DNA from: Pocillopora verrucosa
Taxonomy: Eukaryota > Cnidaria > Anthozoa > Scleractinia > Pocilloporidae
Assembly: GCF_036669915.1 (NCBI RefSeq)
Contig: NC_089323.1
Coordinates: 12,158,328 to 12,222,327, forward strand
DNA: 64,000 bases
Direction of reading: 5' to 3'
A model generated the notes under the pieces. That model did not search any database. It saw only the letters and a list, made by a program, of their open reading frames with translations, and had not been told where the DNA came from. Shown here piece by piece: positions 1-64,000 of this stretch. Both the position numbers and the translations under genes were made by a program. How positions within the stretch are numbered: position 1 is the stretch's first letter; every line of letters starts with the position of its first letter.

Positions 1-115
1 CGTAACAACCAGTTCGCAATTGAATATTATTTCGGATATTCCGAACATTTTTGTGTGCTTGTAAACGTGACGGAAATTTAATCTGAGCGATTTATTGAGA
101 AGTTAGGGGAAAAAA
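1..115 (+). repeat. Detached fragment of the array's 3' module
   Basis: The sequence matches the conserved module found after each Cys-rich gene (for example 33,320-33,415), including the 'TTCGGATATTCCGAAC' core and 'ACGTGACGGAAATTT'. It lies about 18 kb before the first gene. Either array DNA was dispersed or another unit lies left of the window. Confidence 0.8.
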
Positions 116-660
116 AGCAGTAAAAAAAAGCAGAAAAAAAAAAACTGAGTAGCTCTAGAGGATCGAAAATTGTGAATCAATTAGTTCTTGTTCAAGTTTT
201 TCTAGTGAAGCCAGTTGTGTGGGTGTTTCATCAACATACATATTATTCACAACAGCCTGACATGGTAATAGTTCTCCTTTTATGACATGTCTTGCATATA
301 TATTCCTTACCATCAAATGATTGTTGAATATTGAAAAATGTTTGGAAGGCGTAATTGTTGTTTATGCACCTCATTACTGATTTTTTTATAAAGTATTCGA
401 TTACAGAGAGTACATATGAAATAAGGGCCTTCTCTTAAATTTTCTTCTTAAACTTTTTAATACATTATTCAATAGAGCAACTCTAGCTTCTTGAGTGCTC
501 TCCAAACTTCCCAAGTGCTTCATATCTCGATGAACGCACAGCTGATGTATGAACCAATTGTTTTATAACATTTTCAACCCGAAGGAAAATTTTTTTCTTG
601 AGGGATTTGTCTGCTGACGTCATGAGTGTGCACAATAGGAATATGAAGCACCCCTTGCGA
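116..660. other. AT-rich stretch, no gene seen
   Basis: Starts with poly-A/AAG-rich sequence. Contains only short ORFs without splice or codon support. Nothing recognisable. Confidence 0.5.
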
Positions 661-930
661 ACTGAATTCCCAGTTTTCTGGGAATTTCTGGGCATTTCTG
701 GGAATTCCTAGGAATTCCTAGGAATTCTCAAAAATTCCCAACTATGCAAATTAACTCTGATTTAAAAAGCTTGGAATTACTGGAAATTTCTGGGAAAAGA
801 AGACTTCAGTTTTGTGAGGACTTGGAATCCCTAGGAATTCCTAGGAATTCTCAGCTTTACAAACTACCTATAATTTAAGAAGTGTGGAACTCTTGGGAAT
901 TTCTGGGAATTGAATTTGAGGCAATTTTAA
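661..930. repeat. GGAATTCCTA palindromic decamer array 1
   Basis: Tandem and near-tandem copies of TAGGAATTCC and the related TGGGAATTTC. The 10-bp unit is self-complementary and contains EcoRI-like GAATTC. Copies are diverged and separated by short unique stretches. A sister array lies at 3,838-4,190. Confidence 0.85.
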
Positions 931-1994
931 TACCCTGAGGTCCACATAAATTCTAAGAAATTCTCAATACCTTGAATGTGAAGGTTTAAAGAAAAAGAGT
1001 AATTTCAGAGGCTTAAAACTTTGGCTCAATAAAAGGTATGCTATACAAAACTTACCAAGAGATATACATACATGTACATGTTTATAACTTAAAGATCATG
1101 AAATTTATTACTCAAACTAAGTTTTAGTAAATCTTTACATTAATATGGATTTTCTCATGAACCAGCTGTCAGTTATGTTAAATGGAAATTTCCAACTTCC
1201 ACAATAATTAACAATAATTACATTGTTATCTTACTTCCCTAACCTACATTACAGGTTGCCTTTGTTAGAAAACCTTGGAACAGTCAAGCTCAGTTGCCTC
1301 AAACGCTGTCAGAGACTTTTTGTTGACAATACTTTTAGTAGAAATTTCATGCCTTAGACAAACAAATTCAACATGTAATTAATCTTTCTTTTTTCATGAT
1401 TGTTGTTGCTGCTTTTTTTCAGTTTTTTGCTCTATTTTCATGACTAATTGCTGTAATTTGTTTTGCTGTTTTTATTCTTACAAAACATTTTTGTAAGAGT
1501 TCCAATACTTGTGGATCATCCACACACTTTGCAAACATTTGGCATGCAGACAAGACAGAGGTAGTCAATGTACCCTTTGAGGAAAAACACCTTTTATATG
1601 ACGTCTTCAATTTACTTTATTTGAAACTCTGATCTGAAAATATTTGTCAACAAGACTTGTTAGTAGTGAGAAGTACCAACCAAGTTTCCTTTCATAACTT
1701 AATTTCTTAAATGTCCCAATCACTGGATCTCCCAAAAAAATATTACATCTTTTTATTTTTGGTGCAAATTACAAGTCCTTCTTTATATAAAAATGAAAAG
1801 TGCTAGTCACACTTCAGTAATAACAGCTCTTAAGTTTACTTGTTGTTCTTCTCTGTCTGTCAGCTATCAACAAAATTGTTTTATACTTCGGGCAGTGCAT
1901 AACTATTTGTAGACCAGAGTTCCAACGCACCTCTGTAATCGCATATAGCTACTCCTGTCTCTTGTACAAATGTTTCTCCTTTGTAAGACGCACT
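931..1994. other. Non-coding AT-rich sequence
   Basis: No convincing ORF, splice chain or repeat. It lies immediately 3' of the minus-strand zinc-finger-like gene and may include its 3' UTR. Confidence 0.4.
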
Positions 1995-2485
1995 CTACTC
2001 TGTTGTCAATACTTCTTTAAGTTCAGTGGAAACGACTGACTGAGGAATCGAGATGGCGGTGTTGGAACGTGTTGCTGAACGCTTGCTACGGTCAAGCTTT
2101 GTAGATTTAGGTACTGGTACACTGGGATCATCTATGTATCTCTTACACTTCCGAATGTGGTATCCTTCTTTTATAAATATGAGGGTAAAAGACGATTTGT
2201 AGTCGCATTCAAAACTGTGATTGGCTTGTGTTATTTCTCACCTTTGCCATTAACACAACTCAAGAGAGTTTCGAGTCTTTGTTTCCTCGACAACTTTCGG
2301 TCACAAATCGTGCATTTGTAATACGATCGATTCTTGTCGATTATTTCTACATAGAGTGAGCTCACATCATTATTTATATCACCAAGGTATCCATCGTCTA
2401 GAAGCAGAGAACCGGTCGAAGAAGTCAGATTAAGGTTGTGCGCTTCTCTTAAAAATGCAATCGGCAAGCCAGCGGATTCTCTTTG
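1995..2485 (-). CDS. Zinc-finger-like protein, last two exons
   Basis: Two minus-strand exons join in frame: 2,485(or less)-2,242 with donor AAAG|GTGAGA, and 2,164-1,995 with acceptor AAGAAG|GATACC, ending at TAG. The first exon encodes an acidic stretch and then YKCTICDRKLSRKQRLETLL, a CxxC finger-like motif. The second adds GYHIRKCKRYIDDP and a basic, Ser/Thr-rich C-terminus ending ELKEVLTTE. The finger is C2H2-like, but the usual His is not evident, so a C2HC or degenerate finger is possible. A TAG at 2,486-2,488 closes the frame upstream and there is no in-frame ATG, so at least one 5' exon is missing from this model. It probably lies close to or overlaps the plus-strand gene beginning near 2.6 kb. 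The family is not recognised with certainty; a DNA-binding role is inferred. Confidence 0.6.
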
Positions 2486-2632
2486 CTAGCCAATGACAAG
2501 TCCTAAACGATCCACGTGATCATGCCCGTGATCGGAAACAAAGAAGACTCCATTTGGCGCTCATCTTTGAATGTACTTTTCATCGGTTGATCGTTTTTCT
2601 CAACTGTTTTGCTTAATATAACATTTCTAAAG

Positions 2633-4361
2633 ATATCTTTTATTGTGTTTCAATGGGAAAACGAGAATAGCGTGAGTGTTGTAAAAGAGAAGAAAGTCGT
2701 TGGCGCCGTGGAGTTAAAAGAAGGGACAACAGTTGACATATGGACCGGTACAAACAAGGGTCGAGTGGCCATCTGTAAAGCCACGATTTTGAAAGTTTGT
2801 GGTGAGTAAAAATTGCGATATTCGTTGTGATCAAAATCTTATAAAAGAATAGATGTAGTGGGTTGAATTAAGCTTACATAACGCTCGGCGCAACTGAAAC
2901 TAGAATAATTCTGAGAATCGAATCGGTCACTTGCATGCCGCAGTTTCTTAAGCTTATGCTTTACAATGAAATAAACCTATCAGTAAGGTTTCAAGATTCC
3001 TCTAGTCACGTTTGGGAACATTCAAGATTCATAATAGGAACTGTTATTAAACAAACCTTAGTACATAAAGAAGCCCTCCTTGGTAAAAACAAAATAATGT
3101 ATTCAGCCCTTTTTTAGTAAAATCCATGAGAGAGATGTACTAACTCCAATATAAAAGTCACTCAATATAACAGAGATTTCTCAATTTGAGAATCCAATGA
3201 ATGCCCTTTTCCTCATAGCCATCTTAAAAGCCTGGTCTGAGCTTTAAACATACATATTTTAATATATTGTTTTTTTTCAAATTCAGATGTCAAGGAATCC
3301 AGATACAAAATGGTCAAGGTTCTTGTTGACAACCTCATTCAAGGCCAACTCATTGTGAGTCCAGGAAAAAAATACAAACAGTACAAACAGCAGCTAAGTT
3401 TGCAGTTTAGGATAACTTCATTCTAATTTATTGTTACAGTTACAACAAGATTTTAATCAAAAAATCAATTTTATTTGTCTGTAATTAGCCCCTTCACTCC
3501 CAAGAATATAACTATATAAATATAACTTAAGATATTGTATTTTATGGAAAAGAATCAACAGATTTTATTCACAATTTGTGTCAAACCAAATTTAATGATT
3601 GATTAGAACTATTTTATATGAATAGCTGTAATTGAGGATTAATCCGTATGAAGTTTTCAAGAAAAGAAAAATTCCATCCTAATATTACCACACATTGATG
3701 TTAATAATTAATCAAAAATATTTTACATGTAAGCCTTAATTAAGCTTCTAAATAAATTTCATTGAATACTTGAATTTTAGCTGGGTTTTTTTAATTTAAA
3801 GTATTTACTTTATATCATTAGCCTCAAATTTTTGCTTAAAATTCCCAGTAATTCTTAAACATTCCTAAAAATTCCCAAAAATTCCCAGAAATTCCTAGGA
3901 ATTTTTTAGATTTACAGCTTTTCAGGGAAAGTCATTGGTTCTCTGAGTTGGAATTCCTAGGAATTCCTAGGAATTCCAAGTCCTGTTGGCTATAAACTTG
4001 GAATTTCTGGGAATTTCTGGGAATTTCTAGGAATTTCTAGGTTTTTAGAACCAGAGTTGTTATGGTTGGGAATTCCTAGGAATTCCTAGGAATTCCCAGT
4101 CCGAATTTACCGTGAAAATTCACACCTTTATTCCTAGGAATTCCTAGGATTTTCCTAGGAATTCCTAGGAATTCCAAAAGCCATTTCGCAAGGGACACTC
4201 GCGCAATTGAATTTGATAAGACAAATTTACTAGCTATGTTATAATTTGAATTGCCTCTAGAAGTTTGTTTACACCACTGATGTGTTTTGTGTGTTTTATT
4301 TCAGGTGAATTACCATCTTCATGTCAGAAGTGAAAACAGTCTCACTATGGTATTTTGTTGA
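2633..4361 (+). CDS. Spliced gene fragment with Tudor/BEN-leader-like module
   Basis: Three plus-strand segments stay in frame. The first, about 2,633-2,801, encodes FQWENENSVSVVKEKKVVGA followed by ELKEGTTVDIW and ends at donor TGTG|GTGAGT. The second, 3,287-3,354, has acceptor TTCAG and donor GTGAGT and encodes DVKESRYKMVKVLVDN and more. The third, 4,305-4,349, follows TTATTTCAG; it either continues through donor ATG|GTATTT or stops at 4,359-4,361. Phases 1 and 0 are respected. The QW..E.SVSVV and late K-A-T-I-L pattern resembles the small barrel-like module that precedes BEN domains in many animal proteins. That assignment is tentative. No in-frame ATG precedes 2,633 (TGA at 2,588), so the first exon is missing. 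It sits head to head with the zinc-finger-like gene. Confidence 0.5.
3838..4190. repeat. GGAATTCCTA palindromic decamer array 2
   Basis: Second array of TAGGAATTCC/TGGGAATTTC units, lying in the intron before the 4,305 exon of the plus-strand gene. Same unit as 661-930. Low-copy, imperfect, with both strands equivalent because the unit is a palindrome. Confidence 0.85.
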
Positions 4362-5499
4362 TAAATACAAACTGCACAGTAACTTGAAATGCACATTAAA
4401 AATTCTGTTTTCCCATTGTTCCTTAAAATCAAGGTCTTTAAAGATATCCTGCTTTTAGGTAATTCATTTAATTTTCTGCGACTTAGTTTATCAACATCTA
4501 TGTTTATCTTAATGCCAAAAATTATAACACTGTTACGAATATAAATAGATGTTGAATAATGTTCACTTTGCATTGCATTATTAAGCCGAGTTCCATTTTG
4601 AATAATTGCATCTAAAGTATTTGAGTTCCAGTAACCACAAGGTGAAATGATTGAGTAACATATAGAATAAAGAGCTATTTCAAAGCAGTGGTGGTTTTTG
4701 ATGGTGTATTTAATACATCTTTTACACTGTTGTTCGCTGTTATGTCATTTTTTGTAATTTGTAAACCTTTCAGTTCATACACATCAGTTACTCCGTATAA
4801 ACTTTGAAAGTATGGCACTAAGTTGTCTGCAGATGATATATCTAATAGTATACATGTCCCTTTAGTATGACCCTTTAGTATGACTCTTACCATAAATATC
4901 TCTAGCATGAGTCAAACACTTTAAAATGGTGATTGTCAGCACAGTAAACAATACTGACAGCAATACAACCAACTGTTAAAATAAGCAACCTGTATTGTTC
5001 TGATATTAGTTACTCAAAAGCTCTTTTCAGGCTCAGTATTGATATTCCTTAATAGAAGTCTCACCATGGACATTAACAGTGTAACTTGCACTGTATTCTA
5101 GCTGGTAATTTCCCTGCAATACTGTAAGCATTGTTGGTAATTCTGTAAGCAGTAAGAATGATTGTCTTGCTTAAGTTTTGACAAACTGCTGTATAGTTGA
5201 TTGCCAATATGCACTATTTGTTTCAAGTCACCAGGGTTACTTATTCCTTTCATATTGTGGTATATTAAAGCACATAAACTCATTGCAACAAATTTTTGTC
5301 TTGCATTTTGTCAAAATACAACATCCCCTTTTTTATGTGGATCTTTTATTGTTTTATTGGGATCAACATGCTGCATGGCAGGACCAGGGTTTTCCTCCAC
5401 ATCATTACAAAGCTTGTACTTTGTATAATTGCCTCTATGAGTTAGACTCTTGTACTCACTATTCAACTATTCCAAGGTCCAATTGAAAAACCCTAGTTG
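4362..5499. other. AT-rich intronic or intergenic DNA
   Basis: Several short ORFs occur on both strands, but none has a recognisable motif or supported splice signals. Nothing else seen. Confidence 0.4.
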
Positions 5500-5960
5500 T
5501 AAGAAAGGAATCTAAGACCCGTGGATGTAATGAAAACATTCACAATCTATATCGACATCTGCGTGCAGACCCCTAGATATAAGATTTTACCATCAGAATA
5601 AACATTAGGACATAGGTTTCACATGAATGTGACATTGTAAGGTCAATATCAACATCTGATCACAGGAATGCACTAGATTTGTGATCAACACAGACCCCTA
5701 ATTGTAAGATTTTATGATCAATATATATATCTGGGCAGAGATCTGTTCACATTGATTTGAACCCCTGTATGTAAGGAACAGTGATCAATATCAACATCTG
5801 GGCACAGACCTGTCATGTAAGACACGTTGATTTGAACCCCTGACTGTAAGGAACAATGATCAATATCAACAGCTGGGCACAGACCTGTCCTGTAAGATAC
5901 ACTGATACAAGCCCCTGATTGTAAGAACCCCTGGTTTTGAGAACCCCTGATTGTAAGAAC
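5500..5960. repeat. Degenerate ~67-75 bp tandem repeat
   Basis: Units contain 'GATCAATATCAACATCTGGG', 'CACAGACCTG' and 'CCCCTGATTGTAAG'. GATCA anchors occur at 5,716, 5,783 and 5,858 (spacings 67 and 75), with more diverged units on either side. Confidence 0.75.
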
Positions 5961-6585
5961 GCCTTGACTTTATTCACCTTCATTATTCACTGAAGCATAC
6001 ATCAAATAATGATTTTTTCCTCAGGGGCAGGTGCAAATAAGAAATAAATATTTCTGAATTTGGTGCATTTGCTGTCATTTGCAATACAATTCATTTCTAC
6101 TCCTGTCAAGCTCCAACCAGATTTAATTATTTGGCTGATTTAAAATTTGCTAAAATCAAAGAAGGCTGAGATGTTGAACAAACACTAAAATTTGGCTTGT
6201 CATATAATACTGTGGATGTGGTAGTAAGACATATGAAAATTCATGCCAACATGAGTACATGATTATATAAATACACTCCAGTCAGGGAGGTATGAAACTT
6301 GGTGCATTGCCAATCCAACCAAATCATCATGCCCAAATTCTGGGAGGAAATCTCATGATGGATATTGAATAAATACTTTAGATTACATCACTCAAAAATA
6401 GAAATGAAAGTTTATGGATTGAGTCAAGAATTGAACTATCAAATAAAAAAATACATTATTGATTCTTGAAAGTGTGCAGAAAAAAAAATGTTTTGATGAA
6501 AGTATTCTTCATCAATATTGCTATTATTTCCCTCAAGTTTTAAAATAGGAATTGGACTTTATTTCAAACCACTGACTATACTTAC

Positions 6586-7871
6586 AACTGTACTGTCTCC
6601 ACAGCCATTTCCCTTGCTGTCACAGTCACATGGTTGTTTAGAATATTCCTAGAAAATATATCAAAAATTACATTGCTCTTCTGTGCTTTGATCACCAAAA
6701 GAAATGTTAACTTTTCACTGAAAAAAGACTTGAAGTGGATATTATTTCAATTATATTTCATAATTGTCTCTCTATGAATCCTTGCAAGCCTTCTTTTTTG
6801 GATCTAGAAATGAATGATCAAATGTAGTGCTTAACTTGCATTAAAGAATATTCACCGGTGTTTTCCCAAGACTTATTAAGGGAATAATTTCTTCAGTGTT
6901 CAAAGAGTTGCACATGAACCATTTGAATTATCATTTCAATCCTAAAAATATCACTTTAATTGCCTTTCTGGTATTACCAGTGCTGTACATGCAGTACAGA
7001 TTCACAGCATAATGAGGAAATTTGCATTCAATCAACTCTTGAAACTCATGGAGGGAAACCTTCACTACACTGGCAAAGTTGCTGGATTTTTTCATCATAT
7101 GGGAATTATAAAGAGCATCAATTATTTAGACCATCAATTGCAAGCAAAGTTATAGCAAGGATTTGACTAAAAACAAGAACTCCAAATATCCAGTAGTCAA
7201 TCAAAGCAAAATTTCATACTTTGTACCAGAGTTTTCGCAGTTTTAATGAAGTACAGACATTTCCACCACAGTTTCATCTGGCCTTCTTTGCCAAGATCAG
7301 TCTGTCAAATAAAATTGGTGCATTTGAATTATTTTACTTTAGTAGATAACTAACATGGGGCATAAAAGTGATAACCTCCTCACTTCCTGGTCTAATGTAA
7401 TAGCAATTGTGATGATTTTAAAAATTATCCTCAATAACATTATAATTACTATTAACAGTTTCTTATAATACCACTAAATTATCTCTGGTAAAAAAAACAA
7501 ATGCCTTCATGAACACTTATGGTACTGGTGTATGCATTTCTGTTGATAAGTATTTCTTGAAGTACTTAACTTCCAGATATTTTTCATGTTTATTTATTTC
7601 TACCTGTATGTTGTTATAGAATATCAATTAAAAAAATTATTTACCTCGTTTTCTGTGTCTTAAGGTCTTCTGTCTGCCTTTGAAAGAAGTGAGACACACA
7701 TGTAAATAGATATGTCCAGATTTAGAGGTTTATTTTGAAGTAACACAACTGTAAATGTGCCATGATGCTAATATTCTGCTCTTAAAAGGGTCACAAATCA
7801 TTTAAAGATATGCTGAAGCTTGAACTTACTATAGCCTCTGTTTGGGTACATTTTGCCCTGTCAGAAGCCTT
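6586..7871 (-). CDS. Candidate phase-0 exon chain, unidentified
   Basis: Three minus-strand candidate exons are flanked by good splice signals, have lengths divisible by three and are open. They are 7,871-7,830 (GCAG|AAGG to ATA|GTAAGT; KASDRAKCTQTEAI), 7,301-7,227 (GACAG| to CTG|GTACAA; TDLGKEGQMKLWWKCLYFIK and more) and 6,648-6,586 (TTCTAG| to GTT|GTAAGT; EYSKQPCDCDSKGNGCGDST and V). The last has a CDC...GCGDST cysteine cluster faintly like the start of an AWS motif; this is not established. A further open minus-strand stretch near 6,900-7,100 (KVSLHEFQELIECKFPHY) may belong, and 7,673-7,645 (29 nt) would shift the frame. The chain may be the 3' part of the gene starting at 10,625, but no joined phase was found across 7,872-8,220. 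Confidence 0.45.
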
Positions 7872-8219
7872 CTGCAACATTGGAATTCATGAGTAATTCA
7901 TGACAGCACTTTATAAAATACATTTCAAATAAAGCCAACAATCATATTTCCATTTTCCTCAGTCCTCTTTGTATTTTAATTTTTCTATTTTATGAATAAA
8001 AAAATATGCATCATGATTTCTTTTTCTAATAGCAGTTTACATCAATGTACCTAATATTTGTTTTTCCAGTGCATACTGCCATCTGTATATAGTGAACAGG
8101 TGGTATATGCAGATAAAACTATCTTTAGCACATAAATCTGAATAAATTCTATGCTTCTAATTTCATCTGTGATCTATAAAACTTAAGGACCTTCTTGGTC
8201 TTGCTGTGCCCTTAGAGCT

Positions 8220-10625
8220 CTATCCCCTTTGCAAGAGATCCCTGTAAATTCAAATTAACATAGTTTGAGTTGGAAAATTATGGGAATTATAGTTAATGAA
8301 ATAAACAAGACACTGTGACATTTACCTGTGAGCTTTAAGCGCACAGGAAGCCTCCTTGCCTTGCCTGATTGCCTTAATCAGGTTTCTTAGAAGGCAACTG
8401 TCATTTCCTGAAAGATATACCATAATATTAGGGTGGCCAGTTCCTCATCACCACTGCTTTCATCTGGAATCTGAAACAAAAAAAATATTTGGAATCAAAT
8501 AATATGCAAATGAACATTTTAAGATCCAGCAGAGTAACAAGTTACAAATATTTCTTTGTTTACATACTCTCATCTTAACACAAAAAAAAAAATAGAGGAG
8601 GGGGAGGAGGGGAATTATTACACTGGGTCTCAAATTCTCTCAACCTCCTGAGTGTCAAGATGAAAATGTGAAAAATTTCTCTATTGCTTTTATAGAACAT
8701 TTCTCTTTAAATTAAGGAAAATTTTTTTGATTTAATTCTTGATTTGATTTTCTTAATACATGCTCTGGAAAATACTACTTCCTAATAGCTAACCAAATTA
8801 TGCATCTTACAACCCATAAACTAATCATAATTTGTGTTAACAAATCAAAGTCAAGTTGAAATTTATTACTGTGCGAAAGAAAAAATTTCAGCTCTGAATC
8901 CTTATGAATTTGACAGAAAAATGAATAACATTTTTAAGGATACAATTCCTAAGGGAGGGAACTTCAAGAGGAGGATTTTAAGTAAGCCAAAAATGAATGT
9001 CACTGAGGTTCATCGCTGCTTTTCAAAGTTAAACCTGTGAGTAAAATTTTCATGTCCCATTCTGAATAACAAAGTAAACAATGCTAATGTTAAAGTGTTT
9101 TCTTCCGCTAAGAATATCTCGATAAAATCAAATCAAACACGATAGAGAACGTCTTGTGGGGAATTTTATTGCAGTACTTAAAAGCGAAAATTTCCTGCCC
9201 AAACGTTTTCTGTCTGTGCATTTCCCTGCGTATCTTTTGTCTTTGTATGAGCTCCCTAGAGCTGTTGTCCAACTCACGCTCCCATTTACTGGTATCTAAT
9301 CAAGTTTCATTTCTAACTATCCGATAAGTTTTGAACCAATCCAACGTACCTGGTCTTGGAGAGATGATCACAACTTCATTGCCTCCCGATGCCCCAATTC
9401 CTGATGTTGATTGCCCTGTTAAACATGAAACAAAAGCGAGATCAGGTTAAAATAAAGTCATTCTCTAGGAAAGTATTCTAGATTACTCAAGATCATCTTT
9501 CCATAGAAGCTGAAATTACTGATAATAAATCTACACCCTTTCGTAAGCTAACTGATTAGTGCCAATCACGTCTTTGCCAAGGAATGTTCTCTAATTTATA
9601 ATCGGTAAATGGCGGGTGCTCGATCGTCCAGGAAAAACCTTCGATGCTGAAAAATGATGTTGATATTCTCATTAATAATCACCTACTGCACCACCTTGAT
9701 CTCGATTCGTCGTGTCTGAAAAAAAGATAAGACGTTATTAAGTCAAAAAGACACTGAATGATGTAGTTGAGCTAAGTGCCGTTTGGGCACAACATGAGTT
9801 ATAGACCTTATCATAATTTGAAACAAATGTCTCATTGAATGAGGCAGATATTCGTAACCGTAATTCAACTAGACATTGTTGTTATCAAATCCCGCGAAAA
9901 GACAGATATCTCTGAATACACTTTGAAACCGAATTTTCTACGCTGCCATCAGAAGACCTGTTCGCCGCATGTACCATGCACCAAACAGTAAAAATTTGAT
10001 TTCATCTCGGGCAATGCCCTCGCTACTCGCACATCGTGGCTCGTGTGGTACTCGCTTGTCATTCTATCACGGGTTGAACTATACCTACACCTCACTTTAC
10101 TTTTGGAAAATCGTGATTGAAAAAATGGTTCCATGATATCGGGGCTGCTATTGCAGCGTGGATATGTCTTACCGTTATGCAAATGTCTTTTTCCCGGAGC
10201 CTTTTTACTGCTAAAGGTAACCTGCCCTGTTTTGTTTAGAATAATCTTACCTCGATCTAATCGCATGAACACCATACAGCAGCTTTTAAACATAGACTTC
10301 AGGGTCTACATGATCGAACCACTCACAGTTCGATAAAAGTGCCAATTAAAAGTAAAGAAAAAACGGTTAATCGACATTTGTTTATTGGGATTATATTTTT
10401 AAACCAAAACTTAACTATTTGTCGGCATTACCTCGACACTTGCCTTCTATTTAGATGCTGGCTGAAAGCAGTTAGTACAATATCCTGAAGATTAGCTGTA
10501 CTGGAATTGTTGGGAAATTCCAGTTCTTTGACTCGTCCAGTACTTTCTAACACCCGCTGGATATTGGGACGTGGTACTCTTAGAAGATCACAGAATCGTA
10601 GCAATACGCGGAAAGAACGTTTCAT
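8220..10625 (-). CDS. Multi-exon gene, unidentified product
   Basis: The first ATG is at 10,625; exon 10,625-10,432 (MKRSFRVLLRFCDLLRVPRP...) ends at CGAG|GTAATG. Next comes about 10,305-10,251 (MFKSCCMVFMRLDR, donor CGAG|GTAAGA). Then 9,715-9,683 (TTNRDQGGAV, acceptor TTTTTCAG) and 9,415-9,350 (QSTSGIGASGGNEVVIISPR and P), which join in perfect phase. The last exon can run on to 8,407-8,326 (NDSCLLRNLIKAIRQGKEAS...) and 8,241, ending at TAG 8,222-8,220. Alternatively it joins an acceptor before 8,463 to give DESSGDEELATLIL and a stop at 8,387. These two 3' choices are mutually exclusive because the gap between them is too short for an intron, so alternative splicing is possible. The phase between the first and second exons does not match with the strongest donor, so that junction is uncertain. 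The N-terminal exon suggests a small helical domain. No family is named. Confidence 0.55.
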
Positions 10626-10896
10626 ATTTCTTGATCGTTTTGTCCCGCTCGTCGACAGTGCTTCTTGAGTAAGTGATCAGCATAAACCGCTCGAAAGAAA
10701 TGAAACAATATAGAGAGCCGAAACCTTTCGAATGTAGTCACATGTTAATGACATGACATTTAACAACCGACAATTCATAACTGCTCATACTTTCTCGCTT
10801 TCACAGCTATCTGGATCTACCGGAATTACATGTGGGCGCTGGCAGTGCGAACAATCACCTCTAGTGGTTTCCTGAACGATTCCATTTTTTCTCAGC

Positions 10897-13745
10897 GTAG
10901 CACTTTGCTAAACCTGTCGCACTTTGTAATATTGCTTGTCGTACCTTGTAATAATGAAAGCTGTTGCCCTTTGTAATAACAGACCATCACACTTTGTAAT
11001 AAAATGGCTTGTAGCACTTTGTAACTAAACTTAACAGATGATCGGATGGCATCGTAACATGCTGGAAAGTTGATCTTCGGAATGCCAAAAAGTTGCCAAA
11101 AAATTAGCAAAAATTGAAATTGTTGCTACATAAATTTCTTGATATTTTTATATAAACGTTTACATAAAGCTTCATTTTTGGCCCTTCACAACAACTTCTA
11201 ACATCGGTCAAGAAAGATAGGTTAGTTGCTCGCAAATATGAGGTCGAAATTTTTGGATAGGTAAGGTAACGCCCTTATCTAAAGAGGGTAAACACGTTAC
11301 GGTTCTATCGCCATATAGGCCCTCTCTCAAACATAAAATAAAAATTAATATTAAAATATTTCTACACTGTCATTATAGAAGGATAAAAATTATTCATAGA
11401 CACAATGTAACAAGCAAGCAAATATAGTTTTGAAAAACTATCTAGAATCTTATTTTAAAATCTAAACTATTTAAAAACATATTAGGTATCTAGAACAAGT
11501 AATTTTGGAGACTCGATATAAAAGGCTACTTAACTATTTAAAAGATACTCAAAATTTCCTATCTCTATTTCCTCAGCGATTAAATTCGTATACAATTTCT
11601 TTTTAACATTTATCGCTTTCTTTATGTCAAAAGACAGCTTGTTCCAATTTCCTATAGTTCGTACGCTAAAAGTCCGGCCTCCTTCTGTATTTTTCTTAAA
11701 AATAAGACAACGAAAAGAAAACTCAGAAGTCTAACGGCTAGCTGATTATCCGTTACAAGGACCGTTAGACAAGGGTCGTTATAGGTCGGCGAGACGTTGC
11801 CAAGTGACAGATTATGTGTTCTAAAGGTCGATGAAAATTCAAGAAATTCGCATAAATCGGAGTTTTCTATGAAACCGTTGACTTTTTCGTGCTTAACAAG
11901 TTCTGTAGGTCACAGTTTAATTGGGACAGGCCTACAAGTGGCCCCAAGGACAACCACCATCCTTGTCAATATTTAATAACGATAATTGTAGCAAAGATTT
12001 GATACTAAATCTGTGACCCCTACACACATCAGGTACCCATGCATGTAACTTCCAATTCACGCACGCACGTGGAACTCCTCTGTCACACCTTGCAAATACT
12101 TTACGCTTTCTTCACACTATGGGTGAAAAACGAAAATAGACAATTTATTTATTCATTCGACTTAAGCAAACTTAATTACTCAACTTTACTGTAAAAACCC
12201 GCTGATGAAGTCTGCCATTGTCAGATGAAACGTTAAGCCTGATTAAACAAATTTTTACTATAATAATTTAAGCTCGGGAAGTGCTATAGTTTAGCAATTA
12301 AAAAAAAGTATTAAAAAATTCTTCATGAAAGAAACTAATAAACTCAGTAAACTCTCGCTTCGAGGAAACCCTACTGTTATGGATAACCCGATGATACGGA
12401 TAGCAGATAATTACCATTACAAACTCGTTCGATACGGAATTAAATTTTGCTGGACGCTGGATATGGACACTATTTTGTTGTCTCAAGGTCGTCCGCATTG
12501 ATGGAGTAGACAATTGTACTTTCCAAGGAAGATTTTGCACCAGGAACGCCTCAACCTCGTCGTTGAGGGAAATATTAAGTTTTATTAACGGAGTTGATAA
12601 CGTAAATTGGCCACCGTAAAGAGTTTGTAAGCTGACGTTTCGAGCGTTAAGCACTTGTCATTAGCACTATACAATGCGTTTTTGCGAAAATGGCCCGTCG
12701 CAAATATAAGTTACCGTCATCTAAGGCTTTGTAAAGTCTCTTAACTCAATTCCAATTTGGAAAGAGCTCAGTTACGTCTGATAGTGATACCTGTGCCTTT
12801 TTATTGCTCTGAAAGGGCGAAGAATATATTTTCATCGGTATTTTTGTAGTATTTTGCTGAAAACATGAATATAGATCTCGTAATCGTTGTCAAACCCGCC
12901 CTAGACATTCGTATGTGATCTCAGTCGCAGGCAAACATTTTGCATTATGAATTTTCGATGGCAGTAGGCCGAGCCTCGAGATGAACAAAGAGTGAGAAGT
13001 AAGGACAAAAAGTTCTTGACGATAATTAGTATCATCGTTATATTTGTTATGGTCTAATGTTAATATTATTATTATTATTATTATTTATTATTGTCGTTAT
13101 TGACAGGGATGATGGTTATTCAGTTGGGTCTACTCTCCCTCCGACCATTCACATTACAAACAAAAGTGCGAGAGCTTTGAATGTGAATGTATGAAAATCA
13201 TATAGGCGAACTGCGGATAAAGACGTAAATATGAAAGCGACCTTTGCAATAGTGAACACTACCTCAGCAGTAGTGAAAATTAGGCCAGAAAAAATAAAGC
13301 CTTTTCGGGATTTGAACCCATGACCTCTGTGATACTGGTAGAGCACTTCACCGGTATCGCACAGGTAATGAGTTCAAATCCCGTACCAGCATGAATTTTT
13401 CAGGCCTTATTTTTACTACCGCTCAGTTAGTTTCTTTTTCATGTTTAAGGCCAACGGCCGGGCTCCCGTGAGGGTCGTGCGACAACCAGTCTGTTCCAAC
13501 TCATGGCTGGGAGTGGTATGCCCTCGGGTGGGGTTCACCATAATCCAGAGGGTCACTAGACACCAAGTACGTTGGGAATCGAACCCCACCTCCTAAAAAT
13601 TAAACACACCCGTTCCAAAAATTAGCATACCCACCAAGTGTTCATTACCGTAAGAATCGTGTTCATATTCACAGCTTTTTAAATACAAGGTGCGACAAGT
13701 GTTATTACAAAGTGCGAATTAACAAATTCAGCAGAGTTTTTCATT
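10897..13745. mobile_element. Inverted-repeat-bounded element, ~2.8 kb
   Basis: Left block 10,918-10,950 and right block 13,684-13,716 are inverted copies of 'CGCACTTTGTAATA....CTTGTCG.ACCTTGTA', about 33 bp with few mismatches. Further GCACTTTGTAATAA-like repeats follow the left block to about 11,030. The interior has no intact transposase. It holds other repeat pieces, including 12,300-12,720, which ends with the frequently seen 'GACGTTTCGAGCGTTAAGC' type sequence. Probably a non-autonomous DNA element, or two arms of a larger repeat. Confidence 0.5.
13255..13425. repeat. Head-to-head tRNA-like SINE palindrome
   Basis: The right half carries a box B-like 'GAGTTCAAATCCC' followed by 'TTTTTCAGGCC'. 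The left half carries the same blocks on the opposite strand ('GGGATTTGAACCCATGACCT', preceded by 'TTAGGCCAG'). The two halves meet at 'ACTGGTAGAGCACTTCACCG'. This is an imperfect inverted dimer of a tRNA-derived SINE tail; neither half folds into a complete tRNA. Confidence 0.6.
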
Positions 13746-15204
13746 ATCTATAACTTTATTATGATCATAGAAATGACTTCCTCAACGTTCCAAACCTAAG
13801 TTAAGCAACGAGGCGCAGCTTGAATCTTGTTGACGTCATTTCTATTATCAATAAGGTTGCGGGTAATTTTTACGCAGCTAATACGCAAAAGTTTTCGAAA
13901 AATCACTCACAGGTAACGTGATCGATCATTGCTGTGTTATTTGTGTTGCTGTTGTTTTTTTTAACTTTGTTGTTGTTGTTTTTAATGTAATGAATTCTAA
14001 AATAAAATAGACTCTGTTACTCTAAATTGGTCTTATCGCCCATTTAGTTTTTATTTTGATGCCCTTTCTTCGGCATCGGCAAGTATTTCCACAATGTCGC
14101 CTACTTTAAATCTTCCTGAAAGGCTTTCTTAAAATTCGGATATTGCCCACTGTCCGTGGTTCATAAAATTTGAATTTGTTTTTACGGGAGAATTTTTTTT
14201 TTGCTGAAAGCTATTGAAAAAAGCCCTCTAACAAGTACGAAAATTTTAGTACAAAATGCGACAGAACAAGGGGCCCCACTTAATGACACGCACCTTCGCA
14301 TCTCGTTTCCACACTGTAGTAGCAGTTGTTTCAGTAGTCATAGTAGTCGTAGTATAAGTATAAATGAAGCCAACCAAGCATTTGAATAGCATATCAAGAT
14401 GAATCTCATGGACATTAACATGCTCACTGATGGTCCAGTCCTCAATGTGATAACTTGGCTGCAGCGGCAGAACTTGATAGCGAGCCCTCTGAGATGTGTG
14501 CCATGTAATAGAGGAATGGAATTAGTAGAGAGAAATCCAAATTCTGTAGATGGCTATGCGCGGTAAGACTTGACAGTTCCAACACAAAGACTATTTTTAA
14601 AATTATCCACTTTATATTACTGACACACTATTATTAAACTAATATAGTTTTAAAAAAAGTGATAATTATAAACCAGAATTCTACCCGAGTTACACCACTG
14701 CTTTTTTTTTTTCGAGGAGATACAGAGGGTGTAGAGGCAAGAAGTCTTTAAGAGAAGGCACTTTTTTCGCCGACTTTCCCAGTATTCCTTTAAAAATCTC
14801 TTAATTGTAATCTACCTGTGGGGTCAGAGCGAGTTGCGCTCTAGAGTATCGTTCATGGTTGGATTGACCAAAAACGCCTTTGAACTTCTAGGCAACTTTA
14901 AAAGGAAATCAAACAATGTTCGGGCACATAAATGAATAAACTAGGCTTTCAAAAATTATTCACAAAGATTAAAACTGTGCTCGACCTTGAGGCACATGCG
15001 AAATTCTTATTCGACTTATAAAATGGTCAAATAGCGTCGAGCAACTCCCAACACTTGACACAGTACCCACCATTAAATCTGCTAAGAGGACTGGGTTTAT
15101 CTGCCAGGAAGGTGCTTGATGTCACAAATATTAGATAAAAATTAAACTTTCTTTTGATGAACATAGGGGCAACTCTCAATCTCCAATTTAAAACATTTAC
15201 TCGT
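13746..15204. other. Intergenic DNA, no supported gene
   Basis: AT-rich sequence with short homopolymers and one short ORF (14,201-14,389) lacking codon or domain support. Nothing recognised. Confidence 0.4.
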
Positions 15205-15425
15205 TATAGTATCAAAGAGGGCGCAGGGCCGGCGATAAAGTGTGGGTATTTGGCGTGATCTCTTCGGAACACAGTCATAGTCGCGGCTACTTCTAAGTTG
15301 TGTAAAAAAGAGACCGCCGAGAATTGTCCAATGTTCTGCAAGGGGTCCTCCTGCCTGGGTCAGAAGTACACACCGACGACTGGGCTGCCTACAGTAACCT
15401 TCATCTGTACGTGCCAAACGTAACC
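15205..15425 (+). mobile_element. Merlin-type (IS1595-like) transposase relic
   Basis: One plus frame reads YQRGRRAGDKVWVFGVISSE before a TAA near 15,299. After a frame change, an adjacent segment reads LPGSEVHTDDWAAYSNLHLY. R-G-R...G..VWVFG and PGS.I.TD.W.AY..L are the successive hallmark blocks of the ISXO2/IS1595-like DDE transposase domain, which in eukaryotes is carried by Merlin transposons. The catalytic-region Asp in TDDW is visible. The N-terminal zinc-ribbon region and the C-terminal E block are not seen, so this is an internal fragment with stops and at least one frameshift. It is followed directly by the 133-bp tandem repeat. Confidence 0.7.
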
Positions 15426-15446
15426 ATGCACAGAGAAGGCATCATC

Positions 15447-15865
15447 GGATCCGATGGAGTCCGTTTGCTGACATTTTCACCCCTTTCACCACTCTACTTT
15501 GCTGTATATTTTCTAAGTCTCTTGCGAAATGACACGCGGCGAGTCCGATGGCCTCTTGTCACGGCAACCCGTCTCCACCGGATCCGATGGAATCCGTTTG
15601 CCCACATTTTCCACTCCCTCCTCAACTCCACTTTGCTGTATATTTTTAAGTATCTCGCGAACTGACACGCGGCGAGTCCGATGGCCTCTTGACACGGCAA
15701 CCCGTCTCCATCGGATCCGATGGAGTCCGTTTACCCACATTTTCCACTTCCTCCTCTACTCTACTTTGCCGTACATTTTCTAATTCTCTCGCGAACTGAC
15801 ACGCGGCGAGTCCGATAGCCTCTTGCCACAGCAACTCGTCTCCATCGGATCCGATGGAGTCCGGC
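15447..15865. repeat. 133-bp tandem repeat, ~3.3 units
   Basis: GGATCCGATGGA anchors recur at 15,447, 15,580, 15,713 and 15,847 (spacings 133, 133, 134). Units also share 'GACACGCGGCGAGTCCGATG' and a CT-rich 'CATTTTCCAC' stretch. ORFs on both strands here are by-products of the repeat. Confidence 0.9.
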
Positions 15866-15974
15866 CGTTTGCCGACATGTATTTCCACCCAGTCCGCAAC
15901 TCTTTACTTTCTGTCTGGTTGTTCATGGCCTTTGTCCATCGGACTCAGTTTGGGTGTATTGGACAACCTTCACT

Positions 15975-16050
15975 CGTTCCAAAATCGCTCGACATCTTTT
16001 AGTGTGGGCCTACCACGAATGGTGTGTGCGTTTGTATGTGAGACGAGCGT
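15975..16050 (-). repeat. Short repeat shared with 49.4 kb
   Basis: On the minus strand, AHTIRGRPTLKDVERFW is encoded next to a stop. The 49,390-49,470 region encodes NAHAIRGRPILKDIERQLQN on the same strand. The shared DNA suggests an unidentified transposon coding fragment. Confidence 0.5.
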
Positions 16051-16254
16051 ATGAGGCATCATTCTTTCCGGAGATTTCTTCACAGAACACTGCGGCATTC
16101 TGTATGGGTGTATTCCCAGTTTCTAGGCTAGGAACGCCTGGAACTTTTGGTGCGAAACCTATACATTTGACGACCAAATACGACGAAGAACGGCTTGCAT
16201 TTTTAGACTCGAGCTTTCTTAGAGGTTCCTACGGGAGCTCGAATAAAAAGTCTT

Positions 16255-16555
16255 GACTGTGCTCTATTCTGTTTCAAAGCATGCAGGATTCGGCTTGAGC
16301 ACGAAAGAAGCGTAGGGAGAAACACGAGACGTAGTCGGCTTGTAGCAACTGAACATCGATATATATATTTCATTTTATCTCGTTTGCACGCTTTGTGTCA
16401 TGTGATTTTACGAGACCTCGTGGTTACAAAAAGTAATAGATGGTTGAGTTGTGAAATACAGTACTTATCTTTGTGGTGGAAGCATTTTACTCGACAATTC
16501 TTTCTAGTCCTTCGAGCCGGATAACGCTAAGCGGTGGATAAGTCGGCGATTATTT
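16255..16555 (+). mobile_element. BEL/Pao LTR and leader fragment
   Basis: Starts with 'CTTGACTGTGCTCTATTCTG', includes 'GTAGGGAGAAACACGAGACG' and 'GATTTTACGAGACCTCGTGG', and ends with 'GAGCCGGATAACGC' before the gag-like region. The same block recurs at 21,540, 25,245 and 33,897, which supports an LTR. LTR identity is inferred from its position in front of gag; the ends are not precisely defined. Confidence 0.6.
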
Positions 16556-16564
16556 TGTGTTTTT

Positions 16565-17575
16565 TGCGAATTTCTGTGGAAATGGACGAAAAATTGAGTA
16601 TTGGGGCGATCGACGAGATCCGCCATCAGTTGGACTGGAATTGACACAATTTATGACACAATTTTATATGACACAATTTATGATCTGCTGAAAGGTTTAG
16701 CAGCTTTGATAGAACAGTGTGGCAAGTAGTAAAACTCGAATCAGTCGTATTATGGCCGAATTAAAGTCTTGTTTACAACAAGCCGAAGAATTGAATGTTT
16801 AATATCTGTCGTTTATTTCTGACTCCGAGCACGATAAAGTACTTGAATGGTACGATGTAGATCTTGTTAGAGTTACAGAAGCATTGGATGAAGTAGTAGA
16901 ACATTTGAAGGCGAGAGCGAGTGAAGGATCGTTTGTATTTAGTTCGAAGGCTTCGTTTAAGAGTAGGAGGGATCCGTTGGCTTTCAAAGCGAAAGCAGCC
17001 GCTGCAATAGCGTACGTCAAAAGGCAAAAGGTACTATCAAAGAAAAATTGCGAGAAATTGAAAATCAAGCTGAGTTACAGCGAAAATTGTTTAAGTTAAG
17101 GAAGAAGCTGAGCGAGTGCGATTAGAAGCAGAATTTGAACTTGAGAAACAACGTCCCACCTCTGAAGAAGCGCAGGAAAAGAGACATTGGAAGCCGAAGC
17201 AGTTCGACTTAGCTGAAGTTCAAGCCGTACAAAACGACGAAGGTGGCCACGAAAGTCTGGAGGGAAGACTTAAGGATTTCGAAGGTGAAGAAGAGCTCGA
17301 ACCAAGAATGTTCCGACTTAACTGGTTAACGTTGACAAGACTGAATACACTGTAACTCCGAAACAAGATTCAGAAGTTCAGCCTTTGAAGGTAAAGTTTG
17401 GTAACCAGGAAACCCTTAGTCAGGCTAATGGTGGAGTGCAAGCTGATTCGACGGTCAACAGAGTTATTTTGCGGTCTTGTTTAGACCTTCTACCAAAATT
17501 GAAGCTTGGCATCTTTGACGGCAACTCCATCCATTGGAGTGATTGGATTTCAATGTTTCAGTCGATTATAGATGA
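16565..17575 (+). pseudogene. BEL/Pao gag relic (DUF1759 region)
   Basis: Broken plus-strand frames read in order: MDEKLSIGAIDEIRHQLDW then a stop; EALDEVVEHLKARASEGSFV with a charged Ala-rich segment; a coiled-coil-like stretch VRLEAEFELEKQRPTSEEA; and finally LPKLKLGIFDGNSIHWSDWI followed by MFQSIIDD. The last block is the signature start of the DUF1759 gag domain of BEL/Pao retrotransposons (L-P-K-L-x-L-x-x-F-x-G ... W). Several frameshifts and stops separate the blocks. The gag ends abruptly after SIIDD at about 17,575; no protease, reverse transcriptase, integrase or 3' LTR follows. The LTR-like block lies directly upstream in the same orientation. Confidence 0.75.
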
Positions 17576-18010
17576 CGTATTATTTCACTTTAGTATTTTT
17601 ATTTTAGTTTGTGAAATATATCCTACGGCCTTACCTGTGCATTTAGCCTACGTGTAGCTATACCCTACCCCACCCCCCCCCCCTTAAGATGAAGCAGAAG
17701 GGAGGGAACGTCGACAAAAACCTGACACCAATTGTGTTCTTTGACGTCACTCTTTTGCAAGAAAATATGAATTGACTTCCTATTGGTTAACCCTTTTGTC
17801 GATTCTTTTGTGAATTCTGATTGGCTAGAGTTGGTAGTTTTCTTTCATGTACTAACGAAGAAGATGGTGAACAGAATGCTTTCATGGTCAACTTTTCAGA
17901 CAACAACGATCTACGACTAGGTTTTAAAGAGAGTAAATTGCAACTTTACCCGATTAATGGAAAATGAATTCACTTCAATGTTGTTGTAAATCTCGATTAC
18001 CTTTGGCTTA
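17576..18010. other. Non-coding join between gag relic and array
   Basis: Contains a poly-C run near 17,670-17,682 and AT-rich sequence. No gene seen. This is the left edge of the duplicated array region. Confidence 0.4.
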
Positions 18011-18560
18011 TTCTGTTTTGCGATACAAAACGAAACGAAACGAAGTCAGGCGAAACTAATAGAATAATGCAGTACATTATCTAATATTTAAAGCTAACTT
18101 TCACAAGGATTTTGAAGTAAACGTTAGTCGTTAAGAAGGATTTTAATTTACTCATTATATTTAACAAAATCATCCATTTTCACCCTGCGGTCACTATTCG
18201 AGATTTTTCATGTCACGAAAATAAATTTCAATATTTCACATTAGAAACTTATCAAAGCTGTTATGCGACACGGGAATGAATTCATCGTTTCCGCTCAGTG
18301 AAAATAGTCCATTTTGCAAAATAGTTATTGCTCTAAAGTTACTACTTTGTGAAATTGATTTTATATGGATAGTGAAATCGGAGGTGACCAGGATGTATGG
18401 GAATATACTATAATTTAAAGTTGAAACGTATTTTTGTGACCCGAAAAGAACGATATTATTGTAAGGTGAAGATAGTCTATTGCATAAAATAGTGTCTCTC
18501 CTAAAATTGCTATTTTGAAAAATATATCTTGATACGGTTATCGATCGCATAAGGAGTAAG
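18011..18560. mobile_element. Foldback element copy 1, right end deleted
   Basis: The left terminus with repeated CGAAA units (18,023-18,060) matches 22,034 and 30,078. The interior matches these copies up to 'TGATACGGTTA' near 18,541, then jumps to 'TCGATCGCATAAGGAGTA', which lies beyond the right terminus in the others. The right inverted terminus is therefore deleted. Confidence 0.7.
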
Positions 18561-18714
18561 CGAAATGTTAATTTCGCTTCTTCAAAAGTCAAGCCGAAGA
18601 AAACAAACAAGCAAAACAAGAAAAATACTAATTTTTGGATCGTTCGGTGCAGCCTGTTTGTTGCCCTGTTCTAGAGTGTAATACCGTGGCAACTCAAGAC
18701 CTTCTTTGGTAAAA

Positions 18715-18878
18715 TGTTATGGACTTTCCCTTCCCCCTCCACCCTCCCTCCACCCCCCTCCCCCGCGCCCCATCGCCATCAATGCCATATATGATAATTT
18801 GGAAACCAGACAACCGCGTCTTATTCATCAAATCATTATCTTACATTGAACGGACACCTTTGAAATTGTAAAAGGACA
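18715..18878 (+). promoter_or_regulatory. Upstream region of Cys-rich gene 1 (A-type)
   Basis: A CT-rich tract is followed by 'GCCATATATGATAATTTGG', then 'AAACCAGACAACCGCGTC', then 'TTGAAATTGTAAAAGGACA' just before ATG. These blocks are conserved before the 23.4 and 31.7 kb copies; the AAACCAG.CAACCGC block is also present in B-type promoters. No consensus TATA is obvious apart from CATATATG. Confidence 0.5.
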
Positions 18879-19637
18879 ATGGCCTCAAAGAAACTTTTAT
18901 GCTTTCTTCTCGTCCATATCTTTGCCTTGGGAAGTGCTACCTACTGTAGCGATTGTTCCCTCAGTGAGTCCTGTTGTTCAGATAAAGTCTGTAGACAGAG
19001 ATGTTTCCACTGTTCGGACGACTACCAGTGTGGAACGAAAGAACAATGCTGTGATAACAAATGCATCAGTAGTTTCTCAAGTTGTTCCTGTTCGCACGAC
19101 TTCCAATGTGACACTGGCGAGCAATGCTGTAATAGCAAATGCATCAGTAGTTCGTTTTCTTGTTCCTGCACGTATGACTACCATTGTCACATTGGAGAGG
19201 TTTGTTGTGGGGGAGTTTGTTCCTCACACTGTGGTTGGAGCGGTGGAGCTATTGCAGGCGCCATTATCGGCACGGTTATCTTCTTCGCCATCATCATTTC
19301 CATCGTATCCTGCTTCTGCTGCGCTTGTTGCCCGTACTACCGCTATCGTACACCCGATAATGTGGTCGTCACCGACCAACAACCACGACAAGAAATAGTC
19401 GCAACTCACACCCACGAGACGGCGCTACGAGTAGATCTTCCTCCGTTTATGTACTCCGAACAGCCTCCTCCAGCTGGTTACAACCCGCCTCCTCAAGGCT
19501 TTAATGAGCCTCCTCCGCCTTACTCGAGCTATCCACCGCCACCAAACCAATATCCTCCACCGCCGGGACAAGCTCAAGCGGCGCCGATACCGGCTGCAAT
19601 AAACTCTGGACAACCGAACAAGTTCTACGAAAAGTAA
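18879..19637 (+). CDS. Cys-rich single-pass membrane protein, 4 modules (gene 1)
   Basis: An intact intronless 252-residue ORF. Residues 1-21 form a signal peptide (cleavage likely after GSAT). Residues 22-123 hold four cysteine modules of the pattern C-x2-D-x2-C-x5-CC-x3-C. The first is shortened (YCSDCSLSESCC), and the last ends in the family signature ending CGGVCSSHCGW. The helix is at about 124-146 (AIAGAIIGTVIFFAIIISIV), followed by a CFCCACC cluster and YYRYR that look like a palmitoylation/stop-transfer site. The tail (about 152-252) is rich in Pro and Tyr, with EPPPPYSSYP giving a PPxY WW-ligand motif. The pattern resembles half of a WAP core and the overall plan is Shisa/WBP1-like, but homology to either is unproven. 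AATAAA lies at 19,663. It has the fewest modules of the intact copies. Function unknown; plasma-membrane receptor or adaptor is inferred. Confidence 0.88.
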   Translation: MASKKLLCFLLVHIFALGSATYCSDCSLSESCCSDKVCRQRCFHCSDDYQCGTKEQCCDNKCISSFSSCSCSHDFQCDTGEQCCNSKCISSSFSCSCTYDYHCHIGEVCCGGVCSSHCGWSGGAIAGAIIGTVIFFAIIISIVSCFCCACCPYYRYRTPDNVVVTDQQPRQEIVATHTHETALRVDLPPFMYSEQPPPAGYNPPPQGFNEPPPPYSSYPPPPNQYPPPPGQAQAAPIPAAINSGQPNKFYEK

Positions 19638-19662
19638 CCACCCAACAGAACTGTTTCGGTGA

Positions 19663-19668
19663 AATAAA
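19663..19668 (+). promoter_or_regulatory. Polyadenylation signal of gene 1
   Basis: AATAAA lies 26 bp after the stop codon. It is conserved at 32,644, 36,278, 46,548 and 60,546 in sister copies. In the 26.6 kb copy the same site reads AATGAA. Confidence 0.6.
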
Positions 19669-19895
19669 TATCTTTCGGTTTAATTTCCACTTACATAAAC
19701 GTAAACGTAGTCAAGTTACTGAATGTTATGTTAGAATTTTTTTTTAAGGGATAGTTTCAACATTTTAAGGAGTACATAAGTATAGGATGACCTCTACGCT
19801 GTACGTATGCAAATTTAATCTTCCATTTTGCTTTCGTCACACAAAGAAAAACAAAAAGTAGACATAGTTTCCTTGTGGAGAGGATTTTTGTTAGA

Positions 19896-21180
19896 GAAAG
19901 GTGAGTCGGGCCATTTGCATCGTTTTTCCAGATTGAATATTGTATTCTTAGAAATGTGGTTCACTTAACTGCCATATTAAACCGATGTGACTGTATTTGA
20001 TCCAGTCTATGCTTCCATCGATAGTTTTCAATCTATTTCCGCCTATGAAATTTTCAAGATGGCGAATGTCGATCGTGTTGTATAACAGTCAATCTCGGTA
20101 ATAGAATATCGCAGCTTAAATTTTTTTGAATTGGTCAGGTTGTTGTTGCAATATCTGAGCTGCTACCTTTGTAAAGTATTACTTTTAGCTGATCGCATCT
20201 TCAGCAGATCCTTCGACAACATATGTTATGTCGATGTCGAGCAGTATTCAGCTTTGTGTGTTGTAGCAATGTTTTTTTAATAATAAATTGCTGTTAATCA
20301 GCTGCCGTGTGTAAGGTTCAGTTTGATATGCAGGTGACTGGTTCGCAAGCGAATTTTACTTCGGATATTCCGAACTTTTTCTTTGTGCTTGTAAATTTAT
20401 TGAGAAGCTTGTGTTTGGGCGATTTGTTTTCATCAAATCTGACGAGATCTGTCGCGACCAACCAGGTGTAAAACATATGCATAGTGCTACATCTTTGCTT
20501 TCAGTTTGAGTTTTGTCGGAGAAAGGTGAGTCGGGCCATTCGCATCACTTTCCCAGATTGAATATTGTATTCTGAGAAATGTAATTGCCATATTGAACCA
20601 ATCTGACTGTATTTAACCCAGTCTATGCTTCCATCGACAGTTCATAATCTATTTCCCCCTATGACATTTTCAAAATGGCAAATGTCGATCGTGTCGTATA
20701 ACAGTCAATCTCAGGCTATTGTTGCAATATTTGAGCTGCTACCTTTGTATAGTATTCTACTTTTTGCTCATCGAATCTTCAGCAGGTCTTCCGACCGACA
20801 GCATATGCTATGTCGATGTTGAGCATTATTTAGCTTTGCGTGTTGTAGCAATGTTTTTTGAATAATAAATTGTTGTTAATCAGCTGCCGTGTGTAAGGTT
20901 CAGTTTGATATGCAGGTGACCGGTTCGCAAGTGAGTTTTACTTCGGATATTCAGAAAATTTTCTTTGTGCTCGTAAACGTGACAGAAATTTTATCTGAAC
21001 GATTTATTGAGAAGTTGGTGTTTGGGCGATTTACTTTCATCAAAACTAACGAGATCTGTCGAGACCAACCAGGTGTAAAACATATGCATAGTGCTACATT
21101 TTTGATTGCAGTGCTAAACCTAATCATGCATTTGTCGCGGAAGCTTTTCTACGATGAGACCTGATGAAGGAGACATTAAT
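19896..21180 (+). repeat. 620-bp tandem duplication of the 3' module
   Basis: 'GAGAAAGGTGAGTCGGGCCA' occurs at about 19,896 and again at about 20,518, and all of the following 600 bp is repeated. This gives two copies of the conserved module (20,320-20,515 truncated; 20,885-21,180 full) after gene 1. The full copy is open for 91 residues (20,889-21,164: MQVTGSQVSFTSDIQKIFFV...). Translation is uncertain; see findings. Confidence 0.85.
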
Positions 21181-21539
21181 TAGCTAAAAGAAACCGATTA
21201 AATCCCGATGTTGTCCTGCCATATTTAGTCTAAAAGGACCTTATATGTGGCGGACATCTTCATCATATTGGCAGATGCAGACACTATTTGAAATTAAAAT
21301 CCAAGTTGGGCGATGTGGGACCCAAACCACGTGGTAGAAGCAGATTGTTTTGACTAAGTTAGGTTGGCAGTGAAGAAAGAAGTCTTGGCAATTGCAAGTT
21401 CGTTCGTATCAGAGAAGTAAAATGGAAGGAAAACTGTGATGTTTTCAAACCATAGCCATGAGGCTCACGTGATGTAATTACCATAATCTCAATGGAGCTG
21501 GATGTGTTGACGTTGATTTAACAAATACAAAAGCCTTGA

Positions 21540-21985
21540 ACATGCTCTGTTCTGTTTCAAAGTACGCAGGAAGCGGCTAGATCGCGAAAGAAGCGTAAGG
21601 AGAAACACGAGACGTAGTCGACTTGTCGTATTACGTGCCATTGAATCAGAAACGTCAAAGTCTTGTGATTTTACGAGACCTCGTGGTTGAAAAAAAAAAT
21701 AAATGATTGAGTTGTAAAATACAGTACTTAACTTTGTGGTGGAAGCATTTTGCGCGATAATTCTTTTTGGTCCTTCGAGCCGGATAATACTAACCGGTGG
21801 ATAAGTCGTGGTTTTTAGCGATTATATTGTGGTTTTTGCGAATTTCTGTGGGAATAGAAGATGAATTGAGCGATTGGGGCGATGGACGAGATCCACTACC
21901 AGTTGGACTGGAAAACGTGCCGAAGGTAAGTCAACTGGAAATTTCAGTCCAAACTTTCTTGAAAAATGAAAGAAGATCACAATTC
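21540..21985 (+). mobile_element. BEL/Pao LTR-leader fragment
   Basis: Matches 16,270-16,640: 'CATGCTCTGTTCTGTTTCAA', 'GATTTTACGAGACCTCGTGG', 'GAGCCGGATAATACTAACCG', then the gag start region with 'GGGGCGATGGACGAGATCCA'. It stops after about 120 bp of leader/gag, so it is a truncated copy. Confidence 0.65.
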
Positions 21986-22033
21986 AGCTGAAAGGTTTAG
22001 GAGCTTGGGTCGCCTGTGCGCCAGTGAAATTTT

Positions 22034-22895
22034 ATTTTGCGAAACGAAACGAAACAAAATCAGGCGAAACTAAAAGAATAATGAAGTATATTATCCAAAA
22101 TGTAAAGATAACTTTTACAAGGATTTTGTGGTAAACGCTAGTCGTTAAGGAGGATTTTGAAGTAAACGTTAGTCTTTAAGGGGGATTTTAATTTATTTAA
22201 TATATTTAACAAAATCGTCCATTTTCACCCTCCGGTGACCATGTGACATTTTCCATGTCACGAAAATGAATTGAAATATTACACACTAGTAAAGTACCAA
22301 AGCTGTTGTGTGACACGAGAATGGCTTCATCGTTACCGCTCAGTGATTATAATCATTCGTAAAATAGTAATTGACTTAAAATTACTACTCTGCGAAATTA
22401 ATTTTATATGGATAGTGAAATAGGAGGTGACCAGGATCTATGGGAATATACTATAATTTAAAGTTGAAACGTATTTTTGGGACCCGAAAAGAAAGTCATT
22501 ATTGTAGGGTGAGGATAGTCTATTTCTTAAAATAGTGTCTCTCCTAAAATTACTATTTTTCGAAATATATTTTAATACGGTTTAAGAAATAAGAGGAGGC
22601 CAAAATGTTTGGTTCTGAACTAACTTGTAATGTTAAATGCATATCTGTGACATGAAAGAGGTCACATTGTCACCGCAGGAAAAAATAGTCGATTTCGCAA
22701 AATAGTAACTCTTCCTGAATTACTATTCAGCGAAATGACTAAAAATCCTTCTTATCAATTGACGATTACTCCAAAACCTTTTTGGAGGTTATCTTTACCC
22801 TATTAGAAAATACATCTGCGAAATTCCTTTAGTTTCGTTATATCTCGCCTGGTTTCGTTTCGTTTCGTTTCATTGTTCGTTTCGTTTCGCAGAGT
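22034..22895. mobile_element. Foldback element copy 2 with (GAAAC)n termini
   Basis: Terminal inverted repeats: left 22,034-22,075 (TTTTGCGAAACGAAACGAAA... AGGCGAAACTAAAA), right 22,828-22,895 (TTTAGTTTCG... TTTCGTTTCGCAGAGTAG). The interior carries small hairpins such as TTCGTAAAATAGTAA...TTACTACTCTGCGAA. There is no coding capacity, so a non-autonomous foldback or MITE-like element is likely. Confidence 0.75.
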
Positions 22896-23257
22896 AGTAT
22901 CAGCCATAACCTTTCACGCTAGAAAAAAATATCATCAAGTGACATAATATTGCATAGTTTATAGTATCGTCACAGAATACGATTAGTAGTGTACGATTAG
23001 GGTTTTCGTAGACGTTCCTTCTCTTCCGTTTTACATTGGGGGGGGGAGATGGTATGGCTACACGTAGGCTACGGTGCATCTTATCGATCGCATAAGGAAG
23101 CTTCTTCAAAAGTCGAGCCGAGGATAAAAAAACACAAAATACTAATTTTGCATCGCTCGGTGCGGCCAGTTTGTTGCTCCGTAGGCCAGTTCGTTTTCCC
23201 TGTACTAGTGTGTAATACCGTGACATCTCACGACCTTCTTTAGTAAAATGTTTAGTA

Positions 23258-23416
23258 AAATGGACTTTCTCCTCGTCCCCCTTCCCTCCCCCCCCCCCCA
23301 TCACCGTCAATGCCATATATGATAATTTGGAAACCAGCCAACCGCGTCCAATTTAGTCTAATTTATCAAATTATTATCTCACATCGAACAGACGCCTTTG
23401 AAATTGTGAAAGGACA
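23258..23416 (+). promoter_or_regulatory. Upstream region of broken gene 2 (A-type)
   Basis: Same block order as 18,715-18,878: CT/C-rich tract, GCCATATATGATAATTTGG, AAACCAGCCAACCGCGTC, TTGAAATTGTGAAAGGACA, ATGG. It remains well conserved although the gene is dead. Confidence 0.5.
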
Positions 23417-23935
23417 ATGGCCTCAAAGAAACTTTTATGCTTTCTTTTCGTCTATTTCTTTGACTTGGGAAGTGCTACCTACTGTAACGACGACAGCGAT
23501 TGTTCCCTTAGTGAGTCCTGTTGTTCACATAAAGTCTGTAGACAGACATGTTACAACTGTTCGTACGACTACCAATGTGGCAGAAATGCTGCAATAGCAA
23601 ATGCATCAGTAGTTCGTCTTCTTGTTACTGTACGTACGACTCCGATTGTGGCATTAGAGAGGATTGTTGTGGGGGAGTCTGTTATTCATCATTCTGTGGT
23701 TGGAGCAGTGGAGCTCAACTCACAGACACATGACGACGCAACAAGTACATGCTCCTCCGACGGTGAACTACAATCCAGCTGGTTACAACCTGCCTCCTAA
23801 AGGCTTTAATCAGGCACCTCCACCTTACCCGAGCTATCCACCGCCACCAAACTAATATCCTCCACCGCTGGGACAAGCTTAAGCGGCGCCGATGCCGGCT
23901 GCAATAAACGCTGGACAGCCGAGCAAGTTCTAATA
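23417..23935 (+). pseudogene. Cys-rich family pseudogene (gene 2)
   Basis: Starts like gene 1 (MASKKLLCFLFVYFFDLGSA, first module intact). A net 7-bp loss in module 2 (TGTGG|CAGAAATGCTG) shifts the frame. The Cys pattern resumes in another frame (CTYDSDCGIREDCCGGVCYS). The membrane helix and cysteine cluster are then deleted: GGTTGGAGCAGTGGAGCT joins CAACTCACAGACACATG. The tail resumes (MTTQQVHAPPTVNYNPAGYN, NQAPPPYPSYPPPPN) but CAA has become TAA at both the NQY and QAQ positions. It cannot make a membrane-anchored product. Confidence 0.9.
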
Positions 23936-24179
23936 AAAGTAACCACCCAACAGAACTGTTCCCGTGAAATACATATGTTTCGGTTTAATTACATAAACAT
24001 AAACGTAGTCAAGTTACTGAATGCTGAATGTTATGTTAGTATTTTTTAGGGATAGTTTCAACATTTTAAGGAGTACATGAAGTATAGAATGACCTGTACG
24101 CTGTATATATACAAATTTAATCTTCCATTTTGCTTTCGTCACACAAAGAAAAACAAAAAGTAGACATAGTTTCCTTGTG

Positions 24180-25240
24180 GAAAGGATTTTTGTCCTAGAA
24201 AGGTGAGTTGGGCCATTTGCATCATTTTTCCAGATAGAATATTTTATTCTTAGAAATGTCGTTTCACTTAACTGCCATATTAAATCGATGTGACTGTATT
24301 TGATCCAGTCTATGCTTCCATTGACAGTTTTCAATCTATTTCCGCCTATGAAATTTTTAAGATGGCAAATGTCGATCGTGCCGTATAACAGTCAATCTCC
24401 GTAATAGAATATCATCATAGCTTAAATTTTTTTATTGGCCAGGTTGTTGTTGCAATATTTCAGCTGCTACCTTTCTATAGAACTCTACTTTTAGCTGATC
24501 GAATCTCCAGCAGATCTTTCGACAGCATATGCTTTGTCGATGTTGAGCAGTATTTAGCTTTGTGTGTTGTAGCAATGTTTTTGAATAATAAATTGTTATT
24601 TATCAGCTGCCGCGCATAGGGTTCAGTTTGATATGCAGGTGACCGGTTCGCAAGTGAATTTTAATTCGGATATTCCGAACTTTTTATTTGTACTCTTAAA
24701 CGTGACGGAAATTTCATCTGAACGATTTATTGAGAAGTTTGTGTTTGGGCGATTTACTTTCATCAAAACTGACGAGATCAGTCGAGACCAGCCAGGTGTA
24801 AAATATATGCATAGTGCTACATCTTTGCTTGCAGTATTAAACCTAATTATGCATTTGTCGCGGAAGCTTTTCTACGATGAGACCTGATGAAGGAGACATT
24901 AATTAGCTAAAAGAAACCGGTTAAATCCCGATTTTATCCTGCCATATTTAGTCTAAAAGGACCTTGTATTTGTGGACATCTTCATCATATTGGCAGATGC
25001 AGATATTTTTTGAAATTAAAATTCAAATTGGGCTTTTTGAGACCCAAAACCTACTAGAAGAAGATGGTTTCGTTAAGTTGGGCTTGCACTGAAGAAAGAG
25101 GTCTCGACAATCGCAAGTTGGCTCGTATCAGAGAAGTAAAATGCAAGGAAAACTGTGATGTTTTATAATCCTAGTCATGTGGTTCACGTGATGTAATTAC
25201 TATAATCTCAATAGAAGCGGATTTGTTGACGTTGATTTCA
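24180..25240 (+). repeat. 3' module copy after gene 2
   Basis: Matches the block after genes 1 and 4. Contains 'ATGCAGGTGACCGGTTCGCA', 'TTCGGATATTCCGAAC' and 'GATGAAGGAGACATTAATTA'. Open frame at 24,633-24,887 (84 residues; NVTEISSERFIEKFVFGRFT). Confidence 0.8.
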
Positions 25241-25244
25241 CAAA

Positions 25245-25470
25245 TAAAAAGTCTTGACTGTGTTCTGTTCTGTTTCAAAGCACACAGGAAGCGGGTAGAG
25301 CACGAAAGAAGCGCAGGGAGAAACACGAGACGTAGTCAGCTAGTAGCGACTGAACATCGATGTATATTTTTTTTAATATATTTTTCATCTTGTCTAATAT
25401 TTATTCTGCTCTGCTTCAACGTAGTGAGCACTGCTCCACGCGAAAATCGACTTGCAGACTTCCTATATAT
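25245..25470 (+). mobile_element. BEL/Pao LTR fragment, interrupted
   Basis: Matches 33,897-34,110, including 'GAGAAACACGAGACGTAGTC' and 'AAATCGACTTGCAGACTTCC'. It ends in a (TA)n run where the palindromic insert at 25,489 begins. Confidence 0.6.
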
Positions 25471-25488
25471 ATATATATATATATAAAA

Positions 25489-25644
25489 GTGAAAGAATCT
25501 AAGGGGACGCATCGATTCTCTGTTACTCTGAGTTTCGCGCCTAAGCGCTCGTCAGACAACTTTCTGACGAGTTCTGTCTGACGAGCGCTTAGGCGCGAAA
25601 CTCAGAGTAACAGAGAATCGATACGTCCTCTTTGATTCTTTCAC
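25489..25644. repeat. ~155-bp near-perfect palindrome
   Basis: Arms read GTGAAAGAATC...CGATTCTCTGTTACTCTGAG...TTAGGCGCG family sequence and its inverse, meeting at 'CAGACAACTTTCTGACGAG'. About 70-bp arms with few mismatches. Only 3 bp separate it from the next palindrome. Confidence 0.9.
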
Positions 25645-25647
25645 TTA

Positions 25648-25795
25648 TTTATACTCAGCTCTGCTACCACAGCATTGAGCATTTTATGCCAAGGTAGACT
25701 CTACCCCCACATTTGTATATATATATAAATGAATGTGGGGGTTGAGTCTACCTTAGCATAAAGTGCTCAATGCTGTGGTAGCAGAGGTAAGTATA
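25648..25795. repeat. Second ~148-bp palindrome
   Basis: Arms of about 60 bp (CTCTGCTACCACAGCATTGA... and its inverse) flank a TGTATATATATATAAATG centre. A partial third arm (25,800-25,900) repeats GCGAAACTCAGAGT.ACAGAG from the first palindrome. Confidence 0.9.
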
Positions 25796-26429
25796 CGAAA
25801 GTTAAAGAATTAAAGAGAATGCAGACCGGCGCTTAGGTGCGAAACTCAGAGTCACAGAGAATCGATGCGTCCTCTTTAACTCTTTAACTTATCTATCTAT
25901 ATATAATCTTGTTTGCAGCATACTCTATATTCTCATAAAACACGCAACAATAAGCCAATCAGAATCCTTGACAGAATGGTTCAAATAATTTGATTGGTTG
26001 AAAAAGACCAAAGCTGTCAAAAATGTCAAACCAAAGTTCACAATCTGCAATACTAGGAACATTACTTGCGTGACAATTAATCTTCCCGGAAGTTCGTCAT
26101 TAATTTTCTTGAAATTACGGCGGATGCTTGCGGAAATACAGTTGATTTTACGATCGATATGTCTCCATAGGGTTAGTGCCTTTGTTTACGATGTTTCTAT
26201 TTATTCCCTAGAGAGCTAGAAAATGATTTTTATTGTAGAAAAAAAATGAACAAAAAAAGAATAATAAATACCCTAAAGCGAACTCTTATTCGGTAATGAA
26301 GACACCACTACTTCAATGTCAGGAAACTAACTTTTGTATATTGTAACGTCATGATTTTCCATTAAACTCAAGGTTTTTAATATTTCACTTTTTAATATGA
26401 AATATACCAGATCTTTTTTTTTTAATTAA

Positions 26430-26596
26430 GACCAACCTCCCCTATCGTTCCCTTTCCCCTGGCCCCGCCCCCTTCCCACCATCAGTGGCGGTTTCCATGG
26501 TAGTTCTGGAAAGAATTTGGAAACCAGCTGACCGCACCTAATTCATCAAATTATTTCCTCACATCGAGCGGACGCCATTGAAATTGTGAAAGGACA
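26430..26596 (+). promoter_or_regulatory. Promoter of gene 3 (B-type)
   Basis: 'CCCTTTCCCCTGGCCCCGCC' pyrimidine tract, then GTTTCCATGGTAGTTCTGG, ATTTGGAAACCAGCTGACCG, 'TTTCCTCACATCGAGCGGAC' and TTGAAATTGTGAAAGGACA before ATGG. The order is conserved in all B-type copies. The antisense partner found upstream in other B units is deleted here. Confidence 0.55.
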
Positions 26597-27766
26597 ATGG
26601 CCTCTAAGGAGCTTTTATGCTTTCTTTTCGTCTGTTTCTTTGCCGTGAGAAGTGCTACCTGCTGTACCTACGACAGTGATTGTTCCTACCTTCAGTCCTG
26701 TTGTACAGATAAAGTCTGCAGACAGCGTTGTTCTGTCTGTTCGTACGACTACCAATGTGGATCGAACGAGCAGTGCTGTAAAAGCCAATGTAAAAGTAGT
26801 TCGTCTTCTTGTTCCTGTTCGTACGACTCCCAATGTGGATCGAGCAAGAAATGCTGTAATGGCAAATGCATCAGTAGTTTTTCTTCTTGTTCCTGTTCGT
26901 ACGACTTCCAATGTGGATCGAGTAAGAAATGCTGTAAAAGCAAATGCATCAGTAGTTCGTCTTCTTGTTCCTGTTCGTACGACTACCAATGTGGATCGAG
27001 CAAGAAATGCTGTAATGGCAAATGCATCAGTAGTTTTTCTTCTTGTTCCTGTTCGTACGACTTCCAATGTGGATCGGGCAAGAAATGCTGTAATAGCAAA
27101 TGCATCAGTAGTTCGTCCTCTTGTTCCTGTTCGTACGACTACCAATGTGACAGTGGCGAGCAATGCTGTAATAGCAAATGCATCAGTAGTTGGTCCTCTT
27201 GTTCCTGTTCGTACGACTATCAATGTGACAGTGGGGAGCAGTGCTGTAAAAGCAAATGCATTACTAAATCGTTTTCTTGTAACTGTTCGTCCGACGACCA
27301 GTGTGACATTGGAGAGGATTGTTGTGGAGGAGTTTGTTCCTCATACTGTGGTTGGAGTGGTGGAACTATTGCAGGGGCTGTTATCGGCACGATTATTTTC
27401 TTTGCCATCATCATTTCTATCGTATCCTGCTGCTGCTGTGCTTGTTGCCCGTACTACCGCTATCGTACACCCAGCACTGTGGTCCTCAATTGCCAACAGC
27501 CACAACAACAAATAGTCTCAACCCACATGATGACGACGCAACAAGCATATGCTCCTCCGCCGTTGAACTACAACCAGCCTCCCCTACCATGTTACAACCA
27601 GCCTCCTCCAGATGGATACGATCAGCCTCTTCCAGGTTTCAATCAGGCTCCTCCGCCTTACTCAGGCTGTTTACCACCACCAAACCAATATCCTCCACCG
27701 CTGGAACAAGCTAAAGCGGCGCCGAGGCCAACAGCAGTAAACACCGAACAACCGAACGAGATCTAA
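26597..27766 (+). CDS. Cys-rich single-pass membrane protein, 9 modules (gene 3)
   Basis: An intact intronless 389-residue ORF, the longest of the family here. Signal peptide 1-21. Nine Cys modules span about 22-256, most exactly 26 residues (78 bp). Internal modules are almost identical (CSYDYQCGSSKKCCNGKCIS type) and alternate between Y, F and S at the position before QC, which suggests recent tandem duplication of one and two units. The ninth is the conserved CSSDDQCDIGEDCCGGVCSS ending in YCGW. The helix is at about 257-277, followed by SCCCCACCPYYRYR. The tail, about 285-389, repeats QPP/GYDQP elements and carries NQAPPPYSG (PPxY). The module matches the C..D..C.....CC...C half of WAP domains. 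The former AATAAA is AATGAA. Other long open frames over the same DNA are by-products of the 78-bp period. Function not known; extracellular binding with cytoplasmic WW partners is inferred. Confidence 0.9.
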   Translation: MASKELLCFLFVCFFAVRSATCCTYDSDCSYLQSCCTDKVCRQRCSVCSYDYQCGSNEQCCKSQCKSSSSSCSCSYDSQCGSSKKCCNGKCISSFSSCSCSYDFQCGSSKKCCKSKCISSSSSCSCSYDYQCGSSKKCCNGKCISSFSSCSCSYDFQCGSGKKCCNSKCISSSSSCSCSYDYQCDSGEQCCNSKCISSWSSCSCSYDYQCDSGEQCCKSKCITKSFSCNCSSDDQCDIGEDCCGGVCSSYCGWSGGTIAGAVIGTIIFFAIIISIVSCCCCACCPYYRYRTPSTVVLNCQQPQQQIVSTHMMTTQQAYAPPPLNYNQPPLPCYNQPPPDGYDQPLPGFNQAPPPYSGCLPPPNQYPPPLEQAKAAPRPTAVNTEQPNEI

Positions 27767-28539
27767 TGAAAGTAACCTGCAAAGTAACTTCTCCAAGCAG
27801 ATCACCGTTCGGGTGAAATGAAAAACCTTTGGTTTTTATTTTCCATTTTCATAGATGTAAACGTAGTCAATATACCAAATGTTATGTAAGATTTTCTAAG
27901 GATAGTTTTAAGAAGTATAAGTCAGCGAATAGGTACTCTAATCAAATGAAATTATACTAATCTTAGCCATGATCTGCCTGCTGTATATTTGCAAATTTGA
28001 ACATCTATTTCGCCATCGTCGTTCAAAGAAAAACAAAAAGTAGACGCAGATTTCTTGTGAAGAAGGATTCTTGTTAGAGATAGATAAGTCCTGCCATTTG
28101 CATTGATTTTCCAGAATGAATATAATAATTGTATTCTTAGAAATGTAGTCTCACTTTAAGTGTCATATTAAACCGATCAGGCTGTGTTTAACCGAGTCTA
28201 TAGTTTCATCGACAGTTTTCAATCTATTTCCGTTCATGAAATTTTCAAGATTGCGAATGCTGATCGTGTCGCTTAGTAGTCAAATTGACAATCTCAGTAA
28301 TATAATTACATAGGTTAAAATTTGTATTATGAGCTCGGTTTGATTTACTATATTACAGCTGCTACCTTATTTACAGATGTAAGTATTCACTGAGATTTGT
28401 TGCTTTTTTCATTTTCTATTTTTAGGTGATCAGATCTTTAGGATATCTTACGACAGCATATGCTGTCGATGTCGAGAAGTATTTACATTTGTGTATTGTC
28501 ACCATCGTTTTGAATAATAAATTTTTGTTAATGCACTGC

Positions 28540-28870
28540 CTATTGTTATGCAGATAACCGGTTTGCACGTGAATTTTACTTCTGATATTTCGAAGTTTTA
28601 CTTTGTGGCTGTAAGCATGGCGAAAATGTCGTCTGAGCGATTCATTGAGAAATTGGCCTCTGATGATTTGTTTTCATCCAAACTGACGAGATCTGTCGAG
28701 ACCAACCAGGTGTAAAAATATGTATACGGTTATATCTTTGCTTTCAGTTTCAAACCCGGTCATGCATTTGTCGCGGAAGCTTTTCTACGATGAAACCTGA
28801 TGAAGGAGACATTAATTGGCTAAAACAAACCGGTTCAATCCCGGATTTTTTCCTATTATTTAGTCTAAAA
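28540..28870 (+). repeat. 3' module copy after gene 3
   Basis: Contains 'ATGCAGATAACCGGTTTGCA' and 'GATGAAGGAGACATTAATTG'. Preceded by the 18-bp perfect palindrome ACGACAGCATATGCTGTCG-type site at about 28,451-28,469. Confidence 0.8.
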
Positions 28871-29155
28871 GGACCTTGTATTGGGCAGACATCTTCATCA
28901 TATTGACAGATGTAGACACAATTTGAAATTAAAATTTGTGTGACCCAAAACCTGCTAGAAGCAGATGTTTTTACTAATTTGGATTGGTGGTAAAGAATTA
29001 GGTTTCGACAATTGCTAGTTCGCTCTTATCAGAGAAGTAAATGCGAGGAAAACTGCGATGTTTTATATCATAGCTCTTAGGTTCGCGGATATAATTACTG
29101 TAGTCTTTATAGAGCCGGAAGTGTTGACGTTAACGTTGATTTAACAAATAAAGAG

Positions 29156-29313
29156 GCCTTGACTGTGCTCTGTTCTGTTGTAAAGCACGCCGGAAGCGGC
29201 TAGAGCACAAAAGAAGTGTAGGGAGAAAGACGAAATGTAGTTGGGTGTTTCTCCCCACTTCTTGAGTGCTCTGGCCACCTTTCTGAGTGCTTTACAACAG
29301 AACAGAGCACAGT
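29156..29313. repeat. Hairpin element (TTGACTGTGCTCTG arms)
   Basis: Left arm TTGACTGTGCTCTGTTCTG...TAAAGCAC and right arm GTGCTTTACAACAGAACAGA...CAGTCAA are inverted copies of about 70 bp with a short centre. Related copies: 37,618-37,776, 53,350-53,470 and 61,894-62,062. Confidence 0.85.
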
Positions 29314-29625
29314 CAACGCTGATCAATTCCCCACGTATTACTTCTAGTTTTCAAAACAAACTTTGTTTCCAAAGCGAACAATAGTGTCGTCAGCATGCTC
29401 TATACTTTCATTACGCACACTACAATAAGCCAATCAGAATCCTTGTTAGAATAGTTCAAATAATCTGATTGGTTGAACAAGACTAAAGCTGTCAAAAATG
29501 TCAAACCATCAAGTTCTGAAATCATCAAACATCTACGAAACATCACCACAATCTACGAAAATATATCGGCAGGTTGAATTTAACACGTTAACCTGAAGTT
29601 TTTCAGTCTCTAATACAGAATATAG

Positions 29626-30077
29626 AAGTCGCCTTTAACTTTCGGTCTCTTTGCAAACGGTGCTGCGTAGCTGTTAGATCAAAGCTATTTGTTTCTTGCA
29701 GCCATTCTTTCGATTGAGAAAAGAGTACACTCTTTCTTCACACTTGCATCTTAACTATCTCTCAATGAAATCTATGAAAACCTTGAGATTTTGCGGCAAA
29801 TGATGCAACGTTATTCGACGACCGTGGCACTGTTTACAAATGCAAGCAGAAACCGCTTGGACGTTGAAATCTAGTTTAGAAAGCGCGATGCGAATCGAAC
29901 ATCGTCCTCTTCTTGCTCTATACGTCCTATACCAAAAATTGCTCATAATCTTTTTCTGTATCCTTAAAGCAAAGTATACATTTGAACGCGGACAGTAAAT
30001 TGTAAATTTACCCGAATTAGGCGTGGAAAATGAATTCTTTTCAATGTTGTTGTGAATCTCGATTACCTTTGGCTTAT
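29626..30077. other. Spacer between B-type and A-type units
   Basis: No supported gene. A 63-codon minus frame (29,755-29,946) has no recognisable motif. Marks the junction between duplicon types. Confidence 0.4.
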
Positions 30078-31174
30078 TCTACTTTGCGAAACGAAACGAA
30101 ACGAAACCAGGCGAAACTAAAAGGATAATGCGGTATATTATCTAATATTCAGAGATAACTTTCACAATAATTTCGGAGTAAACGTTAATCGTGAAGGAGG
30201 ATTTTTAATTTTTTACATATATTTTGCGAAATCGACCATTTTCACCTTGCGGTGACAATGTGACATCTTTTATGTTACGAAAATAAATTTAAATATTTCA
30301 AATTAGCAAATTACCAAAGCCGTTGTATGACGCGAGAATGGCTTCATCGTCACCGCTCAGTGAAAATAGTTCATTTCGCAAAATAGTAATTGCTATAAAG
30401 TTACTACTTTGCGAAATTGATTTTACATGGATAATGAAATAGGAGGTGACCAAGATCTATCGGAATATACTATAATTTAAAGTTTTAATGAATTTTTGTG
30501 ACCCGAAAAAAACGACATTATTGTTGGGTAAAGATAGTCTACTTCTTAAAATAGTGTCTCTCCTAAAATTACTATTTTGCAAAGTATATTTTTAATACGG
30601 TTTAAGAAATAAGAAGATGCCAAAATGTTTGGTTCTGTACTAACTAATTTGTAATGTTTAAATGTATTTTTGTGACATGAAAGAGGTCACATTGTCACCG
30701 CAGCGGAAAAAATAGTCGATATCGCAAAAGAGTAACTCTTCCTAAATTACTATTTAGCGAAATGACTTAGAATCCTTCTTATCAATTGACGATTTCTCCA
30801 AAACCCTTTTGGAAGTTACCCTTACTGATTTGCATTTTTCAAACCGTTTGTCACTTTTTTTGTGAATATTTAATTATCTTAGCGCAACGAGCCAAAAATA
30901 GATCAGGTCACTAGTTATTTAAAACCTAGAAGTTCGTTACGCGACTTACATCTCAAAAGTGTGACTACAGTTGACTACTTCTTCTTCTATTACGAGTGCA
31001 AAATAAATTCCATGTACGTGAAGATCAGTTAGTGGTGAAATCTTCAAATTAAAATAGTCGCTTCAATCACAGGAGCGAATCACTTACCTTATTAGAAAAT
31101 ACATCTGCATAATTCCTTTAGTTTCGTTATATCTCGTCTGGTTTCGTTTCGTTTCGTTTCGTTTCGCAAAGTAG
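30078..31174. mobile_element. Foldback element copy 3, full length
   Basis: Left terminus 30,078-30,121 (CTACTTTGCGAAACGAAACG ... AGGCGAAACTAAAA) and right terminus 31,118-31,174 are inverted copies. The interior has three small hairpins of the TTCGCAAAATAGTAA / TTACTACTTTGCGAA type. It contains a separate 252-bp insert (30,836-31,087). No ORF. Confidence 0.8.
30831..31087. mobile_element. ~252-bp insertion inside foldback copy 3
   Basis: Compared with copy 2 ('GGTTATCTTTACCCTATTAG'), copy 3 has extra DNA between CTTAC (30,831-30,835) and CTTAC (31,083-31,087). This suggests a small element with a 5-bp target duplication. It has no coding capacity. Confidence 0.6.
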
Positions 31175-31544
31175 TATCAGCCATTACCTTTCACGCTAGC
31201 AAAAAATATTATCAAGTTACATAATTTTGCATAGTTTAGAGTGACTTCACAGAATACGATTTGTGTCAGGTTTTCGTAGAAGTTCCCTTTCTTCCGTTTT
31301 ACCTCGGGGAAGGAGAGGGGGGGGGGGAGGAGTTGCGGGTGAAGGTGTGGCTGTGCGGAGGTTACGGTGCATCTTATCGATCGCATAAGGAGTACGCGAA
31401 AAGTTAAGTACGCTTCTTCAAAAGTCGAGCCGAAGAAAACGAAAACAAAAAATACTAATTTTGCATCGTTCGGTGCGGCCAGTTTGTTTGCCCTGTCCTA
31501 GAGTGTAATACCGGGGCATCTCATGACCTTCTTTGGTTAAATGT

Positions 31545-31694
31545 TATGGACTTTCTCCTCGTTCCCCTCAACATCCCCTCTCCACCCCCCCCCCCCTTCC
31601 CCAAAATCCCCATCAATGCCACCATATATGATAATTTTGGAAACCAGCCAACCGCGTCACATCGAACAGATGCCTTTGAAATTGTGCTAGGACA
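31545..31694 (+). promoter_or_regulatory. Upstream region of gene 4 (A-type)
   Basis: C-rich tract, 'CATATATGATAATTTTGG', 'AAACCAGCCAACCGCGTC', then a shortened leader (the ATTCATCAAATTATT stretch is missing) and TTGAAATTGTGCTAGGACA before ATGG. Confidence 0.5.
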
Positions 31695-32609
31695 ATGGCC
31701 TCAAAGAAACTTTTATGCTTTCTTATCGACTTTTTTTTTGCCTTGGGAATTGCTACCAGCTGTAACTACGACAGCGATTGTTCCCTCAGTTTGTCCTGTT
31801 GTTCAGATAAAGTCTGTAGACAGAGGTGTTACTGTTCGTACGACTACCAGTGTGGAACTTACGGGCAATGCTGTAATAACAAATGCATCAGTAGTTCGTC
31901 CACTTGTTCCTGTTCTAACGACTACCAGTGTCACATTAGCCAGCAGTGCTGTAATGGCAAATGCATCAGTAGTTCGTTTTCTTGTTCCTGTTCGTACGAC
32001 TACCAATGTCGATCGAGCAAGAAATGCTGTAATAGCAAATGCATCAGTAGTTCGTCTTCTTGTTCCTGTTCATACGACCACCAATGTGACAGTGGCGAGC
32101 AGTGCTGTAATAGCAAATGCATCAGTAAATCGTCTTCTTGTTACTGTACGTACGACTCCGATTGTGACATTGGAGAGGATTGTTGTGGGGGAGTTTGTTC
32201 GGCATCATACTGTGGTTGGAGTGGTGGAGCTATTGCAGGCGCTATTATCAGCACAATTATTTTCTTCGCCATCATCATTTCCATTGTGTCCTGTCTCTGC
32301 TGTGCTTGTTGCCCATACTACCGCTATCGTACACCCCGTACTGCGGTCGTCACCGGCCAACAGCCACAGCAACAAATGGTCTCAACTCACACACACTTGA
32401 CGCCGCAACAAGTACATGCTCCTCCGCCGGTGAACTACAATCAGCCTCCAGCAGCTGGTAACAACCCGCCTCCTCAAGGCTTTAATCAGGCACCTCCACC
32501 TTACCCGAGCTATCCACCGCCACCAAACCAATATCCTCCACAGCCGGGACAAGTTCAAGCGGTGCCGATGCCGGCTGCAATAAACGCTGGACAACCGAAC
32601 ACGTGCTAA
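31695..32609 (+). CDS. Cys-rich single-pass membrane protein, 6 modules (gene 4)
   Basis: An intact intronless 304-residue ORF with ATG in the same ATGGCCTCAAAGAAA context as gene 1. Signal peptide 1-21 (FFFALGIAT). Six Cys modules span about 22-178; the first (CNYDSDCSLSLSCCSDKVCR) is the standard N-terminal type and the last (CTYDSDCDIGEDCCGGVCSA) precedes SYCGWSGG. Membrane helix about 179-200, then SCLCCACCPYYRYR. The tail (about 207-304) has NQAPPPYPSYPPPPNQYPP with a PPxY motif. AATAAA at 32,644-32,649. The flanks match genes 1 and 2 closely (A-type), so gene 4 differs from gene 1 mainly by two extra modules. Role unknown; secretion and membrane anchoring are strongly implied. Confidence 0.9.
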   Translation: MASKKLLCFLIDFFFALGIATSCNYDSDCSLSLSCCSDKVCRQRCYCSYDYQCGTYGQCCNNKCISSSSTCSCSNDYQCHISQQCCNGKCISSSFSCSCSYDYQCRSSKKCCNSKCISSSSSCSCSYDHQCDSGEQCCNSKCISKSSSCYCTYDSDCDIGEDCCGGVCSASYCGWSGGAIAGAIISTIIFFAIIISIVSCLCCACCPYYRYRTPRTAVVTGQQPQQQMVSTHTHLTPQQVHAPPPVNYNQPPAAGNNPPPQGFNQAPPPYPSYPPPPNQYPPQPGQVQAVPMPAAINAGQPNTC

Positions 32610-32643
32610 TAAAAATAACCACCCAACAGAACTGTTTCGGTGA

Positions 32644-32649
32644 AATAAA
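32644..32649 (+). promoter_or_regulatory. Polyadenylation signal of gene 4
   Basis: AATAAA lies 35 bp after the stop codon at the family-conserved position. Confidence 0.6.
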
Positions 32650-33284
32650 TATCTTTCGGTTTAATTTCCACTTACGTAAGCGTAAACGTAGTCAAGTTAC
32701 TGAATGCTGAATGTTATGTTAGCATTTTTTAGGGATAGTTTCAATATTTTAAGGAGTACATGAAGAATAGAATGACCTGTATGCTGTATATCTGCTTATT
32801 TAATCTTCCATTTTGCTTTCGTCACACAAAGAAAAACAAAAAGTAGACATAGTTTCCTTGTGGAGAGGATTTTTGTCAGAGAAAGGTGAGTCGGGCCATT
32901 TGCATCATTTTTCCAGATTGAATATTGTATTCTTAGAAATGTGGTTCACTTAACTGCCATATTAAACCGATGTGACTGTATTTGATCCAGTCTATGCTTC
33001 CATCGATAGTTTTTAATCTATTTCCGCCTATGAAATTTTCAAGATGGCGAATGTCGATCGTGTTGTATAACAGTCAATCTCGGTAATAGAATATCACAGC
33101 TTAAATTTTTTTGAATTGGCCAGGTTGTTGTTGCAATATCTGAGCTGCTACCTTTGTAAAGTATTACTTTTAGCTGATCGCATCTTCAGCAGATCCTTCG
33201 ACAACATATGTTATGTCGATGTCGAGCAGTATTCAGCTTTGTGTGTTGTAGCAATGTTTTTTTAATAATAAATTGCCGTTAATC

Positions 33285-33650
33285 AGCTGCCGTGTGTAAG
33301 GTTCAGTTTGATATGCAGGTGACTGGTTCGCAAGCGAATTTTACTTCGGATATTCCGAACTTTTTATTTGTGCTTGTAAACGTGACGGAAATTTCATCTG
33401 AACGATTTATTGAGAAGCTTGTGTTTGGGCGATTTGTTTTCATCAAATCTGACGAGATCTGTCGCGACCAACCAGGTGTAAAACATATGCATAGTGCTAC
33501 ATCTTTGCTTTCAGTCTTGAACCTAATCATGCATTTGTCGCGGAAGCTTTTGTACGATGAGACCTAATGAAGGAGACATTAATTAGGTGAAAGAAACTGG
33601 TTAAATCCCGACTTTGTCCTGCCATATTTAGTCTAAAAGGACCTTGTATT
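33285..33650 (+). repeat. 3' module copy after gene 4
   Basis: The best preserved copy. Open for 91 codons at 33,292-33,567 (MQVTGSQANFTSDIPNFLFV ... SSERFIEKLVFGRFVFIK). Confidence 0.85.
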
Positions 33651-33896
33651 TGGCGGACATCTTCATCATACTGGCAGATGCAGACATTATTTGAAATTAA
33701 AATTCAAGTTGCGCTTTGTGAGAACCAAAACCTACTATAAGAAGATGGTTTCATTAAGTTGGGTTGGCATTGAAGAAAGAGGTCTTGACAATTGCAAGTT
33801 CGCTTGTATCAGAGAAGTAAAATGCAAGAAAAATTGTGATGTTTTACAATCCTAGTCAGAAGCGAATGTGTTGACGTTGATTTAACAAATAAAAAG

Positions 33897-34330
33897 TCTT
33901 GACTGTGCTCTGTTCTGTTTCAAAGCACGCAGGAAGCGGCTAGAGCACGAAAGAAGCGCAGGGAGAAACACGAGACGTAGTTGGCTTGTCGCGACTGAAC
34001 ATCGATATTGCGCCCCTTTTTCCCTCTCATAATATTAATTCTTCTCTGCTTCAATGTAATGAGCACTGTTCCACGCAAAAATCGACTTGCAGACTTCCTA
34101 TATATATTAATATATTTTTTTACCTTGTTTGCACGCATTGCGTGCCATTGAATTATTAACGTTAAGGTCATGTGATTTTACGCGACCTCGTGGTTAAGAA
34201 AAAGTAATAAATGGTTGAATTGTGAATTACAGTACTTATCTTTGTGGCGGAAGCGTTTAACGCGACAATTCATTCTGGTCCTCTGAGCCGGATAACGCCA
34301 ACTGGTGGATAAGTCGTAGTTTTTAGCGAT
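33897..34330 (+). mobile_element. BEL/Pao LTR fragment
   Basis: Matches 25,245-25,470 and 16,255-16,555, with the (TA)-rich centre uninterrupted by the palindromes. Ends in 'GAGCCGGATAACGCCAACTG'. Confidence 0.65.
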
Positions 34331-35183
34331 TATTTAGGGCTGGTGGTAACGCCGATTAGTGGTGATAATTTTAGAATTATGCTAGCTGTGTTTGATTTTT
34401 TTCACCGTTCATAAGCTTACAATCTAACTGAGCATGAAAGCAATTCGACTAACGAGGAAATTTAAGCTTATTGTCGGGAAATCGACGACTGGATAAGAAT
34501 CTTGGGATGGCAATCATAACTTTTCTCTAAATTCAATCCAACGCCTAGACTGGTTAATGCAAAATTACTCTCTACCACTCATATAGGAGTCTATGTCATA
34601 CGTGAATACGGTATATAAATGAGTTGCCATTTGTTTCTATGTTGACTTGCTTCTGGGCGACTTGGCCGGTGAGCGAGGCGCCATCGAAACGTGACCTACG
34701 GAACATTACTTGTGTGACAATTAATCTTCCCGGAAGTTCGTCATTAATTTTCATGAAATTACGGCGGATGCTTGCGGAAATACAGTTGGTTTTACGATCG
34801 ATGTGTCTCCATAGAGTTAGTGCCCTTGTTTACGATGTTTCCATTTATTCTATAGAGAGCTAGAACATGATTTTTATTGTAGAAAAAAAATGAACAAAAA
34901 AAGAATAATAAATACCCTAAAGCGAACTCTTATTCGGTAATAAAGTCACCACTACTTCAATGTCAGGAAACTAACTTTTGTATATTGTAACGTCATGATT
35001 TTCCATTAAACTCAAGGTTTTTAATATTTCACTTTTTAATATGAAATATACCAGATCTTTTTTTTTTAAATTAAGAAAGGGGAGATGCGATCTTAAATTG
35101 TAAACCTAATGTTAAGAAATTTTGGTTTTCAAGGGTGGGTGATTCAAGGTACATGTAAATCAAGGATGATGATTCGGCTTTAG

Positions 35184-36227
35184 CTCGGAAGTGCTACCTA
35201 CTGCAACGACGACAGTGATTTTTCCTACCTTCAGTCCTGTTGTACAGATAAAATCTGTAGACAGCAATGTTCTGTCTGTTCGGACGACTACCAATGTGGA
35301 TCGAACGAGCAGTGCTGTAAACGCCAATGTATCAGACGTTTTTCTTCTTGTTCCTGTTCGTACGACTCCCAATGTGCATCGAGCAAGAAATGCTGTAAAA
35401 GCAAATGCATCAGTAGTTTGTCTTCTTGTTCCTGTTCGTACGACTCCCAATGTGGATCGAGCAAGAAATGCTGTAATGGCAAATGCATTAGTAGTCTTTC
35501 TTCTTGTTCCTGTTCGTACGACTTCCAATGTGGATCGGGCAAGAAATGCTGTAATGGCAAATGCATCAGTAGTTCGTCCTCTTGTTCCTGTTCGTACGAC
35601 TACCAATGTGACAGTGGCGAGCAATGCTGTAATGGCAAATGCATCAGTAGTTGGTCCTCTTGTTCCTGTTCGTACGACTACCAATGTGACAGTGGCGAGC
35701 AGTGCTGTAAAAGCAAATGCATTAGTAAATCGTCTTCTTGCAACTGTTCGTCCGACGACCAGTGTGACATTGGAGAGGATTGTTGTGGAGGAGTTTGTTC
35801 CTCATACTGTGGTTGGAGTGGTGGAACTATTGCAGGGGCTGTTATCGGCACGATTATTTTCTTTGCCATCATGATTTCCATCGTATCCTGCTGCTGCTGT
35901 GCTTGTTGCCCGTACTACCGCTATCGTACACCCGGCACTGTGGTCGTCACAGGCCAACAGCCACAACAACAAATGGTCTCAACCCACATGATGACGACGC
36001 AACAAGCATGTGCTCCTCCGCCGTTGAACTACAACCAGCCTCCCCTACTATGTTACAACCAGCCTCCTCCAGATGGATACGATCAGCCTCTTCCAGGTTT
36101 CAATCAGGCTCCTCCGCCTTACTCAGGCTGTTTACCATCACCAAACCAATATCCTCCACCGCTGGAACAAGCTAAAGCGGCGCCGAGGCCAGCAGCAGTA
36201 AACACCGAACAACCGAACGAGATCTAA
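35184..36227 (+). pseudogene. Cys-rich family gene lacking its start (gene 5)
   Basis: From CTCGGAAGTGCTACC onward the family frame is fully open to the normal stop, with eight Cys modules, helix (TIAGAVIGTIIFFAIMISIV), CCCCACC cluster and PPPY tail. The first 18 or so signal-peptide codons and the promoter are missing. Immediately upstream the in-frame codons are ATG-ATG-ATT-CGG-CTT-TAG, so no start reads in. The third Cys of module 1 is Phe (CNDDSDF). Homology begins exactly after TTTAG, which could act as a 3' splice site, so a spliced product from an upstream exon is formally possible. AATAAA at 36,278. Otherwise it is nearly identical to gene 3, with one module fewer. Confidence 0.8.
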
Positions 36228-36994
36228 TGAAAGTAACCTGCAAAGTAACCTCTCCAAGCAGATCACCGTTCGGGTGAAATAAAAAACCTTTGGTTTTTAT
36301 TTTCCATTTTCATAGATGTAAACGTAGTCCGATATACCAAATGTTATGTAAGATTTTCTAAGGATAGTTTTAAGAAGTATAAGTCAGCGAATAGGTACTC
36401 TAATCAAATGAAATTATACTAATCTTAGCCATGATCTGCCTGCTGTATATTTGAAAATTTGAACATCTATTTCGCCATCGTCGTTCAAAGAAAAACAAAA
36501 AGTAGACGCAGATTTCTTGTGAAGAAGGATTTTTGTTAGAGATAGATAAGTCCTGCCATTTGCATTGATTTTCCTGAATGAATATAATAATTGTATTCTT
36601 AGAAATGTAGTCTCACTTTAATTGTCATATTAAACCGATCAGGCTGTGGTTAACCGAGTCTATAGTTTCATCGACAGTTCTCAATCAATTTCCGTTTATG
36701 AAATTTTCAAGATTGCGAATGTCGATCATATCGCTTAGCAGTCAAATTGACAATCTCAGTAATATAATTACATAGGTTAAAAATTTGTATTATGAGCTCG
36801 GTTTGATTTACTATATTACAGCTGCTACCTTATTTAGAGATGTAAGCATTCAGTGAGATTTGTTGCTTTTTTCATTTTCTATTTTTAGGTGATCAGATCT
36901 TTAGGATATCTTACGACAGCATATGCTGTCAATGTCGAGAAGTATTTACATTTGTGTATTGTCACCATCGTTTTGAATAATAAATTTTTGTTAA

Positions 36995-37330
36995 TGCACT
37001 GCCGATTGTTATGCAGATAACCGGTTCGCACGTGAATTTTACTTCTGATATTTCGAAGTTTTACTTTGTGGCTGTAAGCATGGCGAAAATGTCGTCTGAG
37101 CGATTCATTGAGAAATTGGCCTTTGATGATTTGTTTTCATCAAAACTGACGAGATCTGTTGAGACCAACCAGGTGAAAAAATATGTATACGGTTATATCT
37201 TTGCTTTCAGTTTCAAACCCGGTCATGCATTTGTCGCGGAAGCTTTTCTACGATGAAACCTGATGAAGGAGACATTAATTGGCTAAAACAAACCGGTTCA
37301 ATCCCGGATTTTTTCCTATTATTTAGTCTA
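36995..37330 (+). repeat. 3' module copy after gene 5
   Basis: Open for 81 codons at 37,011-37,256, ending VYGYIFAFSFKPGHAFVAEA and FLR. This frame differs from the one open in A-type copies. Confidence 0.8.
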
Positions 37331-37617
37331 AAAGGACCTTGTATTTGGCAGACATCTTCATCATATTGACAGATGTAGACACAATTTGAAATTAAAATTT
37401 GTGTGACCCAAAACCTGCTAGAAGCAGATGTTTTTACTAATTTGGATTGGTGGTAAAGAATTAGGTTTCGAAAATTGCAAGTTCGCTCTTATCAGAGAAG
37501 TAAATGCGAGGAAAACTGCGATGTTTTACATCATAGCTCTTAGGTTCGCGGATATAATTACTGTAGTCTTTATAGAGCCGGAAGTGTTGACGTTAACGTT
37601 GATTTAACAAATAAAGA

Positions 37618-37776
37618 GGCCTTGACTGTGCTCTGTTCTGTTGTAATGCACGCCGGATGCGGCTAGAGCACAAAAGAAGTGTAGGGAGAAAGACGAAATG
37701 AATTTGGGTGTTTCTCCCCACTTCTTGAGTGCTCTGGCCACCTTTCCGAGTGCTTTACAACAGAACAGAGCACAGT
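37618..37776. repeat. Hairpin element (TTGACTGTGCTCTG arms)
   Basis: Duplicate of 29,156-29,313 with a few substitutions in the arms. Confidence 0.8.
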
Positions 37777-38085
37777 CAACGCTGATCAATTCCCCACGCA
37801 TTACTTCTAGTTTTCGAAACAAACTTTGTTTCCAAAGCGAACAATAGTGTCGTCAGCATGCTCTATACTTTCATTACGCACACTACAATAAGCCAATCAG
37901 AATCCTTGTTAGAATAGTTCAAATAATCTGATTGGTTGAACAAGACTAAAGCTGTCAAAAATGTCAAACCATCAAGTTCTGAAATCATCAAACATCTACG
38001 AAACATCACCACAATCTACGAAAATAGTTCGGCAGGTTGAATTTAACACGTTTACCTGAAGTTTTTCAGTCTCTAATACAGAATA

Positions 38086-39019
38086 TAGAAGTCAAATGTT
38101 TAGTGAAATCCGGCGGAATTGAAGCTCGTGAAAGCACAGAATTTTATTTTCACATGACAATTAGAAAACAAACTGTTTAAGGCGCGTGTTTCACATGAAC
38201 AGAAAGATTGCTCTAGATGACCACGCCGTACAACTCTGCTACTGTGACTGATGTAGCCTTCCACTCAAGACATCGGAAAGGATATCAGAGCAAGATCGTA
38301 GTTGTTCACTCGAAGGGCGGCCGATGTAATTTCTTAGGCTTGCTTCGCTGCGGTGACTGGAGACCGCCATGACGAGCTAGCCGCGATGGACCTCAGATGG
38401 TTTTCCTAACTTGGGTTGGCAGTGAAGAAAGAGGTCTCGGCAATTGCAATTTCACTCTTATCAGAGAAGTACAATACAAGGAAAACTGCTATGTTTTACA
38501 ATCATACTCATGAGGTTCGCGTGATGTAATTACCATAATCATAACAGAGCCGGATGTGTCGACGTTGATAAGACGTTGAAAAAGGTCAGAAAGCATGTTG
38601 TAGAAACCAATCCCCCTCCTAGCCCCAGTCCGCGCGGATCATGCATATAACGGTGCAAACGCATGCATAGATTTGAGTCTAATCAGTTGTAATCTTTCAG
38701 TTTGCACTTTCCCCGTCGAGTGGCTGGTGTTTACATTTCGCGCACTTTGCTTGTAAATTTGGCTAAAAAATTTGGGCTTCCATGTTCCCAGTGACATAAT
38801 TCGAATTGGAAATGGTAAATACCGTTCGAAACGCTCTGATTGTTCGGTCCTTGAATCCTGTTGTATAGATAACGTCTCCAAAGAAAATTGTTAAACTTAC
38901 AGTATTTACGGTGACCAATTTACGTTATCAACTCAGTTGATATTACTAAACACCCTGTTATACTCTCCCACCGACACAGCATCACAGTTTCTTTAGAAAC
39001 TTACCCCTTTATTCATTAC
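38086..39019. other. B-unit hinge region
   Basis: Repeats blocks also found at 53,461-54,060 and 62,440-63,080 ('ACATCGGAAAGGATATCA', 'GTCGAGTGGCTGG', 'TTTCGCGCACTTTGC'). An 80-codon minus frame (38,639-38,881) is not conserved. No gene supported. Confidence 0.5.
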
Positions 39020-39188
39020 CGCAACAACTGTTCGTCCCAACTCACAGGCACACGATGATGACGCAGCCGGTACAAGCTCCTCCGTCGCTCCAATGGGTTA
39101 CAATCAGCCTCCTCAGGGTTACAACCAGGCACCACCCACTTATCCGCCACCTTATCCAACTGTGTATCCTTCATCTGAGGTACAATGA
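39020..39188 (+). pseudogene. Relic of a tail exon (PPPY-type)
   Basis: MMTQPVQAPPSL in one frame, then MGYNQPPQGYNQAPPTYPPP and YPTVYPSSEVQ-stop in the next. This resembles the Pro/Tyr tail of the Cys-rich family but has a different C-terminus and different 3' DNA. A one-base frame change separates the halves. The acceptor seen in the sister copy (54,478-54,479) reads TTAC here. Confidence 0.7.
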
Positions 39189-39228
39189 CAAGTCGTTTCG
39201 ATGGCGTCCCGCTCACTAGCCAAGTACT

Positions 39229-39263
39229 TAGATGTCTGAAGCAAGTCAGACATCTAAGAAGAA
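39229..39263. repeat. 13-bp-arm hairpin
   Basis: CTTAGATGTCTGA ... TCAGACATCTAAG with a short loop (AGCAAG). The surrounding 39,195-39,250 block also occurs at 54,670-54,725, and inverted at 34,640-34,690. Confidence 0.75.
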
Positions 39264-39429
39264 ACAAACAGCAACTCATTTTATTTGACGTATTCAGGTA
39301 TGAGATAGACTCCTTTGCCGTGATCTGCCAACAGGTTGGATTGAATTTAAAGAACAGTTATGATTGCTATCCCAAGATTCTTATCCAGTCGTAGATTTCT
39401 CGACAGTAAGCTTTAATGTCCTCGTTACT

Positions 39430-39605
39430 CGAATTGCGTGACAAGTAATCTTACAGGAAGTTCGTCATTTAATTTCCTCTAATCACGGCGGATGCTTGCG
39501 GAAATACAGTTAGTTAGTTTTTCAATGGATCCGGATATGTCTCCATAGAATTAGTGCCTTTATATTTATGATGTTTCAATTTATTCTATTGAGAGCTAAA
39601 AAATG
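39430..39605 (+). repeat. Conserved post-tail-exon block
   Basis: 'GGAAGTTCGTCATTTAATTT', 'CGGCGGATGCTTGCGGAAAT' and 'TATTCTATTGAGAGCTAAAA'. Also at 26,060-26,225, 34,715-34,870 and 54,905-55,085, with a partial copy near 55,290-55,380. Some copies keep an open frame (LRRMLAEIQLVLRSMCLHRV) but this one has indels. Probably the 3' UTR or flank of the spliced relative. Confidence 0.65.
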
Positions 39606-40049
39606 ATTTTTATGGTAAAAATATTAATCAAAAGAAAAGAAAATACCTTAAAGCGGACTTTTATCAAGTAAAAAAGTCACAATTACTTCAATGTCAGGAA
39701 ACTAATTTGTGCATATTGCATTTTTAAAATCAAAGTTTTTTATATTCTATTTTTTGAAGCGGCATTTCTCAGATTTTTTATATTAATGAAGTGGAGTTGC
39801 GTCTGTAAATTGTAAACTGCAAAAATAATGGTAAGAAACTTGGGTTTACAAGAGAGGTTGTTTCAAGGTACATGTTAATCATGGATAATGATACGGCTTT
39901 CTTGTTGTTGTACAAACTTCTAACTTCATCAGATCTTTTCAGTAGAGTATTCAAAACTTGTCAAAAGAAACCTCGGATCGTTCAATCTTCTTCAGCAGAT
40001 CCAGAACTTAAACCAGTCACGACTAGATCAATCGCTTTTTACCGCGCTA

Positions 40050-40374
40050 ATCAGCTCCCTTGTAACGAAGGCTCAACTCGTGTAACCTTGCACCTCGAAA
40101 TCTTCACTCAACTTTAAATCCGAGAGCCCAAAAATTAAACTCAACATCGCGCAGAACTTCAGTGATATTTGCACGTACGTTACGTGAGTATTTATTGCTG
40201 TTGACGGCCTTGTTGGAACGTGAATTGTACTCTGTAATTAAGGTATATAATAAGTTTCTTTAAACCATCTTGTTCAAACTCCCTCACGAAGTCTGTGTGA
40301 TCAGACGAAACGGTTGGGAGAAAACAAATCAAGTTGACAAGATCTATAGCTGTTTACTGCTCACTAGTACTCAT
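40050..40374 (-). pseudogene. Antisense partner gene relic, copy 1
   Basis: Minus-strand ATG at 40,374. MSTSEQ is followed by TAA, then the frame continues TAIDLVNLICFLPTVSSDHT, DFVREFEQDGLKKLIIYLNY, RVQFTFQQGRQQQ-stop. Further on, RNVRANITEVLRDVEFNFWA matches the open copy at 55,392-55,739 (DVEFNFGALGF). No known family recognised. It originally lay about 390 bp from the start of gene 6, head to head, before the 4.6-kb insertion. Confidence 0.65.
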
Positions 40375-40484
40375 TAAAAAAAATTAAAGAAAGATATCTT
40401 TATCGGAGATCAATATTTACGAATGACTGTGTTTTTTTGAATGACGACAGCCCACAGGCGACCCAAGCTCCAGCTGTGAGATGA

Positions 40485-40874
40485 TCATCTTGCGCAATAA
40501 TAGTCATGGCGTCCACATCGACCTTGACACACGATCGTTGAAAAGGTCAGCATTAGATTCCATCCACCAAAACCACCTCGGTCGAGAGGGACTGAGATGG
40601 AATATTTAATGACTTGCAAAACATAACCGAAGATTCTCGGAAATCCGCAAGTGATGTAGCCGAACATCCGAAGCTGTAAATCCCATGATTCTTGAGGAAC
40701 AAACAGAAACAGCATAGCGAGAATTTTAAGTCGCGAACCATTGCTTGATGGTAGACATGCAGATAATTTAGGATACTTAAATTCTGTTGATGAGGCGCAT
40801 AAACTTATTGCGGAATTTGATACAGGATAGACGAAGTTTTCTTTCTCTAAAGCTGTCAAAGGTTTCGAGAACAC
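40485..40874 (-). other. 129-codon minus ORF over the transposon's left end
   Basis: Open frame MFSKPLTALEKENFVYPVSN..., partly composed of the terminal repeat. No domain recognised. It may be an exon of the element or chance. Confidence 0.25.
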
Positions 40875-41021
40875 CGGTGTATATATATATATATATTGAT
40901 ATAGTCCTTTGGCATTACAAAGCTTTGCTATCGCTATTGTGCATTCTCACTAGTTTATTTAGTTCAAGTCCTCTGGCATGGCTTGGATGATACCACAATT
41001 GTGGAATCATCGGTTAATAGA

Positions 41022-41076
41022 TAATTACTGAGGTTCGCAGCATTATACCCAATAATGCTGCGAACCTCAGTAATTA
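41022..41076. repeat. Perfect 25-bp-arm palindrome
   Basis: AATTACTGAGGTTCGCAGCA and its exact inverse, with a 5-nt loop (ACCCA). Lies just outside the left end of a nested inverted-repeat element. Confidence 0.95.
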
Positions 41077-41079
41077 ACT

Positions 41080-42190
41080 ATTATAATTATTGACCCTCAT
41101 AAAATCCTATTGTTCTCTCTCTGCATTACATCGACGATTTCGGTCGCCCCTTCATATTGATGTTTTGGTACACCAACAATGCAACTGGCAAGCATTGTCC
41201 AGTAATAATACAAATTGCATAATCCTTTTTCATTCCCCAATTCAGCCATTGTTAACTACTTGCAAAGATGATATAATCATTGACTCTCATGAAATCCTAC
41301 TATTTTCTCTCTCCAACAATGCAATTAGCACGTATTGTCTAGTAGTTATACAAATTACATAACCCTTTTCATTTCCCGGAATTTAGTCATTGTTAAATCC
41401 TTGTAAAGATTATGTAACTTTCCACATCTTTCAGGTGTGTGATTGAATTTCATGCAAACGTAATTTGCATTGTATATTAACGCAATGCACTTGGTTATTT
41501 GAGTTGTTTGTTGGAAGGCAAAGAGTTGCTACTGTTTTGAAGCTTGATGGAGGATTCTTCGGAAGACGAATCTGCCATTTTCATAACGCAGAGCCAGAGG
41601 TCGGAAAATATGATGGACAAAGGGAAGAAACAGGGTTACAGGGGTTAAGCGAAAAGGTTTTAGACGAAAACCAGAGCGAAGATTATAATCAGTCAGTTGT
41701 AATTAGTACTCACAGTACGAAAATTGTTATTTCTTACAAGTGAGAAAGACTGTCATTGTCAGATGTGCCCTAAATAAACTGTAAAATGTTTTCGTCTGTA
41801 CGTCTCCTGGAATGGTACTTCTCATGGTGTATTCATTTACTTTTTAACTTCAGATCTTCATCATAAATTATGCGCGGACATTCGCGAATTTTCAAAAATT
41901 ACTGAGTGGAAAAGTAACGAAGTAAATACCACAGTCATGCAGCAATATTAAAAATATTGCTGGAAGCAGGCTGCATTATTAAAAATATTGCAGTGCAGCC
42001 AGCCCACTGCAATATTGAACGTTTTAGCGCGTTTAGGATTACCCCTGATAATTTCCTTGCTACCAAAAAGGACCGCCACCGTTTTCCTCAGACAGTTGGA
42101 CTTGACTGAATATGAATACTTTCTCAGGCTGAAATCGCCGATATAATGCTGAGAGAGAACAATAGGATTTTATGAGGGTCAGTAATTATG
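41080..42190. mobile_element. Nested ~1.1-kb inverted-repeat element
   Basis: Left TGACCCTCATAAAATCCTAT...GTTCTCTCTCTGCATT (41,088-41,128) is repeated inverted at about 42,140-42,185. Inside, about 41,088-41,270 and 41,271-41,420 are a direct duplication. A 41,940-42,010 palindrome (GCAATATTAAAAATATTGC type) is also present. Confidence 0.65.
41547..41648 (+). CDS. Small acidic ORF within the transposon
   Basis: ATG to TAA, 33 codons: MEDSSEDESAIFITQSQRSE and more. An acidic N-terminal leader of this kind is plausible as the first exon of the element's protein, with the real donor before the TAA. Not proven. Confidence 0.3.
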   Translation: MEDSSEDESAIFITQSQRSENMMDKGKKQGYRG

Positions 42191-42251
42191 TTAACTTAAT
42201 GCTTACACCTCCTTCTTCGGACAGAAGTCACAAAATACTCGGGGAAGATGC

Positions 42252-42882
42252 ATGAGATATTTAAGGAGCAAAAATTCGTTTTTTACTGGTGTGCCTTTCC
42301 TAATTTCGGGAAGGAAAGTGTTCAATTGCCAACACGGCATAGATAGAACAGCTGGAGAGAAAAGGAAACGAAAAGATGCAGAAGAAGTACTGTATATAAT
42401 AATTTCTTTTTATCCTCAACCTTTGTGTTACTGTCAACTATGGCTTGCTAATTTGAAAGGTCAAATACATGAATGGGTCATATGACATTGATCTCAGAAT
42501 ACTTTTATGACAAACGTGATAACAGTTCAATCTTGGCTAAATTGAAGATGGTTTAGAAGTTAACAATTATAAGAACTTTTCACTAACATATGCTGCTGAC
42601 AAAGGAGAAAATATAGGCAATTCTGCATTTTTTGCTTTCTATCAAGCAATCATATGTTGGCTCTTTATCACGCTATGACACTTCCGTTTTGTCACATTCC
42701 AAAAATTAACTTGAGAAATACACTGTCACTTATCTTACACTGTTATATTTACCTATTACAGAAGGCCGGAAACAAAGATTTTGTTTTCAAGAAAATAAGA
42801 TTTCTTGTCCAAGACACAAGGAAGTTTGAATGCAAAACACAGATAAAAATGCGAGAAATTTCATTTTTTTCCAGAAAACAAG
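42252..42882 (+). CDS. CaRF-like DNA-binding exons of the transposon
   Basis: Exon 42,252-42,386 reads VPFLISGRKVFNCQHGIDRT then AGEKRKRKDAEE and ends GAA|GTACTG. Exon 42,762-42,882 follows TATTACAG and reads KKIRFLVQDTRKFECKTQIK then MREISFF, with donor CAAG|GTAGTT. The exons join in phase 0. G-x-x-V-x-x-C-Q-H-G-x-D, followed by basic residues and Q-D-T-x-K-x-x-C-x-x-x-I-x-x-x-E-I, is the pattern of the calcium-responsive transcription factor (CaRF) DNA-binding domain; I infer it serves as a transposon DNA-binding domain here. The Cys/His residues visible (CQHG and FEC) fit a zinc-binding fold. No catalytic exon was identified between 42.9 and 44.6 kb, so the protein may be partial. Confidence 0.6.
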
Positions 42883-42909
42883 GTAGTTCTACTCATGTAT
42901 AAACAGAAC

Positions 42910-44160
42910 ATATCTGGTTTAATAAATCAGATATGCGGCATGACTCCTTTTCTTCCATCCCCACTCAAAACAAGCAAACACACCTATAGAGGTTCCAGTC
43001 TGGTCTGCAAATGAAAAGGAGGAAGGTAATCAATGCAAAATTAAGCATTACGGTTCTTATTTATAACATTGATTATTGTATACTGATATCAAGAAATTAA
43101 GGTTGCAAGTAGCAGTCAGCTGAGTTATAGTTTGAGTTTTATCAAGTCCATTACTTTGTTAAATTTAGAGTAACCTTGTCTTGAGAGAGGGAAATTGAGG
43201 AGCTGTAATATACTTATCATCAATTAGGGACCACAGAGAAAAATTTATTTATAGAGACTTTTGAAGGAGAGGGGTAAGAAATGTGACAAGCTGGCAGACA
43301 TATACTAGATAAACTTTACTGCTAAATGGGTTACAATATAAAGTGCTCAGTGTTTGGATCAGCTATGGCTCAACTTAAACTTTGCTTTAGCTTCAAGTTT
43401 AATCCTTTGTGGTTTCCTTTCTCTGTGTTTATTTTTCAAGTTATGTTACACAAAAGAACAAAAAAATGACAAGGAATGCTTTTGAATATTAAGAGGCTGG
43501 AATAAGCAAGAAACCAAAACTGAATTTTAAACAGTACAAAGTTAATTTGATCTTCCAATGTTATTTAATTTTAACCATTAATAGAATTTGCTATTTAAAT
43601 TTATCCCCTCCATTTTTCTGGATATTGTGAGCAAAAACAAATAATTATTAGAAAATCCATGGTATACAATGGTTTGATTCACCAATGTGGCAAAGGCCTT
43701 TCACTGTCTATCCATAAAAAGGGAAATAATTTGTAAAATGTAAGACATTCTTCATCTTGAGTGTATACTTATTCATCCATGTGAAATAACAGGTTACTTG
43801 AAATAAATGTGAAAGATTTATAGGATTTTCAGACCCCTGATAACAATTACTGATGTGCTGCTTTATTGCACTTAAAGGTTATGATTTTAGCAGAAATAGT
43901 GGAAGAAATTTCTGGACCTGGAATTTTGTTGCAAATGTCTGTTTAAGTCGTCATCTTTAAAACTCTCCTGTTTCAAGATTACATGATTGCCACACCAGAA
44001 CCTTTTGTATTCTATATTGTGCACCATGTTATGATTATGGTTTCAATAATAAAAGGTGCTGACTCAAGAACTTTGCAAAATATCTCTACATACAAAGAAA
44101 TATATTGTGGTTATGTACTCCAAATAGCAGGTCACATCAGTCTTCTGTAAGGAAGTAGCA
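42910..44160. other. AT-rich transposon interior
   Basis: No supported ORF or splice chain. It probably held further exons that cannot be recognised by eye. Confidence 0.4.
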
Positions 44161-44172
44161 GAAACTGCTATG

Positions 44173-44212
44173 GTGGTTTTGGTGGATGGAGAGAAACATC
44201 CACCAAAACCAC
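44173..44212. repeat. GTGGTTTTGGTGGATG hairpin
   Basis: 16-bp perfect arms with an 8-nt loop. The same GGTTTTGGTGGATG word recurs at 44,403-44,440 and in both inverted end blocks, so it may be a transposase-binding repeat. Confidence 0.8.
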
Positions 44213-45235
44213 TTTATTCTATGTGTTATGAGTTATGATAATCATTATGAACGTTTGGTCGGTCAGCAATTGTGCACCATAAAAAATAATTAGCCAGAGC
44301 ACTAACTGCTAATTATTGGTATAAATCTTTTGTCTCCCTGAACATCTAACAGTGGCTATAGACAAAACTAAAAAATATATTGTTGATGGTTTCGGTCAAA
44401 GTTTTGGTGGATGTTCCCTAATTACATCCACCAAAACTACGTAACATCTGGGCACCTTTTAAATACGTGAAATGTCTGCATAAAATTGCGTAAAATGTTT
44501 CATAATACTACAATCGAACAATAAATTAATACTTACCATCTCTTGAGTAAAAAGTTTTGACGCAGTTTCCCAAACAAATAATATACTAAGGTCATCGGGA
44601 TAAGTCGGCATGTTGTCGTAGCTTCGTAATTTTCATTTAGTATAACAAGTCATGAGTTGTCCATCATTCCATCTCAGTCCCTCTCGACCAAGGTGGTTTT
44701 GGTGGATGGAATCTAATGGTGACCCGTTGAAAACCAGCTGGGTAACCTTGCCTCCTTTTTAAACTGAGCCTCGCCGGGGACCCCACTGTAACTTGGCACC
44801 CATGGTGGTAACATCGAGCGTTTGGAAATGGAGTGTTCAGCCTTGGGCTTTTCTCGTGTACGTTGAGAACCTCTAAATTGACAACTGGCTAAAATGCGTT
44901 CTTTTCATCAAAGTAAGCGGTCAGATAATAAGTGATACGCTGTGGAAGTAAGGTGAGATATTTTTATTAAGAATTTGACGTATTGTTTTATTCCTCAGAG
45001 CGGTCGTAAATATTCCCATACAAACTCTTATAATTCCTTCATGACTATTATTGCGCAAGATGATCATCTCTCAGGTGAAGCGTGGGCCGCCTGTGGACAG
45101 CCTTAACATATATTTGTGACGTCTTTAGGTTCTTTGTGCAATCTCTTGGCTTTCAAGTCAATTAATGCTTTGGCCTGACTTGAAAGATACTGAACCATCC
45201 CCGTTACGAAATTATGCATTGTAACAGAATTTCAC

Positions 45236-45414
45236 CTCTCTTCTCCTCTTCCCCTTCAACTTCCCCTACCGATTCCCTTTCCCCTTCCCCTGCCCCCTTC
45301 CCACCGTCTATAGGGGTTTCCATGGTAAAGTGCTTGGAGAGAGTTTCGAAACCAGCCAACCGCATCTAATTGTTTTCTCACATCGAATAGACGCCATTGA
45401 AATTGTGAAGGACA
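45236..45414 (+). promoter_or_regulatory. Promoter of gene 6 (B-type)
   Basis: CT-rich tract (CCCTACCGATTCCCTTTCCC), GGGGTTTCCATGGTAAAG, TTTCGAAACCAGCCAACCGC, 'TTTTCTCACATCGAATAGAC', TTGAAATTGTGAAGGACA, ATGG. The antisense partner's start is now 5 kb away because of the transposon. Confidence 0.55.
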
Positions 45415-46479
45415 ATGGCCTCCAAGAAATTTTTATGCTTTCTTTTCGTCTGTTCTTTTGCCTTGGGAGGTGCTACCTACTGTACCTTCGGCAGTGATTG
45501 TTCCTACCCTCAGTCCTGTTGTACAGATAAAGTCTGCAGACAGCGTTGTTATGTTTGTTCGTACGACTACCATTGTGGATCGAACGAGCAGTGCTGTACA
45601 AGCAAATGCATCAGTAGTTCGTCTTCTTGTTCAAGTTCCTGTTCGTACGACTACCAATGTGGATTGAGTAAGAAATGCTGTAAAAGCAAATGCATCAGTA
45701 GTTCGTCTTTTTGTTCAAGTTCCTGTTCGTACGACTACCAATGTGGATTGAGTAAGAAATGCTGTAAAAGAAAATGCATTAGTAGTTCGTCCTCTTGTTC
45801 CTGTTCGTACGACTACCAATGTGGATCGAGCAAGAAATGCTGTAATGGCAAATGCATCAGTAGTTCGTCTTCTTGTTCCTGTTCGTACGACTTCCAATGT
45901 GGATTGAGTAAGAAATGCTGTAATGGCAAATGCATCGGTAGTTCGTCATCTTGTTCCTGTTCGCACAACTACCAATGTGACAATGGCGAGCAATGCTGTA
46001 ATAGCAAATGCATTAGTAAATCGTCTTCTTGTAACTGTTCGTCCGACGACCAGTGTGACATTGGAGAGGATTGTTGTGGAGGAGTATGTTCCTCATACTG
46101 TAGTTGGAGTGGTGGAGCTATTGCAGGGGCTGTTATCGGCACGATTATTTTCTTTGCCATCATAACTTCCATTGCATCCTGTTGCTGCTGTGCTTGTTGT
46201 CCTTACTACCGCTACCGTACACGTGGTACTGTGGTCGTCACCGGCCAACAGCGGCAACAACAGATAGTCTCAACCCACATGATGACGACGCAACAAGTAC
46301 ATGCTCTTCCGCCGGTGAACTACAATCAGCCTCCCCTAGCAAGTCACAACCAGCCTCCCCCAGATGGATACGACCAGACTCTTCCGTCTTACTCAAGCTG
46401 TCCACCACCACCAAACCAATATTCTCCACCGCTTAGACAAACTAAAGTGGCGCCTATGCCAGCTGTAGTAGACACCTGA
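45415..46479 (+). CDS. Cys-rich single-pass membrane protein, 8 modules (gene 6)
   Basis: An intronless 354-residue ORF. Signal peptide 1-21 (FALGGAT). Eight Cys modules span about 22-234. Modules 2 and 3 carry a two-residue spacer insertion (84-bp units with CSSSCSYDYQCG), a variant seen only in this copy. Module 7 has SHNYQC instead of SYDYQC, so the conserved Asp is lost. The last module ends SYCSWSGG. Helix about 235-256, then SCCCCACCPYYRYR. In the tail the usual PPPY has become QTLPSYSSCP, so no PPxY is seen in this copy. A TGA also truncates the last 9 or so residues (PAVVDT-stop instead of AVNTEQPNE.). AATAAA at 46,548. Probably expressible, but with altered WW-binding capacity. Confidence 0.85.
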   Translation: MASKKFLCFLFVCSFALGGATYCTFGSDCSYPQSCCTDKVCRQRCYVCSYDYHCGSNEQCCTSKCISSSSSCSSSCSYDYQCGLSKKCCKSKCISSSSFCSSSCSYDYQCGLSKKCCKRKCISSSSSCSCSYDYQCGSSKKCCNGKCISSSSSCSCSYDFQCGLSKKCCNGKCIGSSSSCSCSHNYQCDNGEQCCNSKCISKSSSCNCSSDDQCDIGEDCCGGVCSSYCSWSGGAIAGAVIGTIIFFAIITSIASCCCCACCPYYRYRTRGTVVVTGQQRQQQIVSTHMMTTQQVHALPPVNYNQPPLASHNQPPPDGYDQTLPSYSSCPPPPNQYSPPLRQTKVAPMPAVVDT

Positions 46480-47169
46480 CAACCGAACGAAATGTTATTA
46501 AAGTAACCTACAAGGCAAGTTTTGCAAGCAGATCACCGTTGCGGTGAAATAAATACCTTTGATTTATATTTTCCATTTAAACAGATGTAAACGTAGTAAA
46601 GTTACAAAACGTTGTGTAAGATTTTCTAAGGATAGTTTTAGAAGTCTAAGTTAGGGAATAGGTTCTCTAATCTTAAATGAAATTATATTAATCTTCGTCA
46701 TGATATGCACGCTGTATATTTGCAAATTCGACCTATTTCACCATCGTCGTTCAAAGAAAAACAAAAAGTACCACAGATTTCTTGTGGAGAGGATTTTTGT
46801 TGGAGATAGATGAGTCCGGTCATTAGCATTGATTTTCCAGAATGAATTTTGTATTCTTAGAATTGTAGTTTCACGAATGTCAATCGTGTCGTATAGCAGT
46901 CAAAACGATAATCTTGGTAATAGAATGACAAAGGTTAAAAGTTGGTATTATGAGCTAGGTTGGATCATCCAACCGAGCTCATAATGCTCATAACTGATTT
47001 GCTTTATTTCAGCTGTTACCTTATTTACAGACGTGATTAATTACTTTTTTCATTTTCTATTTTTAGTTGATCAAATCTTTAGCAGATCCTTCGACAGCAA
47101 ATGCTCTGTCGATTTCGAGCAGTACTTGCATTTGTGTGTTGTCACAATTTTTTTGAAAAATCAATTTTT

Positions 47170-47500
47170 GTTAGTCCGCTTTCGTGTGTAAGATTCAGTT
47201 TGATATGCAAATAACCGGTTCGCAAATGAATTTTACTTCGGATGTTCCGAAGTTTTACTTTGTGCCTGTAAGCGTGGCGAAAATTTCATCTGAGCGATTT
47301 CTTGAGAAAGTGACTTTTGAGACTTACCAGGTGAAAACATTTGTATACGGTTACAACTTTGCTTCCAGAATTAAACCTGATCGTGCATTTTTCGCGGAAG
47401 CTTTTCTACGATAAAACCTGATGAAGGAGACATTAATCATCTAAAAGAAACCGATTAAATCCCGATTTTGTCCTTCAATAAGTGGACCTTGTATTTGGCG
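47170..47500 (+). repeat. 3' module copy after gene 6
   Basis: Open for 76 codons (47,184-47,414): MQITGSQMNFTSDVPKFYFV ... FVYGYNFASRIKPDRAFFAE and AFLR. Same C-terminal frame as the 37.0 kb copy. Confidence 0.8.
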
Positions 47501-48149
47501 GACATCTTCATCATGTTCATTTGGCAGATGCAGACACTATTTGAAGCGGGGCTTTGTGAGACCTAAAACGTGCTACAAGCAGTTGGTTTTACTATGCTAG
47601 GTTGGCAGTGAAGAATGCAGTTTCGACAATTGCAAGTTCGCTCGTATCAGAGAAATAAAATACAACGAAAACTGTGATGTTTTACAGTCATAGTCATGAG
47701 GTTCGCGTGATGTAATTACCATAATCATAACAGAGCCGGATGCGTCGACGTTGATAAGACGTTGAGAAAGGTCAGAAAGAATGTTGAATACCAAACTACA
47801 CTGTAAAATTGAAAGAGAAACGTTTTTAATCTGCCTCCAGCCCTATAATTGTCCATGAAATTGTACAATCATTACTGTTGATCTAGGTTTGGATATAACT
47901 GAAGGCAAACGCATAGCTTAGTTTCATTCATAATAATCTTTCAGTCTGCACTTCCCCCGTCGAGTGGCTGGCTTTTACTACAACCTAACTCCTACAATAA
48001 TACGGATTACTTGACTACTATAAATGTTTCGAAATCAAATTGAATTAATTTATATCGCTTTGTTATTCAACCATTACAACTGAAGGATAAACTGGACGCT
48101 TAGAGGCGTTACCCCGGCTTATGTGTGACACAGAAAGAGCATCTTTGAA
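47501..48149. other. B-unit hinge region
   Basis: Blocks shared with 53.6-54.1 and 62.6-63.1 kb. No gene supported. Confidence 0.45.
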
Positions 48150-48520
48150 TATCAAAAATTCAAGCTTGAAGAAAGTGAATGTGGCCTTTGTTATCAGATA
48201 GAAATAGAATGTTTGAAACATATTATCTATCTGCAAATCTATATACCAAAAATCGGCAAATTTTCACCCTCAAAAACATGCATATCCGCTGCTTTTTTCA
48301 CATTTGTTGCCTGACATGGCATACCTTTTATCTCTTTCAATTAACATTAGGATTTACTGGTATGCTAATTCAAAGGAAACGGAAATCAAGGGTTTATTAG
48401 GTCAATTTTACAAAGATAGTCAAATATCCTGTATACTATGTTTGTTTCGAGGTCTCCCGTATCCTTGTAAAACTAAATTCCGCCCAGTATTGTACATGCT
48501 TAATGTTTTCTTGGAATCCT
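48150..48520 (+). repeat. Duplicated block shared with 57.9 kb
   Basis: 'GAATGTGGCCTTTGTTATCA', 'GAATGTTTGAAACATATTAT', 'AAAGATAGTCAAATATCCTG' and 'GTTTGTTTCGAGGTCTC' are repeated in order at 57,905-58,205. A 72-codon plus frame here is not open in the sister copy. Probably a dispersed repeat. Confidence 0.7.
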
Positions 48521-48649
48521 AATAATCACAAAAACCGTGGACAAAGCGTTAGGAATACCCAAGGCCGAAAATAAAATAGAGGTGAAATAGTCAGTCAACA
48601 AATGAATAGTGCAAGCTTTATTGAAACGCTAAAAATGATCAATATAACA

Positions 48650-48945
48650 GCATAAACATTAACCGAGTTTAGATACTTGATGGTACAGTTTACTCAAATT
48701 TGTGCAAGTAATCTATAGAAATTTCAATTGACATGTGGATCCAATCATTAATTACACTTATCATAAAAGAATACACATAAACCGAGCCTAGATGCTTGAG
48801 GGTGTAGGGTAATTATATCTGTGCAGGATTATTTTTATCTATATAAATTTCAAATGACATGTTCATGACGAGTTCAATAATTAATTTCTCGTATCATAAC
48901 AACATAAACATTAACGGAGCTTAAAACCTTGAAGGTATTGTAAAG
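48650..48945. repeat. ~125-bp tandem repeat, ~2.4 units
   Basis: ATAAAC...CCGAG.TTAGAT.CTTGA anchors at about 48,650, 48,775 and 48,903. Units share 'AATTTCAATTGACATGT'-like words. Confidence 0.7.
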
Positions 48946-50107
48946 GTATGATGATACATTACACCTCATTAAAATAAGCGGTATAAGCTTAAGGTATTAT
49001 AGTGATATAATCAAAAGGCTAGCTGGTGATAGTTGAACAAACGATAGTCTGTTGAAGAAACTGTTTAACGTCGTTAAGAAAAACAATACAACTAATAAAA
49101 AATTAATCCTTATTGTCACCGATATAAGTCCAAGGTTTCTTGGTTCTGTTAACGCATTAAATGAAAAATTCAAATATGGCGTTCATGTTCCTTGGAATAT
49201 TTTCTCTGACTTTTTCCTCAGAGCATTCCTCAGTGAAGTCCCTTCTTATTAAACAGTCGGTATTTGTTCGTTTGTGCAAGCGTGCTCGAGTAATTTTGAG
49301 GTCGTTTGAGTATCTTTGGCATTGTTTTTGACATTGCCCTTAGCATTGTTTTGAGTAATTTTGGCATTGTTATGGCATTTCTTTGGTTGGCGGAACGACC
49401 CGTTTTGAAGCTGACGCTCGATATCTTTTAGTATGGGTCTACCGCGAATGGCGTGTGCGTTTGTAAGTACTTTAAGCGTTCCAGAAGGGAAGCAATTATT
49501 CATGATTTTCAATAAAGCTTCGCACCACCAGAGGCAGAGAGCAAAGAGACCTAGGAAGAGCAAACCAAGTCCCAAGTTTTATCGTCAGCCACCCCGGTTT
49601 CACGGTTGCTTCGCTTTCATACTTGCAAAGGAATACCGCAGACCCTCCAGCAATGCAGGCTTACACACTGTCGACGTTGTCGATAGATGGATAGAAAGGA
49701 CACTGAAACCTAGACTCAGCCTACCTGCATAGCCCGAGTAATAAGACTGAAGGATTGTTAGGGATTTTAAATAGAATTATCATTCAGCTAAAACAGAGAA
49801 AAACAAACGAGCAAATAAGGGCAGCTTGATCTCCAAGTAATATTTATTTGTCTTACAGGAGCCTATAACCACGAAGTGCTGCCGCTTATGAGAGCCTCGT
49901 AATGAATTGGTGGGCTAATGCACGGAGGAACTTTTATCATATATAAAAGACTATTTTTATTTTTTTGGAATGACCTACGGGGTTAACAGAATGCTGGTGT
50001 CGGTTTTCTTTGACAGCTTGGAGAAATGATATTACCAAAGCCACTGAATCCGGAACTTTCGGTTTTGAAAGGTATTGAACCATACTCGTTACGAGATTAT
50101 GCATGGT
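48946..50107. other. Transposon-derived spacer
   Basis: Includes the minus-strand NAHAIRGRPILKDIERQLQN segment (49,390-49,470) shared with 15,975-16,050 and a basic plus ORF at 49,433-49,732. No identified gene. Confidence 0.4.
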
Positions 50108-50308
50108 AACAGCATTTCTCCCTTTTCCCTTCAACTTACCTTACCGATTCCCTTTCCCCTTCCCCTGTCCCTTTCCCACCATCCATCACCCCTTTGGGGG
50201 TTTCCATGGTTAAGTATCTGGAGAGAATTTGAAAATCAGCCAACCGCATCTAATTCATCTAATTATTTCCTCACATCGAACACACGCCATTGAAATTGTG
50301 AAAGGATA
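50108..50308 (+). promoter_or_regulatory. Promoter of broken gene 7
   Basis: CT-rich tract 'CCTTACCGATTCCCTTTCCC' and B-type blocks to TTGAAATTGTGAAAGGATA before ATGG. Confidence 0.5.
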
Positions 50309-50412
50309 ATGGTTCTAACGAACTTTCATGTCTTCTTTTCGTCTGTTTCTTTGCCTTGGGAGGTGCTACCTACTGTAACTACGACAGTGATTGTTTCATT
50401 GGTAAGAACTGT
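50309..50412 (+). pseudogene. Cys-rich family 5' stub (gene 7)
   Basis: ATGG.TTCTAACGAACTTTCATG lacks one base relative to ATGGCTTCTAAGGAACTT, so the frame is lost at once. Signal-peptide and module-1 DNA (TGTAACTACGACAGTGATTG) continue to GTAAGAACTGTT at about 50,412, then unrelated sequence follows. Confidence 0.85.
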
Positions 50413-50830
50413 TTATAACGTAGCGCGCGTGCTTGCCCTATATAAGTCCTATCGAACCGCTATGAACAAAATCTTTATTTACGCACGGGCGTGCGTAAAT
50501 AAGATGACGTGAGCATTTTGTTGCAAGTTTTCTCCGATTGCACCATGCACGGCAGCGTAAACATTATTTTGAACAATTAAAACTCTTGATAACTTCGGGT
50601 CTTAGACTTTCAAAACATTTTCCAGTGACACTTGAGTTCATTTAGATTTTTGATTTTAGCATTTTCCCCTTAAATTTTGAGCTTTTAATTCACAGTTATC
50701 GGTTAACTGGATCAAATGTTCTCGCTCAAACCATAGTATAAAATGTGGCATATTTTTGACCAGCCAATAGGGACGTTTTTTTCCTTTTGTTGTGCGTTGT
50801 GAGAATTTTGCACACTATCCGGCACAATAA
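50413..50830. other. Foreign sequence replacing gene 7 body
   Basis: Contains a 12-bp-arm hairpin (TTATTTACGCAC / GTGCGTAAATAA, 50,475-50,502). No ORF. The family 3' flank resumes at about 50,831 (GTTTAAGTTAGGGAATAGGT). Confidence 0.6.
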
Positions 50831-51246
50831 AAGGTTTAAGTTAGGGAATAGGTTCTCTCATCTTAAATTAACTTACACTAATCTTAGCCGGCAGGATCTG
50901 CACGCTGTACATTTGCAAATGTGACCATCTATTTCGCCTTTGAGGTTCAAAGAAAAACAAAAGCTAGAGACAGATTTCTTCTGGAGACAGATGAGTCTGG
51001 TTATTTGCGTTAATTTTCCATAATGAATATTGTATTCTTAGAAATATAGTTACACTTAATCATGCATTTGTCGCGAAAGCTTTTCTACGATGAAACCTGA
51101 TGAAGGAGACATTAATCAACTAAAACAAGCCGGTTAAATCCCGATTTTGTCCTGCCATATTCAGTCTAAAAGGGCCTTGTATTTGGCGGACATCTTCATC
51201 ATATTGATAGATGCAGACACTATTCGAAATTAAAATTCAAGTTGGG
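50831..51246 (+). repeat. Shortened 3' flank fused to next 5' leader
   Basis: The 3' flank of gene 7, with an internal deletion, runs to 'AATTCAAGTTGGGC' and then changes directly to 'CAACCGCATCTAATTCATCT', the leader of gene 8. This is a tandem-duplication or unequal-crossover breakpoint. Confidence 0.8.
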
Positions 51247-51315
51247 CCAACCGCATCTAATTCATCTAATTATTTCCTCACATCGAACACACGCAATTGA
51301 AATTGTGAGAAGACA

Positions 51316-52197
51316 ATGGCTTCTAAGGAACTTTAATGTCTTCTTTTCGTCTGTTTCTTTGCCTTGGGAGGTACTACCTACTGTAACTACGACAGTGATT
51401 GTTCCATTGATAAGAAATGTTGTGCCTATAATGTTTGCAGACGGCAATGTTCTACCTGTTCGTATGACTACCAATGTAGATCGAACAAACAATGTTGTAT
51501 AATAGCATATGTATCAGTAGTTTCTCTTCTTGTTCCTGTTCGTACGACAACCAATGTGGATGGGGCAAGAAATGCTGTAATAAAAAATGCATTAGTAGTT
51601 CGTCTTCTTGTTCCTGTTCATACGACCACCAATGTGACAGTGGCGAGCAATGCTGTAATAGCAAATGCATCAGTAAATCGTCTTCTTGTTCCTGCACGTA
51701 CGACTACGAATGTGACATTGGAGAGGATTGTTGTGAGGGAGTTTGTTCCTCATACTGTGGTTGGAGCGGTGGAGCTATTGCAGGCGCTTTTATCGGCACG
51801 ATTATCTTCTTGGCCATCATCATTTCCATCGTATCCTGCTGCTGCTGTGCTTGTTGTCCGTCCTACCGCTATCGTACACCCGGTACTGTGGTCGTCACCG
51901 GCCAACCGCAACAACAAATGGTCTCAACCCACATGATGACGACGCAACAAGTACATGCTCCTCCGCCGTTGAACTACAACCCGCCTTCTCCAGATGGATA
52001 CAACCAGCCTCCTCCAACAGGTTACAGCCAGTCTCCTCCAGCTGGTTACCACAAGCATCCTCCAGGTTTCAATCAGGCTCCTCCGCCTCACTCAAGCTGT
52101 CCACCACTAACAAACTAATATGCTCCAGCGCCTGGGATAAGCGAAAGCGGCGCCGATGCCAGCAGCAGTAAACACCGAACAACCGAATGAGATGTAA
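51316..52197 (+). pseudogene. Cys-rich family pseudogene (gene 8)
   Basis: ATGGCTTCTAAGGAACTT is followed by TAA because of a small change in TTTTATGC. Module 1 (CNYDSDCSIDKKCCAYNVCR) is readable in a later frame. A 2-bp gain in module 2 (TGTTGTATAATAGC) shifts again. From 51,492 the frame is open through three or more modules, the helix (GGAIAGAFIGTIIFLAIIIS) and tail, ending at TAA where CAATAT has become TAATAT (about 52,117). It lacks the upstream CT-rich promoter because of the fusion at 51,246. Not functional as is. Confidence 0.9.
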
Positions 52198-52714
52198 TTA
52201 TAGTAACTTGCAAGGGAACTTCTCCAAGCACATCACTGTTCCGGTGAAATAATAAGTACTTTTGGTTTATAGTTTCCATTTACATGGATATAAACGTAGT
52301 CAAGTTACTAAATGTTATCCGTGTATTTTTTTTTAAGGATAGTTTTAAAGGTTTAAGTTAAGGAATAGGTTCTCTCATCTTAAATTATCTTACACTAATC
52401 TTAGCCGGCAGGATCTGCACGCCATACATTTGCAAATTTGACCATCTATTTCGCCTTTGAGGTTCAAAGAAAAACAAAAGCTAGAGACAGATTTCTTCTG
52501 GAGAGAGATGAGTCTGGTTATTTGCATTAATTTTCCACAATGAATATTGTATTCTTAGAAATGTAGTTACACTTTTAGTGTCATATTAAACCCATCTGGC
52601 TGTATTTAACCCAGTCTATGCTTCAGTCGACAGTTTTCAAGGTACTTATGAAATTTTCAAGATTGCCAATGTCGATCGTGTCGTGTAGCGGTTAAATGGA
52701 TGATCTTTGTAGTA

Positions 52715-53060
52715 AGGTCCAGTTTTTTATGCAGGTAACCGGTTCGCAAGTGAATTTTACATCAGATATTCCGAACTTTTTCTTTGCGCTTGTAAACATG
52801 ACTTATATTTGATCTCAGCGATTTGTTGAGAAATTGGCGTTTGGGCGATTTACTTTCATCAACACTGACGAGATCTTTCGAGAGATCAACCGGGTGAAAA
52901 CATACGTACACGGTTACAAATTTTTGCTTTCAGTATTAAACCTAATCATGCAATTGTCGGAAAGCTTTTTTATGATGAAACCTGATGAGGGAGACATTAA
53001 TGAGCTAAAAGAAACCGGCTAAATCACGAATTTTTCCTGCCGTATTATTCTAAAAGGACG
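52715..53060 (+). repeat. 3' module copy after gene 8
   Basis: GTAACCGGTTCGCAAGTGAA and 'GATGAGGGAGACATTAATGA'. A longer frame here (52,834-53,022) reads through to MMKPDEGDINELKETG. Confidence 0.75.
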
Positions 53061-53349
53061 TTGTAGTAGGCGGACATCTTCATCATATTAGTAGATGCAG
53101 ACACAATTTGAAATTAACATTCAAGTTGGGCTTTGTGAGACCCTTAACCTGCTAGAAGCAGATGGTTTTATTAAGTTGGGTTGGCAATGAAGAAAGAGGT
53201 TTTGACAATTGCAAGTTCGCTCTTATCAGAGAAGCTAATGCAAGGAAAACTGCGGTTTTTTACTATCATAGTCCTGAGGTTCGCGTGATTTAGTTACCAT
53301 AGTCTCTACAGAGCCGGATGTGTTGACGTTGATTTAACAAATAGAGAGG

Positions 53350-53470
53350 CCTTGACTGTGCGCTGTTCTGTTGTAAAGCACGCAGCAAGCGACTAGAGCA
53401 CGAAAGAAGTATAGGGAGAAACACTCAACTACGTTTCGTGTTTCTCCCCACCTCCTGAGAGCTCTACCAT
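53350..53470. repeat. Truncated hairpin element
   Basis: Left arm of the TTGACTGTGCTCTG element followed by the start of the right arm (TTTCTCCCCACCTCCTGAGA), then a break into the hinge block. Confidence 0.7.
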
Positions 53471-54479
53471 CGGAAAGGATATCAAAGCAAGATCTTAGTT
53501 GTTTACTCGTTGGGTGGCCGATATAATTTCTGAGGCTTGCTACACTGCGAAGACCGGAGATCGCCATGATGAGACAGCCGGGATGGACCATAGATGGTTT
53601 TACTGAATTGGGTTGGCAGTGAAGAAAGAGGTTTCGACAGTTGCAATTTCACTCTTATTAGAGAAGTAAAATGCAAAGAAAACGGCAATGTTCTACAATC
53701 ATAGTTGTGAGTTTCGTGTAATGTAATTACATTAATCATAATAGAGCCGGATATGTAAACGTTGATAAGACCGTTGAGAAAGGTCAGAAAGCATTTTGAA
53801 TTTGCCTCCAGCCTTATAATTGCCCGGGAAATAAATAAAACCCTTACTTTTGATCTAATTTGCGTTAGAACTGAAGGCAAACGCATAGCTTTGAGTTGAA
53901 TTAATTGCACCTTCTCCGGCGAGTGGCTGGCATTTACATTTCGCGCACTTTGCCTGTAAATTTGGCTGAAAACTTTAGATCTCAGATAAGCTCTCCCCTC
54001 CGGGCTTCCATGTTCTTAGAGATATAATTCTAATTGGAAAGCGTTTACTCCTAGCTACAACCTGACTCCTACAATAATGCGGATTACTTGACTACTATAA
54101 ATGTTTCGAAATCGCTCTGAGTTAATTTGTATCGTTTTGTTATTAAATCATTACAAGTATAAATAAGACTGAAGGTAACTTATTAAGAACTTTTTAGGAA
54201 TTTTAAATAGAATTTTAAGGTAGCTAAAACAAGAAAAAAAACGAACAAAAAAGCAAATAGGGAGAGCTTGATCTCCGAAATGAGCGGGAACGAGGCGAAA
54301 AGATCGCGTAAGAGGAGCCTTTAGCCACGAAGTGCTGCCGCTTATGAGAGCTTCTTAATAACATGGTAATGAGGTTTAGGAAGACGTATGCACGGAGGGG
54401 CTTTTATCATTTATGAATGACTATCTATACCGACACAGCACCACAGTTTCTTTAAAAACTTACCCCCTTAATTCATTAG
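53471..54479. other. B-unit hinge region
   Basis: Matches 38.27-39.0 kb in block order. No gene supported. It ends in a pyrimidine-containing stretch and TTCATTAG, which could be a splice acceptor for the following exon. Confidence 0.45.
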
Positions 54480-54665
54480 CCGCAACAACTGTTCGTCCTA
54501 ACGCACACGCATAGGATGATGTCGTCGCCAGTACAAGCTCCTCCGTCGCTTCATGACAAGCAGCCTCTTGTAGGGTACAATCAGCCTCCTCAAGGTTACA
54601 ACCAGGCACCACCCACTTATCTGCCGCCTTATCCACCTCTCTATCCTCCATCTGAGGTACAATGA
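54480..54665 (+). pseudogene. Tail exon of a spliced relative
   Basis: After ATTCATTAG the frame is open to TGA: HRMMSSPVQAPPSLHDKQPL, VGYNQPPQGYNQAPPTYLPP, YPPLYPPSEVQ. It matches the Pro/Tyr tail of the family (TQQVHAPPSVNYNQPP) but ends in SEVQ. The frame is intact here, unlike at 39.0 kb. No upstream Cys or membrane exon is found, so it is an orphan exon or relic. Confidence 0.65.
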
Positions 54666-54904
54666 CAAGTCGTTTCGATGGCGCTCCGCTTACGGGCCAA
54701 GCACTTAGATGTTTGAAGCAAGTCAAAATAGAAATAAACAGCAACTCTTGTTAAGTGACGTATTCATGTATGACATAGACTCCTATAAGCGTGATAGAGA
54801 GTAACCCTGCATTGAACTGTTCCCATGTTGGATTGAATTTAGAAGAAAGTTATGATTGCCATCCCAAGATTCTTATCCAATCATGGATTTCTCGACAATA
54901 AGCT

Positions 54905-55085
54905 TCAATTTCCTCGTCAGTCGATTTGCGTGACAAGTAATCTTTCCGGAAGTTCGTCACTTAATTTCTTCCAACTACGGCGCTTACTTGCGGAAATACT
55001 GTTAGTTTTTCGCTCGATATGTCTCCAAAGAGTTATTGCCTTTGTTTCCGATGTTTCTATTTATTCTAAAGAGAGCTAAAAAATG
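54905..55085 (+). repeat. Conserved post-tail-exon block
   Basis: Same block as 39,430-39,605. Here it is open as SGSSSLNFFQLRRLLAEILL... A partial extra copy lies at about 55,290-55,380. Confidence 0.65.
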
Positions 55086-55391
55086 ATTTTTGTCTTTAAA
55101 AAAATGAATTTAAAAAAATATTCTGAAGCGAACTTTATTCAGAAACAAAGTCACAATTTCATCAATGTCAGGTAACTAATTTTGGTGTATTGTAACGTCA
55201 AAATATTCTTTTGGAGTGAATTCTTTATACAATCGCCGCATTCTTGACAATAGGATTCGTTACTCGGCTTGCGTGACAAGCAATCTTCGCGGAAGTTCGA
55301 AGCAAAGTAAGCTACCCGGATGTTGGTCATCTAATTTGCTCTATCTAGGGCGGATGCCTACGGAAGTAAAGTTAATTTTTCGTTGGAAAAA

Positions 55392-55739
55392 CTAAATTTT
55401 CACCAGATCCATCCACTTTTTCCCGCGCTTAAAAGTTTCCTTGTAACTGAAGCTCATCTCGTATAAGCTCGCACCTCGAAATCTGCATAAAAGTGTATCC
55501 CTTTCGAACATACTACCCCCGTCCAACTCAATGTTAAATCCGAGAGCCCCAAAATTAAACTCAACATCTTGCAGGATTCCAATGATATCCCGCACGTATG
55601 TGGGTATATTTCTTGCTGCTGACGCCCGGTGGAACGTAAATTGCAGTTTGTGAATAAGGTGTGTAAGGAGACGAATCCAGTCGGAGAAACAAATCAAGTT
55701 GACAAGATCTGTTGCTGTTTGCTGCTTACTAGAACTCAT
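55392..55739 (-). CDS. Antisense partner ORF, copy 2 (open)
   Basis: 115 codons from a true ATG at 55,739: MSSSKQQTATDLVNLICF, then a deletion of about 50 bp relative to other copies (the SDHTDFVREFEQDGLKKL segment is missing), then FTFHRASAARNIPTYVRDII, LQDVEFNFGALGFNIELDGG, CRFRGASLYEMSFSYKETFK and RGKKWMDLVKI. The 40.1-kb relic supports DVEFNF.ALGF and FRGA.L.E.S..YK as real protein signal. No known family is recognised. It starts 386 bp from the ATG of gene 9 on the opposite strand, implying a shared promoter. The full-length ancestor probably had more exons. Confidence 0.5.
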   Translation of the reverse strand: MSSSKQQTATDLVNLICFSDWIRLLTHLIHKLQFTFHRASAARNIPTYVRDIIGILQDVEFNFGALGFNIELDGGSMFERDTLLCRFRGASLYEMSFSYKETFKRGKKWMDLVKI

Positions 55740-56124
55740 TTAAAAGAAAATAGAAAGGTATCTTTATCGTAGATCAATATTTACGAATGTCTGTATTTTT
55801 CTTAAATGAAGACAGGGTAGACAGATTTACGACGTTTTTAGGTTCTTTGTTCAATGTTTGAGCTTTTGTTTGAATTTGAGCTTTGGTCTGACTTGAAAGG
55901 TACTGAAACATTCCCATAACGTAATTATGTAGGGCAACAAAATTTCTCCTATTCCCCTTCAATTTCCCTTATCGATTCCCTTTCCCCTTCCCTTGCACCT
56001 TTCCCTGCACCCTTCCCACCATCTATGGGAGTTTCCATGGTAAAGTGTCTGGAGAGAATTTGGAAACCAGCCAAGTGATTATTGTCCGACCTCGAGCGGA
56101 CGCCATTGAAATTGTGAAAGGACA
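55740..56124. promoter_or_regulatory. Bidirectional promoter interval, gene 9 unit
   Basis: Lies between the antisense ATG (55,739) and sense ATG (56,125). Contains TTTATCGTAGATCAATATTT, GGTTCTTTGTTCAAT, 'GACTTGAAAGGTACTGAA', the CT-rich tract and the B-type leader blocks. The order is conserved at 59,086-59,451 and 63,331-63,553. Confidence 0.55.
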
Positions 56125-56921
56125 ATGGCCCCTGAGGAGCTTTTATGCTTTTTTTTCGTCTGTTTCTTAGCCTTGGGAAGTGTTACCTGATGTATCTACG
56201 ACGGTGATTGTTCCTACAGTCAGTCCTGTTGTAGAGATAAAGTCTGCAGAAAGCGTTGTTCCCGCTGTTCGTGCGACTGCTAATGTGGATTGAACGAGCG
56301 ATGCTGTAATAGCATATGTATCAGTAGTTTCTCTTCTTGTTCCTGTTCGTTCGCTTCCAGTGTGGATTGGGCAAGAAATGCTGTAAAAGCGAATGCATCA
56401 GTAGTTCGTCTCCTTGTTCCTGCACATACGACTATCAATGTGACAGTGGCGAGTATTGCTGTAATAGCAAATGCATCAGTAGTTCGTCTTCTTGTTCCTG
56501 CACGTACGACTACCAATGTGGATCGAGAAAGAAATGCTGTAAAAGCAAATGCATCAGAAGTTCGTCCTCTTGTTATTGTTCGTCCGACGACTAGTTTGAT
56601 ACTGGAGGGGATTGTTGTGGGGGAGTTTGTTCCTCATACTGTGGTCGGAGCGGCGCAGCTATTGCAGATGCTGTTCTCGGCACGACTATCTTCTTCGCTA
56701 TCATCATTTCCATCGTAACCTGCTGCTGTTGTCCTTGCCCGTACTACTGCCGTCGTACACCCAGTACTGTGGTCGTAACCGGCCAACAGCCACGACAACA
56801 AATCGTCTCAACCGACATGATGACGACGCAACAAATACATGCTCCTCCTTCGGTGAACTACAACCCGCCTCCTTTAAATGGATACGACCAGCCTCCTCCA
56901 GCAGGTTATAACCAACTATAA
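56125..56921 (+). pseudogene. Cys-rich family pseudogene (gene 9)
   Basis: MAPEELLCFFFVCFLALGSV reads normally, then ACC-TGA-TGT stops before module 1. Further stops occur at TGC-TAA-TGT and GAC-GAC-TAG, and a one-base loss (GTTCGTTCGCTTCCAG) shifts the frame within the modules. Cys modules, a diverged helix (AIADAVLGTTIFFAIIISIV type) and part of the tail remain to NQL-stop. The rest of the tail and the first 3' UTR are deleted, joining directly to 'AAGTTAGGGAAAAAGG'. Not functional. Confidence 0.9.
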
Positions 56922-57454
56922 GTTAGGGAAAAAGGATCTCCAATCTTAAATTAACTGCCCCTAATCTTAGCCATGATCTGCACGCTGTATATTTACAAAT
57001 TTGAATATCTATTTCATTGTCCAAAGAAAAACAGGAAGACACAGATATCTCCTGGAGATAGTTGAGTCCGGCCATTTGGATCAATTTTCCAGAATGAGTA
57101 TTGTATTTTTAGGAATGCAGTTTACACTTTAAGTATCACATTAAACCAGTCCATGCAGTTTTCAATCTATTTACGCTTGTGATATGTTCAAGAAATGTTC
57201 AGTGTCGATCGTGTCGTAAAGCGGTCAAATTGATTATCTTCTTAATATAATGTTACTATATTTGAGCTGCCACCTTATTTACAGACGTGAGTAATTATTT
57301 TCTTCTTCAGAGACAGTTATTACTTTTTTTAATTCTACCTTAAGCTGATCGAATCTTTAGTAGATCCTTCCACAGCAAATGCTGTGTTAAGTAGCATTTA
57401 CATTTGTTTGTTGTCACTATTTTGTTGAATAAGAAATTTCCGTTAATCCGCCGC

Positions 57455-57850
57455 CGTGTGTAAGGTTTGGTTTAATATGCAGATGACCGGTTCGCAAGCT
57501 AATTTTACATTGGATATTCTCAACTCTTTCCTTGCGCTTGTAAACGTGACGAAAATTTCATCTGAACGATTTATTGAGAAGTTGGCGTTTTGGGCAATTT
57601 TGCTTTCATTAACACTGACGAGATCTGTCAAAAAGATCGAGAAAAAAACCAGGTAAAAACATTTGTATACGGTTACATCTTTGCTTTCAGTATTAAACCT
57701 GATTATGCATTTGTCGCGAAAGCTCTTCTACGGTGAAACCTGATAAAGGAGACATAAATCAGCCAAAAGAAAGCGGTTAAGTTTCAATTTTTGTCTCGCC
57801 ACATTTAGTCTAAAAGGACCTTGTATTTGGCGGACATCTTCATCATATTG
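57455..57850 (+). repeat. 3' module copy after gene 9
   Basis: 'ATGCAGATGACCGGTTCGCA' and SSERFIEKLAFW encoded. Frameshifted after that. Confidence 0.75.
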
Positions 57851-57904
57851 GCGGATGCAGACACTACACGAGACACTACACGAGAGCTTTGAGCGTCAAG
57901 CAAA

Positions 57905-58205
57905 TCTCCCAAAATTCAAGCTGGAAGAAAGCGAATGTGGCCTTCGTTATCAGATAGAAATGGAATGTTTGAAACATATTATCCATCTGCAAAACTGCAT
58001 ACCAAAATTGGCAAATTCAGTTTCATAAACGTGCACATCCATTCTTTTACCTGTTCCAATGAACATTAGGATTTACTGGCATGCTATTTTAAGGAAAACG
58101 GATATCGAGGGTTCATTAGGTGAATTCTACAAAGATAGTCAAATATCCTGTACACTATGTTTGTTTCGAGGTCTCTCATATCCTCATAAAACTAAATTTT
58201 CCCTA
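57905..58205 (+). repeat. Duplicated block shared with 48.15 kb
   Basis: Sister of 48,150-48,520 with indels. It follows a broken 3' module at 57,880 (CACGAGACACTACACGAGAG). Confidence 0.7.
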
Positions 58206-58929
58206 GTGTTTTAGCAGCCGGAATCCGAAGATGTTCTGACAAACAACCCTGAAGTGAGAATGGTGCAGGGTTTGCCGTTTATTCATCAGCCTGACCGAGT
58301 GACGCCAAAGGTGAGTGACGTGTCAGTATCTGATTGGCGATATCAAACACACGTGAAAAAATATCGTATTTGTTCTCGTGTGTTGTTACGGCTTTTCTCA
58401 GGGATGAAAATCCTTGTATAACGCCGTTGTTTATATGACGAATAGAGAATAGTGCATAGGTGGGTGTAGATATGGAATTTCTCTTCGAGTGTTGAACCCG
58501 ATAGCTCGCGAGTGAGATGTCAAGTTGAACACGAGAAGAGATATTCCATTTCCACAAGCAAACATGTATTCTTTTTTTTATCATATAAACATAATTGCCC
58601 ATTACTGACAAGAAAAGTCAACTTTAGTAATAAGTGAAAATAAAAGGATCGAAAATCTCCGAATAAAAATATCCATGTGCGTTGGCGCACTCAAGATGAA
58701 AACACGTGTTGAATCACTTCAAAAAAACAACAACAATGAGCCTATTTTTCAACAAACGAAATTCTCGGTTCTTGAATTGGGCCTTACCGACAGAAGAAAT
58801 CTTACAGGTACATGGCCTAAATCGGCCTGTGGCAAATCTTCCAGTTGTCGATTTTCGTTCTCAGCCGCTAGACGTTCGGTTTTTCTTTTCGTATTTCGAT
58901 TTCCTTCGCTGTTCACGCCCTTATTGGAA
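58206..58929. other. Dispersed-repeat sequence
   Basis: A minus ORF (58,279-58,611; SSRVQLDISLASYRVQHSKR) and two overlapping plus ORFs have no recognised domain. The 58,480-58,620 stretch has the look of an interspersed repeat end. No gene supported. Confidence 0.35.
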
Positions 58930-59085
58930 CGTGACTATTACTTTGAAAATAAGGTATGTAATAAGTTCCTTTAAACCATCTTGTTCAAACTCCCTCATGA
59001 AGTCTGTGTGATCAGAATAAACGGCTGGGAGAAGATGAATCAAGTTGACATTTTCTGTTGTTGTTTGCTGCTCACAAGCACTTAT
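58930..59085 (-). pseudogene. Antisense partner gene relic, copy 3
   Basis: ISACEQQTTTENVNLIHLLP, then SDHTDFMREFEQDGLKELIT, then YLIFKVIVTFQ-stop. The start codon is ATA instead of ATG. Ends 367 bp from the ATG of gene 10. Confidence 0.65.
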
Positions 59086-59451
59086 TAAAAAGAAATGTAC
59101 AAAAAGGATGTATCTTTATCGGAGATCAATATTTACGAATGACTGCGATTTCTTGAATGACCATGGGGTCGAAAGATTTTTTATGTTTCTTGGTTCTTTG
59201 TTCAATATTTCATTTTAGCTTTGGCCTGACTTGAAAGGTATTAAACCATCCCCGTTACGAGATTATGTATGGTAACAGCATTTTTCTTTTTCCCCTTCAA
59301 CTTCTCATTTTCGATTTTCCTTTCCTTTCCCTTTCACCTTCCCACCATCTATAAGGGTTTCCATGGTAAAGAATCTGGAGAGAATTTGAAACCAGCCAAC
59401 CGCATCTAATTATTATCGTCGAACGGACGCCATTGAAATCGTGAAAGGACA
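59086..59451. promoter_or_regulatory. Bidirectional promoter interval, gene 10
   Basis: Same element order as 55,740-56,124. The CT tract is partly T-rich (TTTTCCTTTCCTTTCCC). 'TTTCCATGGTAAAGAATCTG', 'AAACCAGCCAACCGCATC' and TTGAAATCGTGAAAGGACA precede ATGG. Confidence 0.55.
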
Positions 59452-60495
59452 ATGGCTACTAAGGAACTGTTATGCTTTCTTTTCGTCTGCTTCTCTGCCT
59501 TGGGAAGTGCTACCAACTGTACCCGTCAAAGTGATTGCTCCGGTAAGAACCGGAACTGTTGTCCTGATAAAGTATGTAGACTGCGTTGTAATGGCTGTGG
59601 GCGCAACGACTATTATTGTGGATCGAACGAGAAATGCTGTGGTAACACGTGTGCTAGAAGTTCCGATATTTGTCTCTGTACGCATGAATCCATGTGTGGA
59701 CGGGGTGAGATATGCTGTAAGCACAAATGCACCAGAAGTTTGTCGTCTTGTTCCTGCACGTCCAAAGACGAATGTGGATTGAACGAGGAATGCTGTAACA
59801 GCATCTGTTCGTATTCTTGCCATTCCTGTACGAGCGACAACGAATGTGGATGGGGCAAGAAATGCTGTAATAGCAAATGCATCAGTAGTTCGTCTTCTTG
59901 TCATTCCTGCACGAGCGACTACGAATGTGGATCGAGCAAGAAATGCTGTAATAGTAAATGCATCAGTAGTTCGTCTTCTTGCCATTCCTGTTCGTCCGAC
60001 GAACAGTGTGATAGTGGAGAGGATTGTTGTGGGGGAGTTTGTTCCACAAACTGTGGTTGGAGCGGCTGGTATATTACAGGCGCAGTTATCGGCACGATTA
60101 TCTTCTTCGTCATCATCGTTTCCATCGTATGCTGCTGCTGCTGCGCTTGTTGCCCGTTCTACCGCTATCGTACACCCGGTGCTGCAGTCGTCACAGGCCG
60201 ACAGCCGCACCAACAAATGGCCTCAAACCACATGATGACGATGCAACAAGTACATGCTCCTCCGTCGGTGAACTACAACCAGCCTCCTCCAGAAGGATAC
60301 AACCTGCCTCCTCCAGCAGGTTATAACCAGCCTCCTCCAGCTGGTTGCGATCAGCTTCCTCCAGGTGTCGGTCAAGCTCCTCCGGCCTACTTAAGCTATC
60401 CACCACCAACAAATCAATATCCTCCACCGCCGGAACAAGCTCAACCGGCGCCGATGCCAGTTAAAATAAACGCCAAACAACCGAACGAGATGTAA
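59452..60495 (+). CDS. Cys-rich single-pass membrane protein, 7 modules (gene 10)
   Basis: An intact intronless 347-residue ORF and the most diverged copy. Signal peptide 1-21 (MATKELLCFLFVCFSALGSA). Seven modules: the early ones are unlike any other copy (CGRNDYYCGSNEKCCGNTCA; CTHESMCGRGEICCKHKCTR; CTSKDECGLNEECCNSICSY), while the later ones have the usual CC.SKCISSSSS but with an SCHSC spacer, longer by one Cys-containing step than SCSC. The last is CSSDEQCDSGEDCCGGVCST ending NCGW. Helix YITGAVIGTIIFFVIIVSIV is followed by CCCCCACCPFYRYR. The tail has a tandem YNQPPPAGY-like nonapeptide repeat and GQAPPAYLSY, a PPxY site. AATAAA at 60,546. The single-copy-like modules suggest an older member or different ligand; function unknown. 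Confidence 0.9.
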   Translation: MATKELLCFLFVCFSALGSATNCTRQSDCSGKNRNCCPDKVCRLRCNGCGRNDYYCGSNEKCCGNTCARSSDICLCTHESMCGRGEICCKHKCTRSLSSCSCTSKDECGLNEECCNSICSYSCHSCTSDNECGWGKKCCNSKCISSSSSCHSCTSDYECGSSKKCCNSKCISSSSSCHSCSSDEQCDSGEDCCGGVCSTNCGWSGWYITGAVIGTIIFFVIIVSIVCCCCCACCPFYRYRTPGAAVVTGRQPHQQMASNHMMTMQQVHAPPSVNYNQPPPEGYNLPPPAGYNQPPPAGCDQLPPGVGQAPPAYLSYPPPTNQYPPPPEQAQPAPMPVKINAKQPNEM

Positions 60496-61264
60496 TTAAA
60501 GTAATCTGCAAGGTAACTTCTCCAAGCACATTACTGTTCCTGTGAAATAAATAACTTTAAGGTTTATATTTTTCATTTGCATAGATGTAAACGTAGTCAA
60601 GTTGCTAAATGTTATCAGTTTAACTTTTTTTTCTAAGGATAGTTTTAAAAGTATAAGTTAAGGAATAGGTTCTCTAATCTTAAATTAACTTCTATTAATC
60701 TTAGCCATGACTAGCCGCTGTATATTTGCAAATTTAAACATCTATTTCGCCTTTGTTGTTCAAAGAAAAACAAAAAGTAGACATAGAATTCTTCTGGAGA
60801 TAGGATGAGTCTGGCCAGTTGCACCAATTTTCCAGAATGAATATTGTATTCTTAGAAATGTAGCTTCACTTTAAGTGTCATATTAATCTGACCTGGCTGT
60901 ATTTGACTGAGTCTGTGGTTCTATCGACAGTTTTCAATGCATTTCCGCTCATGAAATGTTCGAGACTGCGAATGTCGATCGTTAAGCATAGGAGACAAAT
61001 TGATCATCTCAGTAATAGAATTACTCAGTTTAAAGTTTTGTATGATGAGCTAAGTTGGTTTTACTATATTTGAGCTGCAACTTTATTTACAGAAGTAATA
61101 AATCTTTTTTCCGCTTCAGGAAGATTTGTTACTTTTCTAATTTTACCTTAAGGTGATCGAATCTTTACCAGGTCCTTCCACAGCAAATGCTATATCGATT
61201 TCGAGCAGTATTTTCATTTGTGTGTTGTCATTATCTTGTTGAATAATAAATTTCTGTCAATCCG

Positions 61265-61620
61265 TCGCCGTGTGTAAGGTTTAGTTTGATATGCAGGTGA
61301 CCGGTTCGCAAGTAAATTTTGCATCGGATATTCCGAATTTTTGCTTTGTGTCTGGAAGCGTGGCGAAATCTTCATCTGAGCGATTTTTGAAGAAATTGGC
61401 GTTTCATCAAAACTAACGAGATCTATTGAGACAACCAGGTGAAAACATATGTATACGGTTACATCTTTGCTTTCAGTCTTAAACCCGATCATGCATTTGT
61501 GGCGAAAGCTTTTCCACGATGAAACCTGATGAAGGAGACATTAATCAGCTAAAAGAAACTGGTTAAATCACGAATTTTTCCTGCCGTATTTTGTCTAAAA
61601 GGACCTTGTAGTAAGCGGAC
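61265..61620 (+). repeat. 3' module copy after gene 10
   Basis: 'ATGCAGGTGACCGGTTCGCA', GATATTCCGAAT, and 'GATGAAGGAGACATTAATCA'. Contains a deletion after SSERFLKKLAFH. Confidence 0.75.
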
Positions 61621-61879
61621 ATCTTCATCATATTGGCAGATGCAGACACTATTTAAAATTAAAGTTCGTGTTGGGCTTAGTGAGACCCAAAACCTGCTAG
61701 AAGCAGAACGTTCTGCTAAGTTGGGTCGGCGGTGAAGAATGGGGTTTCGAAAATTGCAAGTTCACTCTTATCAGAGAAGTAAATGCAAGGAAAACTACGA
61801 TATTTTACATCATAATCATAAGGTTCACGGATGTAATTACAATAGTCTTTATAGAACCGGATGTGCTGACGTTGATTTA

Positions 61880-62095
61880 ACAAATAGAGAGGCCTTGACT
61901 GTGTTCTGTTCTGTTGTAAAGTACGCCGGAAGCGGCTAAAGCACGAAAGAGTTGTGGGGAGAAACACTCAACTACGTTTCGTGTTTCTCTTCTTGAGAGC
62001 TCCCCACTTCTTGAGTGCTTTAGCCACTTTTCTGAGTGCTTTAGAACAGAACAGAGCATAGTCAAGGGATCTCTATTTGTTTTATAGGAATCTGA
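61880..62095. mobile_element. Complete hairpin element with extended arms
   Basis: The arms extend outward to AAATAGAGAGGCCTTGACTG / CAGTCAAGGGATCTCTATTT-like sequence. This is the most complete copy of the family at 29,156 and 37,618. A non-autonomous palindromic element is likely. Confidence 0.7.
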
Positions 62096-62439
62096 TCAAT
62101 TCCCCAGACGTTACTTACAATTTTCAAAACAAACTTTATTTCCATAGAGAACAACAGTGTCGTCAGCATGCTCTATACTTTCATCACGCACGCTACAATA
62201 AGCCAATCAGAATCCTTGTTAGAGTAGTTCAAATAATCTGATTGGTTGAACGACTAAAGTTGTCAAAAATGTCAAACCATCAAGTACAGAAATCATCAAA
62301 CATCTACGAAATATCAACACAATCTACTAAAATAGTTCGGCCGGTCGAATTTAACACGTTTATTTGAAGTTTTTTAGTCTTTCTTTTAGAATATGAAAGT
62401 CAAGTGTTTAGTGAAATCCGGCCGAATTGAAGCTCGTGT

Positions 62440-63080
62440 TTTTCCACATGACAATTAGAAGACAAACGGCTTATAGCGCGTGTTTCACAGGAACAGAAAG
62501 ATTGCTCTAGATGACTACGCCGTACAACTCGGCTACTGTGACTGATGTGGCCTTCCACTCAACACATCGGAAAGGATGTCAGAGCAGGCCCTTAGTTGTT
62601 TGCAGATGGTTTTACTAAGCTGGGTTAGCGGTGAATGAGGTCTCGACAATTACAAATTCGCTCGTATCAGAGAAATAAAATACAATGAAACCTGCGATGT
62701 TTTACAGTCATAGTCCTGAAGTTCGCGTGATGTAATTACCATAATTATAATGGAGCTGGATGTGTCGACGTTGATAAGCCTTTGAGAAAGGTCAGAAAGC
62801 ATGTTGAATACCAAACTACAGAGAAACGCTTTTAATTTGCATCCAGCCTTATAACTGTCCATGATATAACCACCACCCTTACTTTTGATCTAATTTGGAT
62901 AGAACTGAAGACAAACGCACAGCTTTGAGTCTAATTAATTATAATCTTTCAGTTTGCACTTCCCCCGTCTAGTCGCTGGCCTTAACATTTCGCGCACTTT
63001 GCCTGTAAATTTGGCGGCAAACCTTGAATCTCAGATAGGCTCCTAGGGAAATAATTCTAATTGAAGAGCGTTTATTCCTA
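62440..63080. other. B-unit hinge region
   Basis: Blocks as at 38.15-38.9 kb with internal deletions. No gene supported. Confidence 0.45.
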
Positions 63081-63081
63081 A

Positions 63082-63330
63082 CTACAACCTGACTCCTTCA
63101 ATAATGCGGATTATTTGACTATTATGAATGTTTCGAAATCGCACGGAGTTAATTTGTATCGTTTTGTTATTCAACTTAACTTGTACTTTGATAATAAAGC
63201 ATGTGATAAGTTTCTTTAAACCATCTTGCTCAAACTCCCTCACGAATTCTGTGTGATCAGACAAAACCTTTTGGGGAAAATAAATCAAGTTGAGAGGTTC
63301 TGTTGCTGTTTGCTGCTCACAAGACCACAT
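63082..63330 (-). pseudogene. Antisense partner gene, copy 4
   Basis: True ATG at 63,330: MWSCEQQTATEPLNLIYFPQ, SDHTEFVREFEQDGLKKLIT, CFIIKVQVK. It then runs into hinge sequence, so only the first exon-like part is kept. The strongest evidence for the conserved segment SDHT.F.REFEQDGLK.LI. Confidence 0.5.
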
Positions 63331-64000
63331 TAAAAATAATCAATATTTACGACTGACTGTAATGTTTTGAATGACCATAGAGTTGACAGATTTGTGACGT
63401 TTCTGGGTTCTTTGTTCAGTATTAGGGCTTTTGTTTCAGTTTTAGCTTTGGCCTGACTTGGAAGGTACAGAACTATCCCCGTTACGAGAGTATGCATGGT
63501 AACAACATTTCTTCCCTTTCCCTTCACCTTCCCCTACCGATTCCCTTTCCTCTTATATATCATCTTACATGAAATAATTCCAATCGTAGCCATGATCTGC
63601 TCGCTGTATGTTTGCAAATTTGAACATCTATTTCGCCTTCGTCGTTCAAAGAAAAACAAAAAGTAGACACAGACTTCTTGTGGAGATGATTTATTCGGAG
63701 TTAGATAAGTCTGCCATGCGCATCAATTTTCTAGAGTCAATATTTCATGTTTAGAAATGTAGCTTCATTTTAAGTGTCATATTAAACTGATCAGTTTTCA
63801 ATGTATTTCCGCTTATGAAATTTTCAAGATTACGAATGTCGATCTTTTCGTATAGCAGTCAAATTAATAATCTCAATAGTAGAATTACACAGGTAAAAAA
63901 TTTGTATTATGAACTCGGTTGGTTTTACCGTATTTCAGCTGCTACCATATTTACAGACGTGAGTTATTTTATTCCATTTCAAAAATATTTGTTACTTTTC
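63331..64000 (+). repeat. Promoter and 3' flank with the gene deleted
   Basis: The bidirectional interval and CT tract (CCCTACCGATTCCCTTTCC) end at about 63,553 and pass directly into 3'-flank DNA ('GCCATGATCTGCTCGCTGTA', 'CAAAGAAAAACAAAAAGTAG'). The whole Cys-rich gene is missing. The flank continues to the window end. Confidence 0.8.

Follow-up and report, generated by a model that had tools for sequence, protein, structure and literature searches.

The STMC6 proteins reportedly go back to Pei and Grishin in 2012, whose account is cited here at second hand. In the passages of two later papers, their ectodomain follows the cysteine pattern C*C*CC*CC (PMC5578492, PMC6991692). WBP1L is described there as palmitoylated and as binding NEDD4-family ligases (PMC6991692), and the excerpted text on CYYR1 reports that WWP1 is recruited through PPxY (PMC11399591). 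Commissureless (Comm) binds Nedd4, and in the passages of the same source Comm and the yeast proteins Rcr1 and Rcr2 are short single-pass proteins whose PY motifs bind Nedd4 or Rsp5 (PMC5578492). Tandem arrays evolving by birth and death are pervasive in coral genomes, according to the passages of PMC10236652. Judged by titles and abstract openings, the literature searched does not describe the architecture that we report here.

We analysed a stretch of 64,000 nucleotides of Pocillopora verrucosa DNA (the window) and found members of a recently duplicating gene family at 12 places, all on the + strand, using score thresholds that we set ourselves. The family has spread by tandem segmental duplication. 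The original prediction of ten copies was too low, while its five complete frames and its coordinates agreed with our result, and the array continues past both window ends. The five full open frames belong to w18 (18879-19637, 252 aa, a short module array, PPPY), w26 (26597-27766, 389 aa, nine six-Cys modules, PPPY), w31 (31695-32609, 304 aa, six six-Cys modules, PPPY), w45 (45415-46479, 354 aa, eight modules, LPSY replacing PPxY) and w59 (59452-60495, 347 aa, seven modules, PPAY). These intact copies are single-exon from ATG to stop, and there may be introns in the 5′-UTR. As had been claimed, all five encode a signal peptide, modules, one transmembrane (TM) helix, a Cys cluster and a PPxY-type tail.

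We took w31 as the reference copy. Its tandem 78-nt/26-aa half-WAP-like modules occupy 31827..32135, and they are followed by the TM helix (residues 177-204, 32223..32306; a low-confidence model and a conserved block), the membrane-proximal cytosolic Cys cluster (residues 200-206, 32292..32312; invariant alignment columns) and the PPPY motif (residues 267-270, 32493..32504). The single helix was assigned from the model in w31, for which the full-length structure was poor (pLDDT 53), and from hydropathy in the relatives. The proteins are predicted to be type I single-pass membrane proteins, and the cytosolic Cys cluster is a putative palmitoylation site.

A sixth long frame, w35 (35184-36227), is nearest to w26; it has a stop immediately upstream, lacks a start and a signal peptide, and has lost one module Cys. 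The other six places are five broken copies or fragments and one lone signal-peptide piece with the first module (50314..50412). Frame changes, tail stops and the loss of the TM segment mark the copy at 23417..23924, a stop within the signal peptide and a frame change that at 51316..52188, and several stops and frame changes that at 56125..56915. Two diverged copies are represented by fragments at 38835..39203 (place start 39096) and by a tail fragment at 54480..54698.

The whole cluster, on contig C12, spans 126 kb in all, reaching past both window ends, and has 26 places, of which 13 are intact and 13 broken or fragmentary. Because the 5′ and 3′ flanks were duplicated together with the genes, an origin of the copies by retroposition is ruled out. 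Distant relatives were found on contigs C8, C14 and C2, and the C12, C8 and C14 groups were linked in profile comparisons (E 5e-17 to 7e-16). No relative was found in viral or prokaryote contigs, a result that carries little weight against a viral or prokaryotic origin, as those collections hold no animals. The analyses of selection, tails and modules used a set of 14 copies, w35 among them; the other 12 places of the 26 are broken or fragmentary and were left aside. In one alignment (A2), one row is shortened by the locus end.

Each module has the cysteine order C-C-CC-C-C, and the last two cysteines are 3 to 6 residues apart in 67/67 modules of the 14 copies. The spacing C-x5-C-x5-CC is present in 64 of the 67 (the regular expression allowed 4-7 and 4-8 residues). 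The C-terminal half of the WAP domain has the spacing C-x5-C-x5-CC-x3-C, and 55/67 modules have this spacing including the x3 to the next Cys. Thus, in sequence, the repeating unit of the ectodomain corresponds to a WAP domain's C-terminal half. The half-WAP likeness in the original prediction is thereby retained; its range of 4-9 modules becomes 3 to 9 six-Cys modules in the long window copies and 2 to 9 across the 14 copies, as counted by regular expression. At the DNA level, the 78-nt unit recurs in tandem, with up to 7.3 copies. Across 39 middle modules drawn from ten copies, Cys codons showed pS 0.26 against pN 0.003; they change synonymously and almost never otherwise, so the array is not a chance repeat or an artefact of composition. 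The non-Cys module codons of the same ten copies had a pN/pS of 0.65, and the membrane-proximal module 1.13. Residues from the second Cys to the CC pair are variable.

In a three-module model (pLDDT 80), each module was predicted as a helical turn and a hairpin. The order C-C-CC-C-C is compatible with an inhibitor cystine knot (1-4, 2-5, 3-6 disulfides), as far as order goes. A PDB profile search gave no significant matches, and DNA folding of two 78-nt units showed nothing unusual (z −1.0).

The last-module/TM block had the lowest dN/dS of the protein (0.25-0.30, pairwise, 14 copies), and module number varies between copies, so the proposed combination of a variable ectodomain with a constant anchor was supported. 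In the tail, [L/P]PxY was present in 14/14 C12 copies (13 PPxY, one LPSY), and, alone among the Tyr columns of the tail block, its Tyr is invariant in all 14; these tails are rich in Pro and Tyr, with a shuffled mean of 5.4/14 carrying PPxY, and the copies are related. Among relatives of low overall identity, PPxY also occurs in 8/9 C8 frames found by homology (query counted) and in 3/3 on C14 at 6.04-6.06 Mb. It is absent from C8:9929, C8:9973 and C2:5333. The C8 alignment (A4) includes nine of the 12 known C8 frames and leaves out 9955 (few ectodomain Cys) together with 9929 and 9973, and its invariant PPxY is partly a matter of choice because these last two lack the motif. The C8 tail shuffle covered 11 frames; 9929 was omitted, and 9927, 9931 and 9973 had been chosen by a motif filter.

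An ITAM-type pattern (paired YxxL/I) was found in 0/14 C12 tails and 0/15 relatives. With a WW-ligand motif in every C12 tail, this points to a ubiquitin-ligase or trafficking adaptor more than to a classical signalling receptor.

The best reading is that the proteins may work like WBP1L, CYYR1 or Commissureless, an analogy of mechanism and not a claim of membership in those families. The array would be a type I PPxY adaptor family that recruits NEDD4-family ligases to the partner of the ectodomain, and we give this explanation an even chance of being right. PPxY would bind the WW domains of NEDD4-family HECT ligases (the genome has 71 HECT domain matches), and the tail would bring these ligases close to whichever membrane partner or ligand the ectodomain holds. 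The partner could then be internalised, sorted or turned over, as with WBP1L, CYYR1 and Commissureless. Variation of the binding surface would come from tandem segmental duplication and the gain or loss of 78-nt modules, with the anchor and the tail motif kept fixed.

The original remark that the full architecture was not recognised as a named family was supported, as no Pfam model covers it in the seven window proteins and nine relatives. Pfam matches to STMC6/Shisa-like families were absent at E up to 1 (window proteins) or 10 (relatives), and a Shisa_N search of the genome gave no match, with the controls equally silent. Comm (PF15957) appeared below threshold in 4/7 window proteins (E 0.0057-0.03, best 17.3 vs 27 bits), and RCR below threshold in one C14 relative (E 1.3e-4); weak as they are, these matches hint at membrane adaptors with PY motifs. 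No RNA family reached its gathering score. Two GFP-like exons of the genome had amFP486, a sea anemone protein, as their best match among solved structures, in keeping with an anthozoan source.

Another explanation, which we consider unlikely, is a recognition or immune receptor family, in which variable half-WAP ectodomains bind foreign or self ligands, the tail internalises or signals, and copy and module number provide diversity. The birth-and-death cluster, half of it intact, with 2 to 9 modules per copy, would suit such a family, and coral genomes are reported to hold many tandemly amplified innate-immune families (passages of PMC10236652). Codon models favoured a site class with dN/dS 3.6 in the middle modules (2dlnL 13.6), a value reached in 0/30 null simulations (largest 13.1), and found no class under diversification in the TM/juxtamembrane block. 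However, the nearest module lies within the same gene in only 7/39 modules, and such exchange between genes can mimic positive selection. Moreover, pooled pairwise dN/dS was below 1 in all three regions, and single pairs exceeded 1 in 5/91, 0/91 and 11/91 comparisons. For the signal peptide and first module, using the region's own tree lowered 2dlnL from 16.7 to 5.0, and leaving out the short copies brought it to 2.8; positive selection there was not upheld. The tail codon model (dN/dS 1.5, 2dlnL 20.4) conflicts with the pairwise value of 0.56; we think that codon choice in Pro-rich repeats has probably broken this model, and we did not count it as positive selection. Diversification of middle-module residues is thus suggestive but fragile. 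The 14 tails also lack an ITAM-type pattern, and the immune or recognition role in the original prediction is kept as a hypothesis.

A doubtful variant is recognition expanded in the anthozoan lineage, in which half-WAP module number and loops vary and PPxY would couple directly to NEDD4-type ubiquitination and endocytosis, not to ITAM or TIR signalling.

It seems improbable that the proteins are membrane-anchored protease inhibitors or components of mucus or matrix, with modules serving as inhibitor or disulfide stacks and the tail for trafficking only. The C-terminal-half spacing suits this idea, and the WAP cut-off (PF00095, 20.8 bits) was passed by a neighbouring copy, b151 (24.5), and by C8:9941 (21.0), over the C-terminal part of the model. 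However, the modules lack the N-terminal half of WAP, and 0/7 window proteins passed the cut-off (best 19.1 bits), only the C-terminal model part being matched, so they are not plain WAP family members; a genome search with the WAP model listed 48 matches, none of them in the C12 cluster. Conservation of PPxY and of the cytosolic Cys cluster hints at a role inside the cell, and the variable residues before the CC pair would be unlike one fixed inhibitor loop. Least probable is mostly neutral turnover, in which a small ancestral family, resembling the downstream-edge copies with two modules, grows and decays through unequal crossing-over and has little adaptive role: the many broken places and the pN/pS of non-Cys and membrane-proximal codons accord with it, but constraint falls on the Cys codons, the anchor and the PPxY Tyr.

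If the PPxY adaptor explanation is true, the array offers a defined set of intact genes, with the module array, the Cys cluster and PPxY as parts open to experiment, for studying how an anthozoan surface family links a rapidly changing ectodomain to the turnover of proteins. It would also extend the PY-adaptor kind known from WBP1L, CYYR1 and Comm to an ectodomain built of repeats and to tandem expansion in Cnidaria.

With the STMC6/Shisa-like proteins (WBP1, WBP1L, VOPP1, CYYR1, Shisa), as their sources' passages present them, the array proteins have in common a signal peptide, a Cys-rich ectodomain, one TM helix and a Pro-rich [L/P]PxY tail. However, the STMC6 pattern occurs once per protein, whereas the array proteins repeat C*C*CC*C*C 2 to 9 times, and they were set aside from the named family for this difference in Cys pattern. 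Comm and Rcr1/Rcr2 are likewise single-pass with PY motifs, and their weak profile matches cover the TM and tail; but Comm is without extracellular cysteines in the passages of PMC5578492, and every match was under the Pfam cut-off. The other coral tandem-amplified families share birth-and-death arrays, and the passages of PMC10236652 do not include this architecture. WAP four-disulfide core proteins resemble the array units in second-half spacing, with two relatives above the Pfam cut-off, but the units have no first half and six, not eight, Cys, and they are membrane-anchored with a PPxY tail. Finally, SCREPs (secreted cysteine-rich repeat proteins) also consist of tandem disulfide-rich repeats according to the passages of PMC6262176, but they are secreted, whereas the array proteins have a membrane anchor and carry a conserved motif on the cytosolic side.

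We found the family at 12 places in the window, all on the + strand. Five are intact single-exon genes, open from ATG to stop (18879-19637, 26597-27766, 31695-32609, 45415-46479 and 59452-60495), and a sixth, w35 (35184-36227), is an open frame without a start and signal peptide; the other six are broken copies or fragments. The original prediction of an array of WAP-like/PPxY membrane-protein genes was borne out, and its count of ten copies, five of them complete, was essentially right. The window corresponds to C12:12,158,328-12,222,327, and contig searches over the genome (353 Mb, 52 contigs) placed the whole cluster at 12.129-12.255 Mb of contig C12, with 26 places on a single strand under score thresholds of our own choosing. 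The frame is open from ATG through [L/P]PxY at 13 of these places; the first place (12,128,792) contains a frame change, and the downstream edge is occupied by four short copies, each of two modules. By eye, 11 of 13 aligned copies share a seemingly well-conserved stretch of ~30 bases just 5' of the ATG (e.g., 31665-31694), and the other two, of the short type, differ; this suggests a common 5' UTR or promoter. Frames open for 213-288 codons also cross the module arrays in other frames or on the opposite strand (26649-27515, +; 26615-27340, -; 35160-35801, -); such frames are expected from the repetition of a stop-free 78-nt unit and were not counted as genes.

Several other features were noted. 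At 15443-15863 and 3838-4175 lie a tandem repeat with a unit of 133 bp, in 3.2 copies, and several arrays of 10-bp units like GGAATTCCTA. One inverted repeat pair (34440-34610 and 54759-54929; 171 nt, 85% complementary) perhaps represents copies of a dispersed element. GFP-like exons gave 74 matches, all on contig C1, with two large clusters (28.36-28.79 Mb and 0.67-0.88 Mb); for two such exons compared, the best solved-structure match was amFP486, a sea anemone protein of a genus in Actiniaria. The genome is anthozoan, either coral or sea anemone.

The 14 C12 copies analyzed contain 67 six-Cys modules. The spacing C-x5-C-x5-CC is found in 64 of them, and the commonest full spacing, C-x5-C-x5-CC-x3-C-x6-C (38/67), is that of the second half of the WAP domain. 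The best window protein scored 19.1 bits with the Pfam WAP model, just below the cut-off of 20.8, which was passed by the neighbouring copy b151 (24.5 bits) and by frame 9941 on contig C8 (21.0). Over the genome, the WAP model gave 48 matches elsewhere and none in the C12 cluster. A three-module structure model built from 20 window rows (pLDDT 80, pTM 0.47) predicted one helical turn per module together with a beta hairpin, and the disulfides may be connected as in half a WAP domain or in a knotted way; the full-length model was poor (pLDDT 53, pTM 0.23), with one long helix at residues 177-204.

In a tree of the 14 copies, the four short copies stand apart (support 100), and w26, w35, w45, w59, c229 and c232 form one group (support 99). 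The mutual branching of w18, a137, b151 and w31 is weakly supported (57-71), and this set is interleaved with the six-copy group along the chromosome. The closest pair is w26 and the decayed w35, whose 3' flanks are 96.3% identical (2040 aligned bases, summed over pieces); despite this near identity, w26 has seven middle modules and w35 has six.

Across 39 middle modules, Cys codons showed a pN of 0.003 versus a pS of 0.26, and pN/pS at non-Cys codons was 0.65, with 1.13 in ten membrane-proximal modules. Pooled pairwise dN/dS was 0.43 for the signal peptide and first module, 0.30 for the last module and TM (0.25 without short copies), and 0.56 for the tail. On our reading, cysteines and anchor are constrained and loops are free. 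Codon models that we coded ourselves favoured a class of middle-module sites with dN/dS above 1 (2dlnL 13.6; sites 6, 9 and 22); none of 30 null simulations reached this value (largest 13.1), although their optimisation was looser and scored the real data at 21.4. For the signal peptide and first module, 2dlnL was 16.7 on the concatenated tree, reached by 0/40 simulations, and fell to 5.0 when the region's own tree was used and to 2.8 when the short copies were omitted. The same test gave 0 for TM and juxtamembrane. The nearest module lay in the same gene for only 7/39 middle modules; because modules are shared between genes, recombination may explain part of the site-class signal. These results suggest loop diversification.

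Contig C8 has another cluster, at 9,927,663-9,974,705. Its 12 single-exon frames are diverged and encode a signal peptide, a Cys-rich ectodomain and a TM; homology revealed nine of them, counting the query, and a motif filter the other three. Ten of the 12 carry between one and three [L/P]PxY motifs; frames 9929 and 9973 lack PPxY, and frame 9955 has few ectodomain cysteines. Further relatives lie on C14 (three, 6.041-6.055 Mb) and C2 (one, 5.333 Mb). C14 has two weaker matches as well, one at 20.03 Mb that covers just the TM and tail (E 1.1e-4) and one at 6.030 Mb (E 0.005). Profile-profile comparison linked the C12, C8 and C14 groups (E 6.8e-16, 5.1e-17 and 6.6e-17, values inflated by common cysteine richness), and modules, TM and juxtamembrane are in the same order in all these alignments. 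By eye, window frame 4319-4744 (-) resembles one next to the C8 cluster (C8:9,961,627-9,962,593); the following C8 frame, which Herpes_teg_N matches below threshold (E 5.2e-4), is perhaps a mobile-element peptidase.

PPxY is present in 13 of the 14 C12 tails and LPSY in the fourteenth, and the [L/P]PxY Tyr is the only invariant Tyr column of the tail block (14/14; next best 13). Because shuffled tails would give PPxY in 5.4/14 and the copies are related, this count alone is weak. The recurrence of PPxY in diverged relatives (8/9 homology-found C8 frames, 3/3 on C14, 0/1 on C2) is the stronger sequence evidence. YxxPhi occurs in 2/14 C12 tails. The original prediction read the family as a recognition or immune-receptor pattern, and this interpretation is supported in part: the duplicating array, half-WAP-like modules, TM and PPxY tail stand, and a recognition or immune role is the less likely reading. 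An ITAM-type pair occurs in 0/14 C12 tails. Weak, below-cut-off Pfam matches to Comm (4/7 window proteins) and RCR (one C14 relative) point towards PY-motif adaptors. The genome has 71 exon-level HECT domain matches.

Judged by its anatomy, the family is most likely a type I adaptor, with the ectodomain outside and palmitoylation-type cysteines and a putative WW ligand inside. The string of half-WAP-like modules would select a putative membrane partner or ligand, and the tail [L/P]PxY would recruit a ligase, as in WBP1L, CYYR1 and Comm. WBP1L is described as a palmitoylated protein that binds NEDD4-family ligases via [L/P]PxY and controls both the ubiquitination and the level of CXCR4 (PMC6991692). 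CYYR1 is described as binding WWP1 via PPxY and taking it to late endosomes (PMC11399591), and Comm as binding Nedd4 (PMC5578492). The family modules do not follow C*C*CC*CC, the cysteine pattern quoted for STMC6 proteins, and the family proteins fall under Comm's Pfam cut-off. Thus, we propose a way of working like that of WBP1L, CYYR1 and Comm and do not assign the family to them. As far as sequence tells, it is a birth-and-death array of probable single-pass adaptors that have a PY tail and a half-WAP-like ectodomain made of repeats, a variant of known adaptors.
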